Below, in pieces: positions 1 through 64,000 of a stretch of 64,000 nt of DNA. Under the pieces are notes generated by a model. It was given only the letters and a program-made list of their open reading frames with translations. It had not been told where the DNA came from and searched no databases. Location of the stretch: NCBI GenBank assembly GCA_037951105.1, contig JBAMJV010003066.1, positions 1 through 64,000 on the forward strand. Direction: 5' to 3'. Every line of letters starts with the position of its first letter. The first letter of the stretch is position 1. The stretch is from Echinarachnius parma. Lineage: Eukaryota > Echinodermata > Echinoidea > Clypeasteroida > Echinarachniidae. Both the position numbers and the translations under genes were made by a program.

Positions 1-520
1 TTTATTTTTCTCTTTATTTAGAGGGATAGTTGAGTATCAATTGATCAAACTTATTGTTAGTAACCAAAACCTGCACCATTACGGTACAAAGTAATAATTA
101 TAACGTAACCAAGCTCGAAAAGTATACACAATTACAAAACGAATGAGTAAAACCTGTGTTATCATTCAAAAAGAACTGTTACAACTCAAGAGGGCGCTAT
201 CTAACAAAAATCATTGGTTTGAACCTTTTTTCATACAAAATTGTTTGCTAAAATAATGATTCAATAGAGATATCGTCTTGACGACTTTTTAAAAACCGAT
301 TTAGATTTTAAATACTTAGTCTCCAAGCATTGTTTACAATTTTTCTAAAAAGTCTAAATATCGCTCGGTGTTTGCTGGTGAAAAACATGCAATAAAAAAC
401 AACGGTTTGATATAATTCTTATTCATTGCTATTTTTGTACTTACAGATCTAAAATACTTGTCTGGTAATAAGATGAACATTGAAGCTTTTCATATTTCAA
501 AGGATTTCCCAAATGAAATT
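1..520. other. AT-rich stretch with no recognisable gene
   Basis: I see no coding segment, transposon end or structured repeat here. It is AT-rich non-coding DNA at the window edge and could be intron or intergenic sequence. Confidence 0.5.
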
Positions 521-707
521 GAGTTATGAAAAAAGCGCTCCGTGCGAAGTCACACACGTGACCCATGCCATTTGACCTCTGACATTGAATAACATAATCC
601 TTATAAAATCTTTTATGTTAAGTCTGAAAGACTTCAACATATTCAAGTCACATACAAAGTAAAAATCATTATACCTCTTATACTTACTGAAATATAAGCA
701 TCCTATT

Positions 708-1581
708 TCAAATTTTTTCATGTTTTGGGTCACACACGTGACCAAGAATGGCCCTGATGATTCTTGCGAGACGACCCGTATAGAGGAGAAAAAGCAGGGG
801 GCCGCCAACTGACCCTTGTGGAACTCCACAGCTGAGAGAACTAGGAGTTGAACAGGTCCCATTGAATATCACCCTGTGTGCGGTCTTGAAGATATCACTT
901 GATCCATTGGATGACAGTGCCTGTGATGGAATAATCATTACTAAGTCGTTGTAGTAGCAAGGTGTAGTTGAGCCTCATTGCCCTTGTCAACGGCAAGGAG
1001 GAGATCGCTGAGCACTTTCAACAATGCATTTTCTGTTGAGTGGAGGCTGCGGTACGCTGACTGGTTTGCAGGAAGCAGATGATTACTGTCCACATGAAAC
1101 ATTAGCTGATTAACCACGATCCTTTCAAGGAGCTTGCTCATGAATGGCAGATTGGCAATTGCGGAGAATGTCGGTATCTAGGTTCGGTTTCTTCAACAGA
1201 GGGGAAACAAGAGATGTTTTAAATGGTATTGGAACTATAGGCCTACCCGATGACAATGATGTGTTGATGACGTTTGTTAGAACCAGAAGCAGTTCATCAA
1301 GGCAATCTTTGAGCAGCCAAGTTGGAAGACGATCAAGACTGCAAGATTTGGGTGGAGATAGCATGATAAGATGTCGAAGCTGAGCTTCAGTAACTGGCAT
1401 GCATAAACTCGCTCAGGTTGCAGTTAAAAGAATTCCCAGGAGCTTGGACGGGTAACTCCAAATGATTTACATCAGATGAAAAGGAAGACACAATATCATT
1501 GATTTTCTTCTTGAAGAATACACTGAACCTATTCGCCAGTTCAGAATCGGATGAATGTTCAGGGTTTAGAAAACTGGACAA
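708..1581 (-). pseudogene. CR1-like non-LTR retrotransposon reverse-transcriptase remnant
   Basis: Read on the minus strand from about 1581 down to 708, successive broken frames give reverse-transcriptase blocks in the correct order. These are a FFKKKINDI-type N-terminal helix (1387-1581), the CSLDRLPTWLLKDCLDELL block (1125-1400), SKLLERIVVNQLMFHVDSN followed by HLLPANQSAYRSLHSTENAL (941-1141), and SCGVPQGSV with GPLLFLLYT (708-938). That order is typical of CR1/Jockey-clade LINEs. Frames change near 1390, 1140 and 940. The stretch between STENALLKVLSDLLLAVDKGNEA and the GVPQGS block is far too short to hold the usual AFDTVDH catalytic segment, so an internal deletion removed it. The YxDD block is also absent. 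This is a dead, truncated copy; the clade call rests on motifs only. Confidence 0.85.
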
Positions 1582-1724
1582 AATAAATCAGAACCATTGA
1601 GTATTTTTTACAAAGTACATATAATAATTATGTGATTCATGTGCAATTCAACTGTGAAACTGCCAACCATGAAATCTATAAATATCATTTATCTTTCATA
1701 TTAAATTTGTTTTTTCATGTGCAG

Positions 1725-2018
1725 CCAACATCTACCCCCCATCGCTGTACGTCAACGGATCCATAACGACTGGGATCGGCTGCATTCAAGTGCTGGATAC
1801 GTCCTTCTTCACCGCCTTCAATCCTGACACCAACAGTTGTGATCTCACCTTCATTCCGGTCATCCCGCCAACCAATGGCGAGATTGTCAAGAACGACCTG
1901 GGGGCGCGACATTGTGATGGGGCCCCGCGACACATTCATGTATGCGGAGCTAGAGCACGGGAATGTCCGTTGCACACACAACCCCAAGAGTGATCTGCAT
2001 GGATATGTTACAATGAAG
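1725..2018 (+). pseudogene. Exon of an unrecognised gene with an apparent +1 frameshift
   Basis: A pyrimidine-rich tract and GCAG acceptor end at 1724, and an AAG|GTACAG donor follows 2018. From 1727 the frame reads NIYPPSLYVNGSITTGIGC and on to EIVKNDLG near 1907. Sensible coding then continues one frame over, as DIVMGPRDTFMYAELEHGN, then VRCTHNPKSDLHGYVTMK, ending phase 0 at the donor. The switch falls at a run of five G (about 1901-1905), and one G fewer would join the frames. Either this is a sequencing or assembly slip in a real gene, or the gene is decayed. The next exon (3156-3299) is in matching phase. I do not recognise the protein family: no signal peptide or membrane segment is visible. 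It could equally be a paralogue fragment like the ATRX pieces downstream. Confidence 0.55.
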
Positions 2019-2019
2019 G

Positions 2020-2198
2020 TACAGTCAAACCTGTCTATAGTGGCCACCCAAGGGAGACAAGAAATGTGGCCACTAGACAGGTGACCTCTATAGACAGGTT
2101 CAATTACACTGTTTTCTCTGCAAGGGATTACTTTGAGTGGCCACTATATGCAGGTTGGCTGCTATAGACAGGTGGCCGCTAAGACAGGTTTAACTGTA
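2020..2198. mobile_element. TA-flanked MITE with ~16 bp terminal inverted repeats
   Basis: The left end reads TACAGTCAAACCTGTCT and the right end is its near-perfect reverse complement, AGACAGGTTTAACTGTA, with TA at both edges. The interior carries several direct and inverted copies of TATAGACAGGT and GTGGCCAC. There is no coding capacity. TA targets and CAGT-type ends fit a Tc1/mariner-related miniature element. It begins one base after the GG of the preceding exon's splice donor, so its own terminal TACAG supplies the intronic donor bases. Confidence 0.75.
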
Positions 2199-2502
2199 TA
2201 TTGTATTTGGTAACAATTAATGATAATGATTAATTTTTACATAATTACAGGATTGATCTTACTTTATTTAAATTACTCCGGTCAGCAGTTGAAGGAATCC
2301 AGATTGAGCAGAACAGCATTTTGTATTTAAAAAAATGTCCATGAGGGTATGAGGATACATCAGATTTGTCCTGACCTGCCTTACAAACATTTTTAAAACT
2401 TATTTTTCTTCCCCTACTGAGCAACCATATGAAAAAATTGTGTAATTTCTTTTCATTGTTTTGGAGACAACTGGTGAGGGAAAAAAACTTCTAGCAATAC
2501 TG

Positions 2503-3086
2503 TACGAGGGGCGTTCAATAAGTTCATAGCCCAACCATGAACGAGGTTACCTAATGTTGTGTATGCAATGTTGCATCCTACACATGGTCAGTGGTGCAAA
2601 GCCAGGTCAGTTGTATTCTGTTTCTGATCTAGACAGGCTTTTATTGATGCAATGTTCATTAAAAGTCACTTGGAAAATGTTGGAAAATGAAGCAATCCAA
2701 GTTGATGAGAGACATATGGTGCTCGAGGACAATGTGCCTGCTCACAAGAGCCAGGTGACTTTTGAAAAGCTAATAACTGCGGAATTGGTTTGTTGATGAT
2801 TCCTCCTTATCCCCCAAACCTGGTATCGTTAGATCTCTTCTGACATATGAAGAAACAATCCCAAGATTGTGATTTTCAGGAGGATAATGAGACAAAATCT
2901 GCCAATATGTAGATTTTTGAAAGGTCTATAAGAGACATCTTCAAGGAGGCCCTTGAGGCCCTCAGGAAAAATGCAGAAAAGCTCTTGGCTGTACATCAGT
3001 ATTATATGGATGAAAGAACACCTGTATATATTAATCGATGTTGCACCTTGATTCCTTCAAGGTCGGGCTATTGAACGCCCCTCGTA
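2503..3086 (+). mobile_element. Internally deleted mariner-family transposon
   Basis: The left end is TACGAGGGGCGTTCAATA (2503 on). The right end, around 3069-3086, is its reverse complement, TATTGAACGCCCCTCGTA. A TA dinucleotide sits at each edge, as expected for mariner target duplication. Inside is a decayed transposase: EDNVPAHKS near 2730-2756 matches the second catalytic-D block of mariner DD34D transposases (usually HDNAPAH). A frameshifted PPNLVSLDLF/HMKK segment near 2812-2850 matches the third, and a C-terminal tail follows to 3060. At about 580 bp against ~1.3 kb for full elements, with frameshifts and stops, it cannot encode an active enzyme. The N-terminal DNA-binding part is missing. 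Confidence 0.88.
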
Positions 3087-3155
3087 TGTGAAAACACAAT
3101 CCATTAACACTGGGCAAGGAAACTGATCATTTGATAATCATAATTTTATTTCCAG

Positions 3156-3299
3156 GTCAGTGACCAAATGTTCTACTCTGAGCCCGAGGACATCGGCATC
3201 GTGATCGCATCTCCACACCCACCTTACATCACACGCAATGTACCCCTGGTCATCATCGAGGGCGAGATCGGCCAGCTGTCGACTGGTCAGCACCTACAG
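3156..3299 (+). CDS. Second exon of the unrecognised gene (48 codons)
   Basis: A TTTCCAG acceptor ends at 3155 and a CAG|GTAAGC donor follows 3299. The 144 bases are open in phase 0 and read VSDQMFYSEPEDIGIVIASP, then HPPYITRNVPLVIIEGEIGQ and LSTGQHLQ. Phase matches the exon ending at 2018, so the two would splice in frame, with the mariner and the MITE lying in the intron between them. Codons look used rather than random (GAGGACATCGGCATCGTGATC). I do not recognise the domain. No later exon can be linked with confidence, so the gene is partial here or ends as a fragment. Confidence 0.6.
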
Positions 3300-3929
3300 G
3301 TAAGCTTTGTCCAGATACTGGAAACATCGGTTTCATATTTATTCAACCTGTTTTTAGAATACTGTCAAACCTGTCCAATTTACATGTCAACTCCTTTCTA
3401 GGAAAAAATAAGAAAAGTGATCTGAATAAGAAGGCATAAGAAGTCATTTGGTAAGTGGTTGCCAGAGCAATATTAGGCTGTTTGTAGGTTTAAACAGTAC
3501 ATCACAAACAAAACAAAGTGGCAGAATAATTAGCAAATTGATTGCTGTCGCTGACACTGAAAGATGAAAAAGGTTACAATGAAATATGATATGATCTTTT
3601 ATTTGGTAGACAATAACGGCTAGCAATTATCAACATTATCAGTCGTAAAAGTTTCCCTAACTGTTGTTTAGCATTCAAGTTGTTTTTTGAATTTTGTGTT
3701 TCCTTATTTATTGTTTTATTTTATTTCACCAGGGAACCTTTACTCAGACAATAACAGTTATTTAGACGGTCCCTGAAATAAAAACAATACATCAAAGTAC
3801 AAAATATTTACAAAAAATGCTGGCATTATCTATTTATAAGTTTTTTTAACTTCCAGGTGTTCCTCCACTCTTCATATCCGTACCTTAAATTATGTTTTCT
3901 ATTGTTTGTGCCTGTTTTGTATGCCTCCG
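3300..3929. other. Intron or intergenic DNA without recognisable genes
   Basis: AT-rich DNA following a good splice donor, so at least its start is probably intron. I see no exon, inverted repeat or transposase fragment in it. Confidence 0.4.
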
Positions 3930-4470
3930 TAACGAAGTTGCAGGAGGCATTATGTTTTCGGATTGTCTGTCCGTCCGTCCGTACGTCCCGTTCTTGTGAT
4001 CCCGTTATCTCAAGAACGGATTGAGGGATTCTGACCAAACCTGATCCATGTATGTAACTTCGGAGGCTAATGATCTGATTAGATTTTGGGGTCATGAGGT
4101 CAAAGGTCGTAAATGCCTAAAAAATAGCTTGTGGTTGCTTTATCTCAAGAACGGCTTGACCGATTCTGACCAAACTTGGTACATGTATGTAACTTAGGGG
4201 GCCGATGAAGTGATTAGATTTTGGGATCATGAGGTCAAAGGTCAAAGGTCAAAGGTCGTAAATGCCTAAAAAATAGCTCGTGATCGCATTATCTCTAGAA
4301 CGGACTGACTGATTCTGACCAATCTTGGTACATGTATGTTCTTTGGAGAGCCAATTATGAACTGATTAGATTTTGGGGGTCATGAGTCAAACATCAAAGG
4401 TCATGGAGCTCATTATATATGCAAAAATAGCTTGTGTTCGCATTATCTCAAGAACCAATTGACGGATTGA
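3930..4470. repeat. Tandem repeat of ~135-152 bp, about 3.5 copies
   Basis: Each copy contains in order TTATCTCAAGAACGG, GATTCTGACCAA(A/T)C, TACATGTATGT, GATTAGATTTTGGGGTCATG, AGGTCAAAGGTC and TAAAAAATAGCT. Copy starts (ATCTCAAGAACGG or equivalent) lie near 4005, 4140, 4290 and 4443. AAAGGTC is itself reiterated in the second copy, and a (CCGT)n run at 3969-3984 precedes the array. Related modules that open with GGAGGCATTATGTTTTCGG are common interspersed sequence in marine genomes; that statement is from general knowledge, not checked here. Confidence 0.8.
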
Positions 4471-4620
4471 CGAAGATGGTGTGCTCATTGCGCTGATCAT
4501 TCTTCTTCCTGGTCGCTTGCTTGGTATTTCTTTGTATAGTTTCACACAGGTAGAAAGAAAACCACACAGCCAGCAGAGCAATCTGGCACTAACCCCCAAT
4601 CCTCTTATCTCTTCATTCTC

Positions 4621-4770
4621 TTCAGGAATCATCCACGCAGGGTATTCTACAGCTCGGGCTTGCATGCGAATGATCCTGTTGGACATCATTGATTGCATCC
4701 ACTACTTTCTCTATATCCACAAAGCGATGACCAACAGAGGCTCCTGTAGAAGACTTGACAATGTCTTCGA
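4621..4770. other. Possible exon-like fragment, function unknown
   Basis: Between a TTCTCTTCAG acceptor-like site near 4625 and a GAG|GTATGG donor-like site near 4770 the plus strand is open (GIIHAGYSTARACMRMILLD and on). The minus strand across the same bases is also open and looks more protein-like, with LEDIVKSSTGASVGHRFVDI then EKVVDAINDVQQDHS before a stop. One strand is probably a decayed coding or transposon fragment. I cannot decide which and recognise neither. Confidence 0.25.
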
Positions 4771-4870
4771 GGTATGGTGCCACTTCGTTCTACCTTGGCC
4801 TTAGGAGCATTACAGGAGATGAAGGTAAGACATCTGGCTCTTTTTGAGAGTAAGTCTCAAATCAGATTCA

Positions 4871-6594
4871 GCTTCGTGCATCTCTTGGGGTGACCTCTCT
4901 GAGCATCCATGCAGCCTGTTAGCTCCGTGTATCTCTTGGGGGTGATCTCTGAGCATCCATCTAGTCTGTGGGCTCCGTGCATCTCTTAGGATGACCTCTG
5001 AACATCCATGCAGCCTGTGGGCTCCGTGTTTCTCTTCGGGTGATCTCTCTGAGCATTCATGCAGTCTGTGGGCTCTGTGCATCTCTTGGGGTGACCTCTC
5101 TGAGCATCCATGCAGTCTGTGGGCTCCTTGCATCTCTTGGGGGTGACCTCTCTGAGTATACATGCAGCCCCTGGCTCCATGTATCTCTTGGGGTGACCTC
5201 TCTGAGCATCCATGCAGTCTGTGGGCCTCGTGCATCTCTTGGGGGTGACCTATCTGAGAATCCATGCAGTCTGTGGGCTTCGTGCATCTCTTGGGGTGAC
5301 CTCTCTGAGCATCCATGCAGCCTGTGGGCTCCGTGTATCTCTTGGGGTGACCTCTCTGAGCAGCCATGCAGTCTGTGGGCTCCATGCATCTCTTGGGGGT
5401 GACCTCTCTGTGCATCCATGCAGTCTGTGGGCTCCTTGCATCTCTCGGGGGTGACCTCTATGAGCATCCATGCAGTCTGTGGGCTTCATGCATCTCTTGG
5501 GGGTGACCTCTCTGAGCACCCATGCAGTCTTTGGGCTCCGTGCATCTCTTGGGGTGACTTCTCTGAGCATCCATGCAGTCTGTGGGCTTCGTGCATCTTT
5601 TGGGGTGACCTCTCTGAGCATCCATGCAGTCTGTGGGCTCCGTGCATCTCTTGAAGGTGACCTCTCTGAGCATCCATGCAGCCTATGGACTCCGTGTATC
5701 TCTTGGGGGTGACCTCTCTGAGCATCCATGCAGTCTTTGGGCTCCGTGCATCTCTTGGGGTGACTTCTCTGAGCATCCATGCAGTCTGTGGGCTCCGTGC
5801 ATCTCTTGGGGTGACCTCTCTGAGCATCCATTCAGTCTGTGGGCTTCATGCATCTCTTGGGGGTGACCTCTCTGAGCTTCCATGCAGACTGTGGGCTTCG
5901 TGCATCTCTAGGGGGAGATCCTTCTGAGCATCCATGCAGCCCGTGTGCTCCGTGTATCTCTTGGGGTGACCTCTTTGAGCATCCATGCAGTCTGTGGGCT
6001 CCGTGCATCTCTTGTGGGTGACCTCTCTGAGCATCCATGCAGTCTGGGCTTCGTGCATCTCTTGAGGGTGACCTCTGAGCATCCATGTAGTCTTTGTGCT
6101 CCGTGCATCTCTTGGGGGTGACCTCTCTGAGCATCCATGCAGTCTGTGGGCTTCGTGCATCTCTTGGGGGTGACCTCTCCGAGCATCCATGCAGTCTGTG
6201 GGCTCTGTGCATCTCTTGGGGTGACTTCTCTGAGCATCCATGCAGTCTGTGGGCTTCATGCATCTCTTGGGGGTGACCTATCTGAGCATCCATGCAGTCT
6301 GTGGGCTTCGTGCATCTCTAGGGGGAGATCCTTCTGAGCATCCATGCAGCCCGTGGGCTCTGTGTATCTCTTGGGGTGACCTCTTTGAGCATCCATGCAG
6401 TCTGTGGGCTTCGTGCATCTCAAGGGGGAGATCCTTCTGAGCATCCATGCAGCCTGTGGGCTCCGTGTATCTGTTGGGGTCACCTCTTTGAGCATCCATG
6501 CAGTCTGTGGGCTCCGTGCATCTCTTGGGGGTGACCTCTCTGAGCATCCATGCAGTCTGTGGGCTTCGTGCATCTCTTGGGGGTGACCTCTATG
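4871..6594. repeat. ~51 bp minisatellite, roughly 33 copies
   Basis: Successive copies of GAGCATCCATGCAG occur every 49-52 bases (4901, 4951, 5001, 5051, 5102, 5154, 5203 and on). Each is followed by a variant of TCTGTGGGCTCCGTGCATCT and CTTGGGGTGACCTCT. Period slippage is mostly one G more or less in the GGGG run, so the frame changes between copies. A 51-base period is 17 codons, so long repetitive reading frames (minus strand, MDAQRGHPKRCTEPTDC-like) appear on both strands. Variants are interspersed: GGGGGAGATCCTT replaces the usual block near 5911, 6330 and 6428. I read it as a non-coding VNTR. Confidence 0.92.
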
Positions 6595-6598
6595 AGAA

Positions 6599-6700
6599 GT
6601 GCAGACGAGGAGCAGTCTAGAGGAGCAGACGGAAGAGCAGACGGAAGTGCAGACGGAAGTGCAGACGGAAGTGCAGACGAGGAGCAGTCTAGAAGAGAAT
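6599..6700. repeat. 12 bp tandem repeat bracketed by a 24 bp direct repeat
   Basis: GCAGACGGAAGT or a close variant recurs four times. The block is framed by two copies of GCAGACGAGGAGCAGTCTAG (near 6601 and 6673). It directly abuts the 51 bp minisatellite. It reads ADGSADGSADEEQSR in the plus frame, which is most likely incidental. Confidence 0.8.
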
Positions 6701-7017
6701 ACAGAAGAAAGGTAACATCTTTAGTATTCCATTCCATCAGCAAGTTCACAAAAATAGGTTTTCAGAAAGAAAAAAAAATAATTGGAAAACGCATCACCAT
6801 TCTAAAGCATGCGTTCATGCGGTCTGAATTGAAAAAAATTGAAGCAGCACATTTGAGATCGATATGTATTATGTGTAAACAGGATATTGTTGGAGGCGAG
6901 CAAAGCTGTACTTTAACAGGATATTCATCAAAAAAGGTGATTTTGTGTGTATATTTCAATATGCATAGGGGCAATGTTTTTCTCTATATAAAAATTGACC
7001 AATTCTCTAACTCATAA
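6700..7017 (+). other. Open frame of unknown nature downstream of the minisatellite
   Basis: The plus frame from the 12 bp repeat stays open to a stop at 7015-7017 and contains KKIEAAHLRSICIMCKQDIV and a later CxxC-free tail. The single CIMC pair is not enough to call a zinc finger. Base composition is AT-rich like the surrounding non-coding DNA. I recognise no family, and chance openness is quite possible. Confidence 0.2.
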
Positions 7018-8378
7018 TGACCATATAATTTATTTTCTCATAGATAATGCTTTGAAATGACAAAGAGTTTTTCATTTTGGGGTCGATGTACTAGAGAGAC
7101 GATTAGCTTATACACGCTGGATGGAGTAGGCTGCTATGTATGTTGATATTTGTTTTTTTATTGGAGTGTTTGTGATTATTATATCAACAATTTGGCTCAC
7201 ACTAGAATACAAATTGATGACAATGCCTTCCTAAACACAATGAAATCATGTGAATACCACTTATAATACGGTTTTTGTTTCATTTTACACCACATTTGAC
7301 TATAGGTTCTGATCTACTGCTGATCGTGCTAACTAGAGCCTAGTGGCTGGCTGGAGCCTGGAACATATTCATGCAGTGACTCGACAGGAGTTCTGTATGT
7401 ATGCTAGCTGCACACCAACTAGCTAGGTATGTATAATGTGTGCTTCAATGATTGCACATTTTTTTCATAGCCAGAAATGTACTGGCAGTTGGTATACAGC
7501 TATATGGCTACAAGTTAGACGACCTCGGATTAGGACTAGAGAGCAGAGCCAGAGATGTCACACCAATTAAATGGAGTAGGCATCATTATGCCAAACTATT
7601 AATTCAGTCTTGGTGAGAATCCTGTATGTTACTGTGTTTTGCATATATTTGCAGGAACTTTCAGAGATACTGTGACTGGCTTTGAACACATAACCAGGTC
7701 GGACTAGCCACTTTTTTCTACACAGGGCCAGGCCAAGGCCCTAGGATAAGGCTAGGCCAAGCAAGTTTATGATCGCGTTCGGCAATGCATTTCTGAATGA
7801 CTGGTGTGTTGCATGTGTGTGTACCAGGGGGGGGGGGGGGCGAATTACTGTTTTGGTCGGTTTCAACTCCCCTTTTCAAATTTGTACAGGTCTCGAGACC
7901 ACAATTTATATAGGCATCTTGTCAGTAGAAAACGCCGCAGCTTTCATGGTCTTTCCTGATAGTCCGACTTTGTGTTGAAATCTCGATTAACATGCATTAG
8001 AAAGCTGAAACTGAACGCTTCAAGTCTTTTACAAAATAAAGACGAAGTCTTAAAACAAGTCTTAAATAGAGCACGATATCCAATGGCCATATTCATGAAA
8101 CCCTGATAAGCTAGTTGGTTGATCAAATTACAACTTATGAGGAGGGAGATATATTTGCTTTGTTATATTGGGGATCGTAATGACAAAATGTGCTTCCGTG
8201 TGATTCCCGCACCCGCACCCGCACCCGCACCCGAACCCCCATTCACCCCTATTAAGACCCTTGACTCCCCCCATAGGGTTTGCCCGGTTCAGCTTATGCT
8301 AACAATATTTTGATCATCTTGTATTTAAAAATAGCACACAATAAACTCAATAAAACGCATCATGAGGGGCCATCTACA
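7018..8378. other. Non-coding DNA with a 14-base poly(G) run and a (GCACCC)n tract
   Basis: I find no exon in this stretch. It holds a G14 run at 7827-7840 and about four GCACCC repeats at 8206-8233. From about 8132 (ACTTATGAGGAGGGAGAT) to 8380 it is closely repeated at 23703-23937. It is therefore the original upstream flank of the ATRX-derived modules. Confidence 0.7.
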
Positions 8379-8693
8379 AAGTATGTACGCAACATTTCTT
8401 GTCCGAAATTAAACCCCCTCCCCCTTTACGCACTATTTGTACTTGTTTGCATGTGCTTGAATGTAGTGTACCCACCCGTGTGAATCTCTTGCGACAGATG
8501 GAACTGTTACCATGACAGCCACGATTAATAAATTAGATCAGCTGAGTTGTTAGCTTGTTATCGGTATGGTTAGAAGTGCTTCTTGAATTACAATTTACAT
8601 GTAGCAACCCGATACGAAAATTTTAAACGGCTATTGTATTACAGGGCTTAGAGGCTCGTTGATTGGTCGATATGGTATTCGTCTTTGCTGCAG

Positions 8694-8813
8694 GTACAGT
8701 GATCATCCAGCCGGAAGCAGCCCCTGATGGTGAGGAGGACTGGTCCAGGAGCAAGGAGTTCAAGAAGCATTTTCACAAAGAGAGGAGAGAGAGGAGAGAT
8801 GCACAAGCTCAGA
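8694..8813 (+). pseudogene. ATRX exon A, N-terminal segment before ADD (M1 copy)
   Basis: A CTGCAG acceptor ends at 8693 and an A|GTAAGA donor follows 8813. The frame reads GTVIIQPEAAPDGEEDWSRS, then a basic KEFKKHFHKERRERRDAQAQ tail. Human ATRX has GTVIVQPE followed by an acidic stretch and SRSK at the same place relative to ADD. The exon begins after one base of a codon and ends after one base. That phase agrees with exon B starting GT GCA AGC AGT GAT in M8. This exon is open in all seven copies (M1-M7). It is the least damaged exon, although the frames around it are dead. Confidence 0.85.
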
Positions 8814-9190
8814 GTAAGACTCAGATTATTCTTCCTTACCTATGTAAATAAATTAAAATGAGCACAGAAAATAGGCTTCGACCTAGGGAATAGGGAATCA
8901 ACCAGAGACCTGCGGATTGCTAGACCGGTGCTCAATCATCGAGCCACAAAGACCCTTGAATTTGGGACGTTCTCATGAAACCCATGCTCGTATTGTCAGA
9001 ATTGGTATATAAGCTTTGGTCAGTTTCCTTTATGTTTTAATTTGATTTATTGTGATTTGGAAATCGCATTTCAAATTTAGAGATGCTGTTTATGTGCATA
9101 ATGGGAACAGGCAAATTTGTCTTTCATTACAAAAGTTTTCCAAACTGATTTTAAGTATTGCATTGTTTCTTTGTTGTTCCTCATGAATTG

Positions 9191-9307
9191 GTGCAAGCAG
9201 TGATCCTGTGGACTCGGTGTTCTGTACACAGCCTGCACAGAACAGGTCAATTCCTTTGACAAGAAAACCATCTTCTCTCACCCAGTGCTGTCTGTGTTAT
9301 ATGCTAG
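9191..9307 (+). pseudogene. ATRX exon B, first half of ADD (M1 copy, frameshifted)
   Basis: Reading across one 2-base shift gives SDPVDSVFC then TACTEQVNSFDKKTIFSHP, matching the CTACGQQVNHFQKDSIYRHP region of human ATRX ADD, including the first Cys-x2-Cys zinc ligands. The shift is an extra CA in TGTACACAGCC; M8 reads TGTAGAGCC and keeps the frame. Near the 3' end GTGTTATATGC has lost a G relative to GTGGTTATATGC in M8. The last codon before the GTAGG donor is TAG where ATRX has Lys. The acceptor AG has become TG. Confidence 0.85.
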
Positions 9308-9594
9308 GTAGGAAAAGTCTAAGAACTCGTTTTCATACATTTTTGTTTCATTTATAAATTTGAAATAAAAGAACATTTGTAGTATGATGCAAACTGAGAG
9401 TACCAGAAACTATAAGGGAAACATGAATAGCATATAGGTACACTACATAGGCCTGAAAATAGTGTTTAATTTGCATTATTACATTGTTAGCACTTATTGT
9501 AAAATTTTGAAATGTTTTAATGTTATTTTCTGAAATAAAATCTATGTTTGTCTGTTGAAAGATAACACTCATTTTGTTTGTCTTGCATTTGCAG

Positions 9595-9741
9595 CGCTGC
9601 ATGGAGTTCTACAACAGTAGAACAGTCCATGGATGCTTGATGATGAGGGCATAGAGGAGCAGTGCTGCGATGGTGTGGGGAGGGAGGCAACCTGACTTGC
9701 TGCGACACCTGCCCAAGGATCTTGTGCAAACCCTGCACGAG
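9595..9741 (+). pseudogene. ATRX exon C, second half of ADD (M1 copy, frameshifted)
   Basis: A TTTGCAG acceptor ends at 9594. The start reads RCMEFYNS. After a 5-base insertion (AGAACAGT expansion, absent in M7-M12) it matches WMLDDEGIEEQCR. An extra GA then breaks the frame just before the WCGEGGNLTCCDTCP segment, which corresponds to WCAEGGNLICCDFCH in human ATRX ADD. The sequence runs out at the CKPCTR zinc ligands. The remaining ADD and PHD parts are missing, and a decayed piece of exon D follows instead. Confidence 0.85.
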
Positions 9742-9800
9742 GTCGTACTCAGGGTCGACCCCTAGATCGACCCCGAGATTATCATGGTTGAAACATCCTC

Positions 9801-9830
9801 GTTATAACGAGGTTCTACTGTATCTTTGAT
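9801..9830. repeat. Palindrome CCTCGTTATAACGAGG, likely solo MITE end, recurring before exon D
   Basis: The perfect 16-base palindrome is followed by TTCTACTGTA just upstream of exon D and recurs in each module (M8 has TTATTAGGAGG instead). CAGTAGAACCTCGTTATAACG reads like a Tc1/mariner-type terminal sequence, but no partner end is found nearby. Function is unknown. Confidence 0.5.
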
Positions 9831-9862
9831 GATGTCTTTTTGTTATAAATTTGCCACCCTAG

Positions 9863-10072
9863 ATCATCGCTGAGGAGGATGAGAAAGCGCAGAAGAGCAC
9901 CGTGGTCAAGACCTGCTTGCTGGAGAAGAACAAGGAGACCAACGAGATCGTGCTCGAGGTCGACCCCGAGATCACCAAGCACCTCAAGCCTCACCAAGTG
10001 GACGGGATCACCTTCATGTTTGACAGCACGTTTGAGATGGTGGAGAAGGGTGGCACAATTAAGACCTTACAG
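9863..10072 (+). pseudogene. ATRX exon D, SNF2 ATPase entry (M1 copy, Walker A deleted)
   Basis: A CACCCTAG acceptor and a CAG|GTACAC donor flank 70 in-frame codons: IIAEEDEKAQ, then TCLLEKNKETNEIVLEVDP, then HLKPHQVDGITFMFDSTFE. The KPHQVDG block is the Q-like motif of ATRX helicases. Where ATRX continues GCILAHCMGLGKTLQ, this copy has GGTIKTLQ. A 39-base in-frame deletion (compare M7) removed the P-loop. Even if translated it could not bind ATP normally. On the minus strand the same bases give a shadow frame that I disregard. Confidence 0.88.
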
Positions 10073-10798
10073 GTACACAATCCTTATCTCGTCTTGGGAA
10101 ATGATGGTGATGGTGACGGTGAGGGTGATGTATAATACTTGGCACTGTAAAAAGTAAACTGATTCAAAAGGGAGCTGATAATGATGATGAAGATGATAGT
10201 GATTATCATGGTTGTGGTAGTGGTGGTACGTGGTGATGGTGATCGCCTTGATGTGACTCTTCAGCTCCACTCATGTGTCCAGTTTTGATGTCTGTGTATC
10301 CCATGGGATTGCTGATCTCCAAAATAACGGAGGGAGAATAAGATTATGATGATGGTAGTGTAATACTTGTCACTGTAGAAAGTAAACTGATACAAAAGGA
10401 ATAATAATGATGTCGATGATGATCGTAAAAATGATAATGATAATGTCAATGGTATAAACAAGTACTTGGCATTTCAGGAAGTAAACCAATGCAGATGGAA
10501 GCTATATAATGATGTTAATGGTTATGGCACTAATGATGATAATGATAGCAATGATGATGCTGAATATATAGAAAGTGCATGTATATCAAGCACATGGCTC
10601 AGATGTTTTATAAACACCCACCATTCCTACCGAGTACCTATATATACACATTATTATTCTATCTGTTATTCTTGTTGCCCTATTTCAGGTGATAACCTAC
10701 CTGCATACATAATGACCTGCGAGAAACTAAACGTGGAGACATGGATGGTTGTTGCACCACTCAACACTGTGCTCTACTGGCAAGACGAGTTCGCAAAA

Positions 10799-13340
10799 AG
10801 TATGTACGCAACATTTCTTGTCTGAAATTAAACCCCCTCCCCCTTTACGCACTATTTGTACTTGTTTGCATGTGCTTGAATGTAGTGTACCCACCCGCGT
10901 GAATCTCTTGTGACAGATGGAACTATTACCATGACAGCCACGATTAATAAATTAGATCAGCCGAGTTGTTAGCTTGTTATCGGTATGGTTAGAAGTGCTT
11001 CTTGAATTACAATTTACATGTAGCAACCCGATACGAAAATTTTAAACGGCTATTGTATTACAGGGCTTAGACGCTCGTTGATTGGTCGATATGGTATTCG
11101 TCTTTGCTGCAGGTACAGTGATCATCCAGCCGGAAGCAGCCCCTGATGGTGAGGAGGACTGGTCCAGGAGCAAGGAGTTCAAGAAGCATTTTCACAAAGA
11201 GAGGAGAGAGAGGAGAGATGCACATGCACAAGCTCAGAGTAAGACTCAGATTATTCTTCCTTACCTATGTAAACAAATGAAAATGAGCACAGAAAATAGG
11301 CTTCGACCTAGGGAATAGGGAATCAACCAGAGACCTGCGGATTGCTAGACCGGTGCTCAATCATCGAGCCACAAAGACCCTTGAATTTTGGACGTTCTCA
11401 TGAAACCCATGCTCGTATTGTCAGAATTGCTATATAAACTCTGGTCAGTTTCCTTTATGTTTTAATTTGATTTATTGTGATTTGGAAATCGCATTTCAAA
11501 TTTAGAGATGCTGTTTATGTGCATTATGGGAACAGGCAAATTTGTCTTTCATTACAAAAGTTTTCCAAACTGATTTTAAGCATTGCATTGTTTCTTTGTT
11601 GTTCCTCATGAATTGGTGCAAGCAGTGATCCTGTGGACTCGGTGTTCTGTACACAGCCTGCACAGAACAGGTCAATTCCTTTGACAAGAAAACCATCTTC
11701 TCTCACCCAGTGCTGTCTGTGTTATATGCTAGGTAGGAAAAGTCTAAGAACTTGTTTCATTTATAAATTTGAAATAAAAGAACATTTGTAGTATGATGGA
11801 AATTGAGAGTACCAGAAACTATAAGGGAAACATGAATAGCATATAGGTACACTACATAGGCCTGAAAATAGTGTTTAATTCGCATTATTACATTGTTAGC
11901 ACTTATTGTAAAATTTTGAAATGTTTTAATGTTATTTTCTGAAATAAATTCTATGTTTGTCTGTTGAAAGATAACACTCATTTTGTTTGTCTTGCATTTG
12001 CAGCGCTGCATGGAGTTCTACAACAGTAGAACAGTCCATGGATGCTTGATGATGAGGGCATAGAGGAGCAGTGCCGCGATGGTGTGGGGAGGGAGGCAAC
12101 CTGACTTGCTGCGACACCTGCCCAAGGACCTTGTGCAAACCCTGCACGAGGTCGTACTCAGGGTCGACCCCTAGATCGACCCCGAGATTATCATGGTTGA
12201 AACATCCTCGTTATAACGAGGTTCTACTGTATCTTTGATGATGTCTTTTTGTTATAAATTTGCCACCCTAGATCATCGCTGAGGAGGATGAGAAAGCGCA
12301 GAAGAGCACCGTGGTCAAGACCTGCTTGCTGGAGAAGAACAAGGAGACCAACGAGATCGTGCTCGAGGTCGACCCCGAGATCACCAAGCACCTCAAGCCT
12401 CACCAAGTGGACAGGATCACCTTCATGTTTGACAGCACGTTTGAGATGGTGGAGAAGGGTGGCACAATTAAGACCTTACAGGTACACAATCCTTATCTCG
12501 TCTTGGGAAATGATGGTGATGGTGACGGTGAGGGTGATGTATAATACTTGGCACTGTAAAAAGTAAACTGATTCAAAAGGGAGCTGATAATGATGATGAA
12601 GATGATAGTGATTATCATGGTTGTGGTAGTGGTGGTACGTGGTGATGGTGATCGCCTTGATGTGACTCTTCAGCTCCACTCATGTGTCCAGTTTTGATGT
12701 CTGTGTGTCCCATGTGATTGCTGATCTCCAAAATAACGGAGGGAGAATAAGATTATGATGATGGTAGTGTAATACTTGTCACTGTAGAAAGTAAACTGAT
12801 ACAAAAGGAATAATAATGATGTCGATGATGATCGTAAAAATGATAATGATAATGTCAATGGTATAAACAAGTACTTGGCATTTCAGGAAGTAAACCAATG
12901 CAGATGGAAGCTATATAATGATGTTAATGGTTATGGCACTAATGATAATAATGATAGCAATGATGATGCTGAATATATAGAAAGTGCATGTATATCAAGC
13001 ACATGGCTCAGATGTTTTATAAACACCCACCATTCCTACCGAGTACCTATATATACACATTATTATTCTATCTGTTGTTCTTGTTGCCCTATTTCAGGTG
13101 ATAACCACTGGCGTAAATCTGTTCGGAAAGCACAATGCATTGGGGGGTCGAGCAATTGTTCACAAACCGTTTGTGAACAATTGCTCGACCCCCCAATGCA
13201 TTGTGTTTTCCGGACAGATTTACGCCAGTGGTGATAACCTACCTGCATACATAATGACCTGCGAGAAACTAAACGTGGAGACATGGATGGTTGTTGCACC
13301 ACTCAACACTGTGCTCTACTGGCAAGACGAGTTCGCAAAA
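10799..13340 (+). pseudogene. ATRX-derived pseudogene module M2
   Basis: Exons: A 11113-11238 (6 bases longer than M1, GCACAT added), B 11616-11732, C 12004-12150, D 12272-12481, E 13098-13340. E is interrupted by a 125 bp palindromic hAT-type MITE at 13106-13230. The module carries the same B, C, D and E lesions as M1. D is unique in reading VDRIT rather than VDGIT (G to A change). Like M1 it keeps the EVDPEITK variant and VVAPLNT in E. The 3' end of E (GCAAAA) is fused to the upstream flank, the same junction as in M1. M2 therefore arose by tandem duplication of an already fused unit. Confidence 0.9.
13106..13230. mobile_element. 125 bp palindromic hAT-type MITE in exon E (M2 copy)
   Basis: The element starts CACTGGCGTAAATCTG and ends with its reverse complement CAGATTTACGCCAGTG. 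The two halves pair almost completely, with two mismatches seen and the centre at ACAAAC/CGTTTG. It is flanked by the 8-base duplication GTGATAAC (13098-13105 and 13231-13238), which is single in M1, M6 and M8-M12. An 8-base target duplication of form nTnnnnAn and CA...TG ends are hallmarks of Ac-like hAT elements. There is no coding capacity. Confidence 0.88.
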
Positions 13341-15898
13341 AGTATGTACGCAACATTTCTTGTCTGAAATTAAACCCGCTCCCCCTTTACGCACTATTTG
13401 TACTTGTTTGCATGTGCTTGAATGTAGTGTACCCACCCGCGTGAATCTCTTGTGACAGATGGAACTGTTACCATGACAGCCACGATTAATAAATTAGATC
13501 AGCCGAGTTGTTAGCTTGTTATCGGTATGGTTAGAAGTGCTTCTTGAATTACAATTTACATGTAGCAACCCGATACAAAAATTTTAAACGGCTATTGTAT
13601 TACAGGGCTTAGACGCTCGTTGATTGGTCGATATGGTATTCGTCTTTGCTGCAGGTACAGTGATCATCCAGCCGGAAGCAGCCCCTGATGGTGAGGAGGA
13701 CTGGTCCAGGAGCAAGGAGTTCAAGAAGCATTTTCACAAAGAGAGGAGAGAGAGGAGAGATGCACATGCACAAGCTCAGAGTAAGACTCAGATTATTCTT
13801 CCTTACCTATGTAAACAAATGAAAATGAGCACAGAAAATAGGCTTCGACCTAGGGAATAGGGAATCAACCAGAGACCTGCGGATTGCTAGACCGGTGCTC
13901 AATCATCGAGCCACAAAGACCCTTGAATTTTGGACGTTCTCATGAAACCCATGCTCGTATTGTCAGAATTGCTATATAAACTCTGGTCAGTTTCCTTTAT
14001 GTTTTAATTTGATTTATTGTGATTTGGAAATCGCATTTCAAATTTAGAGATGCTGTTTATGTGCATAATGGGAACAGGCAAATTTGTCTTTCATTACAAA
14101 AGTTTTCCAAACTGATTTTAAGCATTGCATTGTTTCTTTGTTGTTCCTCATGAATTGGTGCAAGCAGTGATCCTGTGGACTCGGTGTTCTGTACACAGCC
14201 TGCACAGAACAGGTCAATTCCTTTGACAAGAAAACTATCTTCTCTCACCCAGTGCCGTCTGTGTTATATGCTAGGTAGGAAAAGTCTAAGAACTCGTTTT
14301 CATACATTTTTGTTTCATTTATAAATTTGAAATAAAAGAACATTTGTAGTATGATGCAAATTGAGAGTACCAGAAACTATAAGGGAAACATGAATAGCAT
14401 ATAGGTACATTACATAGGCCTGAAAATAGTGTTTAATTCGTATTATTACATTGTTAGCACTTATTGTAAAATTTTGAAATGTTTTAATGTTATTTTCTGA
14501 AATAAATTCTATGTTTGTCTGTTGAAAGATAACACTCATTTTGTTTGTCTTGCATGTGCAGCGCTGCATGGAGTTCTACAACAGTAGAACAGTCCATGGA
14601 TGCTTGATGATGAGGGCATAGAGGAGCAGTGCCGCGATGGTGTGGGGAGGGAGGCAACCTGACTTGCTGCGACACCTGCCCAAGGACCTTGTGCAAACCC
14701 TGCACGAGGTCGTACTCAGGGTCGACCCCTAGATCGACCCCGAGATTATCATGGTTGAAACATCCTCGTTATAACGAGGTTCTACTGTATCTTTGATGAT
14801 GTCTTTTTGTTATAAATTTGCCACCTTAGATCATCGCTGAGGAGGATGAGAAAGCGCAGAAGAGCACCGTGGTCAAGACCTGCTTGCTGGAGAAGAACAA
14901 GGAGACCAACGAGATCGTGCTCGAGCTCGACCCCGAGATCACCAAGCACCTCAAGCCTCACCAAGTGGACGGGATCACCTTCATGTTTGACAGCACGTTT
15001 GAGATGGTGGAGAAGGGTGGCACAATTAAGACCTTACAGGTACACAATCCTTATCTCGTCTTGGGAAATGATGGTGATGGTGACGGTGAGGGTGATGTAT
15101 AATACTTGGCACTGTAAAAAGTAAACTGATTCAAAAGGGAGCTGATAATGATGATGAAGATGATAGTGATTATCATGGTTGTGGTAGTGGTGGTACGTGG
15201 TGATGGTGATCGCCTTGATGTGACTCTTCAGCTCCACTCATGTGTCCAGTTTTGATGTCTGTGTGTCCCATGGGATTGCTGATCTCCAAAATAACGGAGG
15301 GAGAATAAGATTATGATGATGGTAGTGTAATACTTGTCACTGTAGAAAGTAAACTGATACAAAAGGAATAATAATGATGTCGATGATGATCGTAAAAATG
15401 ATAATGATAATGTCAATGGTATAAACAAGTACTTGGCATTTCAGGAAGTAAACCAATGCAGATGGAAGCTATATAATGATGTTAATGGTTATGGCACTAA
15501 TGATGATAATGATAGCAATGATGATGCTGAATATATAGAAAGTGCATGTATATCAAGCACATGGCTCAGATGTTTTATAAACACCCACCATTCCTACCGA
15601 GTACCTATATATACACATTATTATTCTATCTGTTGTTCTTGTTGCCCTATTTCAGGTGATAACCACTGGCGTAAATCTGTTCGGAAAGCACAATGCATTG
15701 GGGGGTCGAGCAATTGTTCACAAACCGTTTGTGAACAATTGCTCGACCCCCCAATGCATTGTGTTTTCCGGACAGATTTACGCCAGTGGTGATAACCTAC
15801 CTGCATACATAATGACCTGCGAGAAACTAAACGTGGAGACATGGATGGTTGTTGCACCACTCAACACTGTGCTCTACTGGCAAGACGAGTTCGCAAAA
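13341..15898 (+). pseudogene. ATRX-derived pseudogene module M3
   Basis: Exons: A 13655-13780, B 14158-14274, C 14562-14708, D 14830-15039, E 15656-15898 with the hAT MITE. The shared B, C, D and E disablements are all present. D now reads LELDPEITK, the variant kept in M4-M6 and M8-M12. The exon D acceptor is CACCTTAG here and in M4. Period to M4 is exactly 2,558 bases. Confidence 0.9.
15664..15788. mobile_element. 125 bp palindromic hAT-type MITE (M3 copy)
   Basis: Same element, same insertion point and same GTGATAAC duplication (15656-15663 and 15789-15796) as in M2. The copy was inherited with the module rather than inserted again. Confidence 0.88.
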
Positions 15899-18456
15899 AG
15901 TATGTATGCAACATTTCTTGTCTGAAATTAAACCCGCTCCCCCTTTACGCACTATTTGTACTTGTTTGCATGTGCTTGAATGTAGTGTACCCACCCGCGT
16001 GAATCTCTTGTGACAGATGGAACTGTTACCATGACAGCCACGATTAATAAATTAGATCAGCCGAGTTGTTAGCTTGTTATCGGTATGGTTAGAAGTGCTT
16101 CTTGAATTACAATTTACATGTAGCAACCCGATACGAAAATTTTAAACGGCTATTGTATTACAGGGCTTAGACGCTCGTTGATTGGTCGATATGGTATTCG
16201 TCTTTGCTGCAGGTACAGTGATCATCCAGCCGGAAGCAGCCCCTGATGGTGAGGAGGACTGGTCCAGGAGCAAGGAGTTCAAGAAGCATTTTCACAAAGA
16301 GAGGAGAGAGAGGAGAGATGCACATGCACAAGCTCAGAGTAAGACTCAGATTATTCTTCCTTACCTATGTAAACAAATGAAAATGAGCACAGAAAATAGG
16401 CTTCGACCTAGGGAATAGGGAATCAACCAGAGACCTGCGGATTGCTAGACCGGTGCTCAATCATCGAGCCACAAAGACCCTTGAATTTTGGACGTTCTCA
16501 TGAAACCCATGCTCGTATTGTCAGAATTGCTATATAAACTCTGGTCAGTTTCCTTTATGTTTTAATTTGATTTATTGTGATTTGGAAATCGCATTTCAAA
16601 TTTAGAGATGCTGTTTATGTGCATAATGGGAACAGGCAAATTTGTCTTTCATTACAAAAGTTTTCCAAACTGATTTTAAGCATTGCATTGTTTCTTTGTT
16701 GTTCCTCATGAATTGGTGCAAGCAGTGATCCTGTGGACTCGGTGTTCTGTACACAGCCTGCACAGAACAGGTCAATTCCTTTGACAAGAAAACTATCTTC
16801 TCTCACCCAGTGCCGTCTGTGTTATATGCTAGGTAGGAAAAGTCTAAGAACTCGTTTTCATACATTTTTGTTTCATTTATAAATTTGAAATAAAAGAACA
16901 TTTGTAGTATGATGCAAATTGAGAGTACCAGAAACTATAAGGGAAACATGAATAGCATATAGGTACATTACATAGGCCTGAAAATAGTGTTTAATTCGTA
17001 TTATTACATTGATAGCACTTATTGTAAAATTTTGAAATGTTTTAATGTTATTTTCTGAAATAAATTCTATGTTTGTCTGTTGAAAGATAACACTCATTTT
17101 GTTTGTCTTGCATGTGCAGCGCTGCATGGAGTTCTACAACAGTAGAACAGTCCATGGATGCTTGATGATGAGGGCATAGAGGAGCAGTGCCGCGATGGTG
17201 TGGGGAGGGAGGCAACCTGACTTGCTGCGACACCTGCCCAAGGACCTTGTGCAAACCCTGCACGAGGTCGTACTCAGGGTCGACCCCTAGATCGACCCCG
17301 AGATTATCATGGTTGAAACATCCTCGTTATAACGAGGTTCTACTGTATCTTTGATGATGTCTTTTTGTTATAAATTTGCCACCTTAGATCATCGCTGAGG
17401 AGGATGAGAAAGCGCAGAAGAGCACCGTGGTCAAGACCTGCTTGCTGGAGAAGAACAAGGAGACCAACGAGATCGTGCTCGAGCTCGACCCCGAGATCAC
17501 CAAGCACCTCAAGCCTCACCAAGTGGACGGGATCACCTTCATGTTTGACAGCACGTTTGAGATGGTGGAGAAGGGTGGCACAATTAAGACCTTACAGGTA
17601 CACAATCCTTATCTCGTCTTGGGAAATGATGGTGATGGTGACGGTGAGGGTGATGTATAATACTTGGCACTGTAAAAAGTAAACTGATTCAAAAGGGAGC
17701 TGATAATGATGATGAAGATGATAGTGATTATCATGGTTGTGGTAGTGGTGGTACGTGGTGATGGTGATCGCCTTGATGTGACTCTTCAGCTCCACTCATG
17801 TGTCCAGTTTTGATGTCTGTGTGTCCCATGGGATTGCTGATCTCCAAAATAACGGAGGGAGAATAAGATTATGATGATGGTAGTGTAATACTTGTCACTG
17901 TAGAAAGTAAACTGATACAAAAGGAATAATAATGATGTCGATGATGATCGTAAAAATGATAATGATAATGTCAATGGTATAAACAAGTACTTGGCATTTC
18001 AGGAAGTAAACCAATGCAGATGGAAGCTATATAATGATTTTAATGGTTATGGCACTAATGATAATAATGATAGCAATGATGATGCTGAATATATAGAAAG
18101 TGCATGTATATCAAGCACATGGCTCAGATGTTTTATAAACACCCACCATTCCTACCGAGTACCTATATATACACATTATTTTTCTATCTGTTGTTCTTGT
18201 TGCCCTATTTCAGGTGATAACCACTGGCGTAAATCTGTTCGGAAAGCACAATGCATTGGGGGGTCGAGCAATTGTTCACAAACCGTTTGTGAACAATTGC
18301 TCGACCCCCCAATGCATTGTGTTTTCCGGACAGATTTACGCCAGTGGTGATAACCTACCTGCATACATAATGACCTGCGAGAAACTAAACGTGGAGACAT
18401 GGATGGTTGTTGCACCACTCAACACTGTGCTCTACTGGCAAGACGAGTTCGCAAAA
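15899..18456 (+). pseudogene. ATRX-derived pseudogene module M4
   Basis: Exons: A 16213-16338, B 16716-16832, C 17120-17266, D 17388-17597, E 18214-18456 with the hAT MITE. It is nearly identical to M3, including the CACCTTAG acceptor and CATGTGCAG before exon C. The two are very recent duplicates. All inherited disablements are present. Confidence 0.9.
18222..18346. mobile_element. 125 bp palindromic hAT-type MITE (M4 copy)
   Basis: Third inherited copy, with the same target duplication at 18214-18221 and 18347-18354. Confidence 0.88.
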
Positions 18457-20590
18457 AGTATGTACGCAACATTTCTTGTCTGAAATTAAACCCGCTCCCC
18501 CTTTACGCACTATTTGTACTTGTTTGCATGTGCTTGAATGTAGTGTACCCACCCGCGTGAATCTCTTGTGACAGATGGAACTGTTACCATGACAGCCACG
18601 ATTAATAAATTAGATCAGCCGAGTTGTTAGCTTGTTATCGGTATGGTTAGAAGTGCTTCTTGAATTACAATTTACATGTAGCAACCCGATACGAAAATTT
18701 TAAACGGCTATTGTATTACAGGGCTTAGACGCTCGTTGATTGGTCGATATGGTATTCGTCTTTGCTGCAGGTACAGTGATCATCCAGCCGGAAGCAGCCC
18801 CTGATGGTGAGGAGGACTGGTCCAGGAGCAAGGAGTTCAAGAAGCATTTTCACAAAGAGAGGAGAGAGAGGAGAGATGCACATGCACAAGCTCAGAGTAA
18901 GACTCAGATTATTCTTCCTTACCTATGTAAACAAATGAAAATGAGCACAGAAAATAGGCTTCGACCTAGGGAATAGGGAATCAACCAGAGACCTGCGGAT
19001 TGCTAGACCGGTGCTCAATCATCGAGCCACAAAGACCCTTGAATTTGGGAAGTTCTCATGAAACCCATGCTCGTATTGTCAGAATTGGTATTTAAACTCT
19101 GGTCAGTTTCCTTTATGTTTTAATTTGATTTATTGTGATTTGGAAATCGCATTTCAAATTTAGAGATGCTGTTTATGTGCATAATGGGAACAGGCAAATT
19201 TGTCTTTCATTACAAAAGTTTTCCAAACTGATTTTAAGCTTTGCATTGTTTCTTTGTTGTTCCTCATGAATTGGTGCAAGCAGTGATCCTGTGGACTCGG
19301 TGTTCTGTACACAGCCTGCACAGAACAGGTCAATTCCTTTGACAAGAAAACCATCTTCTCTCACCCAGTGCTGTCTGTGTTATATGCTAGGTAGGAAAAG
19401 TCTAAGAACTTTTGTAGTATGATGCAAATTGAGAGTACCAGAAACTATAAGGGAAACATGAATAGCATATAGGTACATTACATAGGCCTGAAAATAGTGT
19501 TTAATTCGCATTATTACATTGTTAGCACTTATTGTAAAATTTTGAAATGTTTTAATGTTATTTTCTGAAATAAATTCTATGTTTGTCTGTTGAAAGATAA
19601 CACTCATTTTGTTTGTCTTGCATTTGCAGCGCTGCATGGAGTTCTACAACAGTAGAACAGTCCATGGATGCTTGATGATGAGGGCATAGAGGAGCAGTGC
19701 CGCGATGGTGTGGGGAGGGAGGCAACCTGACTTGCTGCGACACCTGCCCAAGGACCTTGTGCAAACCCTGCACGAGGTCGTACTCAGGGTCGACCCCTAG
19801 ATCGACCCCGAGATTATCATGGTTGAAACATCCTCGTTATAACGAGGTTCTACTGTATCTTTGATGATGTCTTTTTGTTATAAATTTGCCACCCTAGATC
19901 ATCGCTGAGGAGGATGAGAAAGCGCAGAAGAGCACCGTGGTCAAGACCTGCTTGCTGGAGAAGAACAAGGAGACCAACGAGATCGTGCTCGAGCTCGACC
20001 CCGAGATCACCAAGCACCTCAAGCCTCACCAAGTGGACGGGATCACCTTCATGTTTGACAGCACGTTTGAGATGGTGGAGAAGGGTGGCACAATTAAGAC
20101 CTTACAGGTACACAATCCTTATCTCGTCTTGGGAAATGATGGTGATGGTGACGGTGAGGGTGATGTATAATACTTGGCACTGTAAAAAGTAAACTGATTC
20201 AAAAGGGAGCTGATAATGATGATGAAGATGATAGTGATTATCATGGTTATGGTAGTGGTAGTACGTGCATGGTGATGGTGATCGCCTTGATGTGACTCTT
20301 CAGCTCCACTCATGTGTCCAGTTTTGATGTCTGTGTGTCCCATGGGATTGCTGATCTCCAAAATAACGGAGGGAGAATAAGATTATGATGATGGTAGTGT
20401 AATACTTGTCACTGTAGAAAGTAAACTGATACAAAAGGAATAATAATGATGTCGATGATGATCGTAAAAATGATAATGAAAATGTCAATGGTATAAACAA
20501 GTACTTGGCATTTCAGGAAGTAAACCAATGCAGATGGAAGCTATATAATGATGTTAATGGTTATGGCAATGATGTTAATGGTTATGGTTG
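18457..20590 (+). pseudogene. ATRX-derived pseudogene module M5, exon E deleted
   Basis: Exons: A 18771-18896, B 19274-19390, C 19630-19776, D 19898-20107. It lacks about 70 bases of the B-C intron (around 19411). Its 3' part is missing: at 20565-20590 the intron sequence ATGATGTTAATGGTTATGG is repeated once and then jumps straight into ACAGATGGAACTG, the start of the next module. Exon E, its MITE and the first ~115 bases of M6 were lost in one deletion. Confidence 0.9.
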
Positions 20591-22919
20591 AGACAGATGG
20601 AACTGTTACCATGACAGCCACGATTAATAAATTAGATCAGCCGAGTTGTTAGCTTGTTATCGGTATGGTTAGAAGTGCTTCTTGAATTACAATTTACATG
20701 TAGCAACCCGATACGAAAATTTTAAACGGCTATTGTATTACAGGGCTTAGACGCTCGTTGATTGGTCGATATGGTATTCGTCTTTGCTGCAGGTACAGTG
20801 ATCATCCAGCCGGAAGCAGCCCCTGATGGTGAGGAGGACTGGTCCAGGAGCAAGGAGTTCAAGAAGCATTTTCACAAAGAGAGGAGAGAGAGGAGAGATG
20901 CACATGCACAAGCTCAGAGTAAGACTCAGATTATTCTTCCTTACCGATGTAAACAAATGAAAATGAGCACAGAAAATAGGCTTCGACCTAGGGAATAGGG
21001 AATCAACCAGAGACCTGCGGATTGCTAGACCGGTGCTCAATCATCGAGCCACAAAGACCCTTGAATTTGGGACGTTCTCATGAAACCCATGCTCGTATTG
21101 TCAGAATTGGTATATAAACTCTGGTCAGTTTCCTTTATGTTTTAATTTGATTTATTGTGATTTGGAAATCGCATTTCAAATTTAGAGATGCTGTTTATGT
21201 GCATAATGGGAACAGGCAAATTTGTCTTTCATTACAAAAGTTTTTGAAACTGATTTTAAGCTTTGCATTGTTTCTTTGTTGTTCCTCATGAATTGGTGCA
21301 AGCAGTGATCCTGTGGACTCGGTGTTCTGTACACAGCCTGCACAGAACAGGTCAATTCCTTTGACAAGAAAACCATCTTCTCTCACCCAGTGCTGTCTGT
21401 GTTATATGCTAGGTAGGAAAAGTCTAAGAACTCGTTTTCATACATTTTTGTTTCATTTATAAATTTGAAATAAAAGAACATTTGTAGTATGATGCAAATT
21501 GAGAGTACCAGAAACTATAAGGGAAACATGAATAGCATATAGGTACATTACATAGGCCTGAAAATAGTGTTTAATTCGCATTATTACATTGTTAGCACTT
21601 ATTGTAAAATTTTGAAATGTTTTAATGTTATTTTCTGAAATAAATTCTATGTTTGTCTGTTGAAAGATAACACTCATTTTGTTTGTCTTGCATTTGCAGC
21701 GCTGCATGGAGTTCTACAACAGTAGAACAGTCCATGGATGCTTGATGATGAGGGCATAGAGGAGCAGTGCCGCGATGGTGTGGGGAGGGAGGCAACCTGA
21801 CTTGCTGCGACACCTGCCCAAGGACCTTGTGCAAACCCTGCACGAGGTCGTACTCAGGGTCGACCCCTAGATCGACCCCGAGATTATCATGGTTGAAACA
21901 TCCTCGTTATAACGAGGTTCTACTGTATCTTTGATGATGTCTTTTTGTTATAAATTTGCCACCCTAGATCATCGCTGAGGAGGATGAGAAAGCGCAGAAG
22001 AGCACCGTGGTCAAGACCTGCTTGCTGGAGAAGAACAAGGAGACCAACGAGATCGTGCTCGAGCTCGACCCCGAGATCACCAAGCACCTCAAGCCTCACC
22101 AAGTGGACGGGATCACCTTCATGTTTGACAGCACGTTTGAGATGGTGGAGAAGGGTGGCACAATTAAGACCTTACAGGTACACAATCCTTATCTCGTCTT
22201 GGGAAATGATGGTGATGGTGACGGTGAGGGTGATGTATAATACTTGGCACTGTAAAAAGTAAACTGATTCAAAAGGGAGCTGATAATGATGATGAAGATG
22301 ATAGTGATTATCATGGTTGTGGTAGTGGTAGTACGTGCATGGTGATGGTGATCGCCTTGATGTGACTCTTCAGCTCCACTCATGTGTCCAGTTTTGATGT
22401 CTGTGTGTCCCATGGGATTGCTGATCTCCAAAATAACGGAGGGAGAATAAGATTATGATGATGGTAGTGTAATACTTGTCACTGTAGAAAGTAAACTGAT
22501 ACAAAAGGAATAATAATGATGTCGATGATGATCGTAAAAATGATAATGATAATGTCAATGGTATAAACAAGTACTTGGCATTTCAGGAAGTAAACCAATG
22601 CAGATGGAAGCTATATAATGATGTTAATGGTTATGATAACAATGATGATGCTGAATATATAGAAAGTGCATATATATCAAGCACATGACTCAGATGTTTT
22701 ATAAACACCCACCATTCCTACCGAGTACCTATATATACACATTATTATTCTATCTGTTGTTCTTGTTGCCCTTTTTCAGGTGATAACCTACCTGCATACA
22801 TAATGACCTGCGAGAAACTAAACGTGGAGACATGGATGGTTGTTCCACCACTCAACACTGTGCTCTACTGGCAAGACGAGTTCGCAAAATGGATCGGTCA
22901 CATGGACAGTGGAATCGAA
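20591..22919 (+). pseudogene. ATRX-derived pseudogene module M6 with full-length exon E
   Basis: Exons: A 20793-20918, B 21296-21412, C 21700-21846, D 21968-22177, E 22780-22919. E carries no MITE and continues past GCAAAA to KWIGHMDSGIE before a GAA|GTGAGT donor, so this is the original 3' end of the module. In frame with D, E starts VITYLHT and then hits a stop. One base is missing before IMTCEKLNVETW, as in every copy. It reads VVPPLNT, as M8-M12 do, where M1-M4 read VVAPLNT. B, C and D lesions match those of M1. Confidence 0.9.
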
Positions 22920-23702
22920 GTGAGTGCATTCAAGTTTTATCTTAGAATTTAGAATTATGTAGTATCTTTAAATATTATGTATTTTGTTTCCTCTGCTATA
23001 GTACGCACAAATGGCCCTTCATGGCTTGAAAATGTTTAATCCGTAATTTGAGATTCAATAGATTGGTCTTCTTCACTGAACAAGACTGAGTAAAATACAT
23101 GTTTTTGTTTATTTATGTTTTGCTCTGGATAGTATGTATAGTAATAATAATATTGACTGGCTTGTTCTTTCATGATATATCAGAAATATTGCATTCGCTA
23201 GGATCATATTGCACTTGTCTTCGACTCGTACAATATGATCCTAGCGAATGCAATATTTCTGATATACCACTCAAGGCCAGTCAATATGAAAGTTTGGCTT
23301 CACATAGAGAATAAGAAGGCTCTGACCCACAACATGTGACCGGCTACAGCAAAACCGGCCACCTGTCAGTAAAAAACAAAATGTAGATTTGCATACATTA
23401 CAAAGTCCTCATTTGATCCTTTGTTCTTACTAATTGCTCAATAATTGGCGATCAAATCAAAGGTCTTTTACACACATTGTGTGAACTTAAAATGCCCATT
23501 TCTTCAAATCGCCATGCGTAGGGAGTGCGTTTTTTGAGATAGGTGAAACCCACTAGAAGTTTTTGATGATAGCGAATTAAGGGGGCGATATAGGTTTTCG
23601 CGTGAAATTATTATGGAGATCACAAATCGTATCCCATGTCATGATGGTGGACCTTAGTCATAATGTAGTAAATGGGGGGGGGGGGGGGGGGGGTACGGTA
23701 AA
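22920..23702. other. Non-coding DNA after M6 with a foldback element and a 20-base poly(G) run
   Basis: Intron-like sequence following exon E. It contains the TATTGACTGG foldback MITE (listed separately) and G20 at 23674-23693. I see no exons. Confidence 0.6.
23151..23286. mobile_element. Foldback MITE, TATTGACTGG family (M6 copy, long arms)
   Basis: Ends are TATTGACTGGC and GCCAGTCAATA. The arms pair over ATATCAGAAATATTGCATTC and GCTAGGATCATATTG around a short TCTTCGACTCG loop. The left arm carries a GTTCTTTCATGAT patch in place of the CTTGAGTGGT found in the right arm. There is no coding capacity, and the family is not named here. Confidence 0.75.
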
Positions 23703-25680
23703 CTTATGAGGAGGGAGATGAATTTGCTTTGTTATATTGGGGATCGTAATGACAAAATGTGCTTCCGTGTGATTCCCGCACCCGCACCCGAACCCCCATT
23801 CACCCCTATTAAGACCCTTGACTACCCCCATAGGGTTTGCCCGGTTCAGCTCATGCTAACCATATTTTGATCATCTTGTATTTAAAAATAGCACACAATA
23901 AACTCAATAAAACGCATCATGAGGGGCCATCTACAAAGTATGTACGCAACATTTCTTGTCCGAAATTAAACCCCCTCCCCCTTTACGCACTATTTGTACT
24001 TGTTTGCATGTGCTTGAATGTAGTGTACCCACCCGCGTGAATATCTTGCAACAGATGGAACTGTTCCCATGACAGCCACGATTAATAAATAAGATCAGCC
24101 GAGTTGTTAGCTTGTTATCGGTATGGTTAGAAGTGCTTCTTGAATTACTATTAACATGTAGCAACCCGATACGAAAATTTTAAACGGCTATTGTATATTA
24201 CAGGGCTTAGACGCTCGTTGATTGGTCGATATGGTATTCGTCTTTGCTGCAGGTACAGTGATCATCCAGCCGGAAGCAGCCCCTGATGGTGAGGAGGACT
24301 GGTCCAGGAGCAAGGAGTTCAAGAAGCATTTTCACAAAGAGAGGAGAGAGAGGAGAGATGCACATGCACAAGCTCAGAGTAAGACTCAGATTATTCTCCC
24401 TTACCTATGTAAACAAACGAAAATGAGCACAGAAAATAGGCTTCGACCTAGGGAATAGGGAATCAACCAGAGACCTGCAGATTGCTAGACCGGTGCTCAA
24501 TCATCGAGCCACAAAGACCCTTGAATTTGGGAAGTTCTCATGAAACCCATGCTCGTATTGTCAGAATTGGTATATAAACTCTGGTCAGTTTCCTTTATGT
24601 TTTAATTTGATTTATTGTGATTTGGAAATCGCATTTCAAATTTAGAGATGCTGTTTATGTGCATAATGGGAACAGGCAAATTTGTCTTTCATTACAAAAG
24701 TTTTCCAAACTGATTTTAAGCTTTGCATTGTTTCTTTGTTGTTCCTCATGAATTGGTGCAAGCAGTGATCCTGTGGACTCGGTGTTCTGTACACAGCCTG
24801 CACAGAACAGGTCAATTCCTTTGACAAGAAAACCATCTTCTCTCACCCAGTGCTGTCTGTGTTATATGCTAGGTAGGAAAAGTCTAAGAACTCGTTTTCA
24901 TACATTTTTGTTTCATTTATAAATTTGATGCAAATTGAGAGTACCAGAAACTATAAGGGAAACATGAATAGCATATAGGTACACTACATAGGCCTGAAAA
25001 TAGTGTTTAATTCGCATTATTACACTGTTAGCACTTATTGTAAAATTTTGAAATGTTTTAATGTTATTTTCTGAAATAAATTCTATGTTTGTTGAAAGAT
25101 AACACTCATTTTGTTTGTCTTGCATTTGCAGCGCTGCATGGAGTTCTACAACAGTGGTCCATGGATGCTTGATGATGAGGGCATAGAGGAGCAGTGCCGC
25201 GATGGTGTGGGAAGGGAGGCAACCTGACTTGCTGCGACACTTGCCCAAGGACCTTCTGCAAGCCCTGCACGAGGTCGTACTCAGGGTCGACCCCGAGATC
25301 GACCCTAAGATTATCATGGTTGAAACGTCCTCGTTATAACGAGGTTCTACTGTATCTTTGATGATGTCTTTTTGTTATAAATTTTCCACCCTAGATCATC
25401 GCTGAGGAGGATGAGAAAGCGCAGAAGAGCACCGTGGTCAAGACCTGCGTGCTGGAGAAGAACAAGGAGACCAACGAAATCGTGCTCGAGGTCGACCCCG
25501 ACATCACCAAGCACCTCAAGCCTCACCAAGTGGACGGGATCACCTTCATGTTTGACAGCACGTTTGAGACGGTGGAGAAGGGTGATGAGAAGGGAGGGGG
25601 CTGTATCCTGGCACATTGCATGGGGCTCGTCAAGACCTTACAGGTACACAATCCTTCTCTTGTCTTGGGAAATGATGGTG
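23703..25680 (+). pseudogene. ATRX-derived pseudogene module M7, retains the Walker A segment
   Basis: It begins with a second copy of the 8132-8380 flank. Exons: A 24253-24378, B 24756-24872, C 25132-25273 (without the 5-base insertion, and with TTCTGC giving TFCKPCTR, closer to ATRX), D 25395-25643 (249 bases). D keeps the 39 bases missing elsewhere and reads GDEKGGGCILAHCMGLVKTLQ in frame. The P-loop glycine of GLGKT is Val here, which should cripple ATP binding. D also has the private variants EVDPDITK and FETVEKG. Exon E is absent: at 25681 the intron is replaced by the 1 kb duplication. B has the same TAG and frameshifts as M1. C still has the extra GA. Confidence 0.9.
25395..25643 (+). 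pseudogene. ATRX exon D with P-loop present but mutated (M7)
   Basis: This is the only full-length exon D in the window: 83 codons open between a CACCCTAG acceptor and a CAG|GTACAC donor. The segment GCILAHCMGLVKT corresponds to Walker A of SNF2 helicases (GCILAHCMGLGKT in ATRX). One base change, GGC or similar to GTC, turns the invariant Gly before Lys-Thr into Val. The exon shows what the other eleven copies lost. Its own neighbours carry stops, so it is still part of a pseudogene. Confidence 0.88.
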
Positions 25681-26680
25681 GTGTGATGATCATGGTGGCC
25701 CAGGGCTATTTTTGTTCGTGGCCGTGGCTATGTTATTAACTTTGTATATTTATATATTATTACACATACAGGCCATTTTTTAAATTCAATAAATCATGTA
25801 TTTTGTGTCCGTCTTGGGTCTGTCAGTCATAGCGCTCAATATTGTTATGATATTACCATCCTAATGTGTATTATGAAGCTCTACAAATGTGTATTTGCCA
25901 TTCAATATCAGACGATATTACCACTCCATGGAGCTGATATTCAATCCACCGCGGAAGTGCGCAAATTCATACGCGCGTTTATTAATGACGTATGAATGGT
26001 TTTTGTGCATGTCTAATTGTGACGCATGAATACATTTACGCACCTCTGCTATTATAAGAGTACGCACAAATGGCCATTCGAGAGCCCACGTTCTGCACAA
26101 CATGTGTTCCGGATGTGTCCAGGTACTATTGGCAATTGTATAGAGTACAGAAGCCATGACGTCATAAAAATCTATTTTTAGAAATTCTCAATTTGGACTT
26201 CATTTTTCGAGAGAGCATCAAAAATAATGTCCAAAAGTCGAAAATCAATTGAATATGTAAAGTATTGGCTGAGATATGTCCATCCAAATCATATTTTTAA
26301 AAATAGGTAATCAGTATTATAGTGCTCTGGTTCATAACTGGTTCATAATTTCTTACACACAATAATGATAATAATAAAAGTAATGTTGTATTTATGAGGC
26401 GCATATCACGTATATGTCTTTATGCAATGTAAGAGGGTGAAAATAGAAGGAAAGTTCCAACTTGTCCTATGATTTTGGTTTTTTGACGGTGGGTTTGAAA
26501 CTTTGAGCGGGACGATTGCCTTCTCATCATTTGCTGGTCCACAAATTTTAGCTAGTGTTACATTCATTCTGTAAATTTACTGTCAACTACACACCGTATT
26601 CCAGTGCTTATTACTATTTGAGAATACAGGTTACAATATATTTCTCAGAACTGTTTGTTACAGAGGAAAGACTATTCCTG
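25681..26680. repeat. 1,000 bp tandem duplication, first copy
   Basis: It begins GTGTGATGATCATGGTGGCC and recurs at exactly +1,000. A few substitutions separate the copies (for example TTTTTGTGCATG against TTTTTGCGCATG near 26000 and 27000). It ends inside ATRX exon F, just after AGGAAAGACTATTC (26664-26677). The first part (ATGTATTTTGTGTCCGTCTT to CATTTACGCACCTCTGC) is also found after exon E in M8-M12. Confidence 0.92.
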
Positions 26681-27680
26681 GTGTGATGATCATGGTGGCC
26701 CAGGGCTATTTTTGTTCGTGGCCGTGGCTATGTTATTAACTTTGTATATTTATATATTATTACACATACAGGCCATTTTTTAAATTCAATAAATCATGTA
26801 TTTTGTGTCCGTCTTGGGTCTGTCAGTCATAGCGCTCAATATTGTTATGATATTACCATCCTAATGTGTATTATGAAGCTCTACAAATGTGTATTTGCCA
26901 TTCAATATCAGACGATATTACCACTCCATGGAGCTGATATTCAATCCACCGCGGAAGTGCGCAAATTCATACGCGCGTTTATTAATGACGTATGAATGGT
27001 TTTTGCGCATGTCTAATTGTGACGCATGAATACATTTACGCACCTCTGCTATTATAAGAGTACGCACAAATGGCCCTTCGAGAGCCCACGTTCTGCACAA
27101 CATGTGTTCCGGATGTGTCCAGGTACTATTGGCAATTGTATAGAGTACAGAAGCCATGACGTCATAAAAATCTATTTTTAGAAATTCTCAATTTGGACTT
27201 CATTTTTCGAAAGAGCATAAAAAATAATGTCCAAAAGTTGAAAATCAATTGAATATGTAAAGTATTGGCTGAGATATGTCCATCCAAATCATATTTTTTT
27301 AAATAGGCAATCAGTATTATAGTGCTCTGGTTCATAAGTGGTTCATAATTTCTTACACACAATAATGATAATAATAAAAGTAATGTTGTATTTATGAGGC
27401 GCATATCACGTATATGTCTTTATGCAATGTAAGAGGGTGAAAATAGAAGGAAAGTTCCAACTTGTCCTATGATTTTGGTTTTTTGACGGTGGGTTTGAAA
27501 CTTTGAGTGGGACGATTGCCTTCTCATCATTTGCTGGTCCACAAATTTTAGCTAGTGTTACATTCATTCTGTAAAGTTACTATCAACTACACACCGTATT
27601 CCAGTGCTTATTACTATTTGAGAATACAGGTTACAATATATTTCTCAGAACTGTTTCTTACAGAGGAAAGACTATTCAGC
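26681..27680. repeat. 1,000 bp tandem duplication, second copy
   Basis: Direct repeat of 25681-26680. Its last bases, AGGAAAGACTATTCAG, lead into the fuller exon F. This copy is therefore the ancestral context and the first is the duplicate truncated at CTATTC. Confidence 0.92.
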
Positions 27681-27783
27681 GCTGACCAAGTTCCTGCTGC
27701 CAAAGCACGAATACGTGGTCAGCGTGCATCTCTCCCCAGACCAGATCGCCCTCCACGAGCTGTATCTCAACACGCTGACATCT
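27664..27783 (+). pseudogene. ATRX exon F, second half of the SNF2 ATPase (fragment)
   Basis: A TTTCTTACAG acceptor ends at 27663. The frame reads RKDYSALTKFLLPKHEYVV, then SVHLSPDQIALHELYLNTLT. Human ATRX has QRKDYTALTKFLPPKHEYVL followed by a YQYYLDHLT segment, in the region linking the two ATPase lobes. The exon ends without a recognisable donor, and from about 27811 the sequence is the intron just before exon B. Coding order is therefore broken: a late ATPase exon lies directly upstream of an ADD exon. It is open across the matched part but has no partners. Confidence 0.85.
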
Positions 27784-27873
27784 TCCCTAATCTTTTAAAA
27801 ACTTTTTGATGCAAAAGTTTTCCAAACTGATTTTAAGCATTGCATCGTTTTCTGTGTTGTTCCTTATGAATAG

Positions 27874-27989
27874 GTGCAAGCAGTGATCCTGTGGACTCAG
27901 TGTTCTGTAGAGCCTGCACAGAACAGGTCAATCCCTTTGACAAGAAAACCATCTTCTCTCTCCCAGTGCTGTCTGTGGTTATATGCTAG
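27874..27989 (+). pseudogene. ATRX exon B, least damaged ADD half (M8)
   Basis: An AG acceptor is present, and the two leading bases complete the codon left open by exon A's phase. SASSDPVDSVFC then RACTEQVNPFDKKTIFSLP runs in one frame, through VLSVVIC. Relative to ATRX the His of FSHP is Leu here. The last codon TAG replaces the Lys expected between the two zinc-ligand cysteines contributed by exons B and C, so a spliced message would terminate there. Confidence 0.85.
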
Positions 27990-29977
27990 GTAGGAAAAGT
28001 CTAAGAACTCGTTTTCATACGTTTTTGTTTCATTTATAAATTTGAAATAAAAGAACATTTGTAGTATGATGCAAATTGAGAGTACCAGAAACTATAAGGG
28101 AAACATGAATAGCATATAGATACATTACATAGTCCTGAAAATAGTGTTTAATTTGCATTATTACATTATTAGCACATATTGTAAAATTTTGAAATGTTTA
28201 ATGTTATTTTCTGAAATAAATTCTATGTTTGTCTGTTGAAAGATAACACTCATTTTGTTTGTCTTGCATTTGCAGCGCTGCATGGAATGCTACAACAGTG
28301 GTCCATGGATGCTTGATGATGAGGGCATAGAGGAGCAGTGCCGCGATGGTGAGGGGAGGGAGGCAACCTGACTTGCTGCGACACCTGCCCAAGGACCTTG
28401 TGCAAACCCTGCACGAGGTCGTACTCGGGGTCGACCCCTAGATCGACCCCGAGATTATCATGGTTGAAACATCCTCGTTATTAGGAGGTTCTACTGTATC
28501 TTTGATGATGTCTTTTTGTTATAAATTTGCCACCCTAGATCATCGCTGAGGAGGATGAGAAAGCGCAGAAGAGCACCGTGGTCAAGACCTGCTTGCTGGA
28601 GAAGAACAACGAGACTAACGAGATCGTGCTCGAGCTCGACCCCGAGATCATCAAGCACCTCAAGCCTCACCAAGTGGACGGGATCACCTTCATGTTTGAC
28701 AGCACGTTTGAGATGGTGGAGAAGGGTGGCACAATTAAGACCTTACAGGTACACAATCCTCATCTCGTCTTGGGAAATGATGGTGATGGCGACGGTGAGG
28801 GTGATGTATAATACTTGGCACTGTAAAAAGTAAACTGATTCAAAAGGGAGCTGATAATGATGATGAAGATGATAGTGATTATCATGGTTGTGGTAGTGGT
28901 AGTACGTGGTGATGGTGATCGCCTTGATGTGACTCTTCAGCTCCACTCATGTGTCCAGTTTTGATGTCTGTGTGTCCCATGGGATTGCTGATCTCCAAAA
29001 TAACGGAGGGAGAATAAGATTATGATGATGGTAGTGTAATACTTGTCACTGTAGAAAGTAAACTGATACAAAAGGAATAATAATGATGTCGATGATGATC
29101 GTAAAAATGATAATGATAATGTCAATGGTATAAACAAGTACTTGGCATTTCAGGAAGTAAACCAATGCAGATGGAAGCTATATAATGATGTTAATGGTTA
29201 TGGCACTATTGATAATGATAATAATGATAACAATGATGATGCTGAATATATAGAAAGTGCATATATATCAAGCACATGACTCAGATGTTTTATAAACACC
29301 CACCATTCCTACCGAGTACCTATATATACACATTATTATTCTATCTGTTGTTCTTGTTGCCCTATTTCAGGTGATAACCTACCTGCATACATAATGACCT
29401 GCGAGAAACTAAACGTGGAGACATGGATGGTTGTTCCACCACTCAACACTGTGCTCTACTGGCAAGACGAGTTCGCAAAATGGATCGGTCACATGGACAG
29501 TGGAATTGAAGTGAGTGCATTCAAGTTTTATCTTAGAATTTAGAATTATGTAGTATCTTTAAATATTATGTATTTTGTTTCCGTCTTGGGTCTGTCAGTC
29601 ATGGCGCTCAATATTGTTATGATATTACCATCCTAATGTGTATTATGAAGCTCTACAAATGTGTATTTGCCATTCAATATCAGACAATATTACCACTCCA
29701 TGGAGCTGATATTCAATCCACCGCGGAAGTGCGCAAATTCATACGCGCATTTATTAATGACGTATGAATGGCTTTGCGCATGTCTAATTGTGACGTATGA
29801 ATACATTTACGCACCTCTGCTATAGTACGCACAAATGGCCCTTCGTGGGTTGAAAATGTTTAATCCGTAAGTTGAGATTCAATACATTGGTCTTCTTCAC
29901 TGAACAAGACGGAGTAAAATGTATGTTTTTGTTTATTTATGTTTTGCTCTGGATAGTATGTATAATAATAATAATAA

Positions 29978-30088
29978 TATTGACTGGCCTTGAGTGGTAT
30001 ATCAGAAATATTGCACTCGTCTTCGACTCATACAATATGATCCTAGCGAATGCAATATTTCTGATATACCACTCAAGGCAAGTCAATA
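29978..30088. mobile_element. Foldback MITE, TATTGACTGG family (M8 copy, short left arm)
   Basis: Ends are TATTGACTGGCCTTGAGTGG and CCACTCAAGGCAAGTCAATA. The left arm lacks the TTCGCTAGGATCATATT segment present in M6, so the hairpin is asymmetric with a larger loop. Confidence 0.75.
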
Positions 30089-30278
30089 TGAAAGTTTGGC
30101 ATCACATAGAGAATGAGAAGGCTCTGACCTACAACATGTGACCGGCTACAGCAAAACCGGCCACCTGTCGGTAAAAAACGAAATGTTGATTCGTATACAT
30201 TACAAAGGCCTCATTTGATCCTTTGTTCTTACTAATTGGTCAATAATTGGCGATCAAATCAAAGGTCTTTTACACACA

Positions 30279-30465
30279 TTGTGTGAACTTAAAATGCCCA
30301 TTTCTTTGAATCGCGAATTACCGACAAGTGCAAGGTTTTGCTATAACCAGTCACATATTGCATGCAGAAGTAAATTTAGTAAAAAAAAAATCGGCTTCTC
30401 ACCCTTCTTGCGTTCTCAATCGCATCATGCAAGTTTATATGTATTGATTTATTTGAACTTCAGAT
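30279..30465. other. Shared left flank of the 21 bp minisatellite arrays
   Basis: Runs from AAATGCCCATTTCTTTGAAT to CAGATCTAGC. It is repeated almost unchanged before all five arrays, and its end marks a fixed left boundary for the expansions. No gene is seen. Confidence 0.7.
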
Positions 30466-31540
30466 CTAGCTCCCAGCTCCAAGCATCTAGCTCCCAGCTC
30501 CAAGCATCTAGCTCCCAGCTCCAAGCTTCTAGCTCCCAGCTCCAAGCTTCTAGCTCCCAGCTCCAAGCATCTAGCTCCCAGCTCCAAGCATCTAGCTCCC
30601 AGCTCCAAGCATCTAGCTCCCAGCTCCAAGCATCTAGCTCCCAGCTCCAAGCATCTAGCTCCCAGCTCCAAGCATCTAGCTCCCAGCTCCAAGCATCTAG
30701 CTCCCAGCTCCAAGCTTCTAGCTCCCAGCTCCAAGCATCTAGCTCCCAGCTCCAAGCTTCTAGCTCCCAGCTCCAAGCATCTAGCTCCCAGCTTCTAGCT
30801 CCCAGCTCCAAGCTTCTAGCTCCCAGCTTCTAGCTCCCAGCTCCAAGCTTCTAGCTCCCAGCTCCAATCATCTAGCTCCCAGCTCCAAGCTTCTAGCTCC
30901 CAGCTCCAAGCTTCTAGCTCCCAGCTCCAAGCTTCTAGCTCCCAGCTCCAAGCTTCTAGCTCCCAGCTCCAAGCTTCTAGCTCCCAGCTCCAAGCATCTA
31001 GCTCCCAGCTCCAAGCTTCTAGCTCCCAGCTCAAAGCTTCTAGCTCCCAGCTCCAAGCATCTAGCTCCCAGCTCCAAGCTTCTAGCTCCCAGCTCAAAGC
31101 TTCTAGCTCCCAGCTCCAAGCTTATAGCTCCCAGCTCCAAGCTTCTAGCTCCCAGCTCCAAGCATCTAGCTCCCAGCTCCAAGCATCTAGCTCCCAGCTT
31201 CTAGCATCTAGCTCCCAGCTCCAAGCATCTAGCTCCCAGCTTCTAGCTCCCAGCTCCAAGCTTCTAGCTCCCAGCTCCAAGCATATAGCTCCCAGCTCCC
31301 AGCTCCAAGCTTCTAGCTCCCAGCTCCAAGCATCTAGCTCCCAGTTCCAAGCTTCTAGCTCCCAGCTCCAAGCTTCTAGCTCCCAGCTCCAAGCATCTAG
31401 CTACCAGCTTCAAGCATCTAGCTCCCAGCTTCAAGCATCTAGCTCCCAGCTTCAAACATCTAGCTCCCAGCTTCAAGCATCTAGCTCCAAGCTTCAAGCA
31501 TCTAGCTCCCAGCTTCAAGCATCTAGCTCCCAGCTCCAAT
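30466..31540. repeat. 21 bp minisatellite array 1 (~51 copies)
   Basis: The unit is three heptamers in the order AGCTCCC, AGCTCCA, AGC(T/A)TCT. Variant heptamers are AGCTACC and AGCTTCA. Copies drop or gain whole heptamers, so length slips mostly by 7. The array begins after CTTCAGAT and ends at AGCTCCAAT, fused directly to ATRX exon B (CAGTGATCTT). The period of 7 codons is stop-free in several frames on both strands. Confidence 0.97.
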
Positions 31541-33346
31541 CAGTGATCTTGTGGTCTCGGTGTTCTGTACACAGCCTGCACAGAACAGGTCAATTCCTTT
31601 GACAAGAAAACCATCTTCTCTCACCCAGTGCTGTCTGTGTTATATGCTAGGTAGGAAAAGTCTAAGAACTTGTTTTCATACATTTTTGTTTCATTTATAA
31701 ATTTGAAATAAAAGAACATTTGTAGTATGATGCAAATTGAGAGTACCAGAAACTCTAAGGGAAACATGAATAGCATATAGGTACATTACATAGGCCTGAA
31801 AATAGTGTTTAATTCGCATTATTACATTATTAGCACTTATTGTAAAATTTTGAAATGTTTTAATGTTATTTTCTGAAATAAATTCTATGTTTGTCTGTTG
31901 AAAGATAACACTCATTTTGTTTGTCTTGCATTTGCAGCGCTGCATGGAGTTCTACAACAGTGGTCCATGGATGCTTGATGATGAGGGCATAGAGGAGCAG
32001 TGCCGCGATGGTGTGGGGAGGGAGGCAACCTGACTTGCTGCGACACCTGCCCAAGGACCTTGTGCAAACCCTGCACGAGGTCGTACTCGGGGTCGACCCC
32101 TAGATCGACCCCGAGATTATCATGGTTGAAACATCCTCGTTATAACGAGGTTCTACTGTATCTTTGATGATGTCTTTTTTTTATAAATTTGCCACCCTAG
32201 ATCATCGCTGAGGAGGATGAGAAAGCGCAGAAGAGCACTATGGTCAAGACCTGCTTGCTGGAGAAGAACAACGAGACTAACGAGATCGTGCTCGAGCTCG
32301 ACCCCGAGATCACCAAGCACCTCAAGCCTCACCAAGTGGACGGGATCACCTTCATGTTTGACAGCACGTTTGAGATGGTGGAGAAGGGTGGCACAATTAA
32401 GACCTTACAGGTACACAATCCTTATCTCGTCTTGGGAAATGATGGTGATGGCGACGGTGAGGGTGATGTATAATACTTGGCACTGTAAAAAGTAAACTGA
32501 TTCAAAAGGGAGCTGATAATGATGATGAAGATGATAGTGATTATCATGGTTGTGGTAGTGGTAGTACGTGGTGATGGTGATCGCCTTGATGTGACTCTTC
32601 AGCTCCACTCATGTGTCCAGTTTTGATGTCTGTGTGTCCCATGGGATTGCTGATCTCCAAAATAACGGAGGGAGAATAAGATTATGATGATGGTAGTGTA
32701 ATACTTGTCACTGTAGAAAGTAAACTGATACAAAAGGAATAATAATGATGTCGATGATGATCGTAAAAATGATAATGATAATGTCAATGGTATAAACAAG
32801 TACTTGGCATTTCAGGAAGTAAACCAATGCAGATGGAAGCTATATAATGATGTTAATGGTTATGGCACTATTGATAATGATAATAATGATAACAATGATG
32901 ATGCTGAATAAATAGAAAGTGCATATATATCAAGCACATGACTCAGATGTTTTATAAACACCCACCATTCCTACCGAGTACCTATATATACACATTATTA
33001 TTCTATCTGTTGTTCTTGTTGCCCTATTTCAGGTGATAACCTACCTGCATACATAATGACCTGCGAGAAACTAAACGTGGAGACATGGATGGTTGTTCCA
33101 CCACTCAACACTGTGCTCTACTGGCAAGACGAGTTCGCAAAATGGATCGGTCACATGGACAGTGGAATTGAAGTGAGTGCATTCAAGTTTTATCTTAGAA
33201 TTTAGAATTATGTAGTATCTTTAAATATTATGTATTTTGTTTCCGTCTTGGGTCTGTCAGTCATGGCGCTCAATATTGTTATGATATTACCATCCTAATG
33301 TGTATTATGAAGCTCTACAAATGTGTATTTGCCATTCAATATCAGA

Positions 33347-34015
33347 CATTATTAACCAAATCAGGCATCTGAGCAGGGCAATTTTAAAACCATATTGCCC
33401 TCCAAGTTAAGTAGGCCAACAAAACTAGGGGTGAAAACAAATCATATTGCCCGCTCAGAAAAGTCAATGGGATTTTGTGTGTAATTTGCCGGTCAATATG
33501 ATCACACAGTAAACCAATGGACAAAATCTTATTGACCGCTCAAAAAAGTCAATGGGATTTTGTGTATAATTTGCCGGTCAATAAATATATCAGAGTATGA
33601 ATGCGCGCTAACAGCTTGAGTGCGCAAAATCATACGCGCGTTTATAAATGATTTGCGCGTGTCTAATTATGACGTAATAATGTGCTACGCGCTAGCTAAG
33701 TAATGATTCTTTACAAACTGGGTTGAAGTCAAGATGACTGTATGCATTTTAGTTAAAACTTGAAGTTTAAACATCGTTCAACATGTTCAATAATTGTAAG
33801 AATTGTGTAATTTGTACCCTTCAAATTAATATATTGCATGTTCGCTCGAGATGTCTGATTAGTTAATAATTACAATATTGACTGGACTTTCGGGCTACAC
33901 TACAAATATTGCCCTCACTAGATCCATATTGCCCTCGTCTTCGACTCGGGCAATATGAATCTAGTTCAGGCAATATTTGCCGTGTCTCCCTCAAGGCCAG
34001 TCAATATTCTTTAAA
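33347..34015. mobile_element. Module-specific ~660 bp insertion with internal repeats
   Basis: In M8 the sequence CAGACAATATTACCACTCC is continuous. In M9 it is split after CAGACA and resumes at ATATTACCACTCC near 34016. The insert contains two copies of a ~45 base block (GTCAATGGGATTTTGTGT and AATTTGCCGGTCAATA at about 33465-33510 and 33548-33592). It ends with a foldback element (33874-34008, AATATTGACTGG and CCAGTCAATATT ends) related to the TATTGACTGG family. It is probably a composite or nested insertion and has no coding potential. Confidence 0.7.
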
Positions 34016-34288
34016 TATTACCACTCCATGGAGCTGATATTCAATCCACCGTGGAAGTGCACAAATTCATACGCGCATTTATTAATGACGTATGAATGGC
34101 TTTGCGCATGAATACATTTACGCACCTCTGCTATAGTACGCACAAATGGCCCTTCGTGGGTTGAAAATGTTTAATCCGTAAGTTGAGATTCAATACATTG
34201 GTCTTCTTCACTGAACAAGACGGAGTAAAATGTATGTTTTTGTTTATTTATGTTTTGCTCTGGATAGTATGTATAATAATAATAATAA

Positions 34289-34399
34289 TATTGACTGGCC
34301 TTGAGTGGTATATCAGAAATATTGCACTCGTCTTCGACTCATACAATATGATCCTAGCGAATGCAATATTTCTGATATACCACTCAAGGCAAGTCTATA
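34289..34399. mobile_element. Foldback MITE, TATTGACTGG family (M9 copy)
   Basis: Same element and position as in M8. The right end is changed to AGTCTATA, a substitution shared with M10-M12. Confidence 0.72.
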
Positions 34400-34775
34400 T
34401 GAAAGTTTGGCATCACATAGAGAATGAGAAGGCTCTGACCTACAACATGTGACAGGCTACAGCAAAACCGGCCACCTGTCGGTAAAAAACGAAATGTTGA
34501 TTCGTATACATTACAAAGGCCTCATTTGATCCTTTGTTCTTACTAATTGGTCAATAATAGGCGATCAAATCAAAGGTCTTTTACACACATTGTGTGAACT
34601 TAAAATGCCCATTTCTTTGAATCGCGAATTACCGACAAGTGCCAGGTTTTGCTATAACCAGTCACATATTGTATGCAGAAGTAAATTTAGTAAAAAAAAA
34701 ATCGGCTTCTCACCCTTCTTGCGTTCTCAATCGCATCATGCAAGTTTATATGTATGATTTATTTGAACTTCAGAT

Positions 34776-37390
34776 CTAGCTCCCAGCTCCAAGCATCTAG
34801 CTCCCAGCTCCAAGCATCTAGCTCCCAGCTCCAAGCTTCTAGCTCCCAGCTCCAAGCTTCTAGCTCCCAGCTCCAAGCATCTAGCTCCCAGCTCCAAGCT
34901 TCTAGCTCCCAACTCCAAGCATCTAGCTCCCAGCTCCAAGCTTCTAGCTCCCAGCTCCAAGCATCTAGCTCCCAGCTCCAAGCTTCTAGCTCCCAGCTCC
35001 AAGCTTCTAGCTCCCAGCTCCAAGCTTCTAGCTCCCAGCTCCAAGCTTCTAGCTCCCAGCTCCAAGCTTCTAGCTCCCAGCTACAAGCATCTAGCTACCA
35101 GCTCCAAGCATCTAGCTCCCAGCTTCAAGCATCTCGCTATTAGCTTCAAGCATCTAGCTACCAGCTTCAAGCATCTAGCTCCCAGCTCCAAGCTTCTAGC
35201 TCCCAGCTCCAAGCTTCTAGCTCCCAGCTCCAAGCTTCTAGCTCCCAGCTCAAAGCTTCTAGCTCCCAGCTCCAAGCATCTAGCTACCAGCTTCAAGCTT
35301 CTAGCTCCCAGCTCCAAGCATCTAGCTACCAGCTCCAAGCATCTAGCTCCCAGCTTCAAGCATCTAGCTCCCAGCTTCAAGCATCTAGCTCCCAGCTTCA
35401 AGCATCTAGCTCCAAGCTTCAAGCTCCCAGCTCCAAGCATCTAGCTACCAGCTTCAAGCATCTAGCTACCAGCTCCAAGCTTCTAGCTCCCAGCTCCAAG
35501 CTTCTAGCTCCCAGCTCCAAGCATCTAGCTCCCAGCTTCAAGCATCTAGCTCCAAGCTTCAAGCTCCCAGCTCCAAGAATCTAGCTACCAGCTTCAAGCA
35601 TCTAGCTCCCAGCTCCAAGCTTCTAGCTCCCAGCTCCAAGCATCTAGCTACCAGCTCCAAGCTTCTAGCTCCCAGCTCCAAACTTCTAGCTCCCAGCTTC
35701 AAGCATCTAGCTCCAAGCTTCAAGCTCCCAGCTCCAAGCATCTAGCTACCAGCTTCAAGCATCTAGCTCCCAGCTCCAAGCTTCTAGCTCCCAGCTCCAA
35801 GCTTCTAGCTCCCAGCTCCAAGCATCTAGCTACCAGCTCCAAGCATCTAGCTCCCAGCTTCAAGCATCTAGCTCCCAGCTTCAAGCATCTAGCTCCCAGC
35901 TCCAAGCTTCTAGCTCCCAGCTCCAAGCTTCTAGCTCCCAGCTCCAAGCTTCTAGCTCCCAGCTCCAAGCTTCTAGCTCCCAGCTCCAAGCTTCTAGCTC
36001 CCAGCTCCAAGCATCTAGCTCCCAGCTCCAAGCTTCTAGCTCCCAGCTCCAAGCTTCTAGCTCCCAGCTCCAAGCTTCTAGCTCCCAGCTCCAAGCTTCC
36101 AGCTCCCAGCTCCAAGCTTCTAGCTCCCAGCTCCAAGCATCTAGCTCCCAGCTCCAAGCTTCTAGCTCCCAGCTCCAAGCTTCTAGCTCCCAGCTCCAAG
36201 CTTCTAGCTCCCAGCTCCAAGCTTCTAGCTCCCAGCTCCAAGCTTCCAGCTCCCAGCTCCAAGCTTCTAGCTCCCAGCTCCAAGCTTCTAGCTCCCAGCT
36301 CCAAGCTTCTAGCTCCCAGCTTCAAGCATCTAGCTCCAAGCTTCTAGCTCCCAGCTCCAAGCATCTAGCTCCAAGCTTCTAGCTCCCAGCTCCAAGCTTC
36401 TAGCTCCCAGCTCCAAGCATCTAGCTCCCAGCTCCAAGCTTCTAGCTCCCAGCTCCAAGCTTCTAGCTTCTAGCTCCAAGCTTCTAGCTCCCAGCTCCAA
36501 GCATCTAGCTCCCAGCTTCTAGCTCCAAGCTTCTAGCTCCCAGCTCCAAGCTTCTAGCTCCCAGCTCCAAGCTTCTAGCTCCCAGCTCCAAGCTTCTAGC
36601 TCCCAGCTCCAAGCTTCTAGCTCCCAGCTCCAAGCATCTAGCTCCCAGCTCCAAGCTTCTAGCTCCCAGCTCCAAGCTTCTAGCTCCCAGCTCCAAGCTT
36701 CTAGCTCCCAGCTCCAAGCATCTAGCTCCCAGCTCCAAGCTTCTAGCTCCCAGCTCCAAGCTTCCAGCTCCCAGCTCCAAGCTTCTAGCTCCCAGCTCCA
36801 AGCATCTAGCTCACAGCTCCAAGCTTCTAGCTCCCAGCTCCAAGCTTCTAGCTCCCAGCTCCAAGCATCTAGCTACCAGCTCCAAGCATCTAGCTCCCAG
36901 CTTCAAGCATCTAGCTCCCAGCTTCAAGCATCTAGCTCCCAGCTCCAAGCTTCTAGCTCCCAGCTCCAAGCTTCTAGCTCCCAGCTCCAAGCATCTAGCT
37001 CCCAGCTCCAAGCTTCTAGCTCCCAGCTCCAAGCTTCTAGCTCCCAGCTCCAAGCATCTAGCTCCCAGCTCCAAGCATCTAGCTCCCAGCTTCTAGCTCC
37101 CAGCTCCAAGCTTCTAGCTCCCAGCTCCAAGCATATAGCTCCCAGCTCCCAGCTCCAAGCTTCTAGCTCCCAGCTCCAAGCATCTAGCTCCCAGCTCCAA
37201 GCTTCTAGCTCCCAGCTCCAAGCTTCTAGCTCCCAGCTCCAAGCATCTAGCTACCAGCTTCAAGCATCTAGCTCCCAGCTTCAAGCATCTAGCTCCCAGC
37301 TTCAAGCATCTAGCTCCCAGCTTCAAGCATCTAGCTCCAAGCTTCAAGCATCTAGCTCCCAGCTTCAAGCATCTAGCTCCCAGCTCCAAT
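34776..37390. repeat. 21 bp minisatellite array 2 (~125 copies)
   Basis: Same heptamer-built unit as array 1. It is richer in AGCTACC and AGCTTCA variants and in blocks that end GCTTCAAGCTCCCAGC. Its last ~0.9 kb (36505-37390) matches the last part of arrays 3 and 4, so they share descent. It is fused to exon B of M10 at 37391. Confidence 0.97.
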
Positions 37391-39935
37391 CAGTGATCTT
37401 GTGGTCTCGGTGTTCTGTACACAGCCTGCACAGAACAGGTCAATTCCTTTGACAAGAAAACCATCTTCTCTCACCCAGTGCTGTCTGTGTTATATGCTAG
37501 GTAGGAAAAGTCTAAGAACTTGTTTTCATACATTTTTGTTTCATTTATAAATTTGAAATAAAAGAACATTTGTAGTATGATGCAAATTGAGAGTACCAGA
37601 AACTCTAAGGGAAACATGAATAGCATATAGGTACATTACATAGGCCTGGAAATAGTGTTTAATTCGCATTATTACATTGTTAGCACTTATTGTAAAATTT
37701 TGAAATGTTTTAATGTTATTTTCTGAAATAAATTCTATGTTTGTCTGTTGAAAGATAACACTCATTTTGATTGTCTTGCATTTGTAGCGCTGCATGGAGT
37801 TCTACAACAGTGGTCCATGGATGCTTGATGATGAGGGCATAGAGGAGCAGTGCCGCGATGGTGTGGGGAGGGAGGCAACCTGACTTGCTGCGACACCTGC
37901 CCAAGGACCTTGTGCAAACCCTGCACGAGGTCGTACTCGGGGTCGACCCCTAGATCGACCCCGAGATTATCATGGTTGAAACATCCTCGTTATAACGAGG
38001 TTCTACTGTATCTTTGATGATGTCTTTTTTTTATAAATTTGCCACCCTAGATCATCGCTGAGGAGGATGAGAAAGCGCAGAAGAGCACTATGGTCAAGAC
38101 CTGCTTGCTGGAGAAGAACAACGAGACTAACGAGATCGTGCTCGAGCTCGACCCCGAGATCACCAAGCACCTCAAGCCTCACCAAGTGGACGGGATCACC
38201 TTCATGTTTGACAGCACGTTTGAGATGGTGGAGAAGGGTGGCACAATTAAGACCTTACAGGTACACAATCCTTATCTCGTCTTGGGAAATGATGGTGATG
38301 GCGACGGTGAGGGTGATGTATAATACTTGGCACTGTAAAAAGTAAACTGATTCAAAAGGGAGCTGATAATGATGATGAAGATGATAGTGATTATCATGGT
38401 TGTGGTAGTGGTAGTACGTGGTGATGGTGATCGCCTTGATGTGACTCTTCAGCTCCACTCATGTGTCCAGTTTTGATGTCTGTGTGTCCCATGGGATTGC
38501 TGATCTCCAAAATAACGGAGGGAGAATAAGATTATGATGATGGTAGTGTAATACTTGTCACTGTAGAAAGTAAACTGATACAAAAGGAATAATAATGATG
38601 TCGATGATGATCGTAAAAATGATCATGATAATGTCAATGGTATAAACAAGTACTTGGCATTTCAGGAAGTAAACCAATGCAGATGGAAGCTATATAATGA
38701 TGTTAATGGTTATGGCACTATTGATAATGATAATAATGATAACAATGATGATGCTGAATATATAGAAAGTGCATATATATCAAGCACATGACTCAGATGT
38801 TTTATAAACACCCACCATTCCTACCGAGTACCTATATATACACATTATTATTCTATCTGTTGTTCTTGTTGCCCTATTTCAGGTGATAACCTACCTGCAT
38901 ACATAATGACCTGCGAGAAACTAAACGTGGAGACATGGATGGTTGTTCCACCACTCAACACTGTGCTCTACTGGCAAGACGAGTTCGCAAAATGGATCGG
39001 TCACATGGACAGTGGAATTGAAGTGAGTGCATTCAAGTTTTATCTTAGAATTTAGAATTATGTAGTATCTTTAAATATTATGTATTTTGTTTCCGTCTTG
39101 GGTCTGTCAGTCATGGCGCTCAATATTGTTATGATATTACCATCCTAATGTGTATTATGAAGCTCTACAAATGTGTATTTGCCATTCAATATCAGACAAT
39201 ATTACCACTCCATGGAGCTGATATTCAATCCACCGCATTTATTAATGACGTATGAATGGCTTTGCGCATGAATACATTTACGCACCTCTGCTATAGTACG
39301 CACAAATGGCCCTTCGTGGGTTGAAAATGTTTAATCCGTAAGTTGAGATTCAATACATTGGTCTTCTTCACTGAACAAGACGGAGTAAAATGTATGTTTT
39401 TGTTTATTTATGTTTTGCTCTGGATAGTATGTATAATAATAATAATAATATTGACTGGCCTTGAGTGGTATATCAGAAATATTGCACTCGTCTTCGACTC
39501 ATACAATATGATCCTAGCGAATGCAATATTTCTGATATACCACTCAAGGCAAGTCTATATGAAAGTTTGGCATCACATAGAGAATGAGAAGGCTCTGACC
39601 TACAACATGTGACCGGCTACAGCAAAACCGGCCACCTGTCGGTAAAAAACGAAATGTTGATTCGTATACATTACAAAGGCCTCATTTGATCCTTTGTTCT
39701 TACTAATTGGTCAATAATAGGCGATCAAATCAAAGGTCTTTTACACACATTGTGTGAACTTAAAATGCCCATTTCTTTGAATCGCGAATTACCGACAAGT
39801 GCCAGGTTTTGCTATAACCAGTCACATATTGTATGCAGAAGTAAATTTAGTAAAAAAAAAATCGGCTTCTCACCCTTCTTGCGTTCTCAATCGCATCATG
39901 CAAGTTTATATGTATGATTTATTTGAACTTCAGAT
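37391..39935 (+). pseudogene. ATRX-derived pseudogene module M10
   Basis: Exons: B 37391-37500, C 37788-37929 (acceptor TTTGTAG instead of TTTGCAG), D 38051-38260, E 38883-39022. It carries the same disablements as M9. The M9 insertion is absent. A 24-base piece around CCACCGC (near 39235) is also gone relative to M8, with a short repeat at the break. The foldback MITE lies at 39449-39559. Confidence 0.9.
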
Positions 39936-42900
39936 CTAGCTCCCAGCTCCAAGCATCTAGCTCCCAGCTCCAAGCATCTAGCTCCCAGCTCCAAGCTTCT
40001 AGCTCCCAGCTCCAAGCTTCTAGCTCCCAGCTCCAAGCTTCTAGCTCCCAGCTCCAAGCTTCTAGCTCCCAGCTCCAAGCTTCTAGCTCCCAGCTCCAAG
40101 CTTCTAGCTCCCAGCTCCAAGCTTCTAGCTCCCAGCTCCAAGCTTCCAGCTCCCAGCTCCAAGCATCTAGCTCCCAGCTCCAAGCTTCTAGCTCCCAGCT
40201 CCAAGCTTCTAGCTCCCAGCTTCAAGCATCTAGCTCCAAGCTCCAAGCATCTAGCTACCAGCTTCAAGCATCTAGCTCCCAGCTCCAAGCTTCTAGCTCC
40301 CAGCTCCAAGCTTCTAGCTCCCAGCTCCAAGCTTCTAGCTCCCAGCTCCAAGCATCTAGCTCCCAGCTCCAAGCTTCTAGCTCCCAGCTCCAAGCTTCTA
40401 GCTCCCAGCTCCAAGCTTCTAGCTACCTGCTCCAAGCATCTAGCTCCCAGCTTCAAGCATCTAGCTCCCAGCTTCAAGCATCTAGCTCCCAGCTTCAAGC
40501 ATCTAGCTCCCAGCTTCAAGCTCCCAGCTCCAAGCATCTAGCTACCAGCTCCAAGCATCTAGCTACCAGCTTCAAGCATCTAGCTCCCAGCTCCAAGCTT
40601 CTAGCTCCCAGCTCCAAGCTTCTAGCTCCCAGCTCCAAGCTTCTAGCTCCCAGCTCCAAGCTTCTAGCTCCCAGCTCCAAGCTTCTAGCTCCCAGCTCCA
40701 AGCATCTAGCTCCCAGCTCCAAGCATCTAGCTACCAGCTTCAAGCATCTAGCTCCCAGCTCCAAGCTTCTAGCTCCCAGCTCCAAGCTTCTAGCTCCCAG
40801 CTCCAAGCTTCTAGCTCCCAGCTCCAAGCTTCTAGCTCCCAGCTCCAAGCTTCTAGCTCCCAGCTCCAAGCATCTAGCTCCCAGCTCCAAGCATCTAGCT
40901 CCCAGCTCCAAGCTTCTAGCTCCCAGCTCCAAGCTTCTAGCTCCCAGCTCCAAGCTTCTAGCTCCCAGCTCCAAGCTTCTAGCTCCCAGCTCCAAGCTTC
41001 TAGCTCCCAGCTCCAAGCTTCCAGCTCCCAGCTCCAAGCATCTAGCTCCCAGCTCCAAGCTTCTAGCTCCCAGCTTCAAGCATCTAGCTCCAAGCTCCAA
41101 GCATCTAGCTACCAGCTTCAAGCATCTAGCTCCCAGCTCCAAGCTTCTAGCTCCCAGCTCCAAGCTTCTAGCTCCCAGCTCCAAGCTTCTAGCTCCCAGC
41201 TCCAAGCATCTAGCTCCCAGCTCCAAGCTTCTAGCTCCCAGCTCCAAGCTTCTAGCTCCCAGCTCCAAGCTTCTAGCTCCCAGCTCCAAGCTTCTAGCTC
41301 CCAGCTTCAAGCTTCTAGCTCCCAGCTCCAAGCATCTAGCTCCCAGCTCCAAGCTTCTAGCTCCCAGCTCCAAGCTTCTAGCTCCCAGCTCCAAGCTTCT
41401 AGCTCCCAGCTCCAAGCTTCTAGCTCCCAGCTCCAAGCTTCTAGCTCCCAGCTCCAAGCTTCTAGCTCCCAGCTCCAAGCATCTAGCTACCAGCTCCAAG
41501 CTTCTAGCTCCCAGCTCCAAGCTTCTAGCTCCCAGCTCCAAGCATCTAGCTCCCAGCTTCTAGCTCCAAGCTTCTAGCTCCCAGCTCCAAGCTTCTAGCT
41601 CCCAGCTCCAAGCTTCTAGCTCCCAGCTCCAAGCTTCTAGCTCCCAGCTCCAAGCTTCTAGCTCCCAGCTCCAAGCTTCTAGCTCCCAGCTCCAAGCTTC
41701 TAGCTCCCAGCTCCAAGCATCTAGCTCCCAGCTCCAAGCTTCTAGCTCCCAGCTCCAAGCTTCCAGCTCCCAGCTCCAAGCTTCCAGCTCCCAGCTCCAA
41801 GCATCTAGCTCCCAGCTCCAAGCTTCTAGCTCCCAGCTCCAAGCTTCTAGCTCCCAGCTCCAAGCATCTAGCTACCAGCTCCAAGCATCTAGCTCCCAGC
41901 TTCAAGCATCTAGCTCCCAGCTTCAAGCATCTAGCTCCCAGCTCCAAGCTTCTAGCTCCCAGCTCCAAGCTTCTAGCTCCCAGCTCCAAGCATCTAGCTC
42001 CCAGCTCCAAGCTTCTAGCTCCCAGCTCCAAGCTTCTAGCTCCCAGCTCCAAGCATCTAGCTCCCAGCTCCAAGCTTCTAGCTCCCAGCTCCAAGCTTCT
42101 AGCTCCCAGCTCCAAGCATCTAGCTCCCAGCTCCTAGCTCCCAGCTCCAAGCATCTAGCTACCAGCTCCAAGCATCTAGCTCCCAGCTTCAAGCATCTAG
42201 CTCCCAGCTTCAAGCATCTAGCTCCCAGCTCCAAGCTTCTAGCTCCCAGCTCCAAGCTTCTAGCTCCCAGCTCCAAGCATCTAGCTACCAGCTCCAAGCT
42301 TCTAGCTCCCAGCTCCAAGCTTCTAGCTCCCAGCTCCAAGCATCTAGCTCCCAGCTTCTAGCTCCAAGCTTCTAGCTCCCAGCTCCAAGCTTCTAGCTCC
42401 CAGCTCCAAGCTTCTAGCTCCCAGCTCCAAGCTTCTAGCTCCCAGCTCCAAGCTTCTAGCTCCCAGCTCCAAGCTTCTAGCTCCCAGCTCCAAGCTTCTA
42501 GCTCCCAGCTCCAAGCATCTAGCTCCCAGCTCCAAGCTTCTAGCTCCCAGCTCCAAGCTTCCAGCTCCCAGCTCCAAGCTTCTAGCTCCCAGCTCCAAGC
42601 ATCTAGCTCCCAGCTCCAAGCTTCTAGCTCCCAGCTCCAAGCTTCTAGCTCCCAGCTCCAAGCATCTAGCTACCAGCTCCAAGCATCTAGCTCCCAGCTT
42701 CAAGCATCTAGCTCCCAGCTTCAAGCATCTAGCTCCCAGCTCCAAGCTTCTAGCTCCCAGCTCCAAGCTTCTAGCTCCCAGCTCCAAGCATCTAGCTCCC
42801 AGCTCGAAGCTTCTAGCTCCCAGCTCCAAGCTTCTAGCTCCCAGCTCCAAGCATCTAGCTCCCAGCTCCTAGCTCCCAGCTCCAAGCATCTAGCTACCAG

Positions 42901-45091
42901 CTCCAAGCATCTAGCTCCCAGCTTCAAGCATCTAGCTCCCAGCTTCAAGCATCTAGCTCCCAGCTCCAAGCTTCTAGCTCCCAGCTCCAAGCTTCTAGCT
43001 CCAAGCTCCAAGCATCTAGCTCCCAGCTCCAAGCTTCTAGCTCCCAGCTCCAAGCTTCTAGCTCCCAGCTCCAAGCATCTAGCTCCCAGCTCCAAGCTTC
43101 TAGCTCCCAGCTCCAAGCTTCTAGCTCCCAGCTCCAAGCATCTAGCTCCAAGCTTCTAGCTCCCAGCTCCAAGCTTCTAGCTCCCAGCTCCAAGCTTCTA
43201 GCTCCCAGCTCCAAGCATCTATCTACCAGCTCCAAGCTTCTAGCTCCCAGCTCCAAGCTTCTAGCTCCCAGCTTCAAGCATCTAGCTCCAAGCTTCAAGC
43301 TCCCAGCTCCAAGCATCTAGCTACCAGCTTCAAGCATCTAGCTCCCAGCTCCAAGCTTCTAGCTCCCAGCTCCAAGCTTCTAGCTCCCAGCTCAAAGCTT
43401 CTAGCTCCCAGCTCCAAGCTTCTAGCTCCCAGCTCCAAGCATCTAGCTACCAGCTTCAAGCTTCTAGCTCCCAGCTCCAAGCATCTAGCTACCAGCTCCA
43501 AGCATCTAGCTCCCAGCTTCAAGCATCTAGCTCCCAGCTTCAAGCATCTAGCTCCCAGCTCCAAGCTTCTAGCTCCCAGCTCCAAGCTTCTAGCTCCCAG
43601 CTCCAAGCTTCTAGCTCCCAGCTCCAAGCTTCTAGCTCCCAGCTCCAAGCTTCTAGCTCCCAGCTCCAAGCATCTAGCTCCCAGCTCCAAGCTTCTAGCT
43701 CCCAGCTCCAAGCTTCTAGCTCCCAGCTCCAAGCTTCTAGCTCCCAGCTCCAAGCTTCTAGCTCCCAGCTCCAAGCTTCCAGCTCCCAGCTCCAAGCTTC
43801 TAGCTCCCAGCTCCAAGCATCTAGCTCCCAGCTCCAAGCTTCTAGCTCCCAGCTCCAAGCTTCTAGCTCCCAGCTCCAAGCTTCTAGCTCCCAGCTCCAA
43901 GCTTCTAGCTCCCAGCTCCAAGCTTCCAGCTCCCAGCTCCAAGCTTCTAGCTCCCAGCTCCAAGCTTCTAGCTCCCAGCTCCAAGCTTCTAGCTCCCAGC
44001 TTCAAGCATCTAGCTCCAAGCTTCTAGCTCCCAGCTCCAAGCATCTAGCTCCAAGCTTCTAGCTCCCAGCTCCAAGCTTCTAGCTCCCAGCTCCAAGCAT
44101 CTAGCTCCCAGCTCCAAGCTTCTAGCTCCCAGCTCCAAGCTTCTAGCTTCCTAGCTCCAAGCTTCTAGCTCCCAGCTCCAAGCTTCTAGCTCCCAGCTCC
44201 AAGCATCTAGCTCCCAGCTTCTAGCTCCAAGCTTCTAGCTCCCAGCTCCAAGCTTCTAGCTCCCAGCTCCAAGCTTCTAGCTCCCAGCTCCAAGCTTCTA
44301 GCTCCCAGCTCCAAGCTTCTAGCTCCCAGCTCCAAGCATCTAGCTCCCAGCTCCAAGCTTCTAGCTCCCAGCTCCAAGCTTCTAGCTCCCAGCTCCAAGC
44401 TTCTAGCTCCCAGCTCCAAGCATCTAGCTCCCAGCTCCAAGCTTCTAGCTCCCAGCTCCAAGCTTCCAGCTCCCAGCTCCAAGCTTCTAGCTCCCAGCTC
44501 CAAGCATCTAGCTCACAGCTCCAAGCTTCTAGCTCCCAGCTCCAAGCTTCTAGCTCCCAGCTCCAAGCATCTAGCTACCAGCTCCAAGCATCTAGCTCCC
44601 AGCTTCAAGCATCTAGCTCCCAGCTTCAAGCATCTAGCTCCCAGCTCCAAGCTTCTAGCTCCCAGCTCCAAGCTTCTAGCTCCCAGCTCCAAGCATCTAG
44701 CTCCCAGCTCCAAGCTTCTAGCTCCCAGCTCCAAGCTTCTAGCTCCCAGCTCCAAGCATCTAGCTCCCAGCTCCAAGCATCTAGCTCCCAGCTTCTAGCT
44801 CCCAGCTCCAAGCTTCTAGCTCCCAGCTCCAAGCATATAGCTCCCAGCTCCAGCTCCAAGCTTCTAGCTCCCAGCTCCAAGCATCTAGCTCCCAGCTCCA
44901 AGCTTCTAGCTCCCAGCTCCAAGCTTCTAGCTCCCAGCTCCAAGCATCTAGCTACCAGCTTCAAGCATCTAGCTCCCAGCTTCAAGCATCTAGCTCCCAG
45001 CTTCAAGCATCTAGCTCCCAGCTTCAAGCATCTAGCTCCAAGCTTCAAGCATCTAGCTCCCAGCTTCAAGCATCTAGCTCCCAGCTCCAAT
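39936..45091. repeat. 21 bp minisatellite array 3 (~245 copies)
   Basis: Heptamer-built 21 bp unit. Array-specific one-base slips occur at about 44150 (GCTTCCTAGC, one extra base) and 44848 (CTCCAGCTCC, one base fewer). Neither is in array 4. The array contains a plus-strand frame of 549 codons (39914-41563) made wholly of SSSQLQA and KLLAPSS heptapeptides. Confidence 0.97.
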
Positions 45092-47636
45092 CAGTGATCT
45101 TGTGGTCTCGGTGTTCTGTACACAGCCTGCACAGAACAGGTCAATTCCTTTGACAAGAAAACCATCTTCTCTCACCCAGTGCTGTCTGTGTTATATGCTA
45201 GGTAGGAAAAGTCTAAGAACTTGTTTTCATACATTTTTGTTTCATTTATAAATTTGAAATAAAAGAACATTTGTAGTATGATGCAAATTGAGAGTACCAG
45301 AAACTCTAAGGGAAACATGAATAGCATATAGGTACATTACATAGGCCTGGAAATAGTGTTTAATTCGCATTATTACATTGTTAGCACTTATTGTAAAATT
45401 TTGAAATGTTTTAATGTTATTTTCTGAAATAAATTCTATGTTTGTCTGTTGAAAGATAACACTCATTTTGATTGTCTTGCATTTGTAGCGCTGCATGGAG
45501 TTCTACAACAGTGGTCCATGGATGCTTGATGATGAGGGCATAGAGGAGCAGTGCCGCGATGGTGTGGGGAGGGAGGCAACCTGACTTGCTGCGACACCTG
45601 CCCAAGGACCTTGTGCAAACCCTGCACGAGGTCGTACTCGGGGTCGACCCCTAGATCGACCCCGAGATTATCATGGTTGAAACATCCTCGTTATAACGAG
45701 GTTCTACTGTATCTTTGATGATGTCTTTTTTTTATAAATTTGCCACCCTAGATCATCGCTGAGGAGGATGAGAAAGCGCAGAAGAGCACTATGGTCAAGA
45801 CCTGCTTGCTGGAGAAGAACAACGAGACTAACGAGATCGTGCTCGAGCTCGACCCCGAGATCACCAAGCACCTCAAGCCTCACCAAGTGGACGGGATCAC
45901 CTTCATGTTTGACAGCACGTTTGAGATGGTGGAGAAGGGTGGCACAATTAAGACCTTACAGGTACACAATCCTTATCTCGTCTTGGGAAATGATGGTGAT
46001 GGCGACGGTGAGGGTGATGTATAATACTTGGCACTGTAAAAAGTAAACTGATTCAAAAGGGAGCTGATAATGATGATGAAGATGATAGTGATTATCATGG
46101 TTGTGGTAGTGGTAGTACGTGGTGATGGTGATCGCCTTGATGTGACTCTTCAGCTCCACTCATGTGTCCAGTTTTGATGTCTGTGTGTCCCATGGGATTG
46201 CTGATCTCCAAAATAACGGAGGGAGAATAAGATTATGATGATGGTAGTGTAATACTTGTCACTGTAGAAAGTAAACTGATACAAAAGGAATAATAATGAT
46301 GTCGATGATGATCGTAAAAATGATCATGATAATGTCAATGGTATAAACAAGTACTTGGCATTTCAGGAAGTAAACCAATGCAGATGGAAGCTATATAATG
46401 ATGTTAATGGTTATGGCACTATTGATAATGATAATAATGATAACAATGATGATGCTGAATATATAGAAAGTGCATATATATCAAGCACATGACTCAGATG
46501 TTTTATAAACACCCACCATTCCTACCGAGTACCTATATATACACATTATTATTCTATCTGTTGTTCTTGTTGCCCTATTTCAGGTGATAACCTACCTGCA
46601 TACATAATGACCTGCGAGAAACTAAACGTGGAGACATGGATGGTTGTTCCACCACTCAACACTGTGCTCTACTGGCAAGACGAGTTCGCAAAATGGATCG
46701 GTCACATGGACAGTGGAATTGAAGTGAGTGCATTCAAGTTTTATCTTAGAATTTAGAATTATGTAGTATCTTTAAATATTATGTATTTTGTTTCCGTCTT
46801 GGGTCTGTCAGTCATGGCGCTCAATATTGTTATGATATTACCATCCTAATGTGTATTATGAAGCTCTACAAATGTGTATTTGCCATTCAATATCAGACAA
46901 TATTACCACTCCATGGAGCTGATATTCAATCCACCGCATTTATTAATGACGTATGAATGGCTTTGCGCATGAATACATTTACGCACCTCTGCTATAGTAC
47001 GCACAAATGGCCCTTCGTGGGTTGAAAATGTTTAATCCGTAAGTTGAGATTCAATACATTGGTCTTCTTCACTGAACAAGACGGAGTAAAATGTATGTTT
47101 TTGTTTATTTATGTTTTGCTCTGGATAGTATGTATAATAATAATAATAATATTGACTGGCCTTGAGTGGTATATCAGAAATATTGCACTCGTCTTCGACT
47201 CATACAATATGATCCTAGCGAATGCAATATTTCTGATATACCACTCAAGGCAAGTCTATATGAAAGTTTGGCATCACATAGAGAATGAGAAGGCTCTGAC
47301 CTACAACATGTGACCGGCTACAGCAAAACCGGCCACCTGTCGGTAAAAAACGAAATGTTGATTCGTATACATTACAAAGGCCTCATTTGATCCTTTGTTC
47401 TTACTAATTGGTCAATAATAGGCGATCAAATCAAAGGTCTTTTACACACATTGTGTGAACTTAAAATGCCCATTTCTTTGAATCGCGAATTACCGACAAG
47501 TGCCAGGTTTTGCTATAACCAGTCACATATTGTATGCAGAAGTAAATTTAGTAAAAAAAAAATCGGCTTCTCACCCTTCTTGCGTTCTCAATCGCATCAT
47601 GCAAGTTTATATGTATGATTTATTTGAACTTCAGAT
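45092..47636 (+). pseudogene. ATRX-derived pseudogene module M11
   Basis: Exons: B 45092-45201, C 45489-45630, D 45752-45961, E 46584-46723. It is a copy of M10 displaced by 7,701 bases, with no difference noticed in the exons. The foldback MITE lies at 47150-47260. Confidence 0.9.
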
Positions 47637-50600
47637 CTAGCTCCCAGCTCCAAGCATCTAGCTCCCAGCTCCAAGCATCTAGCTCCCAGCTCCAAGCTTC
47701 TAGCTCCCAGCTCCAAGCTTCTAGCTCCCAGCTCCAAGCTTCTAGCTCCCAGCTCCAAGCTTCTAGCTCCCAGCTCCAAGCTTCTAGCTCCCAGCTCCAA
47801 GCTTCTAGCTCCCAGCTCCAAGCTTCTAGCTCCCAGCTCCAAGCTTCCAGCTCCCAGCTCCAAGCATCTAGCTCCCAGCTCCAAGCTTCTAGCTCCCAGC
47901 TCCAAGCTTCTAGCTCCCAGCTTCAAGCATCTAGCTCCAAGCTCCAAGCATCTAGCTACCAGCTTCAAGCATCTAGCTCCCAGCTCCAAGCTTCTAGCTC
48001 CCAGCTCCAAGCTTCTAGCTCCCAGCTCCAAGCTTCTAGCTCCCAGCTCCAAGCATCTAGCTCCCAGCTCCAAGCTTCTAGCTCCCAGCTCCAAGCTTCT
48101 AGCTCCCAGCTCCAAGCTTCTAGCTACCTGCTCCAAGCATCTAGCTCCCAGCTTCAAGCATCTAGCTCCCAGCTTCAAGCATCTAGCTCCCAGCTTCAAG
48201 CATCTAGCTCCCAGCTTCAAGCTCCCAGCTCCAAGCATCTAGCTACCAGCTCCAAGCATCTAGCTACCAGCTTCAAGCATCTAGCTCCCAGCTCCAAGCT
48301 TCTAGCTCCCAGCTCCAAGCTTCTAGCTCCCAGCTCCAAGCTTCTAGCTCCCAGCTCCAAGCTTCTAGCTCCCAGCTCCAAGCTTCTAGCTCCCAGCTCC
48401 AAGCATCTAGCTCCCAGCTCCAAGCATCTAGCTACCAGCTTCAAGCATCTAGCTCCCAGCTCCAAGCTTCTAGCTCCCAGCTCCAAGCTTCTAGCTCCCA
48501 GCTCCAAGCTTCTAGCTCCCAGCTCCAAGCTTCTAGCTCCCAGCTCCAAGCTTCTAGCTCCCAGCTCCAAGCATCTAGCTCCCAGCTCCAAGCATCTAGC
48601 TCCCAGCTCCAAGCTTCTAGCTCCCAGCTCCAAGCTTCTAGCTCCCAGCTCCAAGCTTCTAGCTCCCAGCTCCAAGCTTCTAGCTCCCAGCTCCAAGCTT
48701 CTAGCTCCCAGCTCCAAGCTTCCAGCTCCCAGCTCCAAGCATCTAGCTCCCAGCTCCAAGCTTCTAGCTCCCAGCTTCAAGCATCTAGCTCCAAGCTCCA
48801 AGCATCTAGCTACCAGCTTCAAGCATCTAGCTCCCAGCTCCAAGCTTCTAGCTCCCAGCTCCAAGCTTCTAGCTCCCAGCTCCAAGCTTCTAGCTCCCAG
48901 CTCCAAGCATCTAGCTCCCAGCTCCAAGCTTCTAGCTCCCAGCTCCAAGCTTCTAGCTCCCAGCTCCAAGCTTCTAGCTCCCAGCTCCAAGCTTCTAGCT
49001 CCCAGCTTCAAGCTTCTAGCTCCCAGCTCCAAGCATCTAGCTCCCAGCTCCAAGCTTCTAGCTCCCAGCTCCAAGCTTCTAGCTCCCAGCTCCAAGCTTC
49101 TAGCTCCCAGCTCCAAGCTTCTAGCTCCCAGCTCCAAGCTTCTAGCTCCCAGCTCCAAGCTTCTAGCTCCCAGCTCCAAGCATCTAGCTACCAGCTCCAA
49201 GCTTCTAGCTCCCAGCTCCAAGCTTCTAGCTCCCAGCTCCAAGCATCTAGCTCCCAGCTTCTAGCTCCAAGCTTCTAGCTCCCAGCTCCAAGCTTCTAGC
49301 TCCCAGCTCCAAGCTTCTAGCTCCCAGCTCCAAGCTTCTAGCTCCCAGCTCTAAGCTTCTAGCTCCCAGCTCCAAGCTTCTAGCTCCCAGCTCCAAGCTT
49401 CTAGCTCCCAGCTCCAAGCATCTAGCTCCCAGCTCCAAGCTTCTAGCTCCCAGCTCCAAGCTTCCAGCTCCCAGCTCCAAGCTTCCAGCTCCCAGCTCCA
49501 AGCATCTAGCTCCCAGCTCCAAGCTTCTAGCTCCCAGCTCCAAGCTTCTAGCTCCCAGCTCCAAGCATCTAGCTACCAGCTCCAAGCATCTAGCTCCCAG
49601 CTTCAAGCATCTAGCTCCCAGCTTCAAGCATCTAGCTCCCAGCTCCAAGCTTCTAGCTCCCAGCTCCAAGCTTCTAGCTCCCAGCTCCAAGCATCTAGCT
49701 CCCAGCTCCAAGCTTCTAGCTCCCAGCTCCAAGCTTCTAGCTCCCAGCTCCAAGCATCTAGCTCCCAGCTCCAAGCTTCTAGCTCCCAGCTCCAAGCTTC
49801 TAGCTCCCAGCTCCAAGCATCTAGCTCCCAGCTCCTAGCTCCCAGCTCCAAGCATCTAGCTACCAGCTCCAAGCATCTAGCTCCCAGCTTCAAGCATCTA
49901 GCTCCCAGCTTCAAGCATCTAGCTCCCAGCTCCAAGCTTCTAGCTCCCAGCTCCAAGCTTCTAGCTCCCAGCTCCAAGCATCTAGCTACCAGCTCCAAGC
50001 TTCTAGCTCCCAGCTCCAAGCTTCTAGCTCCCAGCTCCAAGCATCTAGCTCCCAGCTTCTAGCTCCAAGCTTCTAGCTCCCAGCTCCAAGCTTCTAGCTC
50101 CCAGCTCCAAGCTTCTAGCTCCCAGCTCCAAGCTTCTAGCTCCCAGCTCCAAGCTTCTAGCTCCCAGCTCCAAGCTTCTAGCTCCCAGCTCCAAGCTTCT
50201 AGCTCCCAGCTCCAAGCATCTAGCTCCCAGCTCCAAGCTTCTAGCTCCCAGCTCCAAGCTTCCAGCTCCCAGCTCCAAGCTTCTAGCTCCCAGCTCCAAG
50301 CATCTAGCTCCCAGCTCCAAGCTTCTAGCTCCCAGCTCCAAGCTTCTAGCTCCCAGCTCCAAGCATCTAGCTACCAGCTCCAAGCATCTAGCTCCCAGCT
50401 TCAAGCATCTAGCTCCCAGCTTCAAGCATCTAGCTCCCAGCTCCAAGCTTCTAGCTCCCAGCTCCAAGCTTCTAGCTCCCAGCTCCAAGCATCTAGCTCC
50501 CAGCTCGAAGCTTCTAGCTCCCAGCTCCAAGCTTCTAGCTCCCAGCTCCAAGCATCTAGCTCCCAGCTCCTAGCTCCCAGCTCCAAGCATCTAGCTACCA

Positions 50601-52792
50601 GCTCCAAGCATCTAGCTCCCAGCTTCAAGCATCTAGCTCCCAGCTTCAAGCATCTAGCTCCCAGCTCCAAGCTTCTAGCTCCCAGCTCCAAGCTTCTAGC
50701 TCCAAGCTCCAAGCATCTAGCTCCCAGCTCCAAGCTTCTAGCTCCCAGCTCCAAGCTTCTAGCTCCCAGCTCCAAGCATCTAGCTCCCAGCTCCAAGCTT
50801 CTAGCTCCCAGCTCCAAGCTTCTAGCTCCCAGCTCCAAGCATCTAGCTCCAAGCTTCTAGCTCCCAGCTCCAAGCTTCTAGCTCCCAGCTCCAAGCTTCT
50901 AGCTCCCAGCTCCAAGCATCTATCTACCAGCTCCAAGCTTCTAGCTCCCAGCTCCAAGCTTCTAGCTCCCAGCTTCAAGCATCTAGCTCCAAGCTTCAAG
51001 CTCCCAGCTCCAAGCATCTAGCTACCAGCTTCAAGCATCTAGCTCCCAGCTCCAAGCTTCTAGCTCCCAGCTCCAAGCTTCTAGCTCCCAGCTCAAAGCT
51101 TCTAGCTCCCAGCTCCAAGCTTCTAGCTCCCAGCTCCAAGCATCTAGCTACCAGCTTCAAGCTTCTAGCTCCCAGCTCCAAGCATCTAGCTACCAGCTCC
51201 AAGCATCTAGCTCCCAGCTTCAAGCATCTAGCTCCCAGCTTCAAGCATCTAGCTCCCAGCTCCAAGCTTCTAGCTCCCAGCTCCAAGCTTCTAGCTCCCA
51301 GCTCCAAGCTTCTAGCTCCCAGCTCCAAGCTTCTAGCTCCCAGCTCCAAGCTTCTAGCTCCCAGCTCCAAGCATCTAGCTCCCAGCTCCAAGCTTCTAGC
51401 TCCCAGCTCCAAGCTTCTAGCTCCCAGCTCCAAGCTTCTAGCTCCCAGCTCCAAGCTTCTAGCTCCCAGCTCCAAGCTTCCAGCTCCCAGCTCCAAGCTT
51501 CTAGCTCCCAGCTCCAAGCATCTAGCTCCCAGCTCCAAGCTTCTAGCTCCCAGCTCCAAGCTTCTAGCTCCCAGCTCCAAGCTTCTAGCTCCCAGCTCCA
51601 AGCTTCTAGCTCCCAGCTCCAAGCTTCCAGCTCCCAGCTCCAAGCTTCTAGCTCCCAGCTCCAAGCTTCTAGCTCCCAGCTCCAAGCTTCTAGCTCCCAG
51701 CTTCAAGCATCTAGCTCCAAGCTTCTAGCTCCCAGCTCCAAGCATCTAGCTCCAAGCTTCTAGCTCCCAGCTCCAAGCTTCTAGCTCCCAGCTCCAAGCA
51801 TCTAGCTCCCAGCTCCAAGCTTCTAGCTCCCAGCTCCAAGCTTCTAGCTTCTAGCTCCAAGCTTCTAGCTCCCAGCTCCAAGCTTCTAGCTCCCAGCTCC
51901 AAGCATCTAGCTCCCAGCTTCTAGCTCCAAGCTTCTAGCTCCCAGCTCCAAGCTTCTAGCTCCCAGCTCCAAGCTTCTAGCTCCCAGCTCCAAGCTTCTA
52001 GCTCCCAGCTCCAAGCTTCTAGCTCCCAGCTCCAAGCATCTAGCTCCCAGCTCCAAGCTTCTAGCTCCCAGCTCCAAGCTTCTAGCTCCCAGCTCCAAGC
52101 TTCTAGCTCCCAGCTCCAAGCATCTAGCTCCCAGCTCCAAGCTTCTAGCTCCCAGCTCCAAGCTTCCAGCTCCCAGCTCCAAGCTTCTAGCTCCCAGCTC
52201 CAAGCATCTAGCTCACAGCTCCAAGCTTCTAGCTCCCAGCTCCAAGCTTCTAGCTCCCAGCTCCAAGCATCTAGCTACCAGCTCCAAGCATCTAGCTCCC
52301 AGCTTCAAGCATCTAGCTCCCAGCTTCAAGCATCTAGCTCCCAGCTCCAAGCTTCTAGCTCCCAGCTCCAAGCTTCTAGCTCCCAGCTCCAAGCATCTAG
52401 CTCCCACCTCCAAGCTTCTAGCTCCCAGCTCCAAGCTTCTAGCTCCCAGCTCCAAGCATCTAGCTCCCAGCTCCAAGCATCTAGCTCCCAGCTTCTAGCT
52501 CCCAGCTCCAAGCTTCTAGCTCCCAGCTCCAAGCATATAGCTCCCAGCTCCCAGCTCCAAGCTTCTAGCTCCCAGCTCCAAGCATCTAGCTCCCAGCTCC
52601 AAGCTTCTAGCTCCCAGCTCCAAGCTTCTAGCTCCCAGCTCCAAGCATCTAGCTACCAGCTTCAAGCATCTAGCTCCCAGCTTCAAGCATCTAGCTCCCA
52701 GCTTCAAGCATCTAGCTCCCAGCTTCAAGCATCTAGCTCCAAGCTTCAAGCATCTAGCTCCCAGCTTCAAGCATCTAGCTCCCAGCTCCAAT
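47637..52792. repeat. 21 bp minisatellite array 4 (~245 copies)
   Basis: Essentially a duplicate of array 3, with isolated substitutions (for example GCTCTAAGC at about 49350 and CCCACCTCC at about 52406). Confidence 0.97.
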
Positions 52793-55337
52793 CAGTGATC
52801 TTGTGGTCTCGGTGTTCTGTACACAGCCTGCACAGAACAGGTCAATTCCTTTGACAAGAAAACCATCTTCTCTCACCCAGTGCTGTCTGTGTTATATGCT
52901 AGGTAGGAAAAGTCTAAGAACTTGTTTTCATACATTTTTGTTTCATTTATAAATTTGAAATAAAAGAACATTTGTAGTATGATGCAAATTGAGAGTACCA
53001 GAAACTCTAAGGGAAACATGAATAGCATATAGGTACATTACATAGGCCTGGAAATAGTGTTTAATTCGCATTATTACATTGTTAGCACTTATTGTAAAAT
53101 TTTGAAATGTTTTAATGTTATTTTCTGAAATAAATTCTATGTTTGTCTGTTGAAAGATAACACTCATTTTGATTGTCTTGCATTTGTAGCGCTGCATGGA
53201 GTTCTACAACAGTGGTCCATGGATGCTTGATGATGAGGGCATAGAGGAGCAGTGCCGCGATGGTGTGGGGAGGGAGGCAACCTGACTTGCTGCGACACCT
53301 GCCCAAGGACCTTGTGCAAACCCTGCACGAGGTCGTACTCGGGGTCGACCCCTAGATCGACCCCGAGATTATCATGGTTGAAACATCCTCGTTATAACGA
53401 GGTTCTACTGTATCTTTGATGATGTCTTTTTTTTATAAATTTGCCACCCTAGATCATCGCTGAGGAGGATGAGAAAGCGCAGAAGAGCACTATGGTCAAG
53501 ACCTGCTTGCTGGAGAAGAACAACGAGACTAACGAGATCGTGCTCGAGCTCGACCCCGAGATCACCAAGCACCTCAAGCCTCACCAAGTGGACGGGATCA
53601 CCTTCATGTTTGACAGCACGTTTGAGATGGTGGAGAAGGGTGGCACAATTAAGACCTTACAGGTACACAATCCTTATCTCGTCTTGGGAAATGATGGTGA
53701 TGGCGACGGTGAGGGTGATGTATAATACTTGGCACTGTAAAAAGTAAACTGATTCAAAAGGGAGCTGATAATGATGATGAAGATGATAGTGATTATCATG
53801 GTTGTGGTAGTGGTAGTATGTGGTGATGGTGATCGCCTTGATGTGACTCTTCAGCTCCACTCATGTGTCCAGTTTTGATGTCTGTGTGTCCCATGGGATT
53901 GCTGATCTCCAAAATAACGGAGGGAGAATAAGATTATGATGATGGTAGTGTAATACTTGTCACTGTAGAAAGTAAACTGATACAAAAGGAATAATAATGA
54001 TGTCGATGATGATCGTAAAAATGATCATGATAATGTCATTGGTATAAACAAGTACTTGGCATTTCAGGAAGTAAACCAATGCAGATGGAAGCTATATAAT
54101 GATGTTAATGGTTATGGCACTATTGATAATGATAATAATGATAACAATGATGATGCTGAATATATAGAAAGTGCATATATATCAAGCACATGACTCAGAT
54201 GTTTTATAAACACCCACCATTCCTACCGAGTACCTATATATACACATTATTATTCTATCTGTTGTTCTTGTTGCCCTATTTCAGGTGATAACCTACCTGC
54301 ATACATAATGACCTGCGAGAAACTAAACGTGGAGACATGGATGGTTGTTCCACCACTCAACACTGTGCTCTACTGGCAAGACGAGTTCGCAAAATGGATC
54401 GGTCACATGGACAGTGGAATTGAAGTGAGTGCATTCAAGTTTTATCTTAGAATTTAGAATTATGTAGTATCTTTAAATATTATGTATTTTGTTTCCGTCT
54501 TGGGTCTGTCAGTCATGGCGCTCAATATTGTTATGATATTACCATCCTAATGTGTATTATGAAGCTCTACAAATGTGTATTTGCCATTCAATATCAGACA
54601 ATATTACCACTCCATGGAGCTGATATTCAATCCACCGCATTTATTAATGACGTATGAATGGCTTTGCGCATGAATACATTTACGCACCTCTGCTATAGTA
54701 CGCACAAATGGCCCTTCGTGGGTTGAAAATGTTTAATCCGTAAGTTGAGATTCAATACATTGGTCTTCTTCACTGAACAAGACGGAGTAAAATGTATGTT
54801 TTTGTTTATTTATGTTTTGCTCTGGATAGTATGTATAATAATAATAATAATATTGACTGGCCTTGAGTGGTATATCAGAAATATTGCACTCGTCTTCGAC
54901 TCATACAATATGATCCTAGCGAATGCAATATTTCTGATATACCACTCAAGGCAAGTCTATATGAAAGTTTGGCATCACATAGAGAATGAGAAGGCTCTGA
55001 CCTACAACATGTGACCGGCTACAGCAAAACCGGCCACCTGTCGGTAAAAAACGAAATGTTGATTCGTATACATTACAAAGGCCTCATTTGATCCTTTGTT
55101 CTTACTAATTGGTCAATAATAGGCGATCAAATCAAAGGTCTTTTACACACATTGTGTGAACTTAAAATGCCCATTTCTTTGAATCGCGAATTACCGACAA
55201 GTGCCAGGTTTTGCTATAACCAGTCACATATTGTATGCAGAAGTAAATTTAGTAAAAAAAAAATCGGCTTCTCACCCTTCTTGCGTTCTCAATCGCATCA
55301 TGCAAGTTTATATGTATGATTTATTTGAACTTCAGAT
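52793..55337 (+). pseudogene. ATRX-derived pseudogene module M12
   Basis: Exons: B 52793-52902, C 53190-53331, D 53453-53662, E 54285-54424. It again lies 7,701 bases after M11. Private changes include GTAGTATGTGG (near 53815) and AATGTCATTGG (near 54036). The foldback MITE lies at 54851-54961. All inherited disablements are present. Confidence 0.9.
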
Positions 55338-58300
55338 CTAGCTCCCAGCTCCAAGCATCTAGCTCCCAGCTCCAAGCATCTAGCACCCAGCTCCAAGCTT
55401 CTAGCTCCCAGCTCCAAGCTTCTAGCTCCCAGCTCCAAGCATCTAGCTCCCAGCTCCAAGCTTCTAGCTCCCAGCTCCAAGCTTCTAGCTCCCAGCTCCA
55501 AGCATCTAGCTCCCAGCTCCAAGCTTCTAGCTCCCAACTCCAAGCATCTAGCTCCCAGCTCCAAGCTTCTAGCTCCCAGCTCCAAGCTTCTAGCTTCCAG
55601 CTCCAAGCTTCTAGCTCCCAGCTCCAAGCTTCTAGCTCCCAGCTCCAAGCTTCTAGCTCCCAGCTCCAAGCATCTAGCTCCCAGCTTCTAGCTCCCAGCT
55701 CCAAGCTTCTAGCTCCCAGCTCCAAGCTTCTAGCTCCCAGCTCCAAGCTTCTAGCTCCCAGCTCCAAGCTTCTAGCTCCCAGCTCCAAGCATCTAGCTCC
55801 CAGCTCCAAGCATCTAGCTCCCAGCTCCAAGCTTCTAGCTCCCAGCTCCAAGCTTCTAGCTCCCAGCTCCAAGCTTCTAGCTCCCAGCTCCATGCATCTA
55901 GCTCCCAGCTCCAAGCTTCTAACTCCCAGCTCCAAGCATCTAGCTCCCAGCTCCAAGCTTCTAGCTCCAAGCATCTAGCTCCCAGCTTCAAGCATCTAGC
56001 TCCCAGCTTCAAGCATCTAGCTCCCAGCTTCAAGCATCTAGCTCCAAGCTTCAAGCATCTAGCTCCAAGCTTCAAGCTCCCAGCTCCAAGCATCTAGCTA
56101 CCAGCTCCAAGCATCTAGCTCCCAGCTCCAAGCTTCTAGCTCCCAGCTCCAAGCTTCTAGCTCCCAGCTCCAAGCTTCTAGCTCCCAGCTCCAAGCTTCT
56201 AGCTCCCAGCTCCAAGCTTCTAGCTCCCAGCTCCAAGCTTCTAGCTCCCAGCTCCAAGCTTCTAGCTCCCAGCTCCAAGCTTCTAGCTCCCAGCTCCAAG
56301 CATCTAGCTCCCAGCTCCAAGCTTCTAGCTCCCAGCTCCAAGCTTCTAGCTCCCAGCTTCAAGCATCTAGCTTCAAGCTTCTAGCTGCCAGCTCCAAGCA
56401 TCTAGCTCCAAGCTTCTAGCTCCCAGCTCCAAGCATCTAGCTCCCAGCTCCAAGCTTCTAGCTCCCAGCTCCAAGCTTCTAGCTCCCAGCTCCAAGCTTC
56501 TAGCTCCCAGCTCCAAGCTTCTAGCTCCCAGCTCCAAGCTTCTAGCTCCCAGCTCCAAGCTTCTAGCTCCCAGCTCCAAGCTTCTAGCTCCCAGCTTCAA
56601 GCTTCTAGCTCCCAGCTCCAAGCTTCTAGCTCCCAGCTCCAAGCTTCTAGCTTCCAGCTCCAAGCTTCTAGCTCCCAGCTCCAAGCTTCTAGCTCCCAGC
56701 TCCAAGCTTCTAGCTCCCAGCTCCAAAAGCATCTAGCTCCCAGCTTCTAGCTCCCAGCTCCAAGCTTCTAGCTCCCAGCTCCAAAAGCATCTAGCTCCCA
56801 GCTTCTAGCTCCCAGCTCCAAGCTTCTAGCTCCCAGCTCCAAGCTTCTAGCTCCCAGCTCCAAGCTTCTAGCTCCCAGCTTCAAGCATCTAGCTCCAAGC
56901 TTCAAGCTCCCAGCTCCAAGCATCTAGCTACCAGCTTCAAGCATCTAGCTCCCAGCTCCAAGCTTCTAGCTCCCAGCTCCAAGCTTCTAGCTCCCAGCTC
57001 CAAGCTTCTAGCTCCCAGCTCCAAGCATCTAGCTACCAGCTTCAAGCTTCTAGCTCCCAGCTCCAAGCATCTAGCTACCAGCTCCAAGCATCTAGCTCCC
57101 AGCTTCAAGCATCTAGCTCCCAGCTTCAAGCATCTAGCTCCCAGCTTCAAGCATCTAGCTCCAAGCTTCTAGCTCCCAGCTCCAAGCTTCTAGCTCCCAG
57201 CTCCAAGCTTCTAGCTCCCAGCTCCAAGCTTCTAGCTCCCAGCTCCAAGCTTCTAGCTCCCAGCTCCAAGCATCTAGCTCCCAGCTCCAAGCATCTAGCT
57301 CCCAGCTCCAAGCTTCTAGCTCCCAGCTCCAAGCTTCTAGCTCCAAGCTCCAAGCTTCTAGCTCCCAGCTCCAAGCTTCTAGCTCCCAGCTCCAAGCTTC
57401 CAGCTCCCAGCTCCAAGCATCTAGCTCCCAGCTCCAAGCTTCTAGCTCCCAGCTCCAAGCTTCTAGCTCCCAGCTTCAAGCATCTAGCTCCAAGCTCCAA
57501 GCATCTAGCTACCAGCTTCAAGCATCTAGCTCCCAGCTCCAAGCTTCTAGCTCCCAGCTCCAAGCTTCTAGCTCCCAGCTCCAAGCTTCTAGCTCCCAGC
57601 TCCAAGCATCTAGCTCCCAGCTCCAAGCTTCTAGCTCCCAGCTCCAAGCTTCTAGCTCCCAGCTCCAAGCTTCTAGCTCCCAGCTTCAAGCTTCTAGCTC
57701 CCAGCTCCAAGCATCTAGCTCCCAGCTCCAAGCTTCTAGCTCCCAGCTCCAAGCTTCTAGCTCCCAGCTCCAAGCTTCTAGCTCCCAGCTCCAAGCTTCT
57801 AGCTCCCAGCTCCAAGCTTCTAGCTCCCAGCTCCAAGCATCTAGCTACCAGCTCCAAGCTTCTAGCTCCCAGCTCCAAGCTTCTAGCTCCCAGCTTCAAG
57901 CATCTAGCTCCAAGCTTCAAGCTCCCAGCTTCAAGCATCTAGCTCCCAGCTCCAAGCATCTAGCTCCCAGCTCCAAGCTTCTAGCTCCCAGCTCCAAGCT
58001 TCTAGCTCCCAGCTCCAAGCATCTAGCTCCCAGCTCCAAGCATCTAGCTACCAGCTTCAAGCTTCTAGCTCCCAGCTCCAAGCTTCTAGCTCCCAGCTCC
58101 AAGCTTCAAGCTCCCAGCTCCAAGCATCTAGCTACCAGCTTCAAGCATCTAGCTCCCAGCTCCAAGCTTCTAGCTCCCAGCTCCAAGCTTCTAGCTCCCA
58201 GCTCCAAGCTTCTAGCTCCCAGCTCCAAGCATCTAGCTACCAGCTCCAAGCATCTAGCTCCCAGCTTCAAGCATCTAGCTCCCAGCTTCAAGCATCTAGC

Positions 58301-61300
58301 TCCAAGCTTCAAGCTCCCAGCTCCAAGCATCAAGCTCCCAGCTCCAAGCATCTAGCTACCAGCTTCAAGCATCTAGCTCCCAGCTCCAAGCTTCTAGCTC
58401 CCAGCTCCAAGCTTCTAGCTCCCAGCTCCAAGCTTCTAGCTCCAAGCTTCTAGCTCCCAGCTCCAAGCTTCTAGCTCCCAGCTCCAAGCTTCTAGCTCCC
58501 AGCTCCAAGCTCCTAGCTCCCAGCTCCAAGCTTCTAGCTCCCAGCTCCAAGCTTCTAGCTCCCAGCTCCAAGCATCTAGCTACCAGCTTCAAGCATCTAG
58601 CTCCCAGCTCCAAGCTTCTAGCTCCCAGCTCCAAGCTTCTAGCTCCCAGCTCCAAGCTTCTAGCTCCCAGCTCCAAGCATCTAGCTCCCAGCTCCAAGCT
58701 TCTAGCTCCCAGCTCCAAGCTTCTAGCTCCCAGCTCCAAGCTTCTAGCTCCCAGCTTCAAGCTTCTAGCTCCCAGCTCCAAGCATCTAGCTCCCAGCTCC
58801 AAGCTTCTAGCTCCCAGCTCCAAGCTTCTAGCTCCCAGCTTCAAGCATCTAGCTCCAAGCTTCTAGCTCCCAGCTCCAAGCATCTAGCTCCAAGCTTCTA
58901 GCTCCCAGCTCCAAGCTTCTAGCTCCCAGCTCCAAGCATCTAGCTCCCAGCTCCAAGCTTCTAGCTCCCAGCTCCAAGCATCTAGCTCCCAGCTCCAAGC
59001 TTCTAGCTCCCAGCTCCAAGCATCTAGCTCCAAGCTTCTAGCTCCCAGCTCCAAGCTTCTAGCTCCCAGCTCCAAGCTTCTAGCTCCCAGCTCCAAGCAT
59101 CTAGCTACCAGCTCCAAGCTTCTAGCTCCCAGCTCCAAGCTTCTAGCTCCCAGCTTCAAGCATCTAGCTCCAAGCTTCTAGCTCCCAGCTCCAAGCATCT
59201 AGCTCCAAGCTTCTAGCTCCCAGCTCCAAGCTTCTAGCTCCCAGCTCCAAGCATCTAGCTCCCAGCTCCAAGCTTCTAGCTCCCAGCTCCAAGCATCTAG
59301 CTCCCAGCTCCAAGCTTCTAGCTCCCAGCTCCAAGCTTCTAGCTCCAAGCATCTAGCTCCAAGCTTCTAGCTCCCAGCTCCAAGCTTCTAGCTCCCAGCT
59401 CCAAGCATCTAGCTCCCAGCTCCAAGCTTCTAGCTCCCAGCTCCAAGCATCTAGCTCCCAGCTCCAAGCTTCTAGCTCCCAGCTCCAAGCATCTAGCTCC
59501 AAGCTTCTAGCTCCCAGCTCCAAGCTTCTAGCTCCCAGCTCCAAGCTTCTAGCTCCCAGCTCCAAGCATCTAGCTACCAGCTCCAAGCTTCTAGCTCCCA
59601 GCTCCAAGCTTCTAGCTCCCAGCTTCAAGCATCTAGCTCCAAGCTTCTAGCTCCCAGCTCCAAGCATCTAGCTCCAAGCTTCTAGCTCCCAGCTCCAAAC
59701 TTCTAGCTCCCAGCTCCAAGCATCTAGCTCCCAGCTCCAAGCTTCTAGCTCCCAGCTCCAAGCATCTAGCTCCCAGCTCCAAGCTTCTAGCTCCCATCTC
59801 CAAGCTTCTAGCTCCCAGCTCCAAGCATCTAGCTACCAGCTCCAAGCATCTAGCTCCCAGCTTCAAGCATCTAGCTCCCAGCTTCAAGCATCTAGCTCCA
59901 AGCTTCAAGCTCCCAGCTCCAAGCATCTAGCTACCAGCTTCAAGCATCTAGCTCCCAGCTCCAAGCTTCTAGCTCCCAGCTCCAAGCTTCTAGCTCCCAG
60001 CTCCAAGCATCTAGCTCCCAGCTTCAAGCATCTAGCTCCAAGCTCCAAGCATCTAGCTACCAGCTCCAAGCATCTAGCTCCCAGCTTCAAGCATCTAGCT
60101 CCCAGCTTCAAGCATCTAGCTCCAAGCTTCAAGCTCCCAGCTCCAAGCATCTAGCTACCAGCTTCAAGCATCTAGCTCCCAGCTCCAAGCTTCTAGCTCC
60201 CAGCTCCAAGCTTCTAGCTCCCAGCTCCAAGCATCTAGCTCCCAGCTCCAAGCTTCTAGCTCCCAGCTCCAAGCTTCTAGCTCCCAGCTCTAAGCTTCTA
60301 GCTCCCAGCTCCAAGCTTCTAGCTTCCAGCTCCAAGCTTCTAGCTCCCAGCTCCAAGCTTCTAGCTCCCAGCTCCAAGCTTCTAGCTCCCAGCTCCAAGC
60401 TTCTAGCTCCCAGCTCCAAGCTTCTAGCTCCCAGCTTCAAGCTTCTAGCTCCCAGCTCCAAGCTTCTAGCTCCCAGCTCCAAGCTTCTAGCTCCCAGCTC
60501 CAAGCTTCTAGCTTCCAGCTCCAAGCTTCTAGCTCCCAGCTTCAAGCATCTAGCTCCAAGCTTCTAGCTCCCAGCTCCAAGCATCTAGCTCCAAGCTTCT
60601 AGCTCCCAGCTCCAAGCTTCTAGCTCCCAGCTCCAAGCATCTAGCTCCCAGCTCCAAGCTTCTAGCTCCCAGCTCCAAGCATCTAGCTCCCAGCTCCAAG
60701 CTTCTAGCTCCCAGCTCCAAGCATCTAGCTCCAAGCTTCTAGCTCCCAGCTCCAAGCTTCTAGCTCCCAGCTCCAAGCTTCTAGCTCCCAGCTCCAAGCA
60801 TCTAGCTACCAGCTCCAAGCTTCTAGCTCCCAGCTTCAAGCATCTAGCTCCAAGCTTCAAGCTCCCAGCTCCGAGCATCTAGCTACCAGCTTCAAGCATC
60901 TAGCTCCCAGCTCCAAGCTTCTAGCTCCCAGCTCCAAGCTTCTAGCTCCCAGCTCCAAGCTTCTAGCTCCCAGCTCCAAGCATCTAGCTACCAGCTCCAA
61001 GCATCTAGCTACCAGCTCCAAGCATCTAGCTCCCAGCTTCAAGCATCTAGCTCCCAGCTTCAAGCATCTAGCTCCCAGCTTCAAGCATCTAGCTCCAAGC
61101 TTCAAGCTCCCAGCTCCAAGCATCTAGCTCCCAGCTCCAAGCATCTAGCTCCCAGCTCCAAGCTTCTAGCTCCCAGCTCCAAGCTTCTAGCTCCCAGCTC
61201 CAAGCATCTAGCTCCCAGCTTCAAGCATCTAGCTCCCAGCTCCAAGCTTCTAGCTCCCAGCTCCAAGCATCTAGCTCCAAGCTTCTAGCTCCCAGCTCCA

Positions 61301-64000
61301 AGCTTCTACCTCCCAGCTCCAAGCTTCTAGCTCCCAGCTCCAAGCATCTAGCTACCAGCTCCAAGCTTCTAGCTCCCAGCTCCAAGCTTCTAGCTCCCAG
61401 CTTCAAGCATCTAGCTCCAAGCTTCAAGCTCCCAGCTCCAAGCATCTAGCTACCAGCTTCAAGCATCTAGCTCCCAGCTCCAAGCTTCTAGCTCCCAGCT
61501 CCAAGCTTCTAGCTCCCAGCTCCAAGCTTCTAGCTCCCAGCTCCAAGCATCTAGCTACCAGCTCCAAGCATCTAGCTCCCAGCTTCAAGCATCTAGCTCC
61601 CAGCTTCAAGCATCTAGCTCCAAGCTTCAAGCTCCCAGCTCCAAGCATCTAGCTACCAGCTTCAAGCATCTAGCTCCCAGCTCCAAGCTTCTAGCTCCCA
61701 GCTCCAAGCTTCTAGCTCCCAGCTCCAAGCATCTAGCTCCCAGCTTCAAGCATCTAGCTCCAAGCTCCAAGCATCTAGCTACCAGCTCCAAGCATCTAGC
61801 TCCCAGCTTCAAGCATCTAGCTCCCAGCTTCAAGCATCTAGCTCCCAGCTTCAAGCATCTAGCTCCCAGCTTCAAGCATCTAGCTCCAAGCTTCAAGCTC
61901 CCAGCTCCAAGCATCTAGCTACCAGCTTCAAGCATCTAGCTCCCAGCTCCAAGCTTCTAGCTCCCAGCTCCAAGCTTCTAGCTCCCAGCTCCAAGCATCT
62001 AGCTCCCAGCTCCAAGCTTCTAGCTCCCAGCTCCAAGCTTCTAGCTCCCAGCTCTAAGCTTCTAGCTCCCAGCTCCAAGCTTCTAGCTTCCAGCTCCAAG
62101 CTTCTAGCTCCCAGCTCCAAGCTTCTAGCTCCCAGCTCCAAGCTTCTAGCTTCAAGCTCCAAGCTTCTAGCTCCCAGCTCCAAGCTTCTAGCTCCCAGCT
62201 CCAAGCTTCTAGCTCCCAGCTCCAAGCTTCTAGCTTCCAGCTCCAAGCTTCTAGCTCCCAGCTTCAAGCATCTAGCTCCAAGCTTCTAGCTCCCAGCTTC
62301 AAGCATCTAGCTCCAAGCTTCTAGCTCCCAGCTCCAAGCTTCTAGCTCCCAGCTCCAAGCATCTAGCTCCCAGCTCCAAGCTTCTAGCTCCCAGCTCCAA
62401 GCTTCTAGCTCCCAGCTCCAAGCATCTAGCTCCCAGCTCCAAGCTTCTAGCTCCCAGCTCCAAGCATCTAGCTCCAAGCTTCTAGCTCCCAGCTCCAAGC
62501 TTCTAGCTCCCAGCTCCAAGCTTCTAGCTCCCAGCTCCAAGCATCTAGCTACCAGCTCCAAGCTTCTAGCTCCCAGCTTCAAGCATCTAGCTCCAAGCTT
62601 CAAGCTCCCAGCTCCAAGCATATAGCTACCAGCTTCAAGCATCTAGCTCCCAGCTCCAAGCTTCTAGCTCCCAGCTCCAAGCTTCTAGCTCCCAGCTCCA
62701 AGCTTCTAGCTCCCAGCTCCAAGCATCTAGCTACCAGCTCCAAGCATCTAGCTACCAGCTCCAAGCATCTAGCTCCCAGCTTCAAGCATCTAGCTCCCAG
62801 CTTCAAGCATCTAGCTCCCAGCTTCAAGCATCTAGCTCCAAGCTTCAAGCTCCCAGCTCCAAGCATCTAGCTCCCAGCTCCAAGCATCTAGCTCCCAGCT
62901 CCAAGCTTCTAGCTCCGAGCTCCAAGCTTCTAGCTCCCAGCTCCAAGCATCTAGCTCCCAGCTTCAAGCATCTAGCTCCAAGCTTCAAGCTCCCAGCTCC
63001 AAGCATCTAGCTACCAGCTTCAAGCATCTAGCTCCCAGCTCCAAGCTTCTAGCTCCCAGCTCCAAGCATCTAGCTACCAGCTCCAAGCTTCTAGCTCCCA
63101 GCTCCAAGCTTCTAGCTCCCAGCTTCAAGCATCTAGCTCCAAGCTTCAAGCTCCCAGCTCCAAACATCTAGCTACCAGCTTCAAGCATCTAGCTCCCAGC
63201 TCCAAGTTTCTAGCTCCCAGCTCCAAGCTTCTAGCTCCCAGCTCCAAGCTTCTAGCTCCCAGCTCCAAGCTTCTAGCTCCCAGCTCCAAGCATCCAGCTA
63301 CCAGCTTCAAGCTTCTAGCTCCCAGCTCCAAGCATCTAGCTACCAGCTCCAAGCATCTAGCTCCCAGCTTCAAGCATCTAGCTCCCAGCTTCAAGCATCT
63401 AGCTCCAAGCTTCAAGCTCCCAGCTCCAAGCATCTGGCTACCAGCTTCAAGCATCTAACTCCCAGCTCCAAGCTTCTAGCTCCCAGCTCCAAGCTTCTAG
63501 CTCCCAGCTCCAAGCTTCTAGCTCCCAGCTCCAAGCATCTAGCTCCCAGCTCCAAGCTTCTAGCTCCCAGCTCCAAGCTTCTAGCTCCCAGCTCCAAGCT
63601 TCTAGCTCCCAGCTCCAAGCTTCTAGCTCCCAGCTCCAAGCATCTAGCTCCCAGCTCCAAGCTTCTAGCTCCCAGCTCCAAGCTTCTAGCTCCCAGCTCC
63701 AAGCTTCTAGCTCCCAGCTCCAAGCTTCTAGCTCCCAGCTTCAAGCATCTAGCTCCCAGCTCCAAGCTTCTAGCTCCCAGCTCCAAGCTTCTAGCTCCCA
63801 GCTTCAAGCATCTAGCTCCAAGCTTCTAGCTCCCAGCTCCAAGCATCTAGCTCCAAGCTTCTAGCTCCCAGCTCCAAGCTTCTAGCTCCCAGCTCCAAGC
63901 ATCTAGCTCCCAGCTCCAAGCTTCTAGCTCCCAGCTCCAAGCTTCTAGCTTCTAGCTCCAAGCTTCTAGCTCCCAGCTCCAAGCTTCTAGCTCCCAGCTC
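55338..64000. repeat. 21 bp minisatellite array 5 (>410 copies, runs off the window)
   Basis: The longest array. It starts at the same CTTCAGAT boundary and continues to the window end. It differs internally from arrays 3 and 4, with many short higher-order blocks ending AGCTCCAAGCTTCAAGC followed by TCCCAGC (57-63 kb). CTCCAAAAGCATC slips of +2 occur twice, at about 56724 and 56782. A GCTTCCAGC variant also spreads here. There is no non-repeat interruption. Confidence 0.97.

Follow-up and report, generated by a model that had tools for sequence, protein, structure and literature searches.

The window, that is, the whole stretch of 64,000 nucleotides analysed, contains a tandem array of dead fragments of the gene for the chromatin remodeller ATRX. 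We propose that this array very probably originated as an unprocessed pseudogene fragment which was joined to a piece of a transposon, multiplied by unequal exchange and then amplified together with a satellite.

Organization of the array

Self-comparison of the window resolved twelve modules between positions 8378 and 55337, the starts of which are given in Table 1; module 6 is truncated at its 5' end. Protein pieces derived from the parent gene matched the window at 12 (piece C), 12 (D) and 10 (E) places at E <= 1e-5, and none of the three had a match at this threshold in 20 windows shuffled in two-base blocks. Pieces B, C and D are present in all twelve modules, E in ten and A in seven (modules 1-7). 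The pieces A to E listed in the first-pass annotation are present, but it had missed the extra helicase exon piece. A is absent from modules 8-12, and module 7 has a longer D, in which the Walker A stretch is retained with a Gly to Val change. Parts of the 1-kb direct duplication match later sequence of the ATRX gene.

With head-to-tail units of more than 1 kb, the array is organized like a macrosatellite. Between higher-order units 1 and 2, each of 7,701 bp, identity reaches 99.95%, and assembly may therefore have influenced how many units are seen. Unit 3 shows 94% identity to both across the whole unit, with numerous gaps. Over B-D, identity between modules 3 and 4 is 99.9%; the divergence of the remaining window modules from module 3 over these pieces lies between 0.1 and 10%, and they carry private indels.

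Table 1. Positions of the modules and neighbouring features in the window.
Feature	Position	Strand	Contents or remarks
Broken reverse-transcriptase-like frames, 5' flank	708..1412	-	ORF reading
52-bp tandem array, 5' flank	4871..6596	+	Also on C1536, C601 and C4160
Internal piece of dispersed element (~1.5 kb, ~28-bp inverted ends)	8133..8677	+	Four other copies compared
Module 1	8378..10796	+	Transposon piece, A, B, C, D, partial E
Module 2	10797..13338	+	E with palindromic insert
Module 3	13339..15896	+	A 13646-13796, B 14124-14337, C 14524-14704, D 14794-15079
Piece E of module 3	15642-15898	+	Palindromic insert inside
Module 4	15897..18454	+	E with palindromic insert
Module 5	18455..20587	+	E not found
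Module 6	20588..23512	+	E and tail
Module 7	23576..25683	+	Older type, longer transposon piece, E not found; start by self-comparison 23935
1-kb direct duplication	25679..27677	+	25679-26677 and 26679-27677
Extra ATRX helicase exon piece	27661..27777	+	Open frame; human ATRX 9l06, E 8.4e-8
Module 8	27812..30463	+	B, C with stop, D, E, tail
21-bp satellite block	30464..31536	+
Module 9	31537..34774	+	B, C, D, E, tail
21-bp satellite block	34775..37386	+
Higher-order unit 1	37387..45087	+	7,701 bp; module 10 and satellite
Higher-order unit 2	45088..52788	+	7,701 bp; module 11 and satellite
Module 12	52789..55337	+	Beginning of unit 3
21-bp satellite	55338..64000	+

The parent gene

In a comparison limited to PDB sequences, the best matches of pieces C, D and E, and of the helicase piece, were to human ATRX, which rules out another SNF2 family as the source within that set; a best match to another SNF2 family had been named in the first-pass annotation as one result that would overturn it. 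Because a Pfam search of the pieces gave matches below the cut-off only, and none at all for C, the assignment is based on the PDB comparison together with the parent gene. The intact ATRX locus, whose search had been recommended, is represented by an apparently intact gene on a contig other than that of the array (C1675). Its 3.3-kb ADD exon has an open frame of 1151 amino acids and, among the matches listed, was found at full length in this one place; the gene also possesses a GLGKT Walker A motif, an in-frame E and the helicase exon. From exon A to the helicase exon the parent stretch measures approximately 13.8 kb, and its order of pieces, A-B-C-D-E, is that of the modules, as had been read from their ATRX blocks. 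Alignments between modules and parent continue through the introns, which are therefore retained, ruling out a processed (retro) pseudogene.

Deletion and disabling lesions

The region between the ADD and ATPase exons, recorded as absent when the array was first described, has been removed by a 5.48-kb deletion which joins the two exons. The exact joint was found in 25 of 26 copies; in the remaining copy the joint is accompanied by a further small deletion next to it. In all 26 copies examined, the ADD exon (piece C) carries a +2 frameshift, which prevents the reading of this exon in a single frame and is incompatible with a functional ATRX frame across the modules. Frameshifts affect piece E in 19 of 22 copies; the three on C601 are in frame. 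A 39-bp deletion has eliminated Walker A from 11 of the 12 window copies, the remaining one being that with the Gly to Val change; across five contigs the motif is missing through deletion from 20 of 25 copies. The frame of D is open despite this deletion, and that of exon A is kept in 16 of 17 copies examined; like the in-frame E on C601, these points tell against the pseudogene origin.

The lesions agree with the earlier description of the fragments as dead, and the array is probably an unusual repeat without function. Joints and lesions held in common point to one founder, as had been supposed. Two lesions in B, common to most copies, are absent from module 8 and its partner on C2520, so that conversion or a separate piece is required to account for this pair. 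In having a parent gene in the same genome, introns, disabling lesions and variation from copy to copy that shows no coding constraint, the modules have the character of unprocessed pseudogenes.

Variation and copies on other contigs

Among 25 copies, the mean copy-to-copy distance was 0.0289 in exons and 0.0228 in introns, and the mean distance to the parent 0.065 and 0.147, respectively; between copies, exon variation is on a par with intron variation. Variable sites in B, C and D combined numbered 13/128, 11/128 and 18/126 at codon positions 1, 2 and 3. The excess at the third position is mild; it would count against a reading of neutral decay, for which the counts as a whole speak. Several forks of the copy tree were without support.

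The count of twelve that was first given holds for the window, but the total is larger, with at least 39 ATRX fragments on six contigs. By C pieces these comprise at least 16 on C2520, 11 on C3065, four each on C1536 and C13817, three on C601 and one on C4160, counts that may include alleles as well as paralogues. Copies of the locus together with its flank are seen on several contigs, with identities of roughly 90-100%, and window positions 18346-33354 are found again on C2520, in the same order, at 98-99%. Farther out, at the one distance sampled, only two stretches (711 and 208 columns, 72-76%) aligned between the flanks on C601 and C4160, and the comparison with C1536 gave no alignment.

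Satellite and transposon piece

The 21-bp satellite adjoins the tails of the modules and is also present in positions 64001-66000 of contig C3065; the motif was absent from five samples of 2-2.6 kb taken from that contig at 75, 100, 150, 300 and 412 kb. The first-pass annotation had the array seeding megasatellite-like DNA. A derivation of the satellite from ATRX sequence is rejected, since the 21-bp core has no match within 20 kb around the parent gene. As we read the junctions, the satellite was amplified jointly with the last modules and carried along in later duplications.

On the 5' side, the transposon piece is joined almost directly to exon A. The broken frames at the start of the window we take to be a LINE-like relic.

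Proposed origin and alternative explanations

According to the proposed scheme, the genomic stretch from exon A to the helicase exon would have been duplicated to another place in the genome and fused with the interior of a transposon with terminal inverted repeats. The 5.48 kb between the ADD and ATPase exons would then have been lost through end joining, and the +2 frameshift acquired. The dead, intron-bearing fragment may first have been multiplied head to tail through a junction of exon E with the transposon piece, at which approximately 2 bp are shared, and later by unequal exchange, with further decay (the frameshift in E, the Walker A deletion and the palindromic insert in E). Finally, the 3' side would have met the unrelated 21-bp satellite, and the two would have been amplified as the 7.7-kb unit. 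The order of some of these steps, and unequal exchange as the engine, are what we infer from the present arrangement.

The near identity of units 1 and 2 and of modules 3 and 4, and the recurrence on C13817, at 100%, of a 1,701-bp part of the 5' flank, might suggest that the assembler multiplied one or a few modules. The private indels and divergence of the other modules and the repeated order on C2520 make this most improbable, and such an artefact could alter the copy count but hardly the existence of the array. The preserved exon order and splice-like borders would suit an active ATRX gene of large size that uses the modules as alternative exons; with working-looking exons on C1675 and C frameshifted in every copy examined, this reading is scarcely credible. 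A single functional ATRX transcript running across the modules, the other result said to overturn the first description, is rejected on the full-length ADD exon of C1675 and the same frameshift. A sex-chromosomal ATRX duplicate is on record in the axolotl, where ATRW lies at a new place on the W chromosome and is about 90% identical to ATRX (excerpt of PMC6294749). The array, found on several contigs with its flank, might likewise be the remnant of a sex-limited duplicate that degenerated and multiplied in a region without recombination. ATRW is one gene copy, as against dozens of dead fragments here. The satellite was absent from the five C3065 samples at 75 kb and beyond; we regard this origin as unlikely.

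A regulatory role is suggested by the Su(Ste) repeats of Drosophila, in which, according to an excerpt of PMC7874207, a frameshifted gene-derived piece and a transposon occur at high copy, with a homologous gene elsewhere. The tandem anatomy is alike, although the transposon is another one and the target here would be the ATRX gene. By analogy, antisense transcripts might give rise to small RNAs silencing ATRX or an ATRX-derived selfish copy, and the copies do share exact runs with the ATRX exons, of 90 nt in D, 56 in C, 44 in B, 35 in E and 27 in A, where the exon bounds are approximate. Runs of such size are expected in any young pseudogene, and the simpler expectation for the transposon piece, lying 5' of the sense frame, is that it would drive its module in the sense direction, which leaves this role quite unlikely. 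We favour the amplified pseudogene.

Comparison with known repeats and significance

Like other amplified unprocessed pseudogenes and macrosatellites, the array has kept introns, disabling lesions and head-to-tail units of more than 1 kb; it differs from the typical pseudogene macrosatellite in its chromatin-remodeller source, its transposon-chimera founder and the 21-bp satellite within the higher-order unit. A comparable case is importin-4, an ordinary gene of which fragments are repeated on the Y chromosome of Bactrocera oleae, with a predicted exon-intron structure and a fit to neutral evolution; in the excerpt of PMC3049792 these fragments are placed on the Y, the X and pericentromeres by FISH, whereas the ATRX array is known from contigs. 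No earlier report of amplified ATRX fragments was found among the papers listed in searches of one open-licence library.

The source gene is itself noteworthy. The ATRX protein acts on tandem repeats and guards them. Its axolotl duplicate lies on a sex chromosome (excerpt of PMC6294749). Were the array a trans-acting silencer whose chimeric-repeat small RNAs lower ATRX in the germ line, which we consider very unlikely, a satellite made from pieces of its guardian would weaken the restraint on its further growth. As a pseudogene-derived repeat, the array allows the passage from a piece of a housekeeping gene to a macrosatellite to be followed stepwise, through transposon fusion, deletion, frameshift, tandem growth and the joining of a satellite.

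Array of ATRX fragments and the parent gene

Self-comparison of the window recovered 12 modules of ~2-3 kb each, in agreement with the twelve-copy array reported in the first-pass annotation; the contig that carries them, C3065 (414,601 bases, of which the window is the first 64,000), belongs to a 1.2-Gb assembly comprising 14,790 contigs. The single COX1 match in this assembly has no stops when TGA is translated as Trp, and its only AAA codon and its ATA codons fall at sites that normally hold Asn and Ile, respectively; this indicates the echinoderm/hemichordate mitochondrial code, and the host is thus probably an echinoderm or something related. Among the exon pieces, designated A to E in gene order, A was present in 7/12 modules, B, C (giant ADD exon) and D (ATPase) in 12/12, and E in 10/12, and matches to C, D and E numbered 12, 12 and 10 versus none in 20 shuffled windows. 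The ATRX origin that had been proposed is borne out by the best matches of C (ADD domain of ATRX, 3ql9, E 2.8e-6), D (human ATRX, 9l06, E 8.2e-17) and E (ATRX, 9l06, E 5.2e-5). An extra helicase exon piece, missed in that annotation, also matches ATRX.

A genome search with module 3 located a more distant relative on C1675, and the intact ATRX locus for which a search had been proposed was thereby traced to apparently intact exons separate from the window contig. The minus strand there carries exons A, B, the giant exon, D, E and a further helicase exon; "apparently intact" refers to these exons within the 20 kb examined. The giant exon of this parent has an open frame of 1151 aa with an ATRX ADD match (E 7.6e-26), D carries GLGKT and E is in frame. 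In its full 3.3-kb length the giant exon occurs once in the assembly, in contrast to several SNF2 matches in near-equal contig pairs (C902/C3472, C6793/C3384, C3490/C8882 and C4926/C1966), which suggest that the assembly left haplotypes unmerged or that duplication was recent. Partial extra exons lie beside the true exons of the parent, so small tandem duplication has happened within the ATRX gene.

Locations of features in the window and on related contigs
Feature	Location	Remarks
Modules 1-12 (starts)	Window 8378, 10797, 13339, 15897, 18455, 20588, 23935, 27812, 31537, 37387, 45088, 52789	Last three also start units 1-3
Dispersed element, ~600 bp	Window ~2500-3097	Inverted ends ~45 bp
52-bp tandem array	Window 4871-6596	5' flank; 103-bp period as well
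Palindromic insert, ~130 bp	Window 13097-13239, 15655-15797, 18213-18355	Exon E of modules 2-4
Extra helicase exon piece	Window 27661-27777
Exon B, module 8	Window 27839-28052
Satellite motif	C2520:240001-249426
Partial extra exon A (two)	C1675 ~372.8-373.1 kb	L040
Partial extra exon D (one)	C1675 366.0-366.1 kb	L039

Anatomy of a module

At its 5' end a module has a piece of a dispersed element (~1.5 kb, inverted ends of ~28 bp) broken ~205 bp short of its own 3' end, followed almost directly by exon A and then by B, the first part of the giant exon, D and E. Between the giant-exon piece and the point just before D, modules skip 5.48 kb of parent sequence, with ~1 base shared at the joint; this is the ADD-ATPase region previously described as absent. 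In modules 1-4 a truncated E abuts the next module's transposon piece directly, with ~2 shared A bases, and in modules 6 and 8-12 E extends further into a tail, part of which is ~78% identical to later ATRX sequence. On our reading, the 21-bp satellite starts where this later sequence arrives at the following ATRX exon's acceptor. The palindromic insert, which is MITE-like and flanked by a direct repeat of ~9-10 bp, recurs on C2520.

Disabling lesions

The description of the modules as dead fragments is supported by several lesions. In 26/26 copies from five contigs, the length of the giant-exon piece is changed by a net +2 bp. E is out of frame in 19/22 copies (18 net -1, one net +4), namely 10/10 in the window, five on C2520, three on C1536 and one on C4160, and is in frame in all three C601 copies. 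D has lost 39 bp including Walker A in 11/12 window copies, the remaining one reading GLVKT; over five contigs the deletion is found in 20/25 copies, and the five retaining the stretch all show Gly to Val, with Lys altered too in one. B carries +2 and -1 in 11/12 window copies. Module 8 and its C2520 partner are without these two frameshifts, through either conversion or a separate origin.

Between copies, exons are as variable as introns (0.0289 vs 0.0228), with variable sites at 13/128, 11/128 and 18/126 by codon position; from copy to parent, exons differ less than introns (0.065 vs 0.147). Counter to deadness, A keeps its frame in 16/17 copies and D is still open.

Distribution and flanks

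Besides the parent, the C piece occurs at no fewer than 39 places (C2520 16, C3065 11, C1536 4, C13817 4, C601 3, C4160 1), a lower bound taken from the 40 candidates scored among 910, parent included and module 8 not among them. Among the matches listed for 1,701 bp of 5' flank, C13817 is 100% and C1536 and C4160 are 95% identical, C601 not appearing there; nearer the array, the C601 flank matches at ~90% over 2.8 kb. The 52-bp array is common to the flanks examined on C1536, C601 and C4160. These loci may be alleles or duplicates of one another; within sampled far flanks only two stretches aligned (72-76%), both between C601 and C4160. Copies of the ~600-bp element with 93-95% identity lie on no fewer than 36 further contigs, and a frame near it resembles the end of a Tc1-type transposase.

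On C3065 the satellite occurs past the window as well, at 64-66 kb, and the motif was absent from five samples further along; the motif also covers ~5.6 kb of C601, and the search loci checked on C1536 and C4160 gave at most two motif counts.

History and classification

In a tree of copies, which included two from C601 and left 11/19 inner branches open, module 7, its C2520 partner, C1536_319163 and the two C601 copies fall outside the remaining group; these are the five copies whose Walker A stretch survives, with Val in place of Gly. The data are consistent with a founder bearing the transposon joint, the deletion and the +2, in whose descendants, other than those on C601, E would have been frameshifted; loss of Walker A, growth of the array and insertion of the palindrome, in three neighbouring modules and again on C2520, would have followed in that order. 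The last copies would have arisen together with satellite, at a spacing of 7,701 bp per unit. Identity between units 1 and 2 is 99.95%, and unit 3 is 94% identical to both, its module part nearly identical and its satellite part not. The introns of the copies are ~1/6 as distant from one another as from the parent, so the array grew or was homogenised much later than it was founded.

In anatomy the array resembles Su(Ste) as described in PMC7874207; a locus of that type would be defined by its small RNA. In axolotl, a duplicate of ATRX is sex-linked (PMC6294749). The array is best classified as a macrosatellite built by amplification of an unprocessed pseudogene fragment; repeats of this kind are known, but the source gene is unusual.
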